This document shows, piece by piece, positions 1 through 48,326 of a stretch of DNA of 48,326 nucleotides; the first letter of the stretch is position 1; the number at the start of each line of letters is the position of its first letter. The translations under genes were made by a program, and so were the position numbers. The DNA lies in assembly GCA_013349325.1 (NCBI GenBank), contig DUZX01000027.1, forward strand, positions 1 through 48,326, read 5' to 3'. This stretch comes from Desulfuromonadales bacterium. GTDB lineage: Bacteria; Desulfobacterota; Desulfuromonadia; Geobacterales; Pseudopelobacteraceae. The notes under the pieces were generated by a model that saw only the letters and a list, made by a program, of their open reading frames with translations, did not search any database and had not been told where the DNA came from.

Positions 1-1
1 A

Positions 2-109
2 GCGAAAATCGTGGACAAATTCAAAGAACAAAAAACGTTTTTAGTGGGAGAACCAAAACCAAAAGCAGAGACTACCACCTTAAACCCAACGGATTTTTGT
101 CTTGACTAA
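2..109 (+). CDS. C-terminal end of an unidentified protein (cut by window edge)
   Basis: The frame is open from base 2 and ends at TAA 107-109, giving 35 residues that finish in NPTDFCLD. The start lies outside the window. The piece is Lys/Thr-rich, polar and without a recognisable motif. It overlaps the first bases of the zeta-toxin remnant (TTG at 102), an arrangement common for antitoxin-toxin pairs, so it could be the tail of a partner antitoxin, but nothing in the residues proves that. It could also be chance coding. Confidence 0.35.
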   Translation, partial: AKIVDKFKEQKTFLVGEPKPKAETTTLNPTDFCLD

Positions 110-455
110 AGGGTCCACTAAAGCGAAATCATCCGGTTTTTTTGTCAGAGTATTTTTTATTGGAACAGATACACCTGAAATAAATGCTTTGCGTGTGGCG
201 CGGCGAATTTTGGAGGGGGGGCATGAGGTCGCGATTGGAAAAATAATTAAGCGCTACTTTAGTTCAATGCAAATGTGCGTATATGCAGCGGTTCTTTCTG
301 ACCGACTCTATGTGAATGATAACTCTGTCGAAGGCAGTTCTCCGGAGATGTTATTCAGAACTCGTGATGGTAAGTTGTACAAAAAGTATCCAGCTCTGAA
401 TTTGCACAACTGGGCAAAAGAGATACTTAAGCAGTTACGGGGGCTTGATTTATAG
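102..455 (+). pseudogene. Zeta-toxin-like (COG4185) C-terminal remnant
   Basis: The 117-residue product matches the C-terminal half of the COG4185 predicted ATPase/zeta-toxin family as I know it: a GFFVRVFFIGTD strand, the ARRILEGGHEVAIGKIIKRY segment, a DRLYVNDNS motif, then an LLFRTRDGKLYKKYP tail. Full-length members begin with a P-loop kinase domain. Here there is none: the frame is closed by stops at about 42 and 81, and the match begins abruptly after a TTG at 102. I therefore call it a truncated, probably inactive toxin gene. Its TAG stop (453-455) directly abuts the ATG (456) of a broken wzt copy. Alternative: a short expressed protein of unknown role. Confidence 0.65.
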
Positions 456-668
456 ATGTCCACCGTCATCAGCGTAGAAAACCTGGGTAAGAAGTACACT
501 CTTCGCCACCAACAGCGAGAACAGTATGCCGCCCTGCGTGATGTTATTACCAACGGCATTACCAATTTTGGCAAAAAGCTCCTTTCACTCTTCACTATTG
601 ACTCTTCACCTGAACTCGAAGGTTTTTGGGGCTAGAAGGATATGTCCTTCGAGATAAAAGGGGATTAG
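456..668 (+). pseudogene. Truncated 5' copy of wzt (ABC transporter ATPase)
   Basis: Reading from ATG 456, the first 44 codons encode nearly the same peptide as the intact wzt at 2071: 42 of 44 residues agree, with about 11 base differences in 132, mostly synonymous. After a short TTCACTC-type heptad stretch the frame stops at TAG 633-635. Beyond that stop, KDMSFEIKGD still aligns with KDVSFEVKQGD of the intact gene, and a second TAG falls at 666-668. The Walker A region and everything after it are missing. Because the differences are mostly synonymous, the two copies probably diverged as functional genes before this one was lost. It sits between the zeta-toxin remnant and the AlbA_2 gene. 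Confidence 0.85.
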
Positions 669-708
669 CTTTGAATTATGTAACAGATACCCATGTGCTG
701 GTTTGATA

Positions 709-2067
709 ATGACGACAACTGACATATCTGAATTGATAAGAGCCGGTAAGTCCGATACTCTTGAATTAAAGTCTACTTTTGACAGGGAAGCGATTGAATC
801 GTTGACTGCTTTTGCTAATACAACTGGTGGGATCCTTCTGGTTGGTGTTCAGGATTCTGGTGGTGTGACAGGCGTGACAGTTGGAAAAGAGACCGTTCAA
901 AACTGGATTAACCAAATAAAAATGGCTACAACTCCGGCGATTATTCCCGATGTTGAAATTGTTAGTCTTGACGAGAAAAGTATCGTTGTATTTTTTGTTG
1001 CCGCCTTTCCGATCAAGCCGGTTGCCTGCAAAGGGAAATATTTCAGACGCAGTCATGCTGCTAACCATCTCATGTCGCTCAACCAGGTCTCGGATGCATA
1101 TTTGAAGACATTTCAGCTTTCTTGGGATTCATATCAATATCCCGATGCTCAGTTTAAGGACATTGATACTCGAAAACTTTCTCTATTTATTGAAAAAGTA
1201 AACCGAGTAGAACGTTTTCATCTTGATGATGATTATCGGTGTGCCTTGGAAAAATTGCGCCTTATAGAAGGCACCGTCCCAACTAATGCAGCGATGCTGC
1301 TGTTCTCTGCCAATCCTCTTCCTTACAATATCCACATCGGAAGATTTAGCGATTTCGTAACAATACGTGACGATGCACAGATTAGCGACACACTTTCCGA
1401 TGCTTTCAGCAGAACCATGCAGGCGATTGCAAAGCATATAAATATTTCATTCAAGATAAAGGGAATGGAAAGGGAAGAAATCTGGGAATACCCGCAAGTT
1501 GCGGTTCGTGAAGCACTTGCCAATGCAATAGTGCATCGTGACTATCAAAACCCTTCTGATATTCAGATCAAGATATTTGATAACCGGTTGACTATATATA
1601 GCCCTGGACGATTGTATGGCAATCTGACAATAGAGGCGTTACGGCAGGATTCCTATCACTCTGAACTGAGAAACAAGCTTGTTGCCGAGGCATTTTACCT
1701 TACCGGTCTGATTGAAAAATATGGCAGCGGCATAACCCGTATCAGAAAAGCGGTTGCAGAGGCAGGAAACATCGATTTTGTTATGGAAGAGTTGCCTAAT
1801 GGGGTTCTTGTCACGTTTAACAAAAGGGCTGAAGAAATAAATGGCGGAATAACTGGCGGAATAACTGGCGGAATAAATGAGGTGCTTGATTATGTAAATA
1901 TGCACCCAGGTGTTAAAGGAGGAGAGATTTCAGGTAGATTTGGCTTTTCTCAACGGACCTTGGAAAGGCTTTTGAAAGAACTTAAGGAAGGTCGCAAAAT
2001 AATTTTCAAAGGTTCCAAAAAGACTGGTGGTTATTATGCTGTAGAATCCAGCGAGGCATTGGAATAG
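709..2067 (+). CDS. AlbA_2/Schlafen-domain putative ATP-binding transcriptional regulator (COG2865)
   Basis: The protein is about 452 residues. The N-terminus (roughly 1-130) is an AlbA_2/Schlafen-type nucleic-acid-binding domain, seen in LELKSTF and FANTTGGILLVGVQD. The centre carries the GHKL-like ATPase region typical of COG2865 (VREALANAIVHRDY, LTIYSPGRL, EKYGSGITRIRKA). The C-terminus is a winged-helix-like segment (GGEISGRFGFSQRTLERLLKEL). The linker holds three GGI[T/N] units encoded by a 12-bp tandem repeat. ATG 709 is preferred; TTG 703 in the same frame is also possible. No strong ribosome site is visible. The gene lies between the wzt fragment and intact wzt, stopping 3 bases before the wzt ATG, so the two may be co-translated. 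Members are annotated as regulators or RecG-like helicases, but their biology is poorly known. Confidence 0.85.
   Translation: MTTTDISELIRAGKSDTLELKSTFDREAIESLTAFANTTGGILLVGVQDSGGVTGVTVGKETVQNWINQIKMATTPAIIPDVEIVSLDEKSIVVFFVAAFPIKPVACKGKYFRRSHAANHLMSLNQVSDAYLKTFQLSWDSYQYPDAQFKDIDTRKLSLFIEKVNRVERFHLDDDYRCALEKLRLIEGTVPTNAAMLLFSANPLPYNIHIGRFSDFVTIRDDAQISDTLSDAFSRTMQAIAKHINISFKIKGMEREEIWEYPQVAVREALANAIVHRDYQNPSDIQIKIFDNRLTIYSPGRLYGNLTIEALRQDSYHSELRNKLVAEAFYLTGLIEKYGSGITRIRKAVAEAGNIDFVMEELPNGVLVTFNKRAEEINGGITGGITGGINEVLDYVNMHPGVKGGEISGRFGFSQRTLERLLKELKEGRKIIFKGSKKTGGYYAVESSEALE
1843..1878 (+). repeat. Three 12-bp tandem repeats (GGCGGAATAACT type)
   Basis: Three adjacent 12-mers, the last ending AAAT instead of AACT, encode GGIT-GGIT-GGIN in the linker between the ATPase-like and winged-helix parts of the AlbA_2 protein. 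Copy number change would keep frame and only alter linker length. Confidence 0.9.
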
Positions 2068-2070
2068 CCT

Positions 2071-3378
2071 ATGTCCACCGTCATCACTGTCGAAAACCTG
2101 GGAAAGAAGTACACTCTGCGCCACCAACAGCGAGAACAGTATACCGCTTTGCGTGATGTCATAACCAACGGCATTACCAATTTTGGCAAAAAGCTGCTTT
2201 CACCCCTTCGACTCCGCTCAAAGCAGGCCTTCACCACTCACTCTTCACCGACTTCCCCTTCACTATTCACTCTTCACCCTTCACCCGCTTCTGAAGAGTT
2301 CTGGGCCCTGAAGGATGTCTCCTTTGAGGTTAAGCAAGGTGACCGGATAGGTATCATTGGCCGCAATGGTGCTGGTAAATCAACGCTTCTGAAGATACTC
2401 AGCCGCATCACCGAACCAACTACCGGCAGTGTGCGGATCAAGGGGAGGGTGGCGAGCTTGCTGGAGGTAGGCACCGGTTTTCATCCCGAGTTGACCGGCA
2501 GGGAGAACATTTTTCTGAATGGTGCTATCCTGGGAATGGGAAGGGCGGAGATTAAGAAGAAGTTCGATGAAATTGTTGATTTTTCGGAGATTGAGAAGTT
2601 TCTGGATACACCGGTAAAGCGCTACTCTTCCGGGATGTATGTGCGGCTGGCCTTTGCGGTTGCGGCTCATCTGGAACCGGAGATTCTGATTGTGGATGAG
2701 GTTCTGGCGGTTGGTGATGCACAGTTTCAAAAGAAGTGCTTGGGGAAGATGGAGGATGCTGGCACGGAAGGGAGAACAATAATATTTGTAAGCCATAATA
2801 TTCAGTCTATCCGCCAGCTATGCACTTGGGGGATCGTTCTGAAAAACGGCTTTACTCTTGCGATTGATGATATTTCAAAGGTCGTTGATATTTATAAAAG
2901 CGACGTCATTATAGAAAGTAGAAAAACTAATATAGACAATAAACCTGATGCAATACTTAATGCCTGTTTGTTAGATAATCAATTTGAGGATAGTGGATTA
3001 AATTGTCTGGGTTGTGATTTATCCTTACTTATCGATCTTAAACTGACTAGTGAGTGCATTGTGCCACATTTATCAATTGGCCTGTATAATAATTCAGATG
3101 AACTTATTGCTCACGTAATTAATAATGATGAGCCTTTTCATATTCAACATGGAGTAAAAAGTAAAGTAAGTGTAAGAGTAGACTTGTTGAATATAAATCT
3201 CGTACCTGGTGAATATCATATCAATTTATGGCTTGGTGATGGAGAATCTATTGAACTTGACAGATTCGAGAGAGCTTCCCGTTTTCATATTTATCAAGGC
3301 AATACGCTTATAAAGAGATCCTCAAATTATCCAGCACACGCTCGCTGTGTTATCGCGTCAAACTGGAAATATTTTTAA
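2071..3378 (+). CDS. wzt: O-antigen/polysaccharide ABC transporter ATP-binding protein Wzt
   Basis: This 435-residue cytoplasmic ATPase would energise export of an undecaprenyl-linked polysaccharide through a Wzm permease, which is not in the window. Visible motifs are Walker A GRNGAGKST, the signature YSSGMYVRLAFA and Walker B EILIVDEVLAVGD, followed by an H-loop FVSHN. Residues from about 275 onward form a Wzt-C-type beta-sandwich extension, the part that in E. coli O8/O9a reads the modified non-reducing end of the finished chain. Between the first strand and the Walker A lies an unusual Ser/Thr/Pro/His-rich insertion encoded by short repeats. The C-terminal half is clearly more AT-rich than the ATPase half, as is usual for strain-specific carbohydrate recognition. 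ATG 2071 follows the AlbA_2 stop by 3 bases. Confidence 0.95.
   Translation: MSTVITVENLGKKYTLRHQQREQYTALRDVITNGITNFGKKLLSPLRLRSKQAFTTHSSPTSPSLFTLHPSPASEEFWALKDVSFEVKQGDRIGIIGRNGAGKSTLLKILSRITEPTTGSVRIKGRVASLLEVGTGFHPELTGRENIFLNGAILGMGRAEIKKKFDEIVDFSEIEKFLDTPVKRYSSGMYVRLAFAVAAHLEPEILIVDEVLAVGDAQFQKKCLGKMEDAGTEGRTIIFVSHNIQSIRQLCTWGIVLKNGFTLAIDDISKVVDIYKSDVIIESRKTNIDNKPDAILNACLLDNQFEDSGLNCLGCDLSLLIDLKLTSECIVPHLSIGLYNNSDELIAHVINNDEPFHIQHGVKSKVSVRVDLLNINLVPGEYHINLWLGDGESIELDRFERASRFHIYQGNTLIKRSSNYPAHARCVIASNWKYF
2205..2286 (+). repeat. Short-repeat insertion inside wzt (TTCGACTCCGCTCA unit plus TTCACTC heptads)
   Basis: Bases 2205-2229 carry a CCTTCGACTCCGCTCA-type unit that resembles small dispersed repeats I have seen in many bacterial genomes. 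Bases 2230-2286 are roughly eight imperfect heptamers of the form TTCACYN. Both are translated in frame and give the low-complexity linker rich in S, T, P and H. The broken copy at 597-625 has a shorter heptad array at the same point and lacks the first unit. Confidence 0.8.
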
Positions 3379-3407
3379 CGGATTGTTTGCAAGGTGAGCA
3401 CTTAATT

Positions 3408-4352
3408 ATGAATAAAGTAAAAGTCGGTTTTTTAGTTTCTTATGATTATGAGTACCTTAAGACTGCGTTACCATTTATCTATCAAAAGGCAGATTCTGTC
3501 GTTTTAGCATATGATTCCGGGTTCAAAACATGGAATGGTAATAGTTTTGTTATCACGGATGATTTTTTTGAATGGATAAATATGTTCGATACACATAATA
3601 AAATTGTCTTTTATAAAGATAATTTTTGTATGCCGGACTTTACTCCAATGGAGTGTGAAACTCGGGAAAGAAAAATGCTGGCAACTTTTATGGGTGAAGG
3701 GGGATGGCATATACAGCTTGATTCGGATGAATATTTTATAGATTTTGATCGATTCATAGAAATTTTACGAACATTCGAGCATAGCAAACCAGACAGTTCA
3801 TTAGATTTTTTTGCAGATTGGATCACCTTATTCAAATACGATCTAAATGGATATTACATAATTAACTCTTTGGAACAATTTCCTGTTGCTACAAACAATC
3901 CTAGCTATAAAGTGGCGCGATGCTGTCACAATGAAAATATTATCAAAACCCATTGCAGAGTGATTCATCAGAGTTGGGCAAGGACCCCACGGGAAATACA
4001 AAATAAAATATGCAATTGGGGACATTTGACTGATTTTGACATCGATAGCTTTTATAAACTGTGGGAATTTATAGATAGCTTTAACTTTAAATATATAAAA
4101 AACTTCCATCCGATTTACTCCGGTTCATGGCAAGAGTTGATTTATGTAAAATCGAACTCTATAAATAGCCTGATTATTGATTTGAACACCATTTTCGCTC
4201 ATACACCCGATGGAGTTTCAAGCGGTCCTGAAGTCAGTTTTGCAACGATTGACGAACAAAGTGATAAATCTAACATGATAAGCTTTGATTTTGGATTGCG
4301 AGACTTTATCCCACCAATAGTTTTAAAAATTAAATCATTTTTATATAAATAG
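3408..4352 (+). CDS. Glycosyltransferase, GT2-like
   Basis: The product is a 314-residue soluble protein with a GT-A-like N-terminus (VGFLVSYDYEYLKTALPF), a predicted acceptor/nucleotide region around WHIQLDSDEYF that resembles the DxD metal site of glycosyltransferases, and WNGNSFVITDD-type strands between. ATG 3408 is preferred because AAGGTGAG (3391-3398) lies at good distance; a TTG at 3387 is less likely. It is AT-rich like the wzt 3' half, so both may have arrived together. Position between wzt and the large multidomain transferase implies a role in building the exported glycan. Donor sugar and linkage cannot be read from sequence. Confidence 0.7.
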   Translation: MNKVKVGFLVSYDYEYLKTALPFIYQKADSVVLAYDSGFKTWNGNSFVITDDFFEWINMFDTHNKIVFYKDNFCMPDFTPMECETRERKMLATFMGEGGWHIQLDSDEYFIDFDRFIEILRTFEHSKPDSSLDFFADWITLFKYDLNGYYIINSLEQFPVATNNPSYKVARCCHNENIIKTHCRVIHQSWARTPREIQNKICNWGHLTDFDIDSFYKLWEFIDSFNFKYIKNFHPIYSGSWQELIYVKSNSINSLIIDLNTIFAHTPDGVSSGPEVSFATIDEQSDKSNMISFDFGLRDFIPPIVLKIKSFLYK

Positions 4353-4372
4353 ATGCCTAATTGGAAGCAGTA

Positions 4373-7300
4373 ATGAAAACAGGAACAAATACATTATTGA
4401 AAGTCATTCTTCCATTGAGAGAATGTAGGCTTTGGCTCCGTAACCCAAAATCACAAGTCATCCGCTATGTTAAATGGTTTTACTTTCGATATAGCAGTTT
4501 ATCTATAAGTGATAAAACCAAATACGCACATTGGCTGTTTTTGACAAAATATTTTCCTTGGATTTTGAATGCACTTAATAATCCGACTATTGCAAAACCT
4601 TTAAGGTTTGCTGCTGCGGTACAAAAAGCGGACGTTGATGATTTTGTTCATGATAAGTGCGCGTTGAAGCTGAACTGTTCAGACAAGCCCGCCGTTTCTG
4701 TCATCATCCCGGTTTATGGCAATTGCGATTATACCCTGAGATGTCTTGCTTCGATCGCATTTAGCCCGCCTTACGTTCCATTTGAAGTAATAGTGATCGA
4801 TGATTGTTCCCCCGATGATTCACATTCTATACTTTCCTGTATTAAAGATATCAAGTTGTTGACCAATTCATCCAATCAGGGTTTCATCCGCTCCTGCAAC
4901 AGTGGCGCCCAGGCTGCTTTTGGCGAGTATCTCTGTTTTCTCAATAATGACACCGAAGTTACGCAGGGGTGGCTGGATGAACTATACGGGACGTTTCACG
5001 AGTTTCCTGGTACGGGTTTGTCCGGATCCAAGCTGGTGTATCCTGATGGCAGGCTGCAGGAAGCTGGCGGTATAATATGGCAAGACGGGTCTGCATGGAA
5101 TTTTGGTCATAATCAAGATCAATTACGTCCTGATCTTAATTACGCCCGGGAAGTGGATTACTGCTCCGGTGCTTCAATAATGGTTCCCAAAGCCCTTTTT
5201 GAAAAGCTGGGAGGATTTGATGAACATTATTTGCCGGCGTATTGCGAAGACTCCGACTTGGCGCTGAAAATTCGCGAAAACGGACTTAGAGTGATTTATC
5301 AGCCACTATCGGTCGTAATTCATTATGAAGGCGTGACATCGGGCAGGGATGTCACGAAAGGGGTTAAGTCCTATCAAGTTGAAAACAACAAAAAACTATA
5401 TAACCGCTGGAAGGAAAGACTGTGGCATCACCAAAAGCATGGAGTGGATGCTGATAATGCAAAAGACCGCATGGCCAGGCATCGTGTTTTGATTTTGGAT
5501 CACTGCACTCCGACACCAAATCAGGATGCTGGTTCTGTCACCGTATTCAATTTGATGCTTCTATTGCGCGAAATGGATTTTCAGGTGACATTTATCCCTG
5601 AGGGAGAATATTTATATTTGCCAGAGTACACTCCTGCCCTGCAAAGAGCTGGTATCGAAGTGCTCTACTCGCCATATTGCAGATATGTTGAACAGCATTT
5701 AAAGAAAACAGGCAAGCGTTATGATCTTGTTTTTATGTTTCGTCCCGCAGTTGTCGAACACCATATCAAGTCGATCCGTAAATATTGTCCGAAGACAAAG
5801 ACTCTTTTCCATACCGTTGATCTGCACTATTTGAGATTGTCTCGAGAGGCGGATTTGCATGATGATGAACTAAAGAGAAAAGCCGCCGCTGAAATGAAGC
5901 AGAGAGAACTTACCGCCATTCGAGCTGTTGACGCTTCTATCGTTCACAGTACAACAGAAATGGAGATATTACGTAGCGAGCTGTCTCATGAAACTGTCTT
6001 TGTTTTTCCTTTAATATTGAATATTCGAAGTACAAAAACAGGTTTTGGTGAACGGCGGGACCTGGTTTTTGTTGGCGGTTTTCAGCATCCTCCGAATGTA
6101 GACGCTGTTAAGTTCTTTATTAAGGATATAATGCCTATAGTGCGTGAACGTTTGCCGGGAGTACGGTTTTATGCAGTCGGGAGTAAACCTCCTGAAGAAC
6201 TTTACACTCTTCAGGCTGCCGACGTCGTAATAACCGGATTTGTTGAAGACCTTGATAGTCTTCTAGATAAAATGCGCATATCGCTTGCTCCGTTGCGTTA
6301 TGGCGCAGGCATCAAGGGCAAAATCGGTACGGCCATGTCAGCGGGCTTGCCTACAGTTGCTACGAGGATGGCTGCTGAGGGGATGTCGCTTACTAATGGT
6401 AAAAATGTTCTTATTGCTGATGGTACATCGGATTTTGCCGAGGCGATTGTACGGCTCTATGGGGATGAGACGCTTTGGGCTTCATTGCGTGATAATGGAT
6501 TGGCTTTTGCTGAAAAAAACTGGGGAGCGTGTGCCGCCTATGAGATTTTGAATTTCATACTTACAAATTTGGGAATTGATGTACCCAAAACGCCCAGATA
6601 TTCATTGCGTCTCTTCGAGGGGGGCAAACCGGACCAGCATTGTTTGCCATTTTATGACAGAGTCTTCATAGACGGCAATCAACTTAAAGTTAGGGCAGAG
6701 GCGTTTAGTAATTTTCTTGAAAAAGCAAAGAAGCGTATTGGTTCCTCGTTTCCCTGGTATCCATACGGGACACTCAATAATTTTGTACATTTGGAGCAAT
6801 GTTTTAATGCATTTCCCCTCCACAGATTGACTTCGACAAGGCATGTTGCCGATATAGGCGCTGCCGATGGAGACTTGGCATTTTTTATGAGCTCCCTGGG
6901 ATATACAGTTGATATTATAGATAATGGCCCTACTAATTATAATGGGTTAGAGGGAGCCCGCATTCTTGCGGAAGCATTAGATGCTGGCTCAAAGGTCAGT
7001 ATTTTCGAAAGAGATATTGATGGTCAGTTTTTTCTTCCCAACGAGAAATATGATCTGATTTTTCTCTTGGGAATATTGTATCACCTCAAAAATCCTTATT
7101 TAATCCTTGAGGCAATCAGCAAGAGGTCGACGCACTTGATTCTTAGCACAAGAGTTGCCAAATACACGCCGGCCGGAAAAAAAATATCCGGCTCTCCTGT
7201 AGCTTATCTGCTTAATCCGGATGAATCGAATAATGATTCGACAAATTACTGGATTTTTACGGAGTATTGTCTTGAAAGAATAGTCAGACGTTCCGGATGG

Positions 7301-7405
7301 GATATTTTGTACAAACATACCGTTGGTGACACAAAATCATCAAATCCAGCGGATCCGGACAAAGACGAGCGTTGTTTCATGTTGTTGCGAAGTTCAGTAT
7401 TATAG
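4373..7405 (+). CDS. Three-domain GT2-GT4-methyltransferase polysaccharide enzyme
   Basis: The 1010-residue protein has three recognisable domains. Residues about 105-345 form a GT2 domain: VSVIIPVYGN, FEVIVIDDCSPDDS, CFLNNDTEV as the DxD-type site, and CEDSDLALKIRENG. Residues about 365-745 form a GT4/GT-B domain: VLILDHCTPTPNQDAGS, DLVFVGGFQHPPNVDAV, and LAPLRYGAGIKGKIGTAMS with the downstream donor-binding loop. Residues about 750-1010 form a SAM-dependent methyltransferase: VADIGAADGDLAFFMSSLG as motif I and FLLGILYHLKNPYLIL. ATG 4373 follows GGAAG at 4363. Next to a Wzt with a carbohydrate-recognition domain, an attractive inference is a polymerising transferase fused to a chain-capping or chain-modifying methyltransferase; the acceptor is unknown. 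Confidence 0.88.
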   Translation: MKTGTNTLLKVILPLRECRLWLRNPKSQVIRYVKWFYFRYSSLSISDKTKYAHWLFLTKYFPWILNALNNPTIAKPLRFAAAVQKADVDDFVHDKCALKLNCSDKPAVSVIIPVYGNCDYTLRCLASIAFSPPYVPFEVIVIDDCSPDDSHSILSCIKDIKLLTNSSNQGFIRSCNSGAQAAFGEYLCFLNNDTEVTQGWLDELYGTFHEFPGTGLSGSKLVYPDGRLQEAGGIIWQDGSAWNFGHNQDQLRPDLNYAREVDYCSGASIMVPKALFEKLGGFDEHYLPAYCEDSDLALKIRENGLRVIYQPLSVVIHYEGVTSGRDVTKGVKSYQVENNKKLYNRWKERLWHHQKHGVDADNAKDRMARHRVLILDHCTPTPNQDAGSVTVFNLMLLLREMDFQVTFIPEGEYLYLPEYTPALQRAGIEVLYSPYCRYVEQHLKKTGKRYDLVFMFRPAVVEHHIKSIRKYCPKTKTLFHTVDLHYLRLSREADLHDDELKRKAAAEMKQRELTAIRAVDASIVHSTTEMEILRSELSHETVFVFPLILNIRSTKTGFGERRDLVFVGGFQHPPNVDAVKFFIKDIMPIVRERLPGVRFYAVGSKPPEELYTLQAADVVITGFVEDLDSLLDKMRISLAPLRYGAGIKGKIGTAMSAGLPTVATRMAAEGMSLTNGKNVLIADGTSDFAEAIVRLYGDETLWASLRDNGLAFAEKNWGACAAYEILNFILTNLGIDVPKTPRYSLRLFEGGKPDQHCLPFYDRVFIDGNQLKVRAEAFSNFLEKAKKRIGSSFPWYPYGTLNNFVHLEQCFNAFPLHRLTSTRHVADIGAADGDLAFFMSSLGYTVDIIDNGPTNYNGLEGARILAEALDAGSKVSIFERDIDGQFFLPNEKYDLIFLLGILYHLKNPYLILEAISKRSTHLILSTRVAKYTPAGKKISGSPVAYLLNPDESNNDSTNYWIFTEYCLERIVRRSGWDILYKHTVGDTKSSNPADPDKDERCFMLLRSSVL

Positions 7406-7473
7406 GCATTTCGTTCTCCCAGGTAGTGTGTTACCGCAACGTGACATCTGCACAGAGTTAAGAGGGTTTGCTT

Positions 7474-8340
7474 ATGAAAGTGTTTGTGGTTGGGAGTAAT
7501 GGCTACCTCGGCAGCGCAGTGGCACGTGCGCTCGAATCCGGTTCCATGGACATCAGGAGAGTGTCTTCCCGCCCAGGGCCAGGTGTGCTCCATCTTGATT
7601 TATCGGCGCCGGAGACGTTCTCATATAGTCATATCAATGCTGGCGATATCGTGTTGATGACGGCTGCGCTCTCCTCTCCCGATATATGCCGCGACCAGTA
7701 TGACGTTGCCTATGAAATTAATGTTGTCGGAACAGGCCACTTCATTGAGCGTTGTCTCGCACTTGGCGCACGAGTCATTTTCTTTTCCAGCGATACGGTT
7801 TACGGCCCCGGAAATGCTGAGTGCTCTGAAACTGAAAATTGTAAACCTGCCGGAGAGTACGGGTTGATGAAGAATGAAGTGGAAACACGATTTAAAGATC
7901 ATCTTTCACTCAAGGTATTACGGTTATCTTATGTAATGTCCTCAGAGGACAAATTTATGAGATATCTCTCCGCATGTGTAAGCGATTGCAAGGAAGCGGA
8001 AATATTCCACCCCATGTTTCGCCGCGCGGTATATTTGGGGGATCTTATCGATCTGATTACAATATTATGTACATCATGGGATATGACTGGGTATAGAATA
8101 ATTAACGTCTGTGGCCCGGAGCTGGTATCCCGTGTCGATATGGCGACAATGTATCGGGATATAGTTTCGCCCGGCCTTCATTTCACTGTAGTTCGGCCGT
8201 CGGACGATTTTTTCATGGCGCGGCCACAGGTGATCAATATGAGCAATTTTGCTTTCCAGAGCATACTGGGCCGCATTCCGAGAACCATACGTGATGCCAT
8301 ATATATAGCGTTCGGCTGTCAGAAAGGGGGCATATGCTAA
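7474..8340 (+). CDS. NAD-dependent epimerase/dehydratase family (RmlD-like 4-keto-sugar reductase candidate)
   Basis: This is a 288-residue extended/atypical SDR. GSNGYLGSAVARAL is the Rossmann GxxGxxG loop, FFSSDTVYG carries the catalytic Ser/Thr region and YGLMKNE the YxxxK pair. The overall plan resembles RmlD/GDP-deoxy-sugar reductases. ATG 7474 follows AAGAGGG (7459-7465). Its last seven bases overlap the next SDR, so the pair is translationally coupled. With hddA and hddC downstream, the simplest inference is that it reduces the 4-keto intermediate made by the neighbouring dehydratase in a GDP-6-deoxy-heptose (or GDP-deoxyhexose) pathway. An epimerase role cannot be excluded. Confidence 0.75.
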   Translation: MKVFVVGSNGYLGSAVARALESGSMDIRRVSSRPGPGVLHLDLSAPETFSYSHINAGDIVLMTAALSSPDICRDQYDVAYEINVVGTGHFIERCLALGARVIFFSSDTVYGPGNAECSETENCKPAGEYGLMKNEVETRFKDHLSLKVLRLSYVMSSEDKFMRYLSACVSDCKEAEIFHPMFRRAVYLGDLIDLITILCTSWDMTGYRIINVCGPELVSRVDMATMYRDIVSPGLHFTVVRPSDDFFMARPQVINMSNFAFQSILGRIPRTIRDAIYIAFGCQKGGIC

Positions 8341-9347
8341 ATAAACGTGTTCTTATTACTGGAATTACAGGCATGGTCGGGTCTCATCTAGCCGATTATC
8401 TACTTGAACATACCGACTGGGAAATATATGGCATGTGCCGATGGCGCAGTCCGCTCGACAATATTGCTCACCTGGTTCCACGTATTAATGCGAAGGACCG
8501 CGTACATCTCCTTTATGGTGATCTTCGTGATTTTATTTCGATTCATGATGTAATGTCGAAAGCAAAGCCGGACTATGTTTTTCACTTGGCAGCGCAGAGC
8601 TATCCAAGGACCAGTTTTGATTCACCTTTGGATACACTGGAAACAAATATTCAAGGGACGGCAAACGTCCTTGAAGCAATGCGCAAAGCAGGTGTAAATG
8701 CTGTAACCCATGTATGCGCCTCATCGGAAGTTTTCGGCCGGGTACCCAAGGAAAAATTGCCGATAGACGAGGAGTGTACCTTTCATCCGGCGTCTCCTTA
8801 TGCGATCTCTAAGGTTGGCACTGACCTCATCGGTAGATATTATGCCGAAGCATACAATATGACTGTTATGACTACCCGCATGTTTACCCATACCGGTCCC
8901 CGTCGCGGTGATGTATTTGCGGAATCCACCTTTGCCAAACAAATCGCAATGATTGAGGCGGGGCTGATCCCACCGGTACTAAAAACCGGAAACCTGGATT
9001 CACTAAGGACTTTTGCGGATGTGCGCGATGCGGTTCGTGCCTATTATCTGTTGGTGACGCACAAACCTATTTCAGGTGAATACTATAATATTGGTGGCAC
9101 CTATACATGCACCATTGGCGAAATGTTGAATACACTGCTATCCATGTCTACAGTAAAAGGAATAAGGGTAGAAACCGATCCGGAACGTTTGCGTCCCATC
9201 GATGCCGACCTGCAAGTTCCCAACACTGCCAAGTTTGAGTCGCATACGGGGTGGAAACCGGAAATATCTTTTGAAAAAACCATGGCGGATTTGTTGCAAT
9301 ACTGGCGTGACAGGATACTTATAAACACTGCTTTTTTGACGCGTTAA
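8334..9347 (+). CDS. GDP-mannose / GDP-manno-heptose 4,6-dehydratase-like SDR
   Basis: The 337-residue extended SDR has the GITGMVGSHL nucleotide loop, CASSEVFG catalytic strand and YAISK catalytic pair, and the MFTHTGPRRGDVFAES segment typical of Gmd-like dehydratases. These form the 4-keto-6-deoxy sugar from a GDP-sugar. In known capsule clusters (Campylobacter, Burkholderia) a Gmd homologue (DmhA/WcbK) acts on GDP-D-glycero-manno-heptose and is encoded beside hddA and hddC, as here, so the heptose substrate is favoured by context. GDP-mannose remains possible. The ATG overlaps the upstream stop (ATGCTAA), and hddA follows 12 bases later. Confidence 0.8.
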   Translation: MLNKRVLITGITGMVGSHLADYLLEHTDWEIYGMCRWRSPLDNIAHLVPRINAKDRVHLLYGDLRDFISIHDVMSKAKPDYVFHLAAQSYPRTSFDSPLDTLETNIQGTANVLEAMRKAGVNAVTHVCASSEVFGRVPKEKLPIDEECTFHPASPYAISKVGTDLIGRYYAEAYNMTVMTTRMFTHTGPRRGDVFAESTFAKQIAMIEAGLIPPVLKTGNLDSLRTFADVRDAVRAYYLLVTHKPISGEYYNIGGTYTCTIGEMLNTLLSMSTVKGIRVETDPERLRPIDADLQVPNTAKFESHTGWKPEISFEKTMADLLQYWRDRILINTAFLTR

Positions 9348-9359
9348 ATCGAGAACGAT

Positions 9360-10391
9360 ATGACAAAAATTATACGTGCGCGAGCCCCACTCCGGCTTGG
9401 CTTGGCTGGTGGCGGCTCCGATGTTTCGCCATATTGTGATGTTCATGGTGGTTATGTCCTCAACGCGACCATAGACCGCTATGCCTATACTGTAATCAAA
9501 TCGTTGAATGAACCTTGTATCCGTTTTAAATCAACCGATCAACAGAAGGAAGAAGTATATCCTTTGTCGGAGTATCTGGAATTGGACGGAAAACTTGACC
9601 TTCACAAAGCAGTCTATAACGAGATTGTCCGGAAGTATAACGAGGGAAAACCTATAGCGCTTGAGATGAGCACTTTTTGCGATGCGCCCGTAGGTTCTGG
9701 CCTGGGTTCATCTTCAACGCTTGTGGTCGTTATGATTTGCGCCTTTGCCGAGTTGCTCAATCTACCGCTTGATGATTACACCATTGCGAGTATCGCCTAC
9801 AAGACCGAACGTATCGACGCCGGCTTGCAGGGGGGGCGGCAGGATCAGTATTCAGCCACATTCGGTGGCTTCAACTTCATGGAATTTTATGCTAACGATC
9901 ACGCTATCGTTAACCCGCTCCGAATTAAGGAGTGGATAATATGTGAGCTGGAAGCTTCGTTGGTTTTGTTTTACACCGGTGTATCCAGGGAGTCCGCAAA
10001 GATAATTGCCGATCAGAGTGACAATATGAAAACTGGTGACAATGACGCTATAGAGGCAATGCATGGTATTAAACGTGAAGCGCTGACCATGAAAGAATGT
10101 CTGCTCAGAGGCAATTTTGAAGGTATTGTCTCATCAATGCGCGAAGGATGGGAGAATAAGAAACGTTCGGCCTCGACGGTTTCCAATCCGCTGATTGATA
10201 AAATTTACAATACTGCCATTCATGCAGGGGCTTTGGCTGGTAAAGTTTCAGGCGCCGGGGGAGGAGGCTTTATGATGTTCTTTGTGCCGCCGGATAAACG
10301 TATGGACGTGGTTCGCGCCTTGCATGGTTTTGAAGGCCAGGTCAGTAATTGCCATTTTACGAGCAACGGCGCTCAGGCATGGCGGGTATAG
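9360..10391 (+). CDS. hddA: D-glycero-alpha-D-manno-heptose 7-phosphate kinase
   Basis: This 343-residue GHMP-family kinase would phosphorylate C1 of D-glycero-alpha-D-manno-heptose 7-phosphate on the route to GDP-heptose. It shows an N-terminal RAPLRLGLAGGGSDV, the ATP-binding APVGSGLGSSSTL motif 2 and a C-terminal KVSGAGGGGFMMFF motif 3; QGGRQDQYSATFGGFN is typical of HddA and its relatives such as FKP/L-fucokinase-like kinases. Length fits the family. It is followed after one base by hddC, which supports the heptose assignment. The sedoheptulose-7-phosphate isomerase (GmhA) and the phosphatase (GmhB) needed for the full pathway are not in this window. Confidence 0.9.
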   Translation: MTKIIRARAPLRLGLAGGGSDVSPYCDVHGGYVLNATIDRYAYTVIKSLNEPCIRFKSTDQQKEEVYPLSEYLELDGKLDLHKAVYNEIVRKYNEGKPIALEMSTFCDAPVGSGLGSSSTLVVVMICAFAELLNLPLDDYTIASIAYKTERIDAGLQGGRQDQYSATFGGFNFMEFYANDHAIVNPLRIKEWIICELEASLVLFYTGVSRESAKIIADQSDNMKTGDNDAIEAMHGIKREALTMKECLLRGNFEGIVSSMREGWENKKRSASTVSNPLIDKIYNTAIHAGALAGKVSGAGGGGFMMFFVPPDKRMDVVRALHGFEGQVSNCHFTSNGAQAWRV

Positions 10392-10392
10392 T

Positions 10393-11106
10393 ATGAAGGC
10401 CATAGTTCTTGCCGGTGGCCTTGGCACCCGTCTGCGCGAGCGGGTTGCCGATCTGCCCAAACCAATGGCTCCAGTAGCGGGGAAACCTTTTATGGAATAT
10501 CTCCTTGACCTTTTAGTTGCTGGTGGAGTGAGGGAGATCATCCTATCTGTCGGCTACCAGGCTGATATCATTAAGGCTCATTTTGGCAGCGGCTACCGCG
10601 ATGCTGAAGTGAGATATGCCATTGAAACAGAGCCACTGGGCACCGGTGGTGCCATTGCTTACGCATTGCGCGGAGAAGGAGATGATCCGGTGCTTGTGCT
10701 TAACGGAGATACTTTTCTTGATATCGATTATTCGGAGCTTCTGCGCTGGTATGCGCAGGTGCCGGCTCAAGTTGCGATGGTGTTAAGAAACGTACCTGAT
10801 GTATCCAGATATGGCTCCGTCCTGGTGTCCGGCGATAAGGTGTCCGGTTTTATGGAAAAAAGGAATTCCGGTCCTGGTTTGATTAATGCGGGTGTTTATA
10901 TTGTAAAGCCGGATGTTTTTGGTAAATACGGACTGTCCGGAAAATTTAGTTTGGAAGCGGATTTACTGCAAAAACACTACAAGCTGTTATCACCTCGAGC
11001 ATTCTGTACTGAGGCCTATTTTATAGATATTGGTATACCTGATGACTACTACCGAGCACAAAATGATCTTCCTCTGCGATCAACACCAAAAACTGTTGGT
11101 TACTAA
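10393..11106 (+). CDS. hddC: D-glycero-alpha-D-manno-heptose 1-phosphate guanylyltransferase
   Basis: The product is a 237-residue sugar-phosphate nucleotidyltransferase. MKAIVLAGGLGTRLRE is the nucleotide loop with the catalytic Arg, LPKPMAPVAGKPF the pyrophosphorylase signature, and VLVLNGDTFLDID the metal-binding Asp region. The short length without a hexapeptide tail fits HddC-type enzymes. ATG 10393 begins right after the hddA stop (TAG 10389-10391); an earlier in-frame start would intrude deeply into hddA and is unlikely. The adjacent hddA, the dehydratase and the reductase form one plausible GDP-6-deoxy-heptose module. Confidence 0.88.
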   Translation: MKAIVLAGGLGTRLRERVADLPKPMAPVAGKPFMEYLLDLLVAGGVREIILSVGYQADIIKAHFGSGYRDAEVRYAIETEPLGTGGAIAYALRGEGDDPVLVLNGDTFLDIDYSELLRWYAQVPAQVAMVLRNVPDVSRYGSVLVSGDKVSGFMEKRNSGPGLINAGVYIVKPDVFGKYGLSGKFSLEADLLQKHYKLLSPRAFCTEAYFIDIGIPDDYYRAQNDLPLRSTPKTVGY

Positions 11107-11124
11107 CATTGACAGTACAATCCC

Positions 11125-12120
11125 ATGACTAATAACAATATATCTGTTGTTATTGTTACTTATGATGATAGGTGGCAATATTTATACCGAGTCCTGGAGC
11201 ACCTTGAGTACAATTCATATGTTTCCAGAGTTGTGCTTATTGATAATGCTTCGAAATATAGTGTTGCAGACAGATGCTGCGAGTCTTTATTCAAAAAAGT
11301 TTCTATACATCGCAACGAATCAAATTTGGGTTCTGCCGGTGGTTTTTCAAAAGGCATATCTTTAGCTTGCGAAAAAAATGATTCACTTATTTTGTTGCTG
11401 GATGATGACAACCTTCCTCGTCCCGGTTCTATCAAAGGGTTGATTGATACATACAACGACCTTACTGAAAATAGAAGTTACAAAAATATTGCAGTACTGG
11501 CTTTTAGAGAAAATCTGCATGCTAATTTCAAAATACCGAAAAAACCTGTATTCATGCACGGAAAGGATTTTCTATGTTTTAATATCTTTAATGCCATTCA
11601 ACGGCATTTAAAGCTGATCAAGTTCGAAAGTATCCAGCACTCAGGTCCTGAATACGCAGTAATATCAGGAGGGATTGCATACAGTGGCATAATGTTCTCT
11701 CCCGGACTTGTCTTAGATATTGGCTTGCCAAATAGCGATTTCATTTTGTATTTCGATGATTTTGAATATTCGATTCGGATGCTCAAGAGTGGTTATACCA
11801 TTTGGCTCGACAGGGAAAACAGTGTGGACGATATCCTTGAGAATTATTCGGCGAGCGCCTACCAGATACCTTTTTGGGGTTTCTGGTTAGCTGACTCTGA
11901 CAGTAAGATTTATTACAACATCAGAAACAGGGTATATCTGGACCATTTTTTGGATAGTAAAATTTCATTGCCGTATTTACTAAACAGAACCATTTTTTTA
12001 TTTGTCTTCTCTCTAATCTGCCTATTAACATTCAGACTAAAGAGATTAAAGACTTTTTTTGATGCATGCCATGATGGAAAGAATGGACATCTTGGTTTAA
12101 ATAATGGTTACCCTTTATGA
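11125..12120 (+). CDS. Glycosyltransferase family 2 (possible galactofuranosyltransferase-like)
   Basis: The 331-residue protein starts ISVVIVTYDDRWQYL, has VVLIDNASKYS, NLGSAGGFSKGI and the metal-binding LLLDDDNLPRPGS, then YFDDFEYSIRMLKSG. The NLGxAGGF...DDD pattern resembles GlfT-type galactofuranosyltransferases and relatives, and a UDP-Galp mutase lies downstream, so a galactofuranose donor is a reasonable inference but not proven. Residues around 290-310 are hydrophobic (FLFVFSLICLL), suggesting membrane association near the C-terminus. Its TGA overlaps the next ATG (ATGA). Confidence 0.75.
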   Translation: MTNNNISVVIVTYDDRWQYLYRVLEHLEYNSYVSRVVLIDNASKYSVADRCCESLFKKVSIHRNESNLGSAGGFSKGISLACEKNDSLILLLDDDNLPRPGSIKGLIDTYNDLTENRSYKNIAVLAFRENLHANFKIPKKPVFMHGKDFLCFNIFNAIQRHLKLIKFESIQHSGPEYAVISGGIAYSGIMFSPGLVLDIGLPNSDFILYFDDFEYSIRMLKSGYTIWLDRENSVDDILENYSASAYQIPFWGFWLADSDSKIYYNIRNRVYLDHFLDSKISLPYLLNRTIFLFVFSLICLLTFRLKRLKTFFDACHDGKNGHLGLNNGYPL

Positions 12121-13577
12121 CGAACATAAGTCTGGATGTAGTCAAAGTCACCATTATTATTGTCACCTGGAACAAGCGTGACGATGTCCTTAACCTTCTC
12201 GATTCCCTGCAATCAATTGCCTCTCCCAATGTAACAATCGTAGTAATTGACAATGCCTCCTCAGACGGTTCAGTTGCAGCAATTCGTGATCGCTCCCTTC
12301 CTGTGACACTTATCGAAAATTCAGAAAATCTTGGAGGTACCGGAGGTTTCAATACCGGTATCAGGTACGCACTCAATAACCTTTATCAGGACTATATCTG
12401 GCTACTGGACAACGATGCCGAGGTAAAACCGGATACCCTTGATAAGCTTGTTTCAGTCATGGAAGCAGACGGTTCTGTCGGCATTGCCGGATCTTGCATA
12501 CTTGACACAATAGATCGCGGCTTGATTGTTGAGGCCGGCGGTCATATTGATGAACGATCTGCTACCTGGAAACCACATCTCCGCTATAAGTTACATTCCT
12601 TATATATCGGCTCTCCAGCGATAGATGTGGACTATGTTCCTGCATGCTCGGCTCTTGTCCGAAGGGAGTTGTTTGACGTTATCGGAATAATGGACGAGCG
12701 CTACTTTCTGCATTGGGATGATGTTGATTTCGGAAGGACTGCAACGAAAGCTGGATTCAGGGTTGTGGCGGTACTGGATTCGATGGTGCATCATGGTACT
12801 GAAAAAGGATACAGCAATACAGTTTTGTACTTTGATGTACGGAATTCTCTGCTCTTCCTTGCAAAACATCTTTCGATAGGTAAGCGTGTTCTTCCCATGT
12901 TCAGGGCTTGTCTGCGGAGTATTATGGCTTCAAAGCTGTTCGAATTGTCGGGAGAAAAAATGCTCTCATGGTATCTCCGTCAGGCGGTGGAAAATTTTTC
13001 CGCAGGTCGTTTCGGGTCCGCACCGCTAATACCAGACCAACTTAACTCGTTGAGTAACAAAAATACCGATTTCGCTCTATGCACCGCAGGGGCAAAGAGT
13101 TTTGTGCTGTTTGCCGTTGGCTGTTATGCCGATGTTGTTGGGGCAGCCAGCGTGATTCGCTCTTCGTACCCAACGGTATCTATTACTCTGGCGGCTCCCT
13201 CGGACAGGCTCGAGGTCTACAAGTCTTGCGAGGCGATCAATGACTTTATCAGCTATGATCTGGCCAGAGACGGGCTTTGGGGGAGTCTCAATTTCGTTTT
13301 GAACTTACTGCGGTTAAGGTTTGATTGTGCTGTCACAGCCGGAACTGGTTTTGTGGTGCCGTTTGCATTTTTTGTTCGTCGGAACATTGTCATTTCGGAT
13401 GGCGGCAGGTTGGTGCAAGAATCAAAAATATCTCTTGGATCATTTTGGAAGCTGCCCTGTGCAGTTGTTTCAGGTTTTTTTATAACGTTGCCAATATTTT
13501 TGAAATGCTGGATGGCTGGCCGAAAAATGTCAAATTCCAGCCGGCCTGATTCAGGAATAGCACGGAAAACCACATGA
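12117..13577 (+). CDS. GT2 glycosyltransferase with an extra C-terminal Rossmann-like region
   Basis: The first ~300 of 486 residues are a GT2 domain: VTIIIVTWNKRDDVLNLLDSL, VVIDNASSDGS, NLGGTGGFNTGI, WLLDNDAEVKPD (metal site) and HWDDVDFGRTATKAG. Residues about 318-470 do not belong to GT2. They read like the N-terminal half of a GT9 heptosyltransferase fold (a VLFAVGCYADVVGAASVIRS loop, then YPTVSITLAAPSD and a hydrophobic segment near the end), without a matching donor-binding half. The start codon overlaps the previous stop. The stop TGA overlaps the ATG (13574) of a broken mutase copy, suggesting an operon in which a mutase originally followed directly. Confidence 0.75.
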   Translation: MTNISLDVVKVTIIIVTWNKRDDVLNLLDSLQSIASPNVTIVVIDNASSDGSVAAIRDRSLPVTLIENSENLGGTGGFNTGIRYALNNLYQDYIWLLDNDAEVKPDTLDKLVSVMEADGSVGIAGSCILDTIDRGLIVEAGGHIDERSATWKPHLRYKLHSLYIGSPAIDVDYVPACSALVRRELFDVIGIMDERYFLHWDDVDFGRTATKAGFRVVAVLDSMVHHGTEKGYSNTVLYFDVRNSLLFLAKHLSIGKRVLPMFRACLRSIMASKLFELSGEKMLSWYLRQAVENFSAGRFGSAPLIPDQLNSLSNKNTDFALCTAGAKSFVLFAVGCYADVVGAASVIRSSYPTVSITLAAPSDRLEVYKSCEAINDFISYDLARDGLWGSLNFVLNLLRLRFDCAVTAGTGFVVPFAFFVRRNIVISDGGRLVQESKISLGSFWKLPCAVVSGFFITLPIFLKCWMAGRKMSNSSRPDSGIARKTT

Positions 13578-13753
13578 TTTTATCCCGCATCCTATCCACG
13601 TCCACACTCAGTCTTGGCGCTGCTTGTCATCTCGATAAACTTGGACACTCCGATTGGCGAATTTTTGAACGAAAAACCACCTTAATTTGGTTTTCCGACT
13701 ATTTTTCATCAATAAGCCAAAAAGACTTGACTATTATGCAAGGCGTGAAATAA
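13574..13753 (+). pseudogene. Remnant A of a UDP-galactopyranose mutase 5' end
   Basis: Starting at ATG 13574 (ATGA overlap with the upstream GT), the frame contains LGAACHLDKLGHSDWRIFER, which aligns with LGAAYQLNKLGHTNWQIFER of the intact mutase at 16501. The preceding glycine-rich FAD loop is scrambled (ILSTSTLS instead of IIIGAGPTG), and similarity ends near 13681 where the upstream region of the first ATPase begins. The frame runs on to TAA 13751-13753 without resemblance. Identity to the intact gene is only moderate, so this is the relic of a diverged mutase, not a fresh duplication. Confidence 0.75.
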
Positions 13754-13760
13754 TAGTCGG
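13695..13760 (+). promoter_or_regulatory. Inverted repeat flanking the ATPase 1 promoter region
   Basis: CCGACTATT (13695-13703) and AATAGTCGG (13752-13760) are a perfect 9-bp inverted repeat. The right arm ends one base before ATG 13762, and 48 bases separate the arms. A TTGACT (13727-13732) between the arms could be a -35 element. The layout suggests an autoregulatory operator or structured leader for the ATPase gene. Confidence 0.6.
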
Positions 13761-13761
13761 A

Positions 13762-14895
13762 ATGAAACGATACCTCTTCGAAAATATTCGCTCAGACCTT
13801 ACCAAGAAAATGGTGCTGCTTACTGGTCCCCGGCAGGTTGGCAAGACGACTCTGGCAAAGGAGCTGATGGCTGGCTACCACCGCCCTCAGTACCTGAATT
13901 GGGATGTTAACGATGACCGTCGCCTTATACGTGCTCAAAGCTGGAGTCCACGGGCTGATATGCTTGTGTTTGATGAAATACACAAGATGCCAGACTGGAA
14001 GGCTTTTTTAAAGGGTGTTTTTGATGGCAGGAGTGATGGGCAAGCCATATTGGTGACAGGAAGTGCCAGAATGGAGACATTTCGCCAATCTGGTGATTCC
14101 CTAGCCGGTCGTTATTTTCATGCGAGGCTTCACCCCTTTTCAGTGCGTGAATGGGTCATGCTGAGCGATGCCAAGCCAGATGATGCTCTTGATCGTCTGA
14201 TTGAAAGAGGTGGATTGCCGGAACCTTTTCTTGTATCAGAAAAAAGTGAGGCTGAACGCTGGCGGCGGCAATACTTTACCGATCTGGTTCGTGAAGATGT
14301 GTTGGAATTTTCCAGAATTCAGGAAGTCCGGACGATGCGCTTACTGGTAGACCTGCTTCGTGGGCGTGTCGGTTCGCCACTATCCATTGCTTCACTTGCC
14401 AGAGATCTGCAGGCGGCTCCAAATACGGTGAGCAAATACCTTGATATTCTTGAAGCTCTCTATGTCATTTTTCTGGTGCGCCCTTATCACCGCAATATTG
14501 CCAGAGCGATCCTGAAAGAACCAAAGGTCTATTTTTTTGATACCGGTTATGTCCTTGGCGATAGTGGGATCAAGTGGGAAAATGCGTGTGCAACGATGTT
14601 ACTTAAGCACAGCAATTATCAGCAGGATGTTTTTGGTATAGATTCGAGCCTGCACTATATACGAACAAAAGATGGCGCTGAAGTTGATTTTGTATTGTGC
14701 GAAGCTGGTAGTCCGTCTTTACTTATTGAATGCAAACATGCAGACAATCGGCCAGGTTCCTCGCTTATCAAGTTTGCTGAACTCTTCCCAAATGCGCAGA
14801 CAATCCAGTTGGTACGCGAACTGCGTCAGGAGGAGTACCGCAATCATGTATCAATTTTATCAGGGGCGAAGTGGCTGGCAGAGCTTAAGGCGTGA
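13762..14895 (+). CDS. AAA+ ATPase with DUF4143 C-terminus (ATPase 1)
   Basis: The 377-residue protein has Walker A LTGPRQVGKTTLAKEL, Walker B-like MLVFDEIHKMPDWK, sensor-type ILVTGSARMETF and the SLAGRYFHARLHPFS segment typical of this P-loop family. A winged-helix stretch with SLARDLQAAPNTVSKYLDIL follows, then a DUF4143-like domain ending in a PD-(D/E)xK-like strand (GAEVDFVLCE...LIECK). ATG 13762 is preferred over farther-upstream starts because conservation begins at MKRYLFENI and the inverted repeat sits directly before it. These ATPases are common in genomes rich in mobile DNA but have no settled function. The gene sits between two broken mutase 5' ends. Confidence 0.85.
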   Translation: MKRYLFENIRSDLTKKMVLLTGPRQVGKTTLAKELMAGYHRPQYLNWDVNDDRRLIRAQSWSPRADMLVFDEIHKMPDWKAFLKGVFDGRSDGQAILVTGSARMETFRQSGDSLAGRYFHARLHPFSVREWVMLSDAKPDDALDRLIERGGLPEPFLVSEKSEAERWRRQYFTDLVREDVLEFSRIQEVRTMRLLVDLLRGRVGSPLSIASLARDLQAAPNTVSKYLDILEALYVIFLVRPYHRNIARAILKEPKVYFFDTGYVLGDSGIKWENACATMLLKHSNYQQDVFGIDSSLHYIRTKDGAEVDFVLCEAGSPSLLIECKHADNRPGSSLIKFAELFPNAQTIQLVRELRQEEYRNHVSILSGAKWLAELKA

Positions 14896-14940
14896 AGTAT
14901 GTTTTCGGGTTCCCGCAAATAACGCCTGAATGGAGTTTTA

Positions 14941-15006
14941 GTGCATAAAATCCTCATCATTGGCGCATGCCCTTGTGGTCTGGGAGTCGCCTGTCATCTT
15001 GAGGGG
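14941..15006 (+). pseudogene. Remnant B of a UDP-galactopyranose mutase 5' end
   Basis: GTG 14941, preceded by a TGGAG at 14931-14935, opens a frame reading MHKILIIGACPCGLGVACHLE, which aligns with the FAD-loop start of the intact mutase (MKFIIIGAGPTGLGAAYQLN). The glycine motif is damaged (GACPCG). Similarity ends near 15006, and the frame drifts on to a stop at 15144 inside the next gene. ACHL is shared with remnant A but not with the intact mutase, so A and B appear to descend from one older mutase type. Confidence 0.75.
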
Positions 15007-15040
15007 ATTCGGGGGACAACATATAGCTCTCAAATTTATT

Positions 15041-15066
15041 GGTTGAAAATCAACCACCAAGTGGTT
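15041..15066 (+). promoter_or_regulatory. Nested palindromes upstream of ATPase 2
   Basis: GGTTGA (15041-15046) pairs with TCAACC (15050-15055), and AACCAC (15052-15057) pairs with GTGGTT (15061-15066). Three GGTTG-like half-sites thus overlap within 26 bp, 11 bases before ATG 15078 and next to an AATATA (15067-15072) that could be a -10 box. This looks like an operator for self-repression. Confidence 0.6.
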
Positions 15067-15077
15067 AATATACCGCC

Positions 15078-16361
15078 ATGCTATCAAGAAATATTACCCC
15101 TAAAATTATTGAAGCTCTTTCTGACACTCCAGTCGTTATGCTGAATGGAGCGAGACAGACCGGCAAGAGTACTCTGGCAAAAGCTCTCATAAGCGAAAAG
15201 CATATTGATCGCTATGTTACTCTGGACGATGCTTCCGTGCTTGCTGCGGCGAAGCACGATCCGGTTGGGTTTCTTTCCGGTTTGGGTGAATCTGTAGTAA
15301 TCGACGAGATTCAGCGTGCGCCGGAACTTTTTGTTGCTATCAAGGCTGATGTTGATCGTAATCGTAAGCCCGGGCGTTATCTGCTTACCGGGTCGGCAAA
15401 CGTACTTCTTCTGCCGCGCCTTTCGGAATCTCTGGCTGGCAGAATGGAGATTTTTACCTTATGGCCGCTTTCCCAAGGCGAGTTTTCAGGTGTCAGGGAA
15501 CAATTTATTGATGTCCTGTTTTCTGAGAATATACCCTCTCAGGTACTGACTACTGGCGATAATGATGCAACCTTGAACGAAAGAGCCATACGGGGAGGAT
15601 ACCCGGAGGTTGCTGCAAGAACTTCAGAATCACGTCGACGTGCCTGGTTCGAATCCTATATCACAACTATTTTACAGCGTGATGTGCGTGACATAGCACA
15701 TATTGACGGTCTTACTGCAATGCCGCGTCTCCTTGCCATGCTTGCAACCAGATCCCCGTCGCTGCTTAATTATTCAGAACTTTCACGGACAACCGGTCTT
15801 CCGCAAAGCACCTTGAAACGCTACATGACTCTTTTTGAAACGATTTTTCTGATTGATCATCTTCCTGCCTGGTATTCAAACCTTGGGAAAAGAGTTGTTA
15901 AAACCGCAAAGCTGGTAATGTGTGATTCCGGATTGTTGTCAACATTGCTTGCTGTTGATGCCTTCAGGTTGGAAAACACCCCGCTATGCGGAGCAGTTGT
16001 GGAGAACTTTGTGATAGTGGAGCTGAAAAAACAGATTTCATGGAGTGACACAAAACCTGCGATGCACCATTTTCGCACTCAGGCAGGTCAGGAGGTTGAT
16101 GTTGTTCTTGAAGATCGTGCCGGAAGGGTTGTCGGTATAGAAATTAAATCTGCAAAGAGTGTTGGCGGGCAGGATTTCAGGGGTCTTCAATCACTTGCTG
16201 ATGCTTCCGGAGACCAGTTTCTCAGAGGCATTGTGTTGTATGGTGGTAGTGATATTGTACCTTTCGGCAGCAAATTTCTCGCTATGCCAATCGACTCTAT
16301 GTGGAACATGGAGTCGATGGAACGTTTACCGAAGAAAATGGTCGATCATCAGCTTATCTGA
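15078..16361 (+). CDS. AAA+ ATPase with DUF4143 C-terminus (ATPase 2)
   Basis: The 427-residue protein begins MLSRNITPKIIEALSD, with Walker A LNGARQTGKSTLAKAL, Walker B-like SVVIDEIQRAPELF, sensor YLLTGSANVLLLPRL, and the ESLAGRMEIFTLWPLSQGE segment. A helix-turn-helix-like LSRTTGLPQSTLKRYMTLFE and DUF4143 follow, ending in GQEVDVVLED...VVGIEIKSAK, which resembles a PD-(D/E)xK core. It is a different subfamily from ATPase 1: the sequences are only broadly similar and the upstream palindromes are unrelated. ATG 15078 is directly downstream of those palindromes. No partner gene is adjacent; the intact mutase follows after 139 bases. Function unknown. Confidence 0.85.
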   Translation: MLSRNITPKIIEALSDTPVVMLNGARQTGKSTLAKALISEKHIDRYVTLDDASVLAAAKHDPVGFLSGLGESVVIDEIQRAPELFVAIKADVDRNRKPGRYLLTGSANVLLLPRLSESLAGRMEIFTLWPLSQGEFSGVREQFIDVLFSENIPSQVLTTGDNDATLNERAIRGGYPEVAARTSESRRRAWFESYITTILQRDVRDIAHIDGLTAMPRLLAMLATRSPSLLNYSELSRTTGLPQSTLKRYMTLFETIFLIDHLPAWYSNLGKRVVKTAKLVMCDSGLLSTLLAVDAFRLENTPLCGAVVENFVIVELKKQISWSDTKPAMHHFRTQAGQEVDVVLEDRAGRVVGIEIKSAKSVGGQDFRGLQSLADASGDQFLRGIVLYGGSDIVPFGSKFLAMPIDSMWNMESMERLPKKMVDHQLI

Positions 16362-16500
16362 GGGTATGTCGTACGGCTGCATCTGAAATAACTCTTTTAC
16401 TATCTCTCGCCGCCAAATACTTTGGTGGATGACGCTGATGGGGGAATGTAGAAAATCATCATTAAATTCGACGAGGTAATGCGGAAAGGTTCGGTACTTC

Positions 16501-17871
16501 TTGAAATTCATCATCATCGGCGCCGGCCCCACCGGCCTGGGCGCCGCCTATCAGCTCAACAAGCTTGGTCACACCAACTGGCAGATATTTGAACGCAGCG
16601 ACCACGTCGGCGGACTGGCCGCTTCATCTCTCGATGATAATAACTTTACCTGGGATATTGGCGGCCATGTTCTCTTCTCCCATTATGACTATTTCGATAA
16701 AGCGGTAGCCGAAGCCCTTGGAGATCAGTATTTCGAGCACCAGCGCGAAAGCTGGATCCGCATCCTGCAGCGCTGGGTGCCGTATCCGTTCCAGAACAAT
16801 GTCAGATATCTTCCGGATGACGCGCTTCGTGAATGCGTTTTCGGTTTACGTGAATTATCCGGTACATCCAATACAACCTCCAATTTCCGAGAATGGATGG
16901 ATATTGTCTTTGGTCGCGGTATCGTCAAATATTTTATGGAACCGTATAACCGCAAAGTGTGGGGCGTTCCGCTGGAAACAATGAGTAAATCATGGATCGC
17001 TGAGCGGGTGAGTCTGGTCGATCTGGCCCGCATTGAACGAAATATTACGGAAGAGCTGGATGATTTAAGCTGGGGACCGAATAACGTCTTCACGTTCCCG
17101 AAATATGGTGGTACGGGTGCCATATATGAAGGTATTGCCAAGCCAATGCGTGAAAAAATCAATCTACAGCATGAGATGACTGAGATAGACTTGGACCAAA
17201 AGACGGTGACTTTTTCTCATGGCCTGATCGAACGGTATGATGTTCTGATTACTACGTCTCCGCTCGACCTGTTAGTGTCAAAGTGTCGCGTGGTTCCGGA
17301 GCGAATTTCAGACGCTGCAAAAGATCTGGTCCATAACAGCGGCCTGATAGTCGGGCTTGGTTTTGAAGGCCGGCGGGATGACTCGAAATGCTGGATGTAT
17401 TTTCCTGAAAGCAGCGCTCCGTTCTACCGTGTAACCAACTTTCACAACTATTCGCGGTTTAACGTCCCTGCTGGAGATACAGAACGATATTTCTCCTTGA
17501 TGTGCGAAACTACCTATTCATCCTGCAAGCCGGAAAACAAGAGCACTATCGTAGAAGAAACACTGCAAGGGCTTGTAAACAGCGGCATGATTGACGAAGA
17601 TCAGAAAAATCGTCTGGCTAGTCGCCATCTGATTGATATTCCCTATTCCTATCCGGTGCCGACACTGGGGCGGGATAGAGCACTTGCCACAATTCAGCCA
17701 TTCCTTGAATCACACTCCGTCTACTCCCGGGGGCGTTTCGGCGCCTGGAAATATGAGGTCGGCAACATGGATCACTCTTTTATGCAGGGGGTCGAGGTCG
17801 TAGAGCGCCTGCTGAAAGGAACCGAAGAGCGCACGTTTGAAGATCCCCTCAGCGCACAGTCCGTCCGGTAA
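16501..17871 (+). CDS. UDP-galactopyranose mutase, eukaryotic-like type
   Basis: The 456-residue FAD protein would convert UDP-Galp to UDP-Galf for galactofuranose-containing glycans. It has an N-terminal FAD loop IIGAGPTGLGAA, then WDIGGHVLFSHYDYFD (residues about 51-66), WVPYPFQNNVRYLP, FMEPYNRKVWGVP, WGPNNVFTFPKYGGTG, CWMYFPESSAPFYR and RGRFGAWKYEVGNMDHSFM. These blocks recall the Aspergillus-type mutase (GGHVIFSHYKYFD, WVPYPFQNN, KVWAVP, RGRFGSW) much more than the ~370-residue bacterial Glf. This recognition is from memory. TTG 16501 is the start: an in-frame TAA lies at 16477-16479, and AAGG at 16486-16489 precedes it. A generic FAD amine-oxidase-like annotation would be the alternative. 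Confidence 0.8.
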   Translation: MKFIIIGAGPTGLGAAYQLNKLGHTNWQIFERSDHVGGLAASSLDDNNFTWDIGGHVLFSHYDYFDKAVAEALGDQYFEHQRESWIRILQRWVPYPFQNNVRYLPDDALRECVFGLRELSGTSNTTSNFREWMDIVFGRGIVKYFMEPYNRKVWGVPLETMSKSWIAERVSLVDLARIERNITEELDDLSWGPNNVFTFPKYGGTGAIYEGIAKPMREKINLQHEMTEIDLDQKTVTFSHGLIERYDVLITTSPLDLLVSKCRVVPERISDAAKDLVHNSGLIVGLGFEGRRDDSKCWMYFPESSAPFYRVTNFHNYSRFNVPAGDTERYFSLMCETTYSSCKPENKSTIVEETLQGLVNSGMIDEDQKNRLASRHLIDIPYSYPVPTLGRDRALATIQPFLESHSVYSRGRFGAWKYEVGNMDHSFMQGVEVVERLLKGTEERTFEDPLSAQSVR

Positions 17872-17876
17872 TGTGA

Positions 17877-17906
17877 TTGACATAAAGTAACACGTATTGT
17901 AACTTT
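17877..17906 (+). promoter_or_regulatory. abiE promoter with overlapping imperfect palindrome
   Basis: TTGACA (17877-17882) is followed by 17 bases and a weak -10 TAACTT (17900-17905). An imperfect 23-bp palindrome, AAAGTAAC-N7-GTAACTTT (17884-17906), covers the spacer and -10; seven of the eight arm pairs match. AbiEi antitoxins are known to repress their own promoter through inverted repeats, so this is a good operator candidate. Confidence 0.6.
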
Positions 17907-17911
17907 GTGTA

Positions 17912-18469
17912 ATGCAAACTCTCCAACCCATGAAACAGCTGACCAAAATAATCGAATCACTGGCAACAGAAGAACACTGCCTCTTTATGCTTTCCGATCT
18001 GCGCGCTTCTCTTCCAAAACTCACATCAGGAGCTTTCAAAGTAGTGATGAGTCGAGCGGAAAAAACGGGCCTTTTCAAGCGGGTCTGTCGCGGTATTTAT
18101 CTCTATCCCAAAGCAGGATTTCCGCGCGGTCTGCTTTTGTTTCATGCCGCTGCACGATTGCGTGCCGATACATTCAACTATATGAGCCTCGAAACAGTTC
18201 TCAGTGATGCCGGGGTTATTTCGCAGGTGCCGATGAACTGGATTACACTTATGTCATCGGGCAGGAGTAATGTGATCCGCTGTGGCGAATGGGGTACGAT
18301 TGAGTTCGTTCATACGAATCAAAAGCCGGAAACACTCAAAGATCATCTTGAGTACGATCCTCGTTGCCACTTGTGGCGGGCTTCCGTCGCGGTAGCTCTT
18401 CGAGATATGAAAAAAGTCAGGCGTAATCTTGATTTGGTCGATTGGAGTGTCGTGAATGAGCCTGTTTGA
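17912..18469 (+). CDS. abiEi: AbiEi-family antitoxin (type IV toxin-antitoxin)
   Basis: The product is 185 residues. The N-terminal ~90 form a winged-helix (LFMLSDLRASLPKLTSGAFKVVMSRAEKTG, continuing into VCRGIYLYPKAG). The C-terminal part carries the AbiEi-like segment YMSLETVLSDAGVISQVP and IEFVHTNQKPET. In studied AbiE systems this protein represses the operon and blocks the toxic action of AbiEii. ATG 17912 lies at the predicted transcription start, so the message may be leaderless; ATG 17930 is an alternative. Neither has a clear ribosome site. It overlaps abiEii by 14 bases, supporting co-translation. Confidence 0.85.
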   Translation: MQTLQPMKQLTKIIESLATEEHCLFMLSDLRASLPKLTSGAFKVVMSRAEKTGLFKRVCRGIYLYPKAGFPRGLLLFHAAARLRADTFNYMSLETVLSDAGVISQVPMNWITLMSSGRSNVIRCGEWGTIEFVHTNQKPETLKDHLEYDPRCHLWRASVAVALRDMKKVRRNLDLVDWSVVNEPV

Positions 18470-19352
18470 ACGATTGGTAACTCAAGCTTTACGAGATAAT
18501 TTTGAAATGGCTCCTCTTGCAATGATCGTGGAAAAAGAAATTCTGCATCACGATATCCTGCGTGTGATGAGCGGAGCCGGCCTGCTGGAACAATTGACGT
18601 TCATGGGTGGCACCTGTCTCAGGGCTTGTTATGGTTCAAACCGTTTGAGTGAAGATCTTGATTTTACGGGCGGGAAGAATTTCAGTCGCAAAAGTTTACA
18701 GATGCTGCCGACTCTGCTGATAAAAAATCTGCAGACAAAGTATGGCTTGATTGTGGAGGTACGTGAACCACAGCGAGAGATTGGTAATGTAGATACTTGG
18801 AAAATGAAGGTAGTGACACGACCTGAACAGCGTGGAATTCCAGCTCAGCGCATAAATATCGATATTTGTGCGATACCGAGTTATGATGCCAGGCCGATGA
18901 TGTTGCGTAATTATTATGGTATTGATATGGGTACGTCCGGTTTGATAGTACACGCAGAAAGTCGAGAAGAAATTTTAGCCGACAAGCTGATTGCATTGGC
19001 GCTGCGCCCTGGCCGGATCAAGAATCGCGATCTGTGGGATATCGGCTGGTTAAAGCAGCATGCTATTCAGCTGCCGATGAAGCTGGTGCGGAACAAGATT
19101 TTTGATCATCAACATACGCTTGAAAGTTATGTGAAATTACTTTTTCAGCGCCGTGAAACTCTCAAAGCGGATGACGGTCTGCGTACCGCCTTTGAGCAGG
19201 AGATGAAGCGCTTTCTGCCAGCTGCTGTTGTCAATGAGACTATATTGCATTCATCATTTTGGCAATATCTGACAAGCCTTGTTGTGGAAGAGTGTGATCT
19301 GGTCGTGGACGCATTGTCTGGCAGCAAAAGCGATGCCTCCTTTACCATGTAA
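18456..19352 (+). CDS. abiEii: AbiEii-family nucleotidyltransferase toxin
   Basis: The 298-residue protein has the DNA-polymerase-beta-type nucleotidyltransferase core FMGGTCLRACYG...LSEDLDF, where GG and the two Asp residues of DLD are the expected active-site features. Further core strands are INIDICAIPSYDARPM and ESREEILADKLIAL, with RIKNRDLWDIGWL typical of the family. Related toxins transfer nucleotides to tRNA or other targets; the target here is unknown. All motifs look intact, so the toxin is probably functional and held by the upstream antitoxin. It lies between the polysaccharide mutase and the ligase, extending the run of accessory genes. Confidence 0.88.
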   Translation: MSLFERLVTQALRDNFEMAPLAMIVEKEILHHDILRVMSGAGLLEQLTFMGGTCLRACYGSNRLSEDLDFTGGKNFSRKSLQMLPTLLIKNLQTKYGLIVEVREPQREIGNVDTWKMKVVTRPEQRGIPAQRINIDICAIPSYDARPMMLRNYYGIDMGTSGLIVHAESREEILADKLIALALRPGRIKNRDLWDIGWLKQHAIQLPMKLVRNKIFDHQHTLESYVKLLFQRRETLKADDGLRTAFEQEMKRFLPAAVVNETILHSSFWQYLTSLVVEECDLVVDALSGSKSDASFTM

Positions 19353-19397
19353 AAAGCACAGTGTTCAGAGCAATTTCTGATATTCAGCGAGGGATAG

Positions 19398-21218
19398 ATG
19401 GGCAAAACGGTTTCTGTTATTTTGTTTTACCTTGCACTGTCAGCGCTGTGCCTTCCCATCCCGGCACTCTCAAACGAATGCCCCCGCATCTCCACCTCCG
19501 AAGCCGATACCAAAATAAAAACCCTCGCGAATGATATCCGTTACCATAACCAACTCTATTACGAAAAAGCTCAGCCGGAAATCAGCGATGCAGAATATGA
19601 CCGGTTGTTTGCTGCCCTGGTTCACATGGAAAGTTGTTTTCCTGCTCTGGTGGCTTCCGATTCGCCGACCAGGCAAGTTGGCAGCGACGTGTCTGCCGGT
19701 TCAAAAAAAGTCGCGCATGAAAAACCGATGCTCAGCCTGTCGTCGGCAAGCGGTCCGCAGGCTGTGGAACAGCTACTGAGGAGGCTTGGGAGTGGAGAAA
19801 CGGTGTCGCTGCTTGTCCAGCCCAAAGTTGATGGCGTACCGGTGGAGTTAATCTATGTTGCCGGGAAGCTGGTTTCGGCGGCGACGCGCGGGGATGGTCG
19901 TTTTGGTGAGGATGTGACCGGGCGGGTACGTGATATTGGTGGGATTCTGTTGCAATTGAGTGCTACGTTTCCCGAACGGGTGGTTGTTCGTGGCGAAATG
20001 TATGCCGATCTGCCGCTGATGCAGAAATACAACCTCGCACACCCTACAGCAAACTATGCCTCTCCGCGTCATCTGGTCGCCGGAGTCCTGCAGTCTCGTA
20101 TACCTGATCCGGCGGCGCTTGCGGTTCTGCGTCTGTTTCCCTTTGAGTTGGTAACAATTGATCTGCCTGGGGATCAGGTTCGTACTGATCGTGAAGCGCT
20201 GAATAAGCTATCAGAGTGGGGCTTTACGGTAGATTCTGCACATACCCACCCGGTGCAGAGTTTCTCCGATATTCAGGCAATTTATCGTTCGTATCTGGCC
20301 GGGCGGGATCAGCAGCCGTTTGCCATGGATGGGATTGTCGTCAAGGTTGATGATCTGATGCAGCGACAGCGAACAGGGGAGGGGGAACGGGCACCTTTCT
20401 GGGCGGCCGCCTGGAAATTCCCGCCGGAATCAGCCCGGACTCAGGTGATAAAAATCCTCTGGACGGTTGGCCGGACGGGGCGCCGCACTCCGGTCGCGGA
20501 GATCATTCCTGTTCGCCTCGGAGGTGCGCAGGTTTCGCGGATTTCGTTGCATTCTCCTGAAAAAATTACGTGGCTGGATATTGCCGCCGGTGATCAGATC
20601 GTGGTTGGGTTGGTGGGTGATGTGATACCGCAGGTACTGGAAGTGGTCGGGCGGAGCGCCCGTTATTCGGGATCTGGAGCGGTGCGACAGGAGGCTCCTG
20701 AACAGGCCTTGGATGTCTGCTTGAGCGATTCCCCCGGATGCCGGCAACAGTTTCTGGCCAAAGCATATTTTTTTGCTTCGAAGTCGGGTCTTACTGTTAG
20801 CGGACTGGGGCGCACGCGCTTGAAGAAGTTGGTCGAAGCGGGACTGGTGACCGATCTTCCGTCCCTGTTTATGCTGCAAGAGGAGGCTGTTGCTGCAGTG
20901 CCAGGTTTCAGCCGTGCATCAGCAAAGCGAATTATCACGTCTCTTCATCTCGCATCTCATTCTGAGCCATTCAAAATAGTAACAGCTCTCGGCATTGCCG
21001 GTGTCGGGACGAAAACCGTGCAGCGGCTGAATCTTCAATTTTCTTCTTTTGACGAACTTTTAAATGCAGATAAAGAGCGGCTGAAAACCCTCTCTGCACG
21101 TGATGCCCGCGCCGTTCAGACGATGCAGCGTTTTTTTCACTCAGCGGGCGGTGCCGATCTACTGACGAAAATTCGCGACCTCGGCATGTTGCCGGTTCGT
21201 AGTGGTGGCGTACGGTGA
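19398..21218 (+). CDS. ligB: LigB-like NAD-dependent DNA ligase with N-terminal signal sequence
   Basis: This 606-residue protein has the NAD-binding Ia region (YHNQLYYEKAQPEISDAEYD, residues 49-68), the adenylation motif KVDG (Lys143), GEMYADL, MDGIVVKV, the WKFPPE motif V and OB-fold VGRTGRRTPVAEI, followed by helix-hairpin-helix segments. It lacks the BRCT domain, and only the second half of the four-cysteine zinc site is recognisable (CLSDSPGC), as in E. coli LigB. Residues 1-25 form a signal peptide (SVILFYLALSALCLP, then ALS-NE), also a trait of LigB. Export of a DNA ligase would be surprising, and the hydrophobic start may instead be a membrane anchor. ATG 19398 follows GAGGGA. The stop overlaps the next gene. 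Confidence 0.85.
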   Translation: MGKTVSVILFYLALSALCLPIPALSNECPRISTSEADTKIKTLANDIRYHNQLYYEKAQPEISDAEYDRLFAALVHMESCFPALVASDSPTRQVGSDVSAGSKKVAHEKPMLSLSSASGPQAVEQLLRRLGSGETVSLLVQPKVDGVPVELIYVAGKLVSAATRGDGRFGEDVTGRVRDIGGILLQLSATFPERVVVRGEMYADLPLMQKYNLAHPTANYASPRHLVAGVLQSRIPDPAALAVLRLFPFELVTIDLPGDQVRTDREALNKLSEWGFTVDSAHTHPVQSFSDIQAIYRSYLAGRDQQPFAMDGIVVKVDDLMQRQRTGEGERAPFWAAAWKFPPESARTQVIKILWTVGRTGRRTPVAEIIPVRLGGAQVSRISLHSPEKITWLDIAAGDQIVVGLVGDVIPQVLEVVGRSARYSGSGAVRQEAPEQALDVCLSDSPGCRQQFLAKAYFFASKSGLTVSGLGRTRLKKLVEAGLVTDLPSLFMLQEEAVAAVPGFSRASAKRIITSLHLASHSEPFKIVTALGIAGVGTKTVQRLNLQFSSFDELLNADKERLKTLSARDARAVQTMQRFFHSAGGADLLTKIRDLGMLPVRSGGVR

Positions 21219-22294
21219 ATGTCAGGCTGATGAAATGCATTGATGCTGCATTTGGTCAGATTGCTGCGTCGTGCCTTCCCGGTCCGGCGAAACAGACACT
21301 GCCGTCGCCAATTTCCTCTTACCTTATCATCCGTCCCGGCGGTATCGGCGACGCAGCACTGCTGGCCCCTACCATTCACGCCATCAAAAAAGTCTCTCCA
21401 CTGGCCAGTATTACCGTGCTGGCAGAGCATCGCAATGCCGGTGTTTTTGCGCTGATTGCCAGCGTAGATCGAACTTTTTGTTATGATAACCCGCGCGAGT
21501 TTATTCAGGCGCTGCGCCCCCGTTATGACGTTGTCATTGATACCGAACAGTGGCATCGTCTTTCCGCAGTGGTAGCGCGATTGGTGCGGGCAGCGGTCTC
21601 GATCGGTTTTGGAACCAACCTGCGCCGACGGATGTTTACCGATACGGTTGTATACTCTCACAATGACTATGAATCGCTCAGTTTTAGTCACCTTCTGCAG
21701 CCATTGGGAATTGATGCGACTGCGTCTGCGTTTGAAATTCCGTTTTTGGAGGTGCCGGATGCAGCCTCTCTAAAAGCTGCATCTTTGCTGCAACCGCTGC
21801 ATGACGCTCCGTTTGTGGCACTGTATCCGGGAGCCAGTATCAGAGAGCGGCGCTGGGGTGCAGACCGTTTTCGGCAGGTGTCGGAGATGCTCTTGGACGC
21901 CGGAATCAGGACGGTTGTCGTCGGAAACATGGATGACCAGCGCCAGGGGGAGGAAATTACGTGCGGCGGAGCCGGCTTGAATGTTGCTGGGCTGACCTCG
22001 TTGGCCGAGACCGCTGCCGTCATCAAAAAGAGTATGCTGCTTTTGTGCGGCGATTCCGGTCTGTTGCATCTTGCCGTCGGTCTGGGTGTCTCGACGGTAT
22101 CACTGTTCGGTCCCGGGAGAGCCAGGAAATGGGCTCCAGAGGGTAATCACCATGTAGTGATCACTAAAAATCTCACCTGTTCGCCCTGCACCGTTTTTGG
22201 AACGACCCCACCGTGCCCACATGATTCGTGCTGCATGAGCGACATCACCGTTAACGAAGTCGTCACGGCCGTAAAAAAGCGGGTAAACGGATAG
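21215..22294 (+). CDS. GT9 (heptosyltransferase-family) glycosyltransferase
   Basis: The 359-residue GT-B protein has the GT9 opening loop YLIIRPGGIGDAALLAPTI, the sequence YPGASIRERRWGADRF of the donor-binding half, and LLCGDSGLLHLAVGLGV followed by SLFGPGRARKWAP, all typical of ADP-heptose:LPS heptosyltransferases. The C-terminus carries a cysteine cluster (CSPC...CPHDSCC) seen in many GT9 proteins. GTG 21215 overlaps the ligase stop (GTGA); an in-frame ATG at 21230 is the alternative. It probably adds heptose or a related sugar to lipopolysaccharide core or O-chain. The downstream space to 22422 holds no gene; a TTGACA at 22323 lacks a convincing partner. Confidence 0.85.
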   Translation: MNVRLMKCIDAAFGQIAASCLPGPAKQTLPSPISSYLIIRPGGIGDAALLAPTIHAIKKVSPLASITVLAEHRNAGVFALIASVDRTFCYDNPREFIQALRPRYDVVIDTEQWHRLSAVVARLVRAAVSIGFGTNLRRRMFTDTVVYSHNDYESLSFSHLLQPLGIDATASAFEIPFLEVPDAASLKAASLLQPLHDAPFVALYPGASIRERRWGADRFRQVSEMLLDAGIRTVVVGNMDDQRQGEEITCGGAGLNVAGLTSLAETAAVIKKSMLLLCGDSGLLHLAVGLGVSTVSLFGPGRARKWAPEGNHHVVITKNLTCSPCTVFGTTPPCPHDSCCMSDITVNEVVTAVKKRVNG

Positions 22295-22422
22295 AAAAGC
22301 TCAAAACTATTACAATTTTCGATTGACAGGGACACTGCTCAGGGTTCAGTATAGCGCCTTTCTAAGGAATAGAGAGCCCGTTCTGCAACCCTGCAGTTTC
22401 CATTTTACCAAGGAGTCACGGT

Positions 22423-24420
22423 ATGTTTTCTGTTCTGCAGGGGGTGTGTGACCCTGCTGTCGTGGCACTGGTTGCCGCACTTGTCATTGGCTGCGCCGGA
22501 ATTCCCGGCCTCTTTCTGCGCTCACCCGGTCCTGGCCAGATGTTTGCGACATGCACTACAATACTGGCTTCCCTGGCCGGTCTGCCTGCAGCTTTAATCC
22601 TTCTCTTTTCCCCTGTAACAACAACGTTTATCCTGGATTGGGGGCTTCCGTTCGGTCCCTGTGAGCTTGCCATTGATCCTCTTTCAGCTTTTTTTCTCCT
22701 CCCCATTTTTATTGTTGCCGCCGCCGGTTCGCTCTTTGCGCTCGGCTATTGGCCGGCGAAGGAACACCGAGCCACTGAACGCGGATTGACGTTTTTCTAT
22801 GGAATATTGGCCGCTTCCATGGCAATTCTGGTGACCGCCCGCAATGGTGCGTTTTTCCTGATGGTCTGGGAGATCATGGCGCTTTCAGCCTATTTTCTGC
22901 TCGTGACGGAGCATGAACGCGAGGATGTGCGTCGGGCCGGAACGGTCTACCTGATTGCTACGCATACCGGTAGTGCAGCGTTGTACGTCCTCTTTTCGTT
23001 GTTAGCAGCCCAGTCCGGCTCATTTCTCCTGCCTGCAGCCGGGTCACTTTCGGCACTGCCACCACTAGCGATGATGATTGCCATGGCAACTTTTATCGGT
23101 TTCGGTGCCAAGGCAGGTATCATGCCGCTGCATATCTGGCTCCCCTCGGCACATGCCAATGCTCCCAGCCATGTTTCGGCCATGATGTCGGGTGTCATGC
23201 TGAAGATGGGGTTGTATGGAATATTCAGAACCTTGACCTTCTTTCACGATCCACCGCTTATCTGGGGCATGGTTTTAACAGTCGCCGGTATCAGTTCAGC
23301 TCTTCTGGGGATTGCCTTTGCCGTTGCGCAACGGGATATGAAACGACTGCTAGCCTGTAGCAGCATCGAAAATATCGGTATTATCACGACCGGTCTGGGT
23401 GTAGCAATGCTGGGAATCTCCAGCCATAATGCGCCACTAGCCTACCTGGGGATGGCCGGCAGTTTGCTGCATATCCTCAATCACAGCTTTTTTAAACCGC
23501 TCCTGTTCCTTGGTTCGGGCGCTATTATTCATGCAGCCGGTACGCGCGAAATGAATCTGATGGGCGGCCTGGCCAAGGGGATGCCGCGCTCGGCGTTGCT
23601 CTTTCTTATCGGTTCGGTTGCCATTTGTGGAATTCCCCCCTTGAATGGTTTCGTATCGGAGTTCCTGCTCTACTTCGGCTTCTTTTCACAGATCCAGGCT
23701 TCCAGTCTGGTGTATCTGGTGTTGTTGGCGCCACTATTGGCTCTGGTTGGCGGTCTGGCCGTTGTTGCTTTTACCAAACTGTACAGCTCGGTATTTCTCG
23801 GCACTCCCCGCAGTCCGGGGGCGGCTCATCCACATGAAGCCGGTTTTGCCATGTTGTGCCCGATGGGTCTTTTTACACTGCTCTGCCTTCTGGTCGGTCT
23901 TCTGCCGCAGCAGGCGCTGCGGCTTGTTGCTCCTGCATTGCAGTCGTTCATGCCGCAGGTGGCGGCGGTGGTTAATCCTGCAGAGTACGCTTTTGTTTTA
24001 GGACGTATCAGTTTGATGGTATTAACTCTGGTACTGATTGTCGTCGCAGTAACACTGCTCTGGTGGTGGCGTGTGGGGCGTAGCCGGGTAACCTCGGCAC
24101 CCACCTGGGGATGCGGCTATCAGCGGGGTACAGCGCGTATGCAATACGTGGGGACATCGTTTTCAGAGCTGGCCGTTTCTGTCTTTAACGGTATTATCCG
24201 GCAGCGGGTCAAGCGTCCCGTCTTATCCGGCCTGTTCCCCGGTTCTTCACACTGTGCAGACAAACCGTCTGAGACGCTTCTGGAAAGGATCATTGCGCCG
24301 TTATTTTCGCTGGCGGGAGTGTCATTCGCCTTCCTGCGGCGCCTGCAGCATGGGCAGATGCATGTGTATATGATCTATATCTTCGCGACACTGTTTATTC
24401 TGATGCTCTGGGCCCATTGA
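22423..24420 (+). CDS. ehrA: HyfB/NuoL-type proton-translocating membrane subunit (Ehr complex)
   Basis: This 665-residue polytopic protein belongs to the antiporter-like NuoL/M/N-HycC-HyfB family. [13 protein letters not shown] carries the conserved TM5 Glu, [18 protein letters not shown] the TM7 Lys, [14 protein letters not shown] the TM8 region and [14 protein letters not shown] the TM12 Lys. Length matches HyfB. It starts a six-gene operon with AAGGAG at 22410-22415 and 4-23 base gaps or overlaps between genes. In energy-converting hydrogenases this subunit would pump ions driven by electron transfer; since the catalytic subunit here lacks NiFe ligands, the redox partner is unknown. The ehr name follows the described Geobacter hydrogenase-related complexes. 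Confidence 0.88.
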
Positions 24421-24443
24421 GCGGGCATTGGGGAGAATGATTC

Positions 24444-25352
24444 ATGACCAATACCATTATCCATATTGTGCTGGCACTGGCAATGCCCCCGCTGCTTTTG
24501 GGGGTGATCGGCAAAACCAAGGCGACCTTTGCCGGGCGAGTTGGTGCGCCGTTTCTGCAGCCGTACTATGATATTATCCGTCTGCTGCAGAAGGGCAGCG
24601 TCTTCAGCACGACCACCACCTGGGTCTTTCGTGCCGGTCCGCTGGTCACTTTGGCTACCACTGCTGTAGCGGCGCTACTGATCCCTTGTGGAGCACATCA
24701 GGCACCGCTATCATTCCAGGGTGACATGATCCTGTATGCTTATCTGTTTGCCCTGGGTCGTTTTTTTACGATGGCAGCCGCGCTGGACACCGGTTCAAGC
24801 TTTGAGGGGATGGGCTCGGCCCGCGAAGCGACCTACTCATGTCTGGCTGAGCCGACCCTCTTTTTTGCCCTGATTACACTTTCAAGGCTATCAGGCTCGT
24901 ATTCGCTGTCACCAATGCTGATCAACATCAGCTTCGGGGTCTGGCTGAACTCCGGTGCCGCGCTGCTGATGTTGGTTGGCGGGATGTTCATCGTGCTCCT
25001 GGCTGAAAACTGCCGTATCCCCTTTGATGATCCCACCACACATCTGGAATTGACCATGATTCATGAGGTCATGGTGCTCGATCACAGCGGTCCGGCGCTG
25101 GGGATTATCCATTATGCCGCTGCGCTCAAACTGTATGTCCTGGGGGCTTTTTTTGTTCATCTGGCCTTGCCGTATGCGTCCGGTAACTGGCTGCTTGACT
25201 GGGGGCTTTTCATTGTTTCCATGTTGGAACTGGCCGTTGTCATCGGGATAGTCGAGTCGGTGATGGCCCGTCTGCGTCTGATCCGCATTCCGCAACTACT
25301 GGTGGCCGCTACGATTTTGGCCGCATTTTCTACACTGCTCGTCATCAGGTGA
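24444..25352 (+). CDS. ehrB: HyfC/NuoH-type membrane subunit (Ehr complex)
   Basis: The product is 302 residues with about eight membrane segments. It has the NuoH/HycD hallmarks QPYYDIIRLLQKGSVFS near the N-terminus and AENCRIPFDDPTTHLELTM, the loop that links the membrane arm to the quinone-site/catalytic module in complex I relatives. ELTMIHEVMVLDHSGP follows. ATG 24444 with GGGGAG at 24430-24435. This subunit couples the soluble catalytic arm to the antiporter-like subunits. All key charged residues seem kept, so coupling is likely functional despite the altered large subunit. Confidence 0.88.
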   Translation: MTNTIIHIVLALAMPPLLLGVIGKTKATFAGRVGAPFLQPYYDIIRLLQKGSVFSTTTTWVFRAGPLVTLATTAVAALLIPCGAHQAPLSFQGDMILYAYLFALGRFFTMAAALDTGSSFEGMGSAREATYSCLAEPTLFFALITLSRLSGSYSLSPMLINISFGVWLNSGAALLMLVGGMFIVLLAENCRIPFDDPTTHLELTMIHEVMVLDHSGPALGIIHYAAALKLYVLGAFFVHLALPYASGNWLLDWGLFIVSMLELAVVIGIVESVMARLRLIRIPQLLVAATILAAFSTLLVIR

Positions 25353-25356
25353 TGTC

Positions 25357-25998
25357 ATGATTACACTCGCGGACCAATTTCTTGTGCTTGTTCTGTTGAT
25401 TAATTTTGTTGCGCTTGGCACCAGTCGCCTTATTTTTTCGATACGGGCCGTCGCTGCGCAAGGTGTGATCCTCGGCATTCTGCCGGCTCTGATTCACCCC
25501 TTTTCGTGGCATCTGGTCGGTATTATCCTGATGATTCTGGTAACGAAAGGATTTGTGATCCCCCTGCTGCTCAACAGGGCGGTGCGCTCTGCCGAGATCA
25601 AGCGCGAAGTTGAACCGTTTCTCGGCTATGTGCCCACACTGCTGATGGGGGCTGTCTTCACGGCGCTCTCTTTTGCATTTGCCGGCAAACTGCCGCTGCT
25701 GCCGGAGCATCAGAATTATATGTTCGTACCTGCATCAATGGCCACACTGATGACCGGTTTTCTTGTTTTGACGACCCGCCGCAAGGCGATTTCACAAGTC
25801 ATCGGTTATCTCGTTCTGGAAAACGGTATCTTCATCTTCGGTCTCCTGCTGGCGGAAGCTCTACCGGTCATGGTAGAAGCGGGTGCCCTGCTGGATTTGC
25901 TGGTCGGAACCTTTGTCATGGGGATTGTTATCAACCACATCAGTCGTGAGTTCTCTTCTCTGGATACCTCGCGCCTGACCTCGCTGAAAGAGGAGTAG
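25357..25998 (+). CDS. ehrC: HyfE-type membrane subunit (Ehr complex; NuoK-like)
   Basis: The 213-residue hydrophobic protein has seven or so membrane segments. The C-terminal half is NuoK-like, with YLVLENGIFIFGLLL containing the conserved membrane Glu and LDLLVGTFVMGIVINHI following. Length and order match HyfE of hydrogenase-4-type clusters. It starts 4 bases after the HyfC-like gene and ends 4 bases before the HyfF-like gene, so it is within the same transcript. It would contribute to ion translocation at the interface of the membrane arm. Confidence 0.85.
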   Translation: MITLADQFLVLVLLINFVALGTSRLIFSIRAVAAQGVILGILPALIHPFSWHLVGIILMILVTKGFVIPLLLNRAVRSAEIKREVEPFLGYVPTLLMGAVFTALSFAFAGKLPLLPEHQNYMFVPASMATLMTGFLVLTTRRKAISQVIGYLVLENGIFIFGLLLAEALPVMVEAGALLDLLVGTFVMGIVINHISREFSSLDTSRLTSLKEE

Positions 25999-26002
25999 TA
26001 CC

Positions 26003-27439
26003 ATGCTGCTTGCTGCACTGATCATTCTTCCGCTCTTCGGAGCGCTTGTCTCCTGGCTGATCCCCTATGATCGTCTGCGCCCCAAGGTGCTCTCTCTGTT
26101 CACCTTTGCCCACCTGGGCATCACCATTCAACTGCTCACGTTTACCCCGCCTGAATCTCCTGACGGCTGGTTTCACTTTGATGCGCTGGGTAAAATAGTT
26201 CTCTTAAGCACCAGTCTGCTGTTTCTGACCTGTGCCTTTTATTCGATCGGCTATCTCAAATACCGGCGCGAACGCTCTAACCGGGTGATCTGTATCGGCA
26301 TGCTGGTCTGTCTCTCAGCAGCATCACTGGTCACCATTACCCATCACTTGGGACTCATGTGGGTGGCGCTGGAAACGACGACGATTTTTATGGCGCCGAT
26401 GATCTATTTCAACCGCAACGCCCGTTCGATAGAGGCCACCTGGAAATATCTGCTGATCTGCTCGGTCGGGGTAGCTCTGGCGCTGATCGGGCTCTATTTT
26501 CTAGCGTACGCCACCATCGTAGCCCAGGTGGAACCGTCGCTACTGCTGGATGATCTCATGCGTGATGCCGGTAAACTTTCTTCCGGGTGGGTACACGCAG
26601 CCTTCGTCTTTCTGCTGGTCGGTTTCGGCACCAAGATGGGATTGGCGCCGCTGCATACTTGGAAACCTGATGCCTATGGTGAGGCTCCCGGTCTGGTTGG
26701 TGCCCTGTTATCGGGCGGATTGGTTAATCTGGCCTTCCTGGCGCTGCTGCGAGTTTACCAGCTCTGTCTGGCAACCAGGGAAATCGCTTTTTTTCAGAAT
26801 GCCCTGATCGGCATGGGACTTTTTTCGATGATCGTAGCCGCTGTTTTTATGGCGCGTCAGGCAGATTTTAAGCGGATGTTGGCATATTCAAGTGTTGAGC
26901 ATGTCGGGATTATGGCGGTAGCGCTCGGTCTGGGGGGCAAAGCGATTTTTGGAGCGCTGTTTCACGTCTTTGCCAACGGTCTTTCCAAAGGGGTGCTGTT
27001 TCTCTCCTCCGGCAATATTCATCGCTCCTACAACAGTAAAAGTACCGATCATGTCCGCGGCGCTCTCCGGCGTTTGCCCTGGTCAGGTGGGCTTTTTCTG
27101 GCCGGATTCATCGCTGTTACCGGTTCACCTCCCTTTGCACCTTTTATCAGTGAGTTTACGGTCGTCAGCAGCGCCTTTATCCAGGGGCGGTATATCGTCG
27201 GAACCCTGTTTCTGGTTTCACTGGGGATCATTTTTATCGGCATGGCGCTGACGGTGCTGCCGATGGTTATGGGTGAGGCGCCTCCCGACAGCGAGAAAAC
27301 TTCGTATCGCGACTCGTTCTGGATGGTTGCCGCGCCGCTGTTTCTGCTGCTGCTGGTGTTTCTGCTCGGCGTGTGGATTCCGGCGCCGCTGATGACTTTG
27401 CTGAAAGATGGCGCTGCGCTTCTGGAGGTGCGTCCATGA
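26003..27439 (+). CDS. ehrD: HyfF/NuoN-type proton-translocating membrane subunit (Ehr complex)
   Basis: The 478-residue protein is a second antiporter-like subunit. LMWVALETTTIFMAPMIYF contains the TM5 Glu, FGTKMGLAPLHTWKPDAYGEAP the TM7 Lys, DFKRMLAYSSVEHVGI the TM8 region and FANGLSKGVLFLSSGNI the TM12 Lys. It is shorter than the HyfB-like subunit and lacks the long C-terminal extension. ATG 26003. Its TGA overlaps the ATG of the large-subunit gene (ATGA at 27436-27439), showing tight coupling. Two antiporter-type subunits imply at least two ion channels in the complex. Confidence 0.88.
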   Translation: MLLAALIILPLFGALVSWLIPYDRLRPKVLSLFTFAHLGITIQLLTFTPPESPDGWFHFDALGKIVLLSTSLLFLTCAFYSIGYLKYRRERSNRVICIGMLVCLSAASLVTITHHLGLMWVALETTTIFMAPMIYFNRNARSIEATWKYLLICSVGVALALIGLYFLAYATIVAQVEPSLLLDDLMRDAGKLSSGWVHAAFVFLLVGFGTKMGLAPLHTWKPDAYGEAPGLVGALLSGGLVNLAFLALLRVYQLCLATREIAFFQNALIGMGLFSMIVAAVFMARQADFKRMLAYSSVEHVGIMAVALGLGGKAIFGALFHVFANGLSKGVLFLSSGNIHRSYNSKSTDHVRGALRRLPWSGGLFLAGFIAVTGSPPFAPFISEFTVVSSAFIQGRYIVGTLFLVSLGIIFIGMALTVLPMVMGEAPPDSEKTSYRDSFWMVAAPLFLLLLVFLLGVWIPAPLMTLLKDGAALLEVRP

Positions 27440-28956
27440 GTTTTGGCATGAAAATCATCTACAATGGATTATCGATCAAGCGGAGCGAAATTCCGGTGGC
27501 AGTAGGGGATACGTTTTTTCAGGGGATTCTCGACGCTATTACCGCAGGTTGGCGTGTTTGCTCCTATTTCGGCGTACCGACTGCTGACGGTGCAACGCTG
27601 TACTGCATCATGTCCGCTCGCGGCGGAAGCGGTGAACTCGGCATCGCTGCTACATCGGTCGGTCGTGCATTTCCTTCACTGGCAAAGCTCTGTCCTCAGG
27701 TGCACCTGTTTGAACGTGAAATTGCCGAGCAATGTCTGGTTCGTCCCGAGGATCATCCCTGGTTTAAGCCGGTTCGCTTTCTGAAGCCGCTCTGTGAGGG
27801 AACCGGATTCTGGCACGCGAGTGACGGAGGTGGGCTGATTCCGGGTGTAATGGATTATTACCGGGTTGAAGGAGATGAAGTTCATGAAGTGGCGGTCGGA
27901 CCGGTGCATGCCGGTATTATCGAACCGGGCCATTTCCGTTTCCAGTGTCACGGCGAGGAGGTCTTTCACCTGGAAATTTCGCTCGGTTTCCAACATCGCG
28001 GCATTGAACGGGCACTAATAGGCGGACCATCGCAGCGCAGCCTGCATCTGATGGAAACGATTGCCGGAGATACGACTATCGGTCATGGTCAGGCCTACTG
28101 CATGAACATGGAAGCGCTGACGGGGGTCTTCTCCTCTCCACGAGCCGAAACGGTGCGTGGTATTGCCCTTGAGTTGGAGCGACTGGCCAATCATACCGGA
28201 GATCTGGGGGCGATTGCCGGGGATGTCGGCTATCTGCCGACCGCTTCGTTCTGTGGCCGTATCCGGGGCGATTTTCTCAATATGACCGCATTGCTCTGTG
28301 GCAGCCGTTTCGGACGTGGTCTGTTGCGCCCTGGCGGGATCGGCTATGATTGCGATGCCGGGATAGCTGAAGAACTGCAGAAACGGTTGGACACCGTGCG
28401 TGTTGATGTTACCCAGGCGGTGGAGTTGCTCTGGAGTACTCCTTCGGTTATGGCCCGATTGGAGGATACCGGTATAGTATCGGAGCGTGATGCCCGTGAA
28501 ATCGGCCTGGTTGGTCCGGCGGCACGCGGCTGTAACCTGAATCGCGATATACGCCGCGATCACCCCTTCGGTATTTTCCGAATGAGTCAGATACCGGTCA
28601 TCACGGCCAGTACCGGCGATGTCTGTGCCCGGGCGATGGTGCGGTGGCTGGAGATTCAACGTTCACTTGATTTTCTGGACGAGCAGGTACGACACCTACC
28701 GCGCGGAGGCTATTGTGCGGCGATGAAACCGATTGCACCTGATCGCTGTGCTGTAGCTCTGACAGAAGGATGGCGTGGCGAGGTCTGTCACGTTGTCCTG
28801 ACGGATGCGGCAGGGCTGTTTGAACGCTACAAGATCGTCGATCCGTCGTTCCACAACTGGTCAGGACTCGGGCTGGCCTTGCGCGATCAGCAGATTTCCG
28901 ATTTTCCGCTCTGCAACAAGAGTTTCAATCTGTCGTACTGTGGTTATGATCTGTAA
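27436..28956 (+). CDS. ehrL: NiFe-hydrogenase-like large subunit lacking metal-binding cysteines (Ehr, NuoC-NuoD fusion)
   Basis: The 506-residue protein joins a NuoC-like N-terminus (about 1-125) to a NuoD/HycE-like large subunit (HFRFQCHGEEVFHLEISLGFQ, FQHRGIERAL). True hydrogenases have RxCGxC after the ERG-type segment and DPCxxC near the end; here the equivalents read AGDTTIGH (about 210-217) and DPSFHN (469-474), without any of the four ligands. It therefore cannot bind a normal NiFe centre. This matches the Ehr (hydrogenase-related) large subunits described in Geobacter. ATG 27436 overlaps the upstream stop and follows GGAGG (27424-27428). What it reduces or oxidises is unknown; a quinone- or ferredoxin-linked role is inference. 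Confidence 0.88.
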   Translation: MSFGMKIIYNGLSIKRSEIPVAVGDTFFQGILDAITAGWRVCSYFGVPTADGATLYCIMSARGGSGELGIAATSVGRAFPSLAKLCPQVHLFEREIAEQCLVRPEDHPWFKPVRFLKPLCEGTGFWHASDGGGLIPGVMDYYRVEGDEVHEVAVGPVHAGIIEPGHFRFQCHGEEVFHLEISLGFQHRGIERALIGGPSQRSLHLMETIAGDTTIGHGQAYCMNMEALTGVFSSPRAETVRGIALELERLANHTGDLGAIAGDVGYLPTASFCGRIRGDFLNMTALLCGSRFGRGLLRPGGIGYDCDAGIAEELQKRLDTVRVDVTQAVELLWSTPSVMARLEDTGIVSERDAREIGLVGPAARGCNLNRDIRRDHPFGIFRMSQIPVITASTGDVCARAMVRWLEIQRSLDFLDEQVRHLPRGGYCAAMKPIAPDRCAVALTEGWRGEVCHVVLTDAAGLFERYKIVDPSFHNWSGLGLALRDQQISDFPLCNKSFNLSYCGYDL

Positions 28957-28968
28957 CCGGGAGCCTGT

Positions 28969-29727
28969 ATGTTAAAAGCTATTTTAACCCGTTTCCGTCA
29001 GGGTCATCGCACTATGAAGTACCCTGATGCACCGCAACCGTTACCGCCCCGATTTCGTGGACTGCCGCTGTTGGATGCCACCAGATGCGGAGACGACTGC
29101 CGTGCCTGCGCTGATGCCTGTCCGTATGGAGCAATTTCAGCTTCCGGTTCACTGACTCTTGATATGGGAAAATGTATTTTTTGCGGCGACTGCCGTGACA
29201 TCTGTCCGCACGGCGCGATCAGCTTTTCAACAGACGCCCGTCTTGCCAGTCGCAGTCGTCTGGGGTTGACGGTCTGTGCCGGAGGGGTGTATACAGCTTC
29301 TGGTACACTTGAGGGGGAATTGCTGCGGCTGTTCGGGCGTTCGCTCAAATTGCGTGAAGTCAGCGCGGGCGGCTGTAACGCCTGTGAGGCTGATACCAAC
29401 GTTCTTTCCACAATCGGCTGGGATCTGGGGCGTTTCGGTATTCAGTTTGTGGCCAGTCCCCGGCACGCCGATGGTCTCTTTGTGACCGGACCGGTTAGCG
29501 AGAATATGCGTCTGGCGCTGCTGGACACCTACACCGCACTACCTGAACCAAAACTGGTTATCGTGGCGGGTGCCTGTGCCATCAACGGAGGACCGTTCAA
29601 GGATCATGCTGAAGTACATAACGGAGCAGACGGACTTCTTCCGGTCGATCTCTATATTCCCGGCTGCCCCCCCAGTCCTTTGACGATACTGGATGGACTG
29701 CTGCGGTTGGTTAACAGTATTCAGTAA
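28969..29727 (+). CDS. ehrS: Fused ferredoxin plus NuoB-like small subunit (HyfH-HyfI fusion, Ehr complex)
   Basis: The 252-residue protein has an N-terminal ferredoxin domain with two 4Fe-4S motifs (C40, C44, C47, C51 and C69, C72, C75, C79). The first motif has an unusual CxxxCxxCxxxCP spacing. A small-subunit domain follows with the cluster N2-type ligands GGCNACE, GACAINGGPF and PGCPPSP. In E. coli hydrogenases these are separate proteins (HyfH and HyfI). It thus carries three Fe-S clusters that could pass electrons between a soluble donor and the large subunit. ATG 28969 follows GGGAG. It ends the operon, with 75 bases before the GAPDH-like gene. Confidence 0.87.
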   Translation: MLKAILTRFRQGHRTMKYPDAPQPLPPRFRGLPLLDATRCGDDCRACADACPYGAISASGSLTLDMGKCIFCGDCRDICPHGAISFSTDARLASRSRLGLTVCAGGVYTASGTLEGELLRLFGRSLKLREVSAGGCNACEADTNVLSTIGWDLGRFGIQFVASPRHADGLFVTGPVSENMRLALLDTYTALPEPKLVIVAGACAINGGPFKDHAEVHNGADGLLPVDLYIPGCPPSPLTILDGLLRLVNSIQ

Positions 29728-29802
29728 ACAGCTCTCTTTTCGCCGGATAGTAAGGAATACCCGGTGCTTATGGGAAAACTACAGAAACAGGAGGAGGGTG
29801 TA

Positions 29803-31245
29803 ATGGATTCAGAAAAGCAGGAAGTGTATCTTCAAGACTGGAAAACCCAGGAAGCCTGTGCAGAGCGGATGTTGCCGGTTATCGGTCGGATGTACCGCGA
29901 AAACAACGTTGTGCCGACGGTGTATGGTCGCCCGCTGGTACACTGTTCAGTAATGGATATCCTCAAAGCACACCGCTTCGCCAGGCTGATTATAGATACC
30001 GAACTTTCGGTGACCGACACGGCACCGCTTGTTGAAGCTATGGCAAAACTTGATCTGGCGCCTGCTCGTGTTGATCTAGGCAAGCTGATTGTCAAGTTCC
30101 AGAGTCTGGACGGGACTACAACTGCTGATGAATTTATCGGTCAGGAGTTGGCCAGTATCAATACCGGTCGCGGTGCACTGCGTCCTGAACCGCAGGATGT
30201 TGTCTTATACGGTTTTGGCCGAATCGGTCGACTGTTGGCCCGTATTCTGGTTGAAAAAGCGGGTAGTGGTGAAAAACTGCGCATCAGAGCAGCGGTCGTC
30301 CGTAAAGGTGGCGCAGACGATCTGCTGAAACGCGCCAGTCTGCTGCGTCGCGACTCTGTCCATGGTCACTTTAACGGTATTATTACGATCGACGAAGCGG
30401 AAAACGCCATAATTGCCAACGGCAATATGATTCGCATCATTTATGCTGATTCACCGGAAAGTATCGATTACACGCAGTATGGCATTCGTGACGCAATTCT
30501 GATTGATAACACCGGTAAATGGCGTGATCGGGAAGGGCTCGGCAAACATCTCAAAGCAAAAGGGATCTCAAAAGTTGTTCTGACCGCTCCTGGAAAAGGG
30601 GATATTCCCAATGTCGTGGCCGGTATTAACGACGATCTAATTACTGCAGAAGAAAGTCTGTTCTCCGCTGCCAGTTGCACCACCAACGCTATCGTGCCGG
30701 TGCTGAAGGCGGTTAACGACCGATACGGCATCGTCAGCGGCCATCTGGAAACCTGCCATTCCTATACCAACGACCAGAACCTGATCGACAACTACCATAA
30801 AGCCTCCCGGCGTGGTCGCAGTGCTCCGCTCAACATGGTTATTACTGAAACCGGAGCTGCCAAGGCGGTTGCCAAGGTTATCCCGGATCTGTCTGGCAAG
30901 CTGACCGGTAACGCCATTCGTGTGCCGACCCCTAATGTGTCACTGGCAATCCTTAACCTGGAACTGACACAGTCGGTTGATGTTGTCGGCCTGAACAGTT
31001 ATCTGCGGGATATGTCGCTCAATTCGCCATTGCAGAACCAGATCGATTATACCAACTCTCCAGAGGTCGTATCGAGCGACTTTGTTGGCTCGCGCAGTGC
31101 CGGTGTGGTTGACTCCCTGGCAACGATTGTCCAGGGTAAACGCTGCGTACTCTACGTCTGGTATGACAACGAGTTCGGCTACAGCTGCCAGGTTGTGCGT
31201 ATGATTCAGCAGATGGCCGGTTTGGATCTTCCTACTCTGCCGTAA
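29803..31245 (+). CDS. Long-form glyceraldehyde-3-phosphate dehydrogenase
   Basis: The product is 480 residues, against about 335 for standard GAPDH. The first ~130 form an added helical domain; then come the NAD loop LYGFGRIGR (137-143), the catalytic SAASCTTNA with Cys292, and the C-terminal WYDNEFGYSCQVV. Such long GAPDH proteins occur in several proteobacteria as second GAPDH copies. It likely oxidises glyceraldehyde-3-phosphate or runs in the gluconeogenic direction. ATG 29803 is preferred, with a strong AGGAGG (29789-29794); GTG 29764 and ATG 29770 would add a doubtful 11-13 residues. It may be co-transcribed with the Ehr genes, suggesting a redox link, but this is inference. Confidence 0.88.
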   Translation: MDSEKQEVYLQDWKTQEACAERMLPVIGRMYRENNVVPTVYGRPLVHCSVMDILKAHRFARLIIDTELSVTDTAPLVEAMAKLDLAPARVDLGKLIVKFQSLDGTTTADEFIGQELASINTGRGALRPEPQDVVLYGFGRIGRLLARILVEKAGSGEKLRIRAAVVRKGGADDLLKRASLLRRDSVHGHFNGIITIDEAENAIIANGNMIRIIYADSPESIDYTQYGIRDAILIDNTGKWRDREGLGKHLKAKGISKVVLTAPGKGDIPNVVAGINDDLITAEESLFSAASCTTNAIVPVLKAVNDRYGIVSGHLETCHSYTNDQNLIDNYHKASRRGRSAPLNMVITETGAAKAVAKVIPDLSGKLTGNAIRVPTPNVSLAILNLELTQSVDVVGLNSYLRDMSLNSPLQNQIDYTNSPEVVSSDFVGSRSAGVVDSLATIVQGKRCVLYVWYDNEFGYSCQVVRMIQQMAGLDLPTLP

Positions 31246-31268
31246 ATAAAGTTCTGGAAAAAGCGTTT

Positions 31269-31405
31269 GAAACACAGAGCAACAGAGAAACTGAGTAAAA
31301 ACAATGAAGATATCAGGTTAAAACCAAAAAAGTCATGTACCATTTTGGTTATTCCTGTTGTTTATGTAGCGTTGATCTCTCTGTTGCTCAGTTGCTCTGT
31401 GGTTC
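31269..31405. repeat. Hairpin-forming element between convergent genes
   Basis: The left arm (31269-31287, containing CACAGAGCAAC) and right arm (31387-31405) are inverted repeats matching at 17 of 19 positions. Inside, AACCAAAA (31322-31329) pairs with TTTTGGTT (31343-31350). The arms contain ACAGAGN-type heptamers. The element fills the space between the convergent GAPDH and cupin genes and may act as a two-way terminator or be a small non-autonomous repeat. Confidence 0.65.
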
Positions 31406-31431
31406 GTGAATGGCCGTTTTTAAGTCTATAC

Positions 31432-31785
31432 TTATGTGTCAGTACGAATGTGCCCGATATGCACCGCCAGCCAGACGGTCCGCTCATGTGGATCTGTCCA
31501 TGCCACCCGATGGCGACAGCCGGACGGAATCAGAAGGTAATCACCAGGTTTTAATTCCCTCTCATGCTCTTCCGTCTCAAATACGATCCCCGCACTTCCG
31601 GATAAGAGTAGCACCCATTCATCCCAGGCCTGGTCATACCACGAGTCAACCGGAGTCGCATGGCCGTCTGACACAATCCGCTCAATCTGGACGTTATGCG
31701 TAGTAATCAGGGTTTGAAAGTGTTCTGTCGGCAGAGATTCCGGGATGCCATCGAAAATATTGGGAATTACGGTGGGAAACTGCAT
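31432..31785 (-). CDS. Small cupin-domain protein
   Basis: The 117-residue single-domain cupin has AWDEWVLLLSGSAGIVFE and LKPGDYLLIPSGCRHRVAWT, the second carrying the usual G-D and P-x-H features. Metal ligands are incomplete relative to the classic His-rich motif. The start (ATG complement at 31783-31785) is preceded by a suitable upstream region, and the gene lies 23 bases after recN on the same strand, so it may be the last gene of the valS-nadK-recN direction. Substrate is unknown; such proteins are often sugar-phosphate isomerase-like or sensors. Confidence 0.8.
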   Translation of the reverse strand: MQFPTVIPNIFDGIPESLPTEHFQTLITTHNVQIERIVSDGHATPVDSWYDQAWDEWVLLLSGSAGIVFETEEHERELKPGDYLLIPSGCRHRVAWTDPHERTVWLAVHIGHIRTDT

Positions 31786-31808
31786 GAACGGTGTCCTTCA
31801 GAATGCCT

Positions 31809-33473
31809 TCAGATCTGTCTGCCGGCTGCCAGCATTTCGGAGGCGTGCGCAAGAGCCGAATCAGTAATCTTTTCACCGGCCAGCATGCGGGCAATTTCAT
31901 TGGTACGCCCCTGCTGATCAAGCTCAATGATCCGGGTGGCGGTACGTCCATTCTGGATCAGCTTTTCAACGCGCAGCTGCTGCGTCGCACAAACGGCCAC
32001 TTGTGGCAGATGGGTGATACAGAGCACCTGCTGACGGACGGCAACATTTTTTAGTTTTCTACCCACCAGTTCGGACGTTGCGCCACCAATACCGGTATCG
32101 ACCTCATCGAACACCAGTGTCGGTACATCTCCTTCCGGCAGCACCTGTTTGATTGCCAGCATCAAGCGCGACAGCTCACCACCGGAGGCTATCCTGGCCA
32201 GTGGTCGTGCAATTTCACCCGGATTGGGTGAAAAAAGAAACTCGACCCGTTCGTAGCCGTAGGCACGCGGCTCGCTCAGTGCTTCCAGAGTCGGTTCTAT
32301 AACGGCACCCTTCATGGCAAGCTGGTGCGCCTCCGTCTCCAGTGCCTGTTTTAATCGTGCCGCAGCAGTAGTACGTTCCGCAGTCAGTTCTGCACCGCGC
32401 TGCCGCAGCTCCTGTTCCATCTGCTCGCGCTCCAACTCCAGCTCCTGCCGACTCTGCTGGCCCCCCTGCAGCTGCTCCAGTTCTGTATTGATCTGTGCCT
32501 GATAGGTCAGGATGTTCGCCACACTGGATCCGTATTTTTTCTTCAGGCGACTGATCAGATCCAGGCGGTCATCAATATTCTGTAAGGTAGCCGGATCGGC
32601 TTCAATCCGTGAGGCGTAGTCGCGCAGTGTAATAGCGGCATCTTCCAGCTGCAAATAGGCGGCTTCCAGAGCAGTCGCCGATCCTTGCAGGCTGCTGTCA
32701 AGAACTGCCAGCTCGGCAATTGACGTTGATAGCCGCCGCAGTTGTCCCAGGATGGCGCCATCGCCACCATACAGCCGCTCAAAAGCCTCTCCGCTGCCGC
32801 CCCCCAGTCGTTCGGCATTGGCCAGCACTCTGCGTTGTTCACTCAACTCTTCCTCTTCGCCGTCGCGCAATGCAGCCGCCATAATTTCCTGTGATTGATA
32901 ACTGAGCAGATCCTGCCGTCGCTCGGCATCGCGCTGGGCTTCCTCCAGGCCTGCAATCTGTGTTCTCAATTCCGACAACTGGCTGAATTGTCGTGAAAAA
33001 ACATCACGCATACCGGCCAGTCCGGCGTAGGCATCCAGCAGGCGCAGATGGTTTTCCGGTTTCAGCAGAGTCTGCGAGTCATGCTGTCCATAAATGTTAA
33101 TCAGGCGTGGAGTCAGATCGGAAAGCAGGGCCAGGGTGGCCATGCTACCGTTGATGAAGATCCGGTTCTTGCCGGAGCGGGTCAGCGAGCGTTTTATCAG
33201 CAGCTCATCATTATTGTCAAAATCAGCCGCCGCCAGCAGTTCCTTGATCTGAGGCAAGCAGGAGATATCGAACAGCGCCTCGACGACCGCTTCATCCTCG
33301 CCGGAGCGGATCAGATCGCTGGAGGCACGTCCTCCCATGATCAGCCCGACGGCGTCGATGATAATCGATTTCCCGGCACCGGTTTCGCCGGTCAAAACAG
33401 TCAGGCCGGTTTTCAGGCTTATATGCAGGTTGTCGATGATGGCGACGTTTTTGATGGTCAGATCGGTTAGCAT
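31809..33473 (-). CDS. recN: DNA repair protein RecN
   Basis: The 554-residue SMC-like ATPase has N-terminal LTIKNVAIIDNL, Walker A LTGETGAGKSIIIDA and YGQHDSQTLL. The long central coiled coil (about 160-370, with Glu/Arg/Gln-rich heptads) is followed by signature LARIASGGELSRLMLAIK and Walker B TLVFDEVDTGIGG, then ITHLPQVA. It acts in double-strand break repair. Length is normal for RecN. It starts 7 bases after the nadK stop, consistent with the common nadK-recN operon. Confidence 0.95.
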   Translation of the reverse strand: MLTDLTIKNVAIIDNLHISLKTGLTVLTGETGAGKSIIIDAVGLIMGGRASSDLIRSGEDEAVVEALFDISCLPQIKELLAAADFDNNDELLIKRSLTRSGKNRIFINGSMATLALLSDLTPRLINIYGQHDSQTLLKPENHLRLLDAYAGLAGMRDVFSRQFSQLSELRTQIAGLEEAQRDAERRQDLLSYQSQEIMAAALRDGEEEELSEQRRVLANAERLGGGSGEAFERLYGGDGAILGQLRRLSTSIAELAVLDSSLQGSATALEAAYLQLEDAAITLRDYASRIEADPATLQNIDDRLDLISRLKKKYGSSVANILTYQAQINTELEQLQGGQQSRQELELEREQMEQELRQRGAELTAERTTAAARLKQALETEAHQLAMKGAVIEPTLEALSEPRAYGYERVEFLFSPNPGEIARPLARIASGGELSRLMLAIKQVLPEGDVPTLVFDEVDTGIGGATSELVGRKLKNVAVRQQVLCITHLPQVAVCATQQLRVEKLIQNGRTATRIIELDQQGRTNEIARMLAGEKITDSALAHASEMLAAGRQI

Positions 33474-33480
33474 GGCTGTT

Positions 33481-34347
33481 TCACCGCTCTCCCCACTTTA
33501 ATTTGGTACGTAACAGTTCGAAGTAGTCTCGACTGCGTGATACGACCAGAGAGGTTTTATTGAGAGCTTTACGCACCTCGACGGAATCACCCTCCTGCAG
33601 CTCGATGCCGACCTGGCCATCAAGGGTCAGATAAACCTTTTCCTCAAACGAGGATTTTATCGTGACGGAGATGATCGCTTCGTCGGTGACGACAATCGGG
33701 CGGTTGGTCAGTGTATGCGGGCAGATCGGGGTGATGACGATGCAGCACATCTGCGGTTGGATGATAGGACCGCCGGCTGACAATGAATAGCCGGTGGATC
33801 CGGTCGGAGTGGCGACAATCAGGCCATCGGCCTTGTAGGTCGTCAGGAACTGGCGGTTGATCCTGGTCTCCAGATCAACGATACGGGCCATGGCGCCCTT
33901 GTTGATGACCACGTCGTTCAGGACATGGTAGACCTCTTGTGGTTTGCCCTCGCGAATAAGCGTGACCATCAGCATCATCCGGGCTGAGACGCGCGGTGCG
34001 CTCTGCAGGCAGAGTTCCAGGCGCGGATAGAGTTCATCGACGGTTATCTCGGTCAGAAAACCAAGGCTTCCCAGATTGACCCCCAGAATAGGCACATCTT
34101 TGGCGCTGAACAGGCGAGCAACCGAGATCAGCGTGCCGTCCCCCCCCAGAACCACCACCAGGTCGGCCTTGTCACGAATCTCTTCTTCGCTCATCTGGTC
34201 TGAACAGCCGATCAGGCGTGCCAGACTCGGTTCCACCAATGGTGTGCACTCTCTGGCTTCAAGCCACTTGATCAGGTCACTGGCAATCCCCTGGCAGCGG
34301 GGATCATGCATCTTGGCAAATATGGCGACGTTCTGGATCTGTTGCAT
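33481..34347 (-). CDS. nadK: NAD kinase
   Basis: The 288-residue enzyme phosphorylates NAD to NADP. It shows the VVLGGDGTLISVARL motif (GGDGT), GVNLGSLGFLTE, VLNDVVINKG and ADGLIVATPTGSTGYSLSAGGPII, all diagnostic for the PpnK family, and ends with a beta-strand domain containing LTLDGQVG. Length is normal. The order nadK-recN is widespread. The ATG is the complement of 34345-34347. The 240 bases upstream hold only decayed coding fragments. Confidence 0.94.
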   Translation of the reverse strand: MQQIQNVAIFAKMHDPRCQGIASDLIKWLEARECTPLVEPSLARLIGCSDQMSEEEIRDKADLVVVLGGDGTLISVARLFSAKDVPILGVNLGSLGFLTEITVDELYPRLELCLQSAPRVSARMMLMVTLIREGKPQEVYHVLNDVVINKGAMARIVDLETRINRQFLTTYKADGLIVATPTGSTGYSLSAGGPIIQPQMCCIVITPICPHTLTNRPIVVTDEAIISVTIKSSFEEKVYLTLDGQVGIELQEGDSVEVRKALNKTSLVVSRSRDYFELLRTKLKWGER

Positions 34348-34377
34348 GGATGTATCCTGTCGTGGTCTGGTTGATTT

Positions 34378-34548
34378 CTACGCAATCATCTTTTCTACGA
34401 TCTCATCCCAATTTTGGGAATCGGCGATATAAGGTTTGGCCATGATTATGAATCTTGTGCGCTTTTCCGACGTGCGGAGTTTTTCGAGATCAATCAGTCT
34501 ACAGCAGAGCCAGCGCCTGATCCTGTAATGGATAGAGGTGCTCCTCAT
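34378..34548 (-). other. Small unidentified minus-strand reading frame (56 residues)
   Basis: ATG at the complement of 34546-34548 opens a 56-residue frame ending TAG at 34378-34380; an internal ATG (complement of 34441-34443) gives a 21-residue version, MAKPYIADSQNWDEIVEKMIA without its last residue being beyond doubt. The second half looks protein-like and acidic, the first half Arg-rich and unconvincing. It is probably the tail of a decayed gene that also left the fragment at 34499-34558. Confidence 0.35.
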
Positions 34549-34558
34549 AGAAGGATCG
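34499..34558 (-). pseudogene. Probable N-terminal fragment of an AbiEii-type nucleotidyltransferase
   Basis: In the other minus-strand frame this 20-codon stretch reads RSFYEEHLYPLQDQALALL and then stops. The FYxxxLYPLQDxxLxLL pattern is how I remember the start of one AbiEii/AbiGii-like subfamily, just before its FYLTGGTA core, which is absent here. It is bounded by stops and has no start codon. I read it as a relic; chance similarity is possible with so few residues. Confidence 0.45.
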
Positions 34559-34587
34559 TTATGCTGTACCTGTCTGTCGTACGTGGT

Positions 34588-37281
34588 TTAGGGTGAACAT
34601 AACGTTCGAATTTTCCCCAGGCTCTCTTCCAACACACATTTTTTCTCTTGCACGTCAGCCAGTTTCTGGCGTTCCTTGGCGACAATCCCTGCTGGAGCGC
34701 GATCGACGAAAGCCGGACTCTCCAGCTTTTTAGAGAACATCTCGATCTCTTTGTCAATCTTGCCGATCTCCTTCAACAGACGCTCTTCCTCGGCGGCAAC
34801 GTCCACCATGCCTTTGAGCGGAACGTAGATCTGCACGTCACCAGCCACCTGGATGGAGGCATCTTCCGGCTTTTCTACACCCACGCCGATTGCCAGATCG
34901 GAAACCCGGGCCAGGCTGATAATGGCGTTTTCATTGTGATTCATCAGGCGCTGAGTCGCTTCAGTTCCGCAGGAGAGGATCACCGCGATCTGTTTCGAAG
35001 GTGGAACTTCCATCTCACCCCGGATATTACGGATCCCGCTGATTACCGCCATGACCCGTTCCATATCGGCAGCGTCTTCCGGGAAAGAAAGATTGTCCCG
35101 ATAGAGCGGATATTCAGCCAGCATGATCGATGCTGGTGATTCTCCTTGCTCCTTGCCGCTTGCCCCTTGCCCCTTAGGTAGCGCCCGCCAGATTTCTTCG
35201 GTAATGAACGGCATAAACGGGTGCAGCAGGCGCAGCAGGTTTTCAAGGGTGTACCAGAGAACATACCGGGTGGACAGTTTCCGTTCCGGCGTTCCGTTGT
35301 AGATATCCTGCTTGGAGAGCTCCAGATACCAGTCGCAGAACTCGCTCCAGGTGAACTGGTAGAGTGCCATGGCGCTTTCGTTGTAACGATATCCGGTCAG
35401 GGTTTCATCGACCGTGCGGGCGGTTTCATTCAAGCGATGCAGAATCCATTTGTCCCCCTGACTCAGTGCCATACTGTCGAGTTTGAGCCCGTCCGGATTG
35501 AAGCCTTCCAGGTTCATCAGGGTAAAGCGGGCTGCATTCCAGACTTTGTTACAGAAATTGCGGTAACCGGCGATGCGCTCTTCGGCCAGTTTGATGTCAC
35601 GCCCCTGGGCGGCAAAGGCGGCCAACGTGAAACGGAAGGCGTCGGTGCCGTACTGGTCGATGACCGAGAGTGGATCAATAACGTTGCCTTTTGATTTTGA
35701 CATCTTGTGCCCCTGGGCATCACGCACCAGGGCATGGATGTAGACGTCCGTAAAGGGCACCTCGTCCATGAAATGCAGCCCCATCATCATCATGCGGGCC
35801 ACCCAGAAAAAGAGAATATCAAAGCCGGTGACCAGGCAGGCGGTCGGGTAGAAGGTTTTTAACTCGGCGCTCTGCTCCGGCCACCCCATGGTGGAAAAAG
35901 GCCACAGCGCCGAAGAGAACCAGGTGTCCAGTACGTCGGTTTCCTGGCGGAGCTCGTCACTGCCGCATTTGGAGCATGTTGTCGGGGCCTCCATGGCTAC
36001 GGTAATTTCGCCGCAATGGCCACAGAACCAGGCCGGAATGCGATGTCCCCACCAGATCTGGCGCGAGATGCACCAGTCGCGGATGTTTTCCATCCAGTCG
36101 TAGTAGGTGTTTTCCCACTGTTTGGGCAGAATGCGGGTCTTGCCGCTTTTGACTGCATCCAGCGCCCGCTCGGCCAGTGGAGCAACCTTTACATACCACT
36201 GCAGGGAAAGATACGGTTCCACGACGGTCTTGCAGCGGTAACAGCCACCCACCGACATGGCGTGTTCATCGATTTTATCCAGAAAACCGCCCGTTTCCAG
36301 ATCAGCAACGATCCGTTTACGCGCTTCAAAGCGATCCAGTCCTTCATACTGGTGACCGGCAGCGTTGATAATCCCGGATTCATCCAAAACGTTGATTTTG
36401 TCAAGTCCATGCCGCAGACCGACTTCAAAGTCGTTGAAGTCGTGGGCCGGAGTGATCTTGACGATGCCGGTGCCGAAATCGCGCTCGACGTATTCGTCGG
36501 CCACAACCGGAATTTCACGGTTCACCAGCGGCAACAGAACCTTGGCACCAATCAGCGACTGGTAGCGCTCATCTTCGGGATGCACCGCAACGGCGGTATC
36601 GCCCAGCATGGTTTCCGGTCGTGTGGTCGCCACGGTCACAAAACGCCCCGGTTGGCCGACGACCGGATAGCGGATGTGCCAGAGGTGTCCCTTGTGATCT
36701 TCATGCTCGACTTCTATATCCGAGAGAGCTGTATGGCAGCGCGGGCACCAGTTGATCAGGCGGTTGTCGCGGTAGATAAGGCCATCTTCATAAAGCCTGA
36801 CGAAGACGGTGCGCACGGCTTTGGAAAGCCCTTCGTCCATGGTGAAACGCTCGCGCTCCCAGTCACAGGAGGCGCCCAGTCGCTTGAGCTGTCCTATAAT
36901 CTGGCCGCCGGACTCGGCCTTCCACTTCCAGACCCGTTCGATAAAGGCGTCACGTCCCAGATCATGACGATCTTTCCCTTCAGCGGCCAGTTGGCGCTCG
37001 ACAACGTTCTGGGTGGCGATGCCGGCATGGTCGGTGCCCGGCATCCAGAGCACGTTATAGCCCTGCATCCGTTTCCAGCGGCAGAGGATATCCTGCAATG
37101 TGTTGTTGAGGGCGTGCCCCATATGCAAGGCGCCGGTTACATTGGGTGGGGGGATTACGATCGAATACGGTTTTTTGTCCGATGTAGCAGCGGCGTGGAA
37201 GTAGCCTTGTTGTTCCCATTCGGCGTACCATCGTTTTTCAACATCATGGGGTTCATACCCCTTGGCGAGTTCTTTAGTCAT
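34588..37281 (-). CDS. valS: Valyl-tRNA synthetase
   Basis: The 897-residue class I synthetase charges tRNA-Val. It has IPPPNVTGALHMGHAL (HIGH motif as HMGH), a large editing domain with TTRPETMLGDTAVAVHP and GTGIVKITPAHDFNDFEVG, WVARMMMMGLHF, and KMSKSKGNVIDPL (KMSKS). The C-terminal anticodon domain is followed by a coiled coil (AAEEERLLKEIGKIDKEIE) typical of ValRS. ATG at the complement of 37279-37281 is preferred, with AAGGTG upstream; a TTG at 37302 is unlikely. A low-complexity KGQGASGKEQGE insert, encoded by heptamer repeats, lies between the anticodon domain helices. Confidence 0.96.
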   Translation of the reverse strand: MTKELAKGYEPHDVEKRWYAEWEQQGYFHAAATSDKKPYSIVIPPPNVTGALHMGHALNNTLQDILCRWKRMQGYNVLWMPGTDHAGIATQNVVERQLAAEGKDRHDLGRDAFIERVWKWKAESGGQIIGQLKRLGASCDWERERFTMDEGLSKAVRTVFVRLYEDGLIYRDNRLINWCPRCHTALSDIEVEHEDHKGHLWHIRYPVVGQPGRFVTVATTRPETMLGDTAVAVHPEDERYQSLIGAKVLLPLVNREIPVVADEYVERDFGTGIVKITPAHDFNDFEVGLRHGLDKINVLDESGIINAAGHQYEGLDRFEARKRIVADLETGGFLDKIDEHAMSVGGCYRCKTVVEPYLSLQWYVKVAPLAERALDAVKSGKTRILPKQWENTYYDWMENIRDWCISRQIWWGHRIPAWFCGHCGEITVAMEAPTTCSKCGSDELRQETDVLDTWFSSALWPFSTMGWPEQSAELKTFYPTACLVTGFDILFFWVARMMMMGLHFMDEVPFTDVYIHALVRDAQGHKMSKSKGNVIDPLSVIDQYGTDAFRFTLAAFAAQGRDIKLAEERIAGYRNFCNKVWNAARFTLMNLEGFNPDGLKLDSMALSQGDKWILHRLNETARTVDETLTGYRYNESAMALYQFTWSEFCDWYLELSKQDIYNGTPERKLSTRYVLWYTLENLLRLLHPFMPFITEEIWRALPKGQGASGKEQGESPASIMLAEYPLYRDNLSFPEDAADMERVMAVISGIRNIRGEMEVPPSKQIAVILSCGTEATQRLMNHNENAIISLARVSDLAIGVGVEKPEDASIQVAGDVQIYVPLKGMVDVAAEEERLLKEIGKIDKEIEMFSKKLESPAFVDRAPAGIVAKERQKLADVQEKKCVLEESLGKIRTLCSP
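35141..35175 (-). repeat. Five heptanucleotide repeats inside valS
   Basis: On the plus strand the units are TCTCCTT, GCTCCTT, GCCGCTT, GCCCCTT and GCCCCTT. On the coding strand they read as AAGGGGC-type heptads and encode the Gly/Gln/Lys-rich insert of ValS. The total of 35 bases is tolerated in frame with flanking bases. Confidence 0.85.
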
Positions 37282-37363
37282 GTTTGTCGTGACACCTTTC
37301 AAATGTTCGTTGTGTGATTAGTAGTGCTCAAATTATTCGGATAAATCGCCGTAGTTGTGCTCT

Positions 37364-37741
37364 TCACGCTTTAAAAATTTTCAGCTGTAGATCTTTCACC
37401 GGTCTGAAATGTTTGGCATTACCGCTTACGAGTGGCAATCCATTTTCGGTTGCCGTTGCAGCGATAATCGCATCACCGGCTCTCATGCCGGATGACAAAC
37501 CATATTCTTCAACATAGACAAGTGCGCGATGGCCGATGTTTTCTGTGAGTGGTAAAACGGTGAAGCCGAATTGGGAGATAAAACGTTTGACTGATCGGTG
37601 CTGCTGTTTGTCATGAGCACACTGAAGCAACTCCATATAGGTTTGCACGGAGAGGTAACGCTCTCTCGTGCTGTCAATCAACGTGGCAGCCTTGTGGTTA
37701 GCCCGTTGAACCCAGATAAAAATGTCAGTATCAAAGATCAT
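37364..37741 (-). CDS. vapC: PIN-domain toxin VapC
   Basis: The 125-residue protein starts MIFDTDIFIWVQR, with the first PIN Asp in FDTD. Glu in TYMELLQCAH and the later Asp pair region GDAIIAATATENGLPLVSGN complete the acidic RNase site. It probably cleaves RNA (often tRNA) when free of VapB. The start at the complement of 37739-37741 is chosen because it matches the family opening; an upstream ATG would add ten unrelated residues. It overlaps vapB by 11 bases. Confidence 0.9.
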   Translation of the reverse strand: MIFDTDIFIWVQRANHKAATLIDSTRERYLSVQTYMELLQCAHDKQQHRSVKRFISQFGFTVLPLTENIGHRALVYVEEYGLSSGMRAGDAIIAATATENGLPLVSGNAKHFRPVKDLQLKIFKA

Positions 37742-37967
37742 GGCGTCCACCGCGCAGCCGTTCCATGACATTTTCTACGGATTCCGTGTCAGCGGCGTGC
37801 ATTCCGAAAAAATCATGCTCACATACCCGCACGGATGAGAATGTTTCCAGCGGGATGATCGTCGCCTTCGGTTTGCCATGATAGAGGATGGTTACCTGCT
37901 CCTGATGATCGAGTGCGTTAAGGATGTCGCTGGTCTTGTAGCGAAGATCAAGTACAGACGCATTCAT
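37731..37967 (-). CDS. vapB: VapB/Phd-type antitoxin
   Basis: The 78-residue protein has a Phd/YefM-like N-terminus (MNASVLDLRYKTSDILNAL, VTILYHGKPKATIIPLE) that would bind the operator, and a C-terminal tail (ENVMERLRGGRHDL) that would mask VapC. It begins behind an ACGAGG ribosome site and a near-perfect promoter at 38004-38032, and its stop lies inside vapC. Expected role: repressor and neutraliser of VapC. Confidence 0.88.
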   Translation of the reverse strand: MNASVLDLRYKTSDILNALDHQEQVTILYHGKPKATIIPLETFSSVRVCEHDFFGMHAADTESVENVMERLRGGRHDL

Positions 37968-38003
37968 AAAAAAACCTCGTAAAATGTCTTTTCAAAGGTG
38001 GAC

Positions 38004-38032
38004 ATATTATGTGCATGGCAGAATTCTGTCAA
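38004..38032 (-). promoter_or_regulatory. Consensus sigma-70 promoter of vapBC
   Basis: On the minus strand TTGACA (38027-38032) is separated by exactly 17 bases from TAATAT (38004-38009), a near-perfect match to the consensus. The promoter lies 37 bases upstream of the vapB ATG. Such a strong promoter for a TA operon implies tight autorepression. Confidence 0.85.
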
Positions 38033-38047
38033 TCAGGAATCAGGTCG

Positions 38048-38839
38048 CTACCTGAAAATTTCCGCTAAGAAAAGCTTCATCGTCTCCCACGAACGCATAT
38101 CAGCTTTTTCATTGTATGCTGCGCCTTTACTGTTATCCGTACCGGCAGCTCTATTGGTAAAGCTGTGCACGGCGTTCCCGTAGCTCACCAACTGCCAGTC
38201 AACACCGGCCGTGCGCATTTCGCTCTGGAAAGCCGCGACTTCATCCGCTTTTACAAACGGGTCGTCAGCGCCGTGCAGGACAAGAACCTTGCCCCGGACA
38301 TTCTTTGCATCCTGCGGGGTCGGTGTTGACAGGCCACCATGGAAGCTGACAAAACCTTTGATATCGGCTCCGCTACGGGCCAGTTCCAGAACGGTGGTAC
38401 CACCAAAACAGTAGCCGATGGCGGAGATTCGCTGCGGATCGACCAGCTTTTGAGCTTTCAGCGTTTCCAGTCCTGCCGCGACTCTTGTACGCATCAGCGG
38501 TCGGTCACTTTTGTATACACCGGCGGTCTTAGCTGCATCAGCTGAAGTCGCCGGACGGATCCCTTTGCCGTAGATATCTGCTGCAAAAGCAACATACCCA
38601 AGTTTTGCCAGCATCTCAGCGCGTTGTCTGATGTGGTCATTGATACCGGTCCATTCATGAATAATCAGAATTCCCGGACGTAGCGTTATTTTGGATATAT
38701 TGGCACTGTCATACGCCAAATATCCTTCCAGAACAGTTTCTCCCAGTTTGTATTCGATTGTTCTGGTGATAAGTGCTGCCTGTGAATTAAGTGTTGTCAT
38801 AATCAGAAGTGTCAGAACGGTAAGTGCTAATCTTAGCAT
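38048..38839 (-). CDS. Exported dienelactone hydrolase family protein
   Basis: The 263-residue alpha/beta hydrolase has a signal peptide (MLRLALTVLTLLIMTTLNSQA), then GILIIHEWTGINDHIRQRAEML. The nucleophile elbow GYCFGG has Cys in place of Ser, as in dienelactone hydrolases; the Asp in LHGADDPFV and the His in GNAVHSF complete the triad. ATG at the complement of 38837-38839 follows AAAGGAG; an earlier start would put 12 charged residues before the signal peptide. It probably acts in the periplasm on an ester or lactone, substrate unknown. Confidence 0.85.
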   Translation of the reverse strand: MLRLALTVLTLLIMTTLNSQAALITRTIEYKLGETVLEGYLAYDSANISKITLRPGILIIHEWTGINDHIRQRAEMLAKLGYVAFAADIYGKGIRPATSADAAKTAGVYKSDRPLMRTRVAAGLETLKAQKLVDPQRISAIGYCFGGTTVLELARSGADIKGFVSFHGGLSTPTPQDAKNVRGKVLVLHGADDPFVKADEVAAFQSEMRTAGVDWQLVSYGNAVHSFTNRAAGTDNSKGAAYNEKADMRSWETMKLFLAEIFR

Positions 38840-38939
38840 GGCGTATCTCCTTTCATAATTAATCTCGTCCAACAAAAATTGCTGCTATTTAAGACTCTTA
38901 TAGTCCTGTTTGTGCGTTTGGTCAAGTTGTACGATAATC

Positions 38940-38999
38940 TATCGGAAAATTTTACAATTATTAAAAAATAAGTGGGGTGTGCTGTCGGAAAACTTTACA
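38940..38999 (+). promoter_or_regulatory. Tandem upstream motif TrTCGGAAAAyTTTACA (two copies)
   Basis: TATCGGAAAATTTTACA (38940-38956) and TGTCGGAAAACTTTACA (38983-38999) are direct repeats of 17 bp with start-to-start spacing of 43 bp, about four helical turns. They lie 77 bases or more upstream of the -24 element, where enhancer-binding proteins for sigma-54 normally bind. I propose they are activator sites for the PEP-CTERM gene; PrsR-type regulators control such genes in some genomes. Confidence 0.6.
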
Positions 39000-39074
39000 C
39001 TTAAAGGTTGTATGCGATAAACATTGATTAGATAAATATCTAAAAAATAAGATATACTCGGCGGATATGCAAAT

Positions 39075-39090
39075 TGGCACACTCATTGTA
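39075..39090 (+). promoter_or_regulatory. Sigma-54-like -24/-12 promoter
   Basis: TGGCAC (39075-39080), five bases, TTGTA (39086-39090). The GG and the GT are 10 bases apart as required; the canonical -12 GC is GT here. Expected start of transcription is near 39101, about 30 bases before the ATG of the PEP-CTERM gene. Confidence 0.55.
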
Positions 39091-39130
39091 TAGGATATAC
39101 CTGTTAATTACGAGTCACAAAGGGGTGTGT

Positions 39131-39967
39131 ATGAAAACGGTTACTTCGCTTGTTGCAGCATTACTGCTTGTTGTCAGTATGTCAGCTGTTTCGTATGCGT
39201 GTGGAAGTGGCGAAAATTGTTCAGATGGTAGCAGCCACAACCTTAGCGACAAAATATTCTTCTATAATGACCATGTCACAGATGCTAACGGTTCTCCAAC
39301 GCCGATTGGCGCATTAAATACGGGGTATGTGGACGGTGTGTATGACAAGGGGTATGGTGGAATGAATGCCAATGTACTTGAAAGTCCTACTGATTACGTA
39401 AAATGGATCCATAATTTTAATTTTTCACCAAGTGTTCAGAATCCTGGTGGAATTTTAAATGCATCTCTGAGCATCTCTCTGGTTAATTATGCACTCAGTG
39501 GTAAAGATGAGCATGGAAATGAGTATGGTGATCGCGATCATGAGGAGGATCAAGATCACAAAGATGAGTACGTGGATGGCAAGTTGAAAGAGCGAAACAA
39601 AAAACAGGTAAGTGATGGAAACGGAGGAACAAAGGATGACCGAAGAGAACACTCTATTGATTTAGGATGTTTGTACACAAACAACACTCTAGCGACAAAT
39701 GCCTTAATAAGGTTGGAAGGAAATAGCGCGTGGTTCAATATTCCCTCTATAAATGGAGATAGCGATTTTGAAGTAGTTTTAACTAAGTTATATGATGGCA
39801 TTTTTGCTGTTGAGATAAAATCCACAATGAGTGATTTTATTCTTGAATGGTCAAAACTTGATATTGAATACTGTTCTGCTGCTCCAGTTCCCGAGCCTTC
39901 TACGTTCATCCTGCTTGGCGCCGGTCTTATTGGTGCTGGCCTTATTCGCAGAAGAAGCAGTAAATAG
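39131..39967 (+). CDS. PEP-CTERM sorting domain protein
   Basis: The 278-residue protein has a signal peptide (MKTVTSLVAALLLVVSMSAVSYA) and a C-terminal PEP-CTERM tail: VPEPST, a hydrophobic stretch FILLGAGLIGAGLI and the basic end RRRSSK. This tail is cut by an exosortase and goes with exopolysaccharide production. The middle is a beta-rich domain interrupted at about 135-180 by a very charged Asp/Glu/Lys/Arg/His run. ATG 39131 follows AAAGGGG; the earlier TTG start would add 19 residues before the signal. Function unknown; probably a surface or matrix protein. No exosortase gene is in the window. Confidence 0.9.
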   Translation: MKTVTSLVAALLLVVSMSAVSYACGSGENCSDGSSHNLSDKIFFYNDHVTDANGSPTPIGALNTGYVDGVYDKGYGGMNANVLESPTDYVKWIHNFNFSPSVQNPGGILNASLSISLVNYALSGKDEHGNEYGDRDHEEDQDHKDEYVDGKLKERNKKQVSDGNGGTKDDRREHSIDLGCLYTNNTLATNALIRLEGNSAWFNIPSINGDSDFEVVLTKLYDGIFAVEIKSTMSDFILEWSKLDIEYCSAAPVPEPSTFILLGAGLIGAGLIRRRSSK

Positions 39968-39991
39968 ATCGTAATCATAAACGCTTGTATT

Positions 39992-40028
39992 AAAGAGGGG
40001 CATCCACACAGGGTGCCCCTCTTTTTTT
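39992..40028 (+). terminator. Rho-independent terminator
   Basis: AAAGAGGGGCA (39992-40002) pairs with TGCCCCTCTTT (40014-40024) around an 11-base loop, followed by a T run to 40028. It ends the PEP-CTERM transcript. Confidence 0.92.
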
Positions 40029-40113
40029 GCTCGGATATGAATCGCTGTCGGAATTCTTTGCACTTCTTGTTGTGCGATGAAGATAAAGATAGTCGATTAA
40101 GGTGTTCTTTGTC

Positions 40114-40142
40114 TTGACGGGTGCTAACATGTGTACTATTCT
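40114..40142 (+). promoter_or_regulatory. Putative sigma-70 promoter of the phosphohexomutase gene
   Basis: TTGACG (40114-40119), 17 bases, TATTCT (40137-40142), placed 41 bases before the ATG at 40184. Confidence 0.5.
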
Positions 40143-40183
40143 AACACGACTAAAGCTGTCCTGTTACGTCCGGGAGGGATGAA

Positions 40184-41602
40184 ATGACACAAATAGCCTT
40201 TGGAACATCCGGCTGGCGCGGTATTCTGTGTGACGATTTTACGTTTGACAATGTAAAAACTGTTGTTCAGGCGATTGCTGATAACATCAATGCTGCTGGT
40301 GAGCAGCACAAAGGTGTTGTCATCGGTCGCGATACCCGTTTTTTGGGGCAGCGTTTTACTGAAATAGCGGCCGGAGTGCTGGCCGGGGCCGGGATCAAAG
40401 CGTATCTCTGCCAACGCGAAGTGCCGACGCCGGTACTTTCATTTGAGATCCTGCAGCGTGGCGCCGCTGGCGGCATTAATTTTACGGCCAGCCATAACCC
40501 TCCTGAATACAACGGTGTCAAGTTCTCTCCATCATGGGGCGGACCGGCATTGCCGGAAACCACAGCTGATATTGAACGCAGAGCTAACAAGATGCTGGGG
40601 CAGGCCTGCTACGCGGAGCTCGGTCCTGTCGCTGCACACCAGCAGGGTTTGCTGGAGTTAATTGATCCTCGTGAAAAGTATCTGTGTGCTCTGGAACAAA
40701 AGATCGATTTCGATTGTATTGCCAAATTGGGCCACGTAGCACTTAATCCACTTTATGGAACTGCACGAGGTTATCTGGATGAACCGCTACGCCAACGCGG
40801 CATTCCCTACACTGTCATTAATGATCATCTCGATCCCTACTTCGGCGGTCAGCCGCCCGAGCCGTCAGAAGCGCATATCCCGGACTTTATCGCACTGGTT
40901 AAAAATGATCCGTCTATTCGGCTCGGCCTGGCGACTGATGGCGATGCCGATCGTTTTGGAATCATCGACGCCGATGGTAGTTATATCGAACCGAACTATA
41001 TTATTGCGCTCTTGCTGGATTATCTGATCCGCATCCGCAAGCTGGAAGGGGGCGTGGCGCGCAGCGTTGCCACTTCGCACCTTATTGATGCCGTGGCGAA
41101 GAAGCATGGTGTGCCGGTCTATGAAACTCCGGTCGGTTTCAAATATATCGGTGAGCTGATCAGTCAGGATAAACTGGTTATTGGCGGCGAAGAGAGCGCC
41201 GGTTTGACGATCATGGGGCATGTTCCGGAGAAGGACGGTATTTTGGCCTGTTTTCTGGTGGCCGAGATGGTGGCCCGTGAAGGTAAAACGGTTCGTGAAC
41301 TTTTGGAACGGCTTTACGGCGAGGTCGGCCGCTTTGTTACACGACGCGACAACCTCAAACTGTCACCTGAGTTGGAAATAGCATACAAAAGTAAGGTGAC
41401 TGACCTTCCCGCCACTGTAGCCGGGACAAAAGTCAAAGATGTTATCAGGATCGATGGCACCAAACTGGTGCTGGATGACGGCAGTTGGCTGTTGTTCCGT
41501 AAATCGGGCACCGAACCGGTGGTGCGTCTCTACGGTGAGGCGTCGTCGGATGGACGACTGGCAGAGGTTATGGCAGCTGGCCGTCAGTTTATTTTAGGTT
41601 AA
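40184..41602 (+). CDS. Phosphoglucomutase/phosphomannomutase family protein
   Basis: The 472-residue alpha-D-phosphohexomutase has all four family motifs: FTASHNPPEYNG with the phosphoserine, LATDGDADRFGIID binding Mg, GGEESAGLTIMGH for sugar recognition, and RKSGTEPVVRLYGEA binding phosphate. It interconverts hexose 1- and 6-phosphates and would feed glycogen or surface-sugar synthesis. Length is normal. ATG 40184 follows GGGAGG. It stands alone behind its own promoter. Glucose versus mannose preference cannot be read with confidence. Confidence 0.9.
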   Translation: MTQIAFGTSGWRGILCDDFTFDNVKTVVQAIADNINAAGEQHKGVVIGRDTRFLGQRFTEIAAGVLAGAGIKAYLCQREVPTPVLSFEILQRGAAGGINFTASHNPPEYNGVKFSPSWGGPALPETTADIERRANKMLGQACYAELGPVAAHQQGLLELIDPREKYLCALEQKIDFDCIAKLGHVALNPLYGTARGYLDEPLRQRGIPYTVINDHLDPYFGGQPPEPSEAHIPDFIALVKNDPSIRLGLATDGDADRFGIIDADGSYIEPNYIIALLLDYLIRIRKLEGGVARSVATSHLIDAVAKKHGVPVYETPVGFKYIGELISQDKLVIGGEESAGLTIMGHVPEKDGILACFLVAEMVAREGKTVRELLERLYGEVGRFVTRRDNLKLSPELEIAYKSKVTDLPATVAGTKVKDVIRIDGTKLVLDDGSWLLFRKSGTEPVVRLYGEASSDGRLAEVMAAGRQFILG

Positions 41603-41638
41603 ATTGACTTATATACCAACAAATCAAGGAGATACACA

Positions 41639-42511
41639 ATGTGGGATTATACACCAATAGTTAAAGATCATTTTTTAAACCCTCGCAACGTCGGAGATAT
41701 TCCTGATGCCGATGCGGTCGGAGAAGTCGGCAGTCTGGCCTGCGGTGATGCGCTTAAGCTATATCTCAAGCTTGATGACAATAAGGACAAGATCGTTGAC
41801 GCCAAATTTCAAACCTTCGGCTGCGCCAGTGCAATTGCCTCTTCCTCGGCGTTGACTGAAATGGTTAAAGGGAAAACACTCGACGAAGCCTTGGCCGTCA
41901 GCAATCAGGATATAGCCGATTTTCTGGGTGGTCTGCCGGAAGAAAAGATGCACTGCTCTGTTATGGGGCAGGAAGCGCTGGAGGTAGCCATTTTCAAATA
42001 TCGCGGTATTGAGATGCCGGCGCACGATAGTGAACATGATCATGGGTCGGCCTATCCGGATTATGAAGGTGAAATCGTCTGCAAATGTTTTGGGATCACG
42101 GATGCGTTTCTTAAGAAAGTCATCGAGACAAACAGTCTGACCACTGCCGAGCAGGTAACCAACTTTACCAAAGCGGGTGGGGCCTGCGGTGGCTGCATTC
42201 CCAAGATAAAAGAGCTGATTGCACAGGTGCTGGGAGAGGCGACAGCCAAGCCGCGCGTACGTCCGGAAAAATTATCCAATATGAAAAAGATGCAGCTGAT
42301 TCAGGAAGTTCTGGAACGCGATATCCGTCCACTATTATGGGCCGATGGTGGAGATCTGGAACTGATCGATATCGATGGTTCCAAAGTAAAAGTGGCCTTC
42401 CGCAAAGCCTGCGCCGGGTGCGCCTCGTCCGGTAACACAGCCCGCATGGTTGAAGCAAAATTGCGTGATCTGGTGGCCGAGGATATTGTGGTAGAGGAGG
42501 TCTCACAATGA
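41639..42511 (+). CDS. nifU: NifU-type Fe-S scaffold
   Basis: The 290-residue protein has three parts. An IscU-like domain is at about 1-125 (SLACGDALKL, FQTFGCASAIASSSALTEM, MHCSVMG, the three scaffold cysteines). A central 2Fe-2S domain is at about 140-190 (CKCFG ... GGACGGCIP). A C-terminal Nfu domain has the CAGCASS pair. This is the full NifU plan. No other nif genes are seen, so with nifS it probably serves as the cell's general Fe-S assembly system, as in epsilon- and deltaproteobacteria. ATG 41639 follows AAGGAG. It overlaps nifS (ATGA). Confidence 0.95.
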   Translation: MWDYTPIVKDHFLNPRNVGDIPDADAVGEVGSLACGDALKLYLKLDDNKDKIVDAKFQTFGCASAIASSSALTEMVKGKTLDEALAVSNQDIADFLGGLPEEKMHCSVMGQEALEVAIFKYRGIEMPAHDSEHDHGSAYPDYEGEIVCKCFGITDAFLKKVIETNSLTTAEQVTNFTKAGGACGGCIPKIKELIAQVLGEATAKPRVRPEKLSNMKKMQLIQEVLERDIRPLLWADGGDLELIDIDGSKVKVAFRKACAGCASSGNTARMVEAKLRDLVAEDIVVEEVSQ

Positions 42512-43677
42512 AAGAGATCTATCTTGACAACAATGCTACCACCAAGGTTGATGAAGCGGTTTTTGAAGAGATGCGTCCTTACTTTTGCGAACTGTATGGC
42601 AATCCCAGTTCGATGCATTTTTTCGGCGGCCAAGTGCAGAGTAAGGTAACTGAAGCCAGGAACCGGGTTGCTGAACTTCTGGGTGCTTCACCGGACGAAA
42701 TTATTTTTACCGCTTGTGGTACCGAGAGTGATAATGCCGCTATCCGTTCGACACTGGAGGTCTTTCCCGAGCGTCGACATGTCATCACCAGTCGCGTTGA
42801 ACATCCCGCAGTACTGACGCAATGCCGCAATCTGCGTCAGAAAGGGTACCGAGTGACAGAGATTGGCGTGGATGGAGCCGGGCGTCTGGATACGGATGAG
42901 TTGAAAGCTGCTGTTGACACTGACACTGCAATCGTCTCGCTGATGTGGGCCAACAACGAAACCGGCGTCATTTTCCCGGTCGAAGAGGCGGCTGAGATTG
43001 CAAAATCAAAAGGCGCTCTCTTTCACAGTGATGCTGTTCAGGCGATTGGTAAAATTCCCATTAATATGGCGGCATCGTCTATCGATATGTTGTCGCTTTC
43101 CGGTCACAAACTGCATGCTCCCAAAGGTATCGGTGTACTGTATGTGCGCCGTGGTACGCCTTTCCGTCCGCTGTTGGTTGGTGGCCATCAGGAAAAGAGC
43201 CGCCGGGCCGGTACTGAAAATGCAGCAGCCATTATCGCTCTTGGAAAGGCGTGTCAATTGGCCGGTCAGCATATGCAGGCTGAAAATACGGTTGTCAAGG
43301 CGCAGCGAGACCGGCTTCAGGATGCTCTGATGGCTGCCATTCCTCATGCCCGTATCAATGGCGGCGGCGCAGATCGACTGCCAAACACAACATCGATTGC
43401 GTTTGAATTTGTTGAAGGTGAAGCTATTCTGTTGCTGCTGTCAGAGTTTGGAATCTGCGCTTCATCCGGAAGTGCCTGTACCTCCGGGTCCTTAGAACCA
43501 TCGCACGTTCTGCGTGCCATGGGCGTTCCGTTTACCTGCGCACATGGTTCGATCCGCTTTTCACTCTCCCGATTTACGACAGATGCAGAAATCGATACGG
43601 TTATTCGCGAATTACCGCCAATAATTGCACGCTTGCGACAGATGTCACCCTTTGGCAGGGAGCATTTGCAAGCATAG
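42508..43677 (+). CDS. nifS: Cysteine desulfurase NifS
   Basis: The 389-residue PLP enzyme takes sulfur from cysteine for Fe-S synthesis. It begins IYLDNNATTKVDEAV, has HVITSRVEHPAVL, the PLP-lysine motif SLSGHKLHAPKGIGVLY, GTENAAAIIALG and SGSACTSGSLEPSHVL with the active Cys. Start overlaps the nifU stop. A strong terminator follows 32 bases after the stop. Confidence 0.95.
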   Translation: MKEIYLDNNATTKVDEAVFEEMRPYFCELYGNPSSMHFFGGQVQSKVTEARNRVAELLGASPDEIIFTACGTESDNAAIRSTLEVFPERRHVITSRVEHPAVLTQCRNLRQKGYRVTEIGVDGAGRLDTDELKAAVDTDTAIVSLMWANNETGVIFPVEEAAEIAKSKGALFHSDAVQAIGKIPINMAASSIDMLSLSGHKLHAPKGIGVLYVRRGTPFRPLLVGGHQEKSRRAGTENAAAIIALGKACQLAGQHMQAENTVVKAQRDRLQDALMAAIPHARINGGGADRLPNTTSIAFEFVEGEAILLLLSEFGICASSGSACTSGSLEPSHVLRAMGVPFTCAHGSIRFSLSRFTTDAEIDTVIRELPPIIARLRQMSPFGREHLQA

Positions 43678-43709
43678 CGTGTACGTGAGTTCAAAAGTGG
43701 ATACTGCAG

Positions 43710-43740
43710 GGGCGACTGATTTTTAGTCGCCCTTTGTTTT
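43710..43740 (+). terminator. Rho-independent terminator after nifUS
   Basis: GGGCGACT (43710-43717) pairs with AGTCGCCC (43725-43732) around GATTTTT, followed by TTTGTTTT. Confidence 0.92.
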
Positions 43741-43840
43741 GACTGGAGAATTGAAAAAAATGCGGTAGAATGCAGTCTGAAATTCAATTCGGCTAGGATC
43801 TCGCTGAGTTCTAAGATATTTCGATGCTTTGGAGTGTGCT

Positions 43841-45112
43841 ATGGAAATAAAAATTCCTGAAGTTGGTGAGTCTGTTCGAGAAGCACTGTTGGCGAAATGG
43901 TTCAAGAAGAGCGGTGATAGTGTGAAACGGGATGAACTGCTTTGTGAAATCGAAACCGACAAGATTACGCTTGATCTGAATGCCGATGCTGCCGGCGTGC
44001 TTACCATTTCGGTAGCAGAAGGTACCACCGTGGCGGTTGGAACGACCATTGGACAGATTGAAGAGTCTGTAACCGATGTCGAAACTCCTGCCGTAGTGCT
44101 CGCTGAACCGGAGCCTCCAAAAGTAGAAAAACATGCTGATGCGCCGACATCTCCGTCGGTTCGTCGTGAAATGCGCGAAAAGAGTGTTTCTCCGGATGAA
44201 GTTGCGGGAAGCGGCAAAGGGGGGCGTATCTCGCTGGATGATCTGTTCAGCCGCATCTCAGAGAAAACGAAAATACCTCCTGCGGCCAAAACGTCCCCGA
44301 CTACCGAGATTGCTGTCCCGGTTCCGGTTGTCCTGCTAAGCGCTCCGGCAGTTATAGCCGAGTCGCCGGATAAGTTTTCCGTTCGCACGGAAGATGCACC
44401 TGCATACACAGCCGGTCGTGAGGAGCGTCGCCCGATGTCGCCGCTGCGGAAACGCATTGCCGAGCGACTGGTCGCGGCCCGCCAGCAGACTGCCATGCTA
44501 ACAACCTTTAACGAGGCTGATCTGAGTCACATAAAAGCATTGCGCAGTAAATACCATGAACATTTTATGAAACGCCACGGATTTGCACTGGGTTTTATGC
44601 CGTTCTTCGTCAAAGCCTGTATTGAGGCGCTCAAAGAGTTTCCGTCAGTCAATGCCAGTATTGAGGGCATGGATATAGTCCATCACCATTATTATGATAT
44701 CGGCATAGCCATTGGCGGTGAAAAGGGGCTGGTTGTTCCGGTGCTGCGCAATGCTGATCGTTTGAAGTCGTACGAGATCGAGCAGGCGATTGCCGATTTT
44801 GCCGAGAAGATTAAAAGCAACCGCCTGGCGATTGCCGATCTTGAGGGTGGTACCTTCACCATCAGTAACGGAGGCGTATACGGATCGATGCTTTCAACGC
44901 CGATCCTCAATCCGCCGCAGAGTGCTGTTCTGGGGATGCATGCCATCCAGGACCGTCCGGTTGTCCGGGATGGTCAGATTGTCATCAGGCCGATGATGTA
45001 TCTGGCACTTTCCTACGATCACCGAATTATTGACGGTCGTGAGGCTGTTGGTTTCCTGAAAAGAGTCAAAGAGTATATCGACGATCCTGAAGAACTGCTG
45101 CTGGAGGGTTAG
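43841..45112 (+). CDS. sucB: 2-oxoglutarate dehydrogenase E2 (dihydrolipoyl succinyltransferase)
   Basis: The 423-residue protein has an N-terminal lipoyl domain ([17 protein letters not shown] and the lipoyl-lysine loop [10 protein letters not shown]), a Pro/Ala-rich linker, an E3-binding domain near [11 protein letters not shown], and a C-terminal acyltransferase ending [17 protein letters not shown], with the catalytic His and Asp. [10 protein letters not shown] and ETDKITLD are characteristic of succinyl-type E2. ATG 43841 follows GGAG at 43831. The E1 gene (sucA) is not adjacent; E3 is downstream. Confidence 0.9.
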
Positions 45113-45123
45113 AAAATCAGGGC

Positions 45124-45219
45124 CAAGGGTCAAGGGGCAAGGAAGTCGATACTGACGTGTTAGATATTTTTTTTAATTTTTAGTGTTTTAACATAAACGT
45201 GACCCATGTCCCGTGACCC
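45124..45219 (+). repeat. Two short heptamer arrays between sucB and lpd
   Basis: CAAGGGT, CAAGGGG, CAAGGAA run from 45124 to 45144, and GTGACCC, ATGTCCC, GTGACCC from 45199 to 45219. Both are three-unit heptanucleotide arrays in the spacer; the second ends about 8 bases before the lpd ribosome site. Confidence 0.7.
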
Positions 45220-45241
45220 TGTTGCTAAGGAGGTTGAAACA

Positions 45242-46663
45242 ATGTCTGAACAGACAACATTTGATCTGATTATTATCGGTGCCGGGCCGGGCGGGTACGT
45301 GGCTGCTATCCGGGCGCGGCAGCTGGGGATGCGGGTGGCACTGATTGAAAAAAGGGCTACGCCGGGCGGGGTCTGTCTTAACGAGGGGTGTATTCCCAGT
45401 AAGGCGCTGCTGGATTCCAGCGAACTGTTCAGTCTGGCGCGTGATAAATTCGCCGTGCATGGCATTCGCGTTGATCCGCCGCAGCTTGATCTGGCCGCGA
45501 TGATGCTGCGTAAGGAAGACGTGGTCGCAAAACTGGCTGACGGAGTGACTTATCTGCTGAAAAAGAATGCTGTGGAGCTGTTCCAGGGTACAGCCGTTTT
45601 AAAGGGAGTCAATTCTACCGGTAAGCATGAGGTGGCAGTACAACTCGTATCGGCAGGTCCGACGCTTCTCGCTGCGCCAAGGGTAATTCTTGCAACCGGC
45701 AGTCAGCCGACGCCTCTTCCGGGTATCCCGTGTGACGGTCAGCTTGTCGTTACTGCCCGGGAGGCGCTCTCGTTTGATCGCGTGCCGGATCATTTGATCA
45801 TTGCCGGCGGAGGCTACATCGGCTTGGAATTGGGATCTGTATGGAGGCGCCTGGGGGCGCTGGTAACGGTCATCGAAATGTTGCCGCAGCTCTTGCCGAA
45901 CATGGATCGACAAGCTGCTGACGCACTCTACCGTTCACTGCGCAAGCAGGGTATTCAATTTAAACTTGGAACGCGTATTACCGGAGTGCAGCAACGTGGC
46001 GCCACTGCGACTGTTCAGTTTGACAGCGGTACCGGAGCGGAGGAGATTGGATGTGACAAGCTGCTGGTGGCGGTTGGCCGACAGCCAGTGACGGCCGGTC
46101 TCAGGTTGGAGGATCTGACTGTCCGTTTGGATGAGCGAGGTAGAGTGATTGTAGACGGCGCTTACCAGTCGTCACAGCCCGGTATCTTTGCCATTGGCGA
46201 TTTGATTTCAGGCCCGATGCTGGCCCATAAAGCTTCCGAAGAAGGGGTGGCCTGTGTGGAGCAGATGGCGGGACAGCGCGCGGGTGTTGAGTATGAATAT
46301 ATTCCCGGCGTCTGCTATACCTGGCCCGAGGCTGCTACAGTCGGTAAAACCGAGGAACAGTTGAAGGAGGCTGGTACGCCTTATCTCAGCGGACGCTTTA
46401 ATTTTTCCGCACTGGGACGGGCACGCTGCATGGATGAGACGGAAGGATTCGTCAAAATTCTTGCCCATGCAGAAAATGACCGGGTACTGGGTGTCCATAT
46501 TGTTGGACCTCGCGCATCCGATCTGATTGCCGAAGCGGCAGCGATTATGAGCTTTGAAGGGACGGCGAGGGATATTGCCCTGATCTGCCATGCCCACCCA
46601 ACCCTGTCTGAAGCGCTGCGAGAAGCGGCACTGGATGTTCACAAAGAGGCGATTCATGTCTAA
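45242..46663 (+). CDS. lpdA: Dihydrolipoyl dehydrogenase (E3)
   Basis: The 473-residue flavoprotein has an FAD loop LIIIGAGPGGYVAAIRA, the redox-active disulfide GGVCLNEGCIPSKALL, an NAD loop LIIAGGGYIGLELGSVW, the FAD motif PGIFAIGDLISGPMLAHKA, and the C-terminal HAHPTLSEALREA with the catalytic His-Glu pair. It reoxidises lipoyl groups of 2-oxoacid dehydrogenases. ATG 45242 is preferred over ATG 45206 because AAGGAGG (45227-45233) directly precedes it and the family starts at this point. pyk follows after 15 bases. Confidence 0.95.
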   Translation: MSEQTTFDLIIIGAGPGGYVAAIRARQLGMRVALIEKRATPGGVCLNEGCIPSKALLDSSELFSLARDKFAVHGIRVDPPQLDLAAMMLRKEDVVAKLADGVTYLLKKNAVELFQGTAVLKGVNSTGKHEVAVQLVSAGPTLLAAPRVILATGSQPTPLPGIPCDGQLVVTAREALSFDRVPDHLIIAGGGYIGLELGSVWRRLGALVTVIEMLPQLLPNMDRQAADALYRSLRKQGIQFKLGTRITGVQQRGATATVQFDSGTGAEEIGCDKLLVAVGRQPVTAGLRLEDLTVRLDERGRVIVDGAYQSSQPGIFAIGDLISGPMLAHKASEEGVACVEQMAGQRAGVEYEYIPGVCYTWPEAATVGKTEEQLKEAGTPYLSGRFNFSALGRARCMDETEGFVKILAHAENDRVLGVHIVGPRASDLIAEAAAIMSFEGTARDIALICHAHPTLSEALREAALDVHKEAIHV

Positions 46664-46678
46664 GAATAAGGAGCACGT

Positions 46679-48121
46679 ATGACAAGGCAAATGTGTAAAA
46701 CCAAAATAGTTGCCACTCTTGGTCCGGTTAGTTCATCGCCGGCAATGATCAAAAAATTGATGAAGGCGGGGGTAGACATATTCCGGCTGAATTTCTCACA
46801 TGGAGAAAACTCGCAGAAATGTGAACTGATACAGATAATCCGGCAGGTTTCGGCTACAGTTGGGCGGCAGGCCGGTATTCTGGCTGACTTACAGGGACCT
46901 AAAATCAGGACGGGTAAAATGGCGGGCCAGGGAATGATGCTCGTCAAGGGTCAGGAAGTGATTATCACTACCGCCGATATGCTTGGTTGTGACGGCGTTA
47001 TACCGACAATTTATAAATCATTGCCACATGATGTTCACCACGGGTCGCGAATCCTTCTGGATGACGGGCTGCTGGAGTTAAAAGTCATAGCGAATGAGGG
47101 TGAGCGCGTACGGTGCATTGTTGTGGCCGGAGGATTGCTCAAGAACAATAAGGGCATCAACCTGCCGGGAGTGAATGTTTCCGCTCCCTGTCTTACCGAA
47201 AAAGATCTGATCGATCTGGACTTTGCGCTTGATGCTGATGTTGACTTTATTGCGCTTTCGTTTGTGAGAACCGCAGAGGATATAACGGAAATAAAAAGGA
47301 TAATTGCCGCTAGAGGAAAAGAAACACCCGTAATCGCTAAAATCGAGAAACCGGAAGCGCTCCGTAACTTCAAGAAAATACTGGATGTAACAGATGCGGT
47401 CATGGTGGCGCGTGGAGATCTTGGTGTTGAAATTGAGCCCGAAAAAGTGCCTATCTATCAGAAGAAAATCATTCAGGCCTGTAACAGAGCCGGAAAACCG
47501 GTTATAACAGCAACACAGATGCTGGATTCGATGATCCGTAATCCGCGTCCGACCAGAGCCGAAACATCTGACGTCGCCAATGCTATTATAGATGGGACTG
47601 ATGCGATCATGCTTTCGGCAGAAACTGCTTCTGGTGATTTTCCCATTGAATCGGTCGAAACAATGGTTCGCATTGCAAAGGATGTTGAAAATGCGGATCT
47701 ACATGTAGTAACAGGCAATTACGGTGCAGTAACAACTACCGCGCAGGCGGTGGCCGAATCATCCTGCCGTACCGCAGCAACACTTAAGGCCAAGGCGATA
47801 GTTGTATTCACCCGTTCCGGCAGTACTGCGGCGCTGATGTCAGCTTTTCGTCCATCAACGCCAATCATTGCATTTACAGCTTCACTAGAAATACATCGTC
47901 GGCTATCAATATTCTGGGGGGTACAGTGCACTGAGATCGGAATTATGCAACATACCGATCAACAGATTGCCGAAGTTGAAAAGAAACTCTTGGCAACCGG
48001 GTTTCACAAGGGTGATTTGATTGTGATTACTATGGGAATTCTTGAAACTCGCGGTTCAACGAATCTTATGAAGGTTCATACGCTGGGAACATATGGATAT
48101 TACGAGGAGTTTGAAGAGTAA
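46679..48121 (+). CDS. pyk: Pyruvate kinase
   Basis: The 480-residue enzyme makes pyruvate and ATP from phosphoenolpyruvate. It has KTKIVATLGPVSSS, FRLNFSHGE, LADLQGPKIRTG, a B domain, the signature VIAKIEKPEALRNF with the catalytic Lys, and VARGDLGVEIEPEKVP; MLDSMIRNPRPTRAETSDVANAI follows, then a C-terminal domain with VFTRSGSTAALMSAFRP. ATG 46679 with AAGGAG at 46668-46673. It is probably co-transcribed with lpdA. Confidence 0.96.
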   Translation: MTRQMCKTKIVATLGPVSSSPAMIKKLMKAGVDIFRLNFSHGENSQKCELIQIIRQVSATVGRQAGILADLQGPKIRTGKMAGQGMMLVKGQEVIITTADMLGCDGVIPTIYKSLPHDVHHGSRILLDDGLLELKVIANEGERVRCIVVAGGLLKNNKGINLPGVNVSAPCLTEKDLIDLDFALDADVDFIALSFVRTAEDITEIKRIIAARGKETPVIAKIEKPEALRNFKKILDVTDAVMVARGDLGVEIEPEKVPIYQKKIIQACNRAGKPVITATQMLDSMIRNPRPTRAETSDVANAIIDGTDAIMLSAETASGDFPIESVETMVRIAKDVENADLHVVTGNYGAVTTTAQAVAESSCRTAATLKAKAIVVFTRSGSTAALMSAFRPSTPIIAFTASLEIHRRLSIFWGVQCTEIGIMQHTDQQIAEVEKKLLATGFHKGDLIVITMGILETRGSTNLMKVHTLGTYGYYEEFEE

Positions 48122-48175
48122 GATTCACGTATGTGCCGCTGAACTGGAGTCTAAACCTCGCAATTGAGGGCAAAC

Positions 48176-48210
48176 GAGAAGCCTTGCAAGGCCTCCTCCA
48201 TAATTTTTTT
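48176..48210 (+). terminator. Possible terminator downstream of pyk
   Basis: GCCTTGCAAGGC (48181-48192) is a short perfect palindrome within GAG...CTC arms, and seven T residues follow at 48204-48210 after an 11-base gap, which is long for a normal terminator. A second small hairpin, CCTC/GAGG (48156-48169), precedes it. The remainder to 48326 shows no gene. Confidence 0.35.
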
Positions 48211-48326
48211 CGGTTCACATCATTTTTAATTTGACAGTATGAAATTGTTTGTGATAGAAAGCGAGTCCCTTTTGGAGCAGAAGATTTGTTCCGCAGGATG
48301 CTCTTTTGAAAAGTCAGTTGCCGCGA

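What the first reader, a model, noticed from the sequence alone, without database searches (positions are those of the whole stretch)
1..17871. Recurring module: accessory gene plus replacement 5' end at polysaccharide genes
Two unrelated host genes (wzt and the mutase) and two unrelated cargo families (AlbA_2 and DUF4143 ATPases) show the same layout: old 5' fragment, cargo, intact host gene. No transposase or integrase is visible. One model is that cargo spreads by recombination at gene starts and brings a substitute 5' end so the host gene survives, much as islands restore a tRNA 3' end. The alternative is repeated O-antigen cassette exchange leaving scars near selfish genes. Either would explain how these orphan ATPases spread.
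Basis: inference. Interest (0 to 1): 0.78.

Follow-up and report, generated by a model that had tools for sequence, protein, structure and literature searches.

The report
Defence genes carrying replacement gene ends
Small bacterial defence-type genes are found wedged into the end of an ordinary gene, with the old gene end left as a stub on one side and a replacement end on the other, a scar that suggests how one of the commonest candidate phage-defence genes moves between bacteria.

Summary
The layout is real and recurs. In the window an AlbA_2 gene sits between a wzt 5' stub and intact wzt (122/133 bases alike), and two DUF4143 genes each follow a 5' stub of the mutase-like gene. Two more DUF4143 genes in this genome show it (62/66 and 70/99). 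In the family sample 20 of 133 DUF4143/AlbA_2 genes have flanking repeats against 3 of 361 control genes, though by hand only 10 of the 20 are gene ends. Gene 3' ends are used too (hipA, asnB, radical SAM), so gene starts and polysaccharide loci are not required. Relatives keep the native gene order without cargo at three of four 5' loci. Pooled over the 5' cases, stub and new end differ mainly at silent sites (41 of 75; duplicate-then-decay predicts 27.8); the pooled 3' cases do not (19 of 45; 17.1). One mutase stub is closer to 9 of 13 other genomes' genes than to its own. Best reading: recombination imported the cargo together with a neighbouring gene end. DUF4143 is PDC-S01, a very common but mostly unvalidated defence candidate that moves as a bare gene. 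Closest known: long target duplications around restriction-modification genes. No donor was found.

The parts
102..455 (+). C-terminal remnant of a P-loop kinase gene (zeta-like, label recalled), the native left neighbour of wzt
   Evidence: 82% over 321 bases to the gene directly upstream of wzt in G031, 71% over 340 in G062
456..588 (+). old 5' end of wzt (stub), decaying on to about 662
   Evidence: 122/133 to 2071-2203; alignment to relatives continues to 662
703..2067 (+). cargo 1: SLFN_AlbA_2 + HATPase_c_4 gene
   Evidence: Pfam 66.7 and 74.4 bits
2071..3378 (+). intact wzt-like ABC ATPase gene; start codon 3 bases after the cargo stop; bases 2071-2203 are the second copy of the 5' end
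12117..13577 (+). glycosyltransferase, native left neighbour of the mutase-like gene
   Evidence: Pfam; same order without cargo in G057
13599..13671 (+). first stub of the mutase-like gene 5' end
   Evidence: 53/73
13687..14895 (+). cargo 2: DUF4143 gene (PDC-S01); start probably the ATG at 13762 (inference)
   Evidence: Pfam DUF4143 101.5 bits, PDC-S01 191.1 bits; homologue at another locus in G057, DNA match 13691-14900
14947..14999 (+). second stub of the mutase-like gene 5' end
   Evidence: 39/53; 9 of 13 other genomes' genes score higher against it than the intact gene at 16501 does, 2 tie
15078..16361 (+). cargo 3: DUF4143 gene (PDC-S01)
   Evidence: Pfam DUF4143 144.6 bits, PDC-S01 545.5 bits; also upstream of the same gene in G031 and G062
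16501..17871 (+). intact mutase-like FAD oxidoreductase gene
   Evidence: Pfam Amino_oxidase 56.5 bits; NCBIfam matches below cut-off
17912..19352 (+). AbiEi/AbiEii pair beside the module; no flanking repeat found around AbiEii

Best explanation
A defence-type gene arrives from another lineage on DNA that also carries the adjoining end of a host gene. One junction forms by recombination within that homologous gene; the other forms by illegitimate joining inside the recipient's copy of the same gene. The recipient's own gene end is left as a stub on the far side of the cargo, and the gene goes on with the imported end, so it survives and the insertion is tolerated. Shown: stub, cargo and second end; stub in native gene order at three of four 5' loci; excess of silent differences in the pooled 5' cases; cargo related to other genomes' copies more than to each other. 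Inferred: the recombination pathway and the existence of donors. It works like homology-facilitated illegitimate recombination.
For: Recurrence: 5 of 25 cargo genes against 0 of 158 control ORFs in own-genome stretches; 20 of 133 against 3 of 361 in the family sample; protein level 15 of 301 probes against 1 of 567, nine of the 15 (eight loci) being gene ends by hand; Fisher tests. Native order without cargo: kinase-wzt in G031 and G062, GT-mutase in G057, upstream ORF-GT in G058. Imported end: five 5' comparisons pooled, 41 silent of 75 differences, null 27.8 +/- 3.7, reached in 0 of 2000 simulations. A Mg-chelatase-family 3' end around a nucleotidyltransferase-HepT pair: 34 of 46 differences at third positions, 32 silent, null 17.4 +/- 3.1, 0 of 1000. 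Stubs closer to other genomes than to their own gene: second mutase stub 9 of 13, first 3 of 13, sugar-transferase stub 5 of 21 (scores). Repeats that stop at the gene edge, matches in 30 bases inside/outside: wzt 27/8, L387 25/5, L139 23/7, L150 26/6, L033 21/13. G000 DUF4143 copies are at most 52% alike (18 compared), yet 10 of 18 have a 76-92% relative among the fetched loci of other genomes.
Against: No donor with the same new end was found. Taken singly, only wzt (p 0.0075) and the first mutase stub (0.0435) fall below 0.05 in the silent-site test; second mutase stub 0.46, GT 0.29, sugar transferase 0.08. The six pooled 3' cases do not reject duplicate-then-decay (19 silent of 45, null 17.1, p 0.33), nor do L158 and L116 at full length. 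The wzt stub is far closer to its own gene (92%) than to any of the 27 fetched relatives that align (79% at best), and the GT stub is closest to its own gene (62/66; best relative 59/66), as duplication would give. Repeats at asnB (L126, 29/26) and the kinase (L116) run past the stop codon; L111 is intermediate (26/15). By hand 10 of 20 repeat-positive cargo genes are intergenic, dispersed or unclear. No crossover was seen in the mutase-like gene. On rechecking I lowered this confidence from 0.60 to 0.57, because the sugar-transferase and first-stub comparisons are weaker than first written.
Confidence: 0.57

Rival explanations
1. True insertion with long target duplication: the gene inserts itself and copies 50-500 bases of target, as proposed for restriction-modification genes; later mutation separates the copies.
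For: Same anatomy and repeat size as described in print (passages). The wzt and GT stubs are closest to their own genes. Pooled 3' cases fit it. L116 (498/513) and L158 (229/239) are near identical.
Against: The pooled 5' cases and the Mg-chelatase case carry too many silent differences. The second mutase stub is closer to 9 of 13 other genomes' genes than to its neighbour. Several repeats stop at the start or stop codon.
Confidence: 0.25
2. Ordinary exchange of multi-gene polysaccharide cassettes leaves gene stubs, and defence genes merely travel along.
For: All four 5' targets are polysaccharide-type genes. The same sugar transferase lies near related DUF4143 genes in G055 and G059.
Against: 3' cases lie at hipA, asnB, radical-SAM and kinase genes. 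The DNA shared by related DUF4143 genes is usually one gene with its promoter (70 of 225 pairs printed). None of 158 control ORFs in the own-genome stretches has such a repeat, but that control can miss stubs left by larger cassettes.
Confidence: 0.12
3. The DUF4143 protein, an ATPase with a PD-(D/E)XK-like domain, cuts cargo-free alleles and drives its own copying, like a free-standing homing endonuclease; gene ends are co-converted.
For: E339, D341 and K357 and the Walker residues are invariant in 18 of 18 aligned sequences. The unit is a bare gene. Copies are numerous (19 matches in this genome).
Against: An AlbA_2 gene and a nucleotidyltransferase-HepT pair are bracketed by gene-end repeats without this protein in between; HipA and AbiEii loci also carry flanking repeats. 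I saw no common target sequence.
Confidence: 0.06

Closest known systems
Insertion with long target duplication of restriction-modification genes (Nobusato 2000, Furuta 2010; known here only through passages of PMC3874152 and PMC3031569)
   Same: Defence genes, no transposase, flanking direct repeats of the order of 100 bases
   Different: Other gene families; in the pooled 5' cases the copies differ mostly at silent sites and several stop at gene ends, so the second end looks imported rather than duplicated
Homology-facilitated illegitimate recombination, as proposed for T6SS effector displacement in Vibrio (PMC5361080, passages)
   Same: One homologous arm, one illegitimate junction, recipient remnants displaced beside the new module, repeatable at one locus
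   Different: Cargo is a solitary defence-type gene next to an unrelated host gene, at 5' or 3' ends
Islands that restore the end of a tRNA or protein gene (recalled)
   Same: Host gene receives a substitute end and stays intact
   Different: No integrase seen, no fixed attachment sequence, divergent repeats of variable length

Membership tests
PDC-S01 candidate defence gene | Match to the PADLOC PDC-S01 profiles | tested here: met
   545.5 and 191.1 bits for the two window genes
PDC-S01 candidate defence gene | ATPase fused to a PD-(D/E)XK-superfamily domain | tested here: met
   Walker residues and E339, D341, K357 invariant in 18 of 18, E355 in 90% or more; AlphaFold model pLDDT 86.8; best PDB match an archaeal AAA+ ATPase (E 1e-6, TM 0.44), Card1 only weakly. 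The nuclease assignment rests on the motif and on passages of PMC12988326
PDC-S01 candidate defence gene | Protection against phage | not testable with these tools
   No assay; [quoted passage not shown]
Insertion with long target duplication | Direct repeats of order 100 bases around a defence gene, no transposase seen | tested here: met
Insertion with long target duplication | Uninterrupted site in a relative | tested here: met
   wzt in G031/G062, mutase-like gene in G057, GT in G058; not found for the sugar transferase, not sought for the 3' cases
Insertion with long target duplication | The two repeats derive from one target sequence | tested here: not met
   Pooled 5' cases: 41 silent of 75, 0 of 2000 simulations; second mutase stub; Mg-chelatase pair. 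Not rejected for GT, L158, L116 and the pooled 3' cases
Homology-facilitated illegitimate recombination | One junction homologous, the other without homology | tested here: inconclusive
   Fits the anatomy; no donor sequence found, so neither junction was seen directly
Transposon or insertion sequence | Terminal inverted repeats, fixed ends, transposase | tested here: not met
   Related copies usually share only about -40..-90 to near the stop codon; palindromes were found in the upstream 80 bases, and no downstream partner was seen in the printed ends
tRNA-type genomic island | Linked integrase and att sequence | tested here: not met
   No integrase among the scanned window proteins; repeats differ between loci

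The most novel reading that the evidence does not exclude
PDC-S01 and similar solitary defence genes form a class of minimal mobile unit (operator plus one gene) that spreads between species by carrying a substitute end of whatever gene it adjoins, perhaps helped by the cargo's own nuclease domain.
Probability: 0.15. Interest if true: 0.82.

Novelty: new variant of a known kind. Interest (0 to 1): 0.62.

Why it matters
PDC-S01 is reported as the fourth most common defence system in prokaryotes (PMC12988326 passage), and my searches showed no account of how it gets into genomes. A scar that survives in the sequence makes the route testable: the stub tells where the cargo went in, and the silent-site test tells whether the gene end was imported or duplicated. 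It also gives another reading of the long target duplications reported for restriction-modification genes, and suggests that some defence genes arrive with a patch for the gene they land in.

Tried and rejected
Duplication in place is disfavoured for the mutase-like gene (second stub closer to 9 of 13, first to 3 of 13 other genomes) and weakly for the sugar transferase (5 of 21). A transposon with fixed ends was rejected. Intragenomic transposition was rejected: G000 copies are at most 52% alike. A G031/G062-like donor for the second DUF4143 gene was not supported: no stub there, the intergenic DNA differs, and the 5' end is not closer to them. A mosaic point in the mutase-like gene was sought without success (13 of 15 intended genomes recovered). 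Codirectional cargo and host is not special: upstream neighbours are codirectional in 139 of 174 cases anyway. L360 was dropped: no DNA repeat, only an HTH similarity. L319 is tandem DUF4143. L112, L374, L358, L350 and L318 score but look low-complexity, dispersed or unclear. L031, L090 and L106 are unclear. L105 (two genes), L119, L148, L156 and L128 look intergenic or dispersed. Of the 3 controls, L105 and L119 carry the same repeat families as cargo hits; L157 was not examined. One of the 11 controls is the hipA gene of L150, which is also the L272 gene. In one search one HipA and three AbiEii loci gave no usable ORF. The scan of own-genome stretches found 11 repeat pairs, 4 of them around a DUF4143/AlbA_2 gene (3 loci); the other 7 are REP-like, paralogous or unclear, or bracket toxin-antitoxin genes.
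Full report
The observation. The window holds the described layout. wzt (2071-3378) starts three bases after the stop of an AlbA_2 gene (703-2067), and its first 133 bases recur at 456-588 at 122/133. The mutase-like gene (16501-17871) has two 5' stubs, each followed by its own DUF4143 gene: 13599-13671 (53/73) and 14947-14999 (39/53). All three scores exceed every one of 300 shuffles. A whole-genome search with the wzt stub found only these two places. The order is stub, DUF4143, stub, DUF4143, gene, which suggests two events at one gene start.

Beyond the window. This genome has 19 DUF4143, 4 AlbA_2 and 2 AbiEii matches. I fetched 19 stretches around those outside the window and compared 700 bases on either side of 25 cargo genes. 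Five scored 20 or more against 0 of 158 other ORFs of 250 residues or more: wzt's AlbA_2, the second window DUF4143 gene, a glycosyltransferase case (62/66, L029), a sugar-transferase case (70/99, L033) and a weak internal match (26/32, L031) that I do not count. The first window DUF4143 gene scored only 13 in this test, because the next gene after it is the second stub.

Family sample. In 60 genomes 55 have DUF4143. I fetched 80 regions from the printed part of that capped list, plus 29 AlbA_2 loci. Over 129 loci (1.08 Mb, own genome included), 17 of 101 DUF4143 and 3 of 32 AlbA_2 genes score 20 or more against 3 of 361 controls (p 1e-9); 7 of 140 cargo ORFs were too short or too near an end. 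With 1400-base flanks the figures are 19 of 97 and 1 of 6 against 11 of 288. By hand 10 of the 20 are gene ends: four of 5' type (wzt, mutase-like, glycosyltransferase, sugar transferase) and six of 3' type, where the intact gene faces one side of the cargo and a 3' stub lies on the other: two hipA genes (L111, L150), a radical-SAM gene (L139), asnB (L126), a polysaccharide epimerase with AlbA_2 cargo (L158) and a phosphotransferase-family kinase (L116). The other ten are intergenic, dispersed or unclear. A protein-level search of the facing 80 residues gave 15 of 301 probes at 60 or more against 1 of 567 control probes; nine of the 15, at eight loci, are gene ends by hand.

Other cargo. HipA (5 of 29) and AbiEii (4 of 26) loci also score 20 or more with 1400-base flanks; the 11 of 288 controls had stricter flank limits, so the match is not exact. 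Two HipA repeats (L272, L281) look like tRNA 3' ends (recalled, not tested); the AbiEii repeats were not resolved into gene ends. A scan of own-genome stretches that did not start from cargo found a Mg-chelatase-family gene end repeated around a nucleotidyltransferase-HepT pair, and a YecR-like gene repeated around HepT, nucleotidyltransferase and DUF4143 genes. In the first, the longer copy is itself only a 176-residue remnant, so there no host gene was shown to survive.

Native context. Relatives carry the left neighbour and the host gene side by side without cargo: kinase-wzt in G031 and G062, glycosyltransferase-mutase in G057, upstream ORF-glycosyltransferase in G058. So the stub is in the old place, and the cargo plus the second end are the newcomers. 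For the sugar transferase no such relative was found among 21 fetched loci. For the 3' cases this was not tested.

Imported or duplicated. I simulated a duplication after which the gene copy evolves under constraint (omega 0.1) and the stub freely; about 37% of differences should then be silent. The five 5' comparisons pooled show 41 silent of 75 against 27.8 +/- 3.7, reached in 0 of 2000 simulations. Singly: wzt 9 of 11, p 0.0075; first mutase stub 10 of 19, 0.04; second 6 of 14, 0.46; glycosyltransferase 2 of 3, 0.29; sugar transferase 14 of 28, 0.08. The Mg-chelatase pair shows 32 silent of 46 against 17.4 +/- 3.1. The six pooled 3' comparisons do not reject decay (19 of 45 against 17.1, p 0.33), nor do L158 and L116 at full length. 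The second mutase stub aligns better to 9 of 13 other genomes' genes than to its own neighbour, with 2 ties; the first stub to 3 of 13 with 1 tie. The sugar-transferase stub scores higher with 5 of 21 fetched relatives than with its own neighbour (best 72/96 against 70/99). For wzt (92% against at most 79% over 27 fetched relatives) and the glycosyltransferase (62/66 against at most 59/66) the own gene is the closest, so a close donor or a duplication both fit. Matches in 30 bases inside and outside the gene edge are 27/8 (wzt), 21/13 (L033), 25/5 (L387), 23/7 (L139), 26/6 (L150), 26/15 (L111) and 29/26 (asnB); the ungapped count is uninformative for the second mutase stub and L029 (15/11, 12/10), which have indels.

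What moves. Among the 70 most similar DUF4143/AlbA_2 pairs printed (of 225), related genes in different genomes usually share DNA only from about 40-90 bases before the start to about the stop codon; some pairs share more and several of those are the same locus. Of 99 DUF4143 upstream regions 25 hold a palindrome scoring 10 or more against 0.6% of shuffles and 2 of 99 more distant windows, probably an operator. The unit is thus a promoter plus one gene. Copies within this genome are at most 52% alike, while 10 of 18 have a 76-92% relative in the fetched loci of other genomes, which points to arrival from outside.

What the cargo is. Both window DUF4143 proteins match PADLOC PDC-S01 (545.5 and 191.1 bits). 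Walker residues and E339, D341 and K357 are invariant in 18 of 18 and E355 nearly so. The model (pLDDT 86.8) matches an archaeal AAA+ ATPase best by Foldseek (E 1e-6, TM 0.44), then Avs5, with Card1 weakly. PMC12988326 (passages) calls PDC-S01 the fourth most common defence system, a single gene with ATPase and PD-(D/E)XK domains; it says validation is pending for most such candidates. The AlbA_2 protein matches no PADLOC profile except parts of argonaute-related ones.

Comparison with the known. Kobayashi and colleagues described restriction-modification genes inserting with long, variable target duplications (passages of PMC3874152 and PMC3031569; the original papers were not read, PMC2853133 is not held). 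Homology-facilitated illegitimate recombination was proposed for serial T6SS effector displacement (PMC5361080 passages). The present case has the first anatomy and, in the pooled 5' cases, a sequence signature that suits the second. I found no paper on DUF4143 insertion: one paper holds the word (not opened), three hold PDC-S01 (two read in passages, one not opened).

Limits. A single-gene test cannot see stubs left by larger cassettes, so the contrast with controls may partly reflect that defence genes travel alone. Hand classification was not blind. One genome per species was available, so no fresh insertion was seen, and no donor was identified.

Noticed in passing
upstream of DUF4143 genes, e.g. 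L126, L081, L114, L139, L112: Large palindromes (arms to 24 bases) within 80 bases of the start in 25 of 99 DUF4143 genes, sequence differing between subfamilies; probable autoregulatory operators.
   Followed up: partly
L029 11313-11365: The DNA just before the intact glycosyltransferase resembles the promoter region of the DUF4143 gene (9973-10025; 72% over 53 bases): the replacement end may carry a DUF4143-type promoter.
   Followed up: no
L028 5490-6935: Two diverged copies of a Mg-chelatase-family gene 3' end bracket a nucleotidyltransferase-HepT pair, with a DUF4143 gene directly beyond the shorter copy.
   Followed up: partly
L036 6485-10188: A YecR-like lipoprotein gene is repeated (492 bases, 92%) around HepT, nucleotidyltransferase and DUF4143 genes.
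   Followed up: no
L272 301-391 and 2392-2492; L281: HipA genes flanked by repeats that look like a tRNA 3' end (recalled; no tRNA search run). The L272 gene is the hipA gene of L150.
   Followed up: no
window 1-122: Dispersed repeat at the contig end, identical at G000:C56:1-123 and 84-91% alike in several relatives; it cuts the kinase gene upstream of wzt.
   Followed up: no
L033, L115 (G055), L105 (G059): Related DUF4143 genes lie near the same sugar-transferase gene in three genomes in different arrangements.
   Followed up: partly
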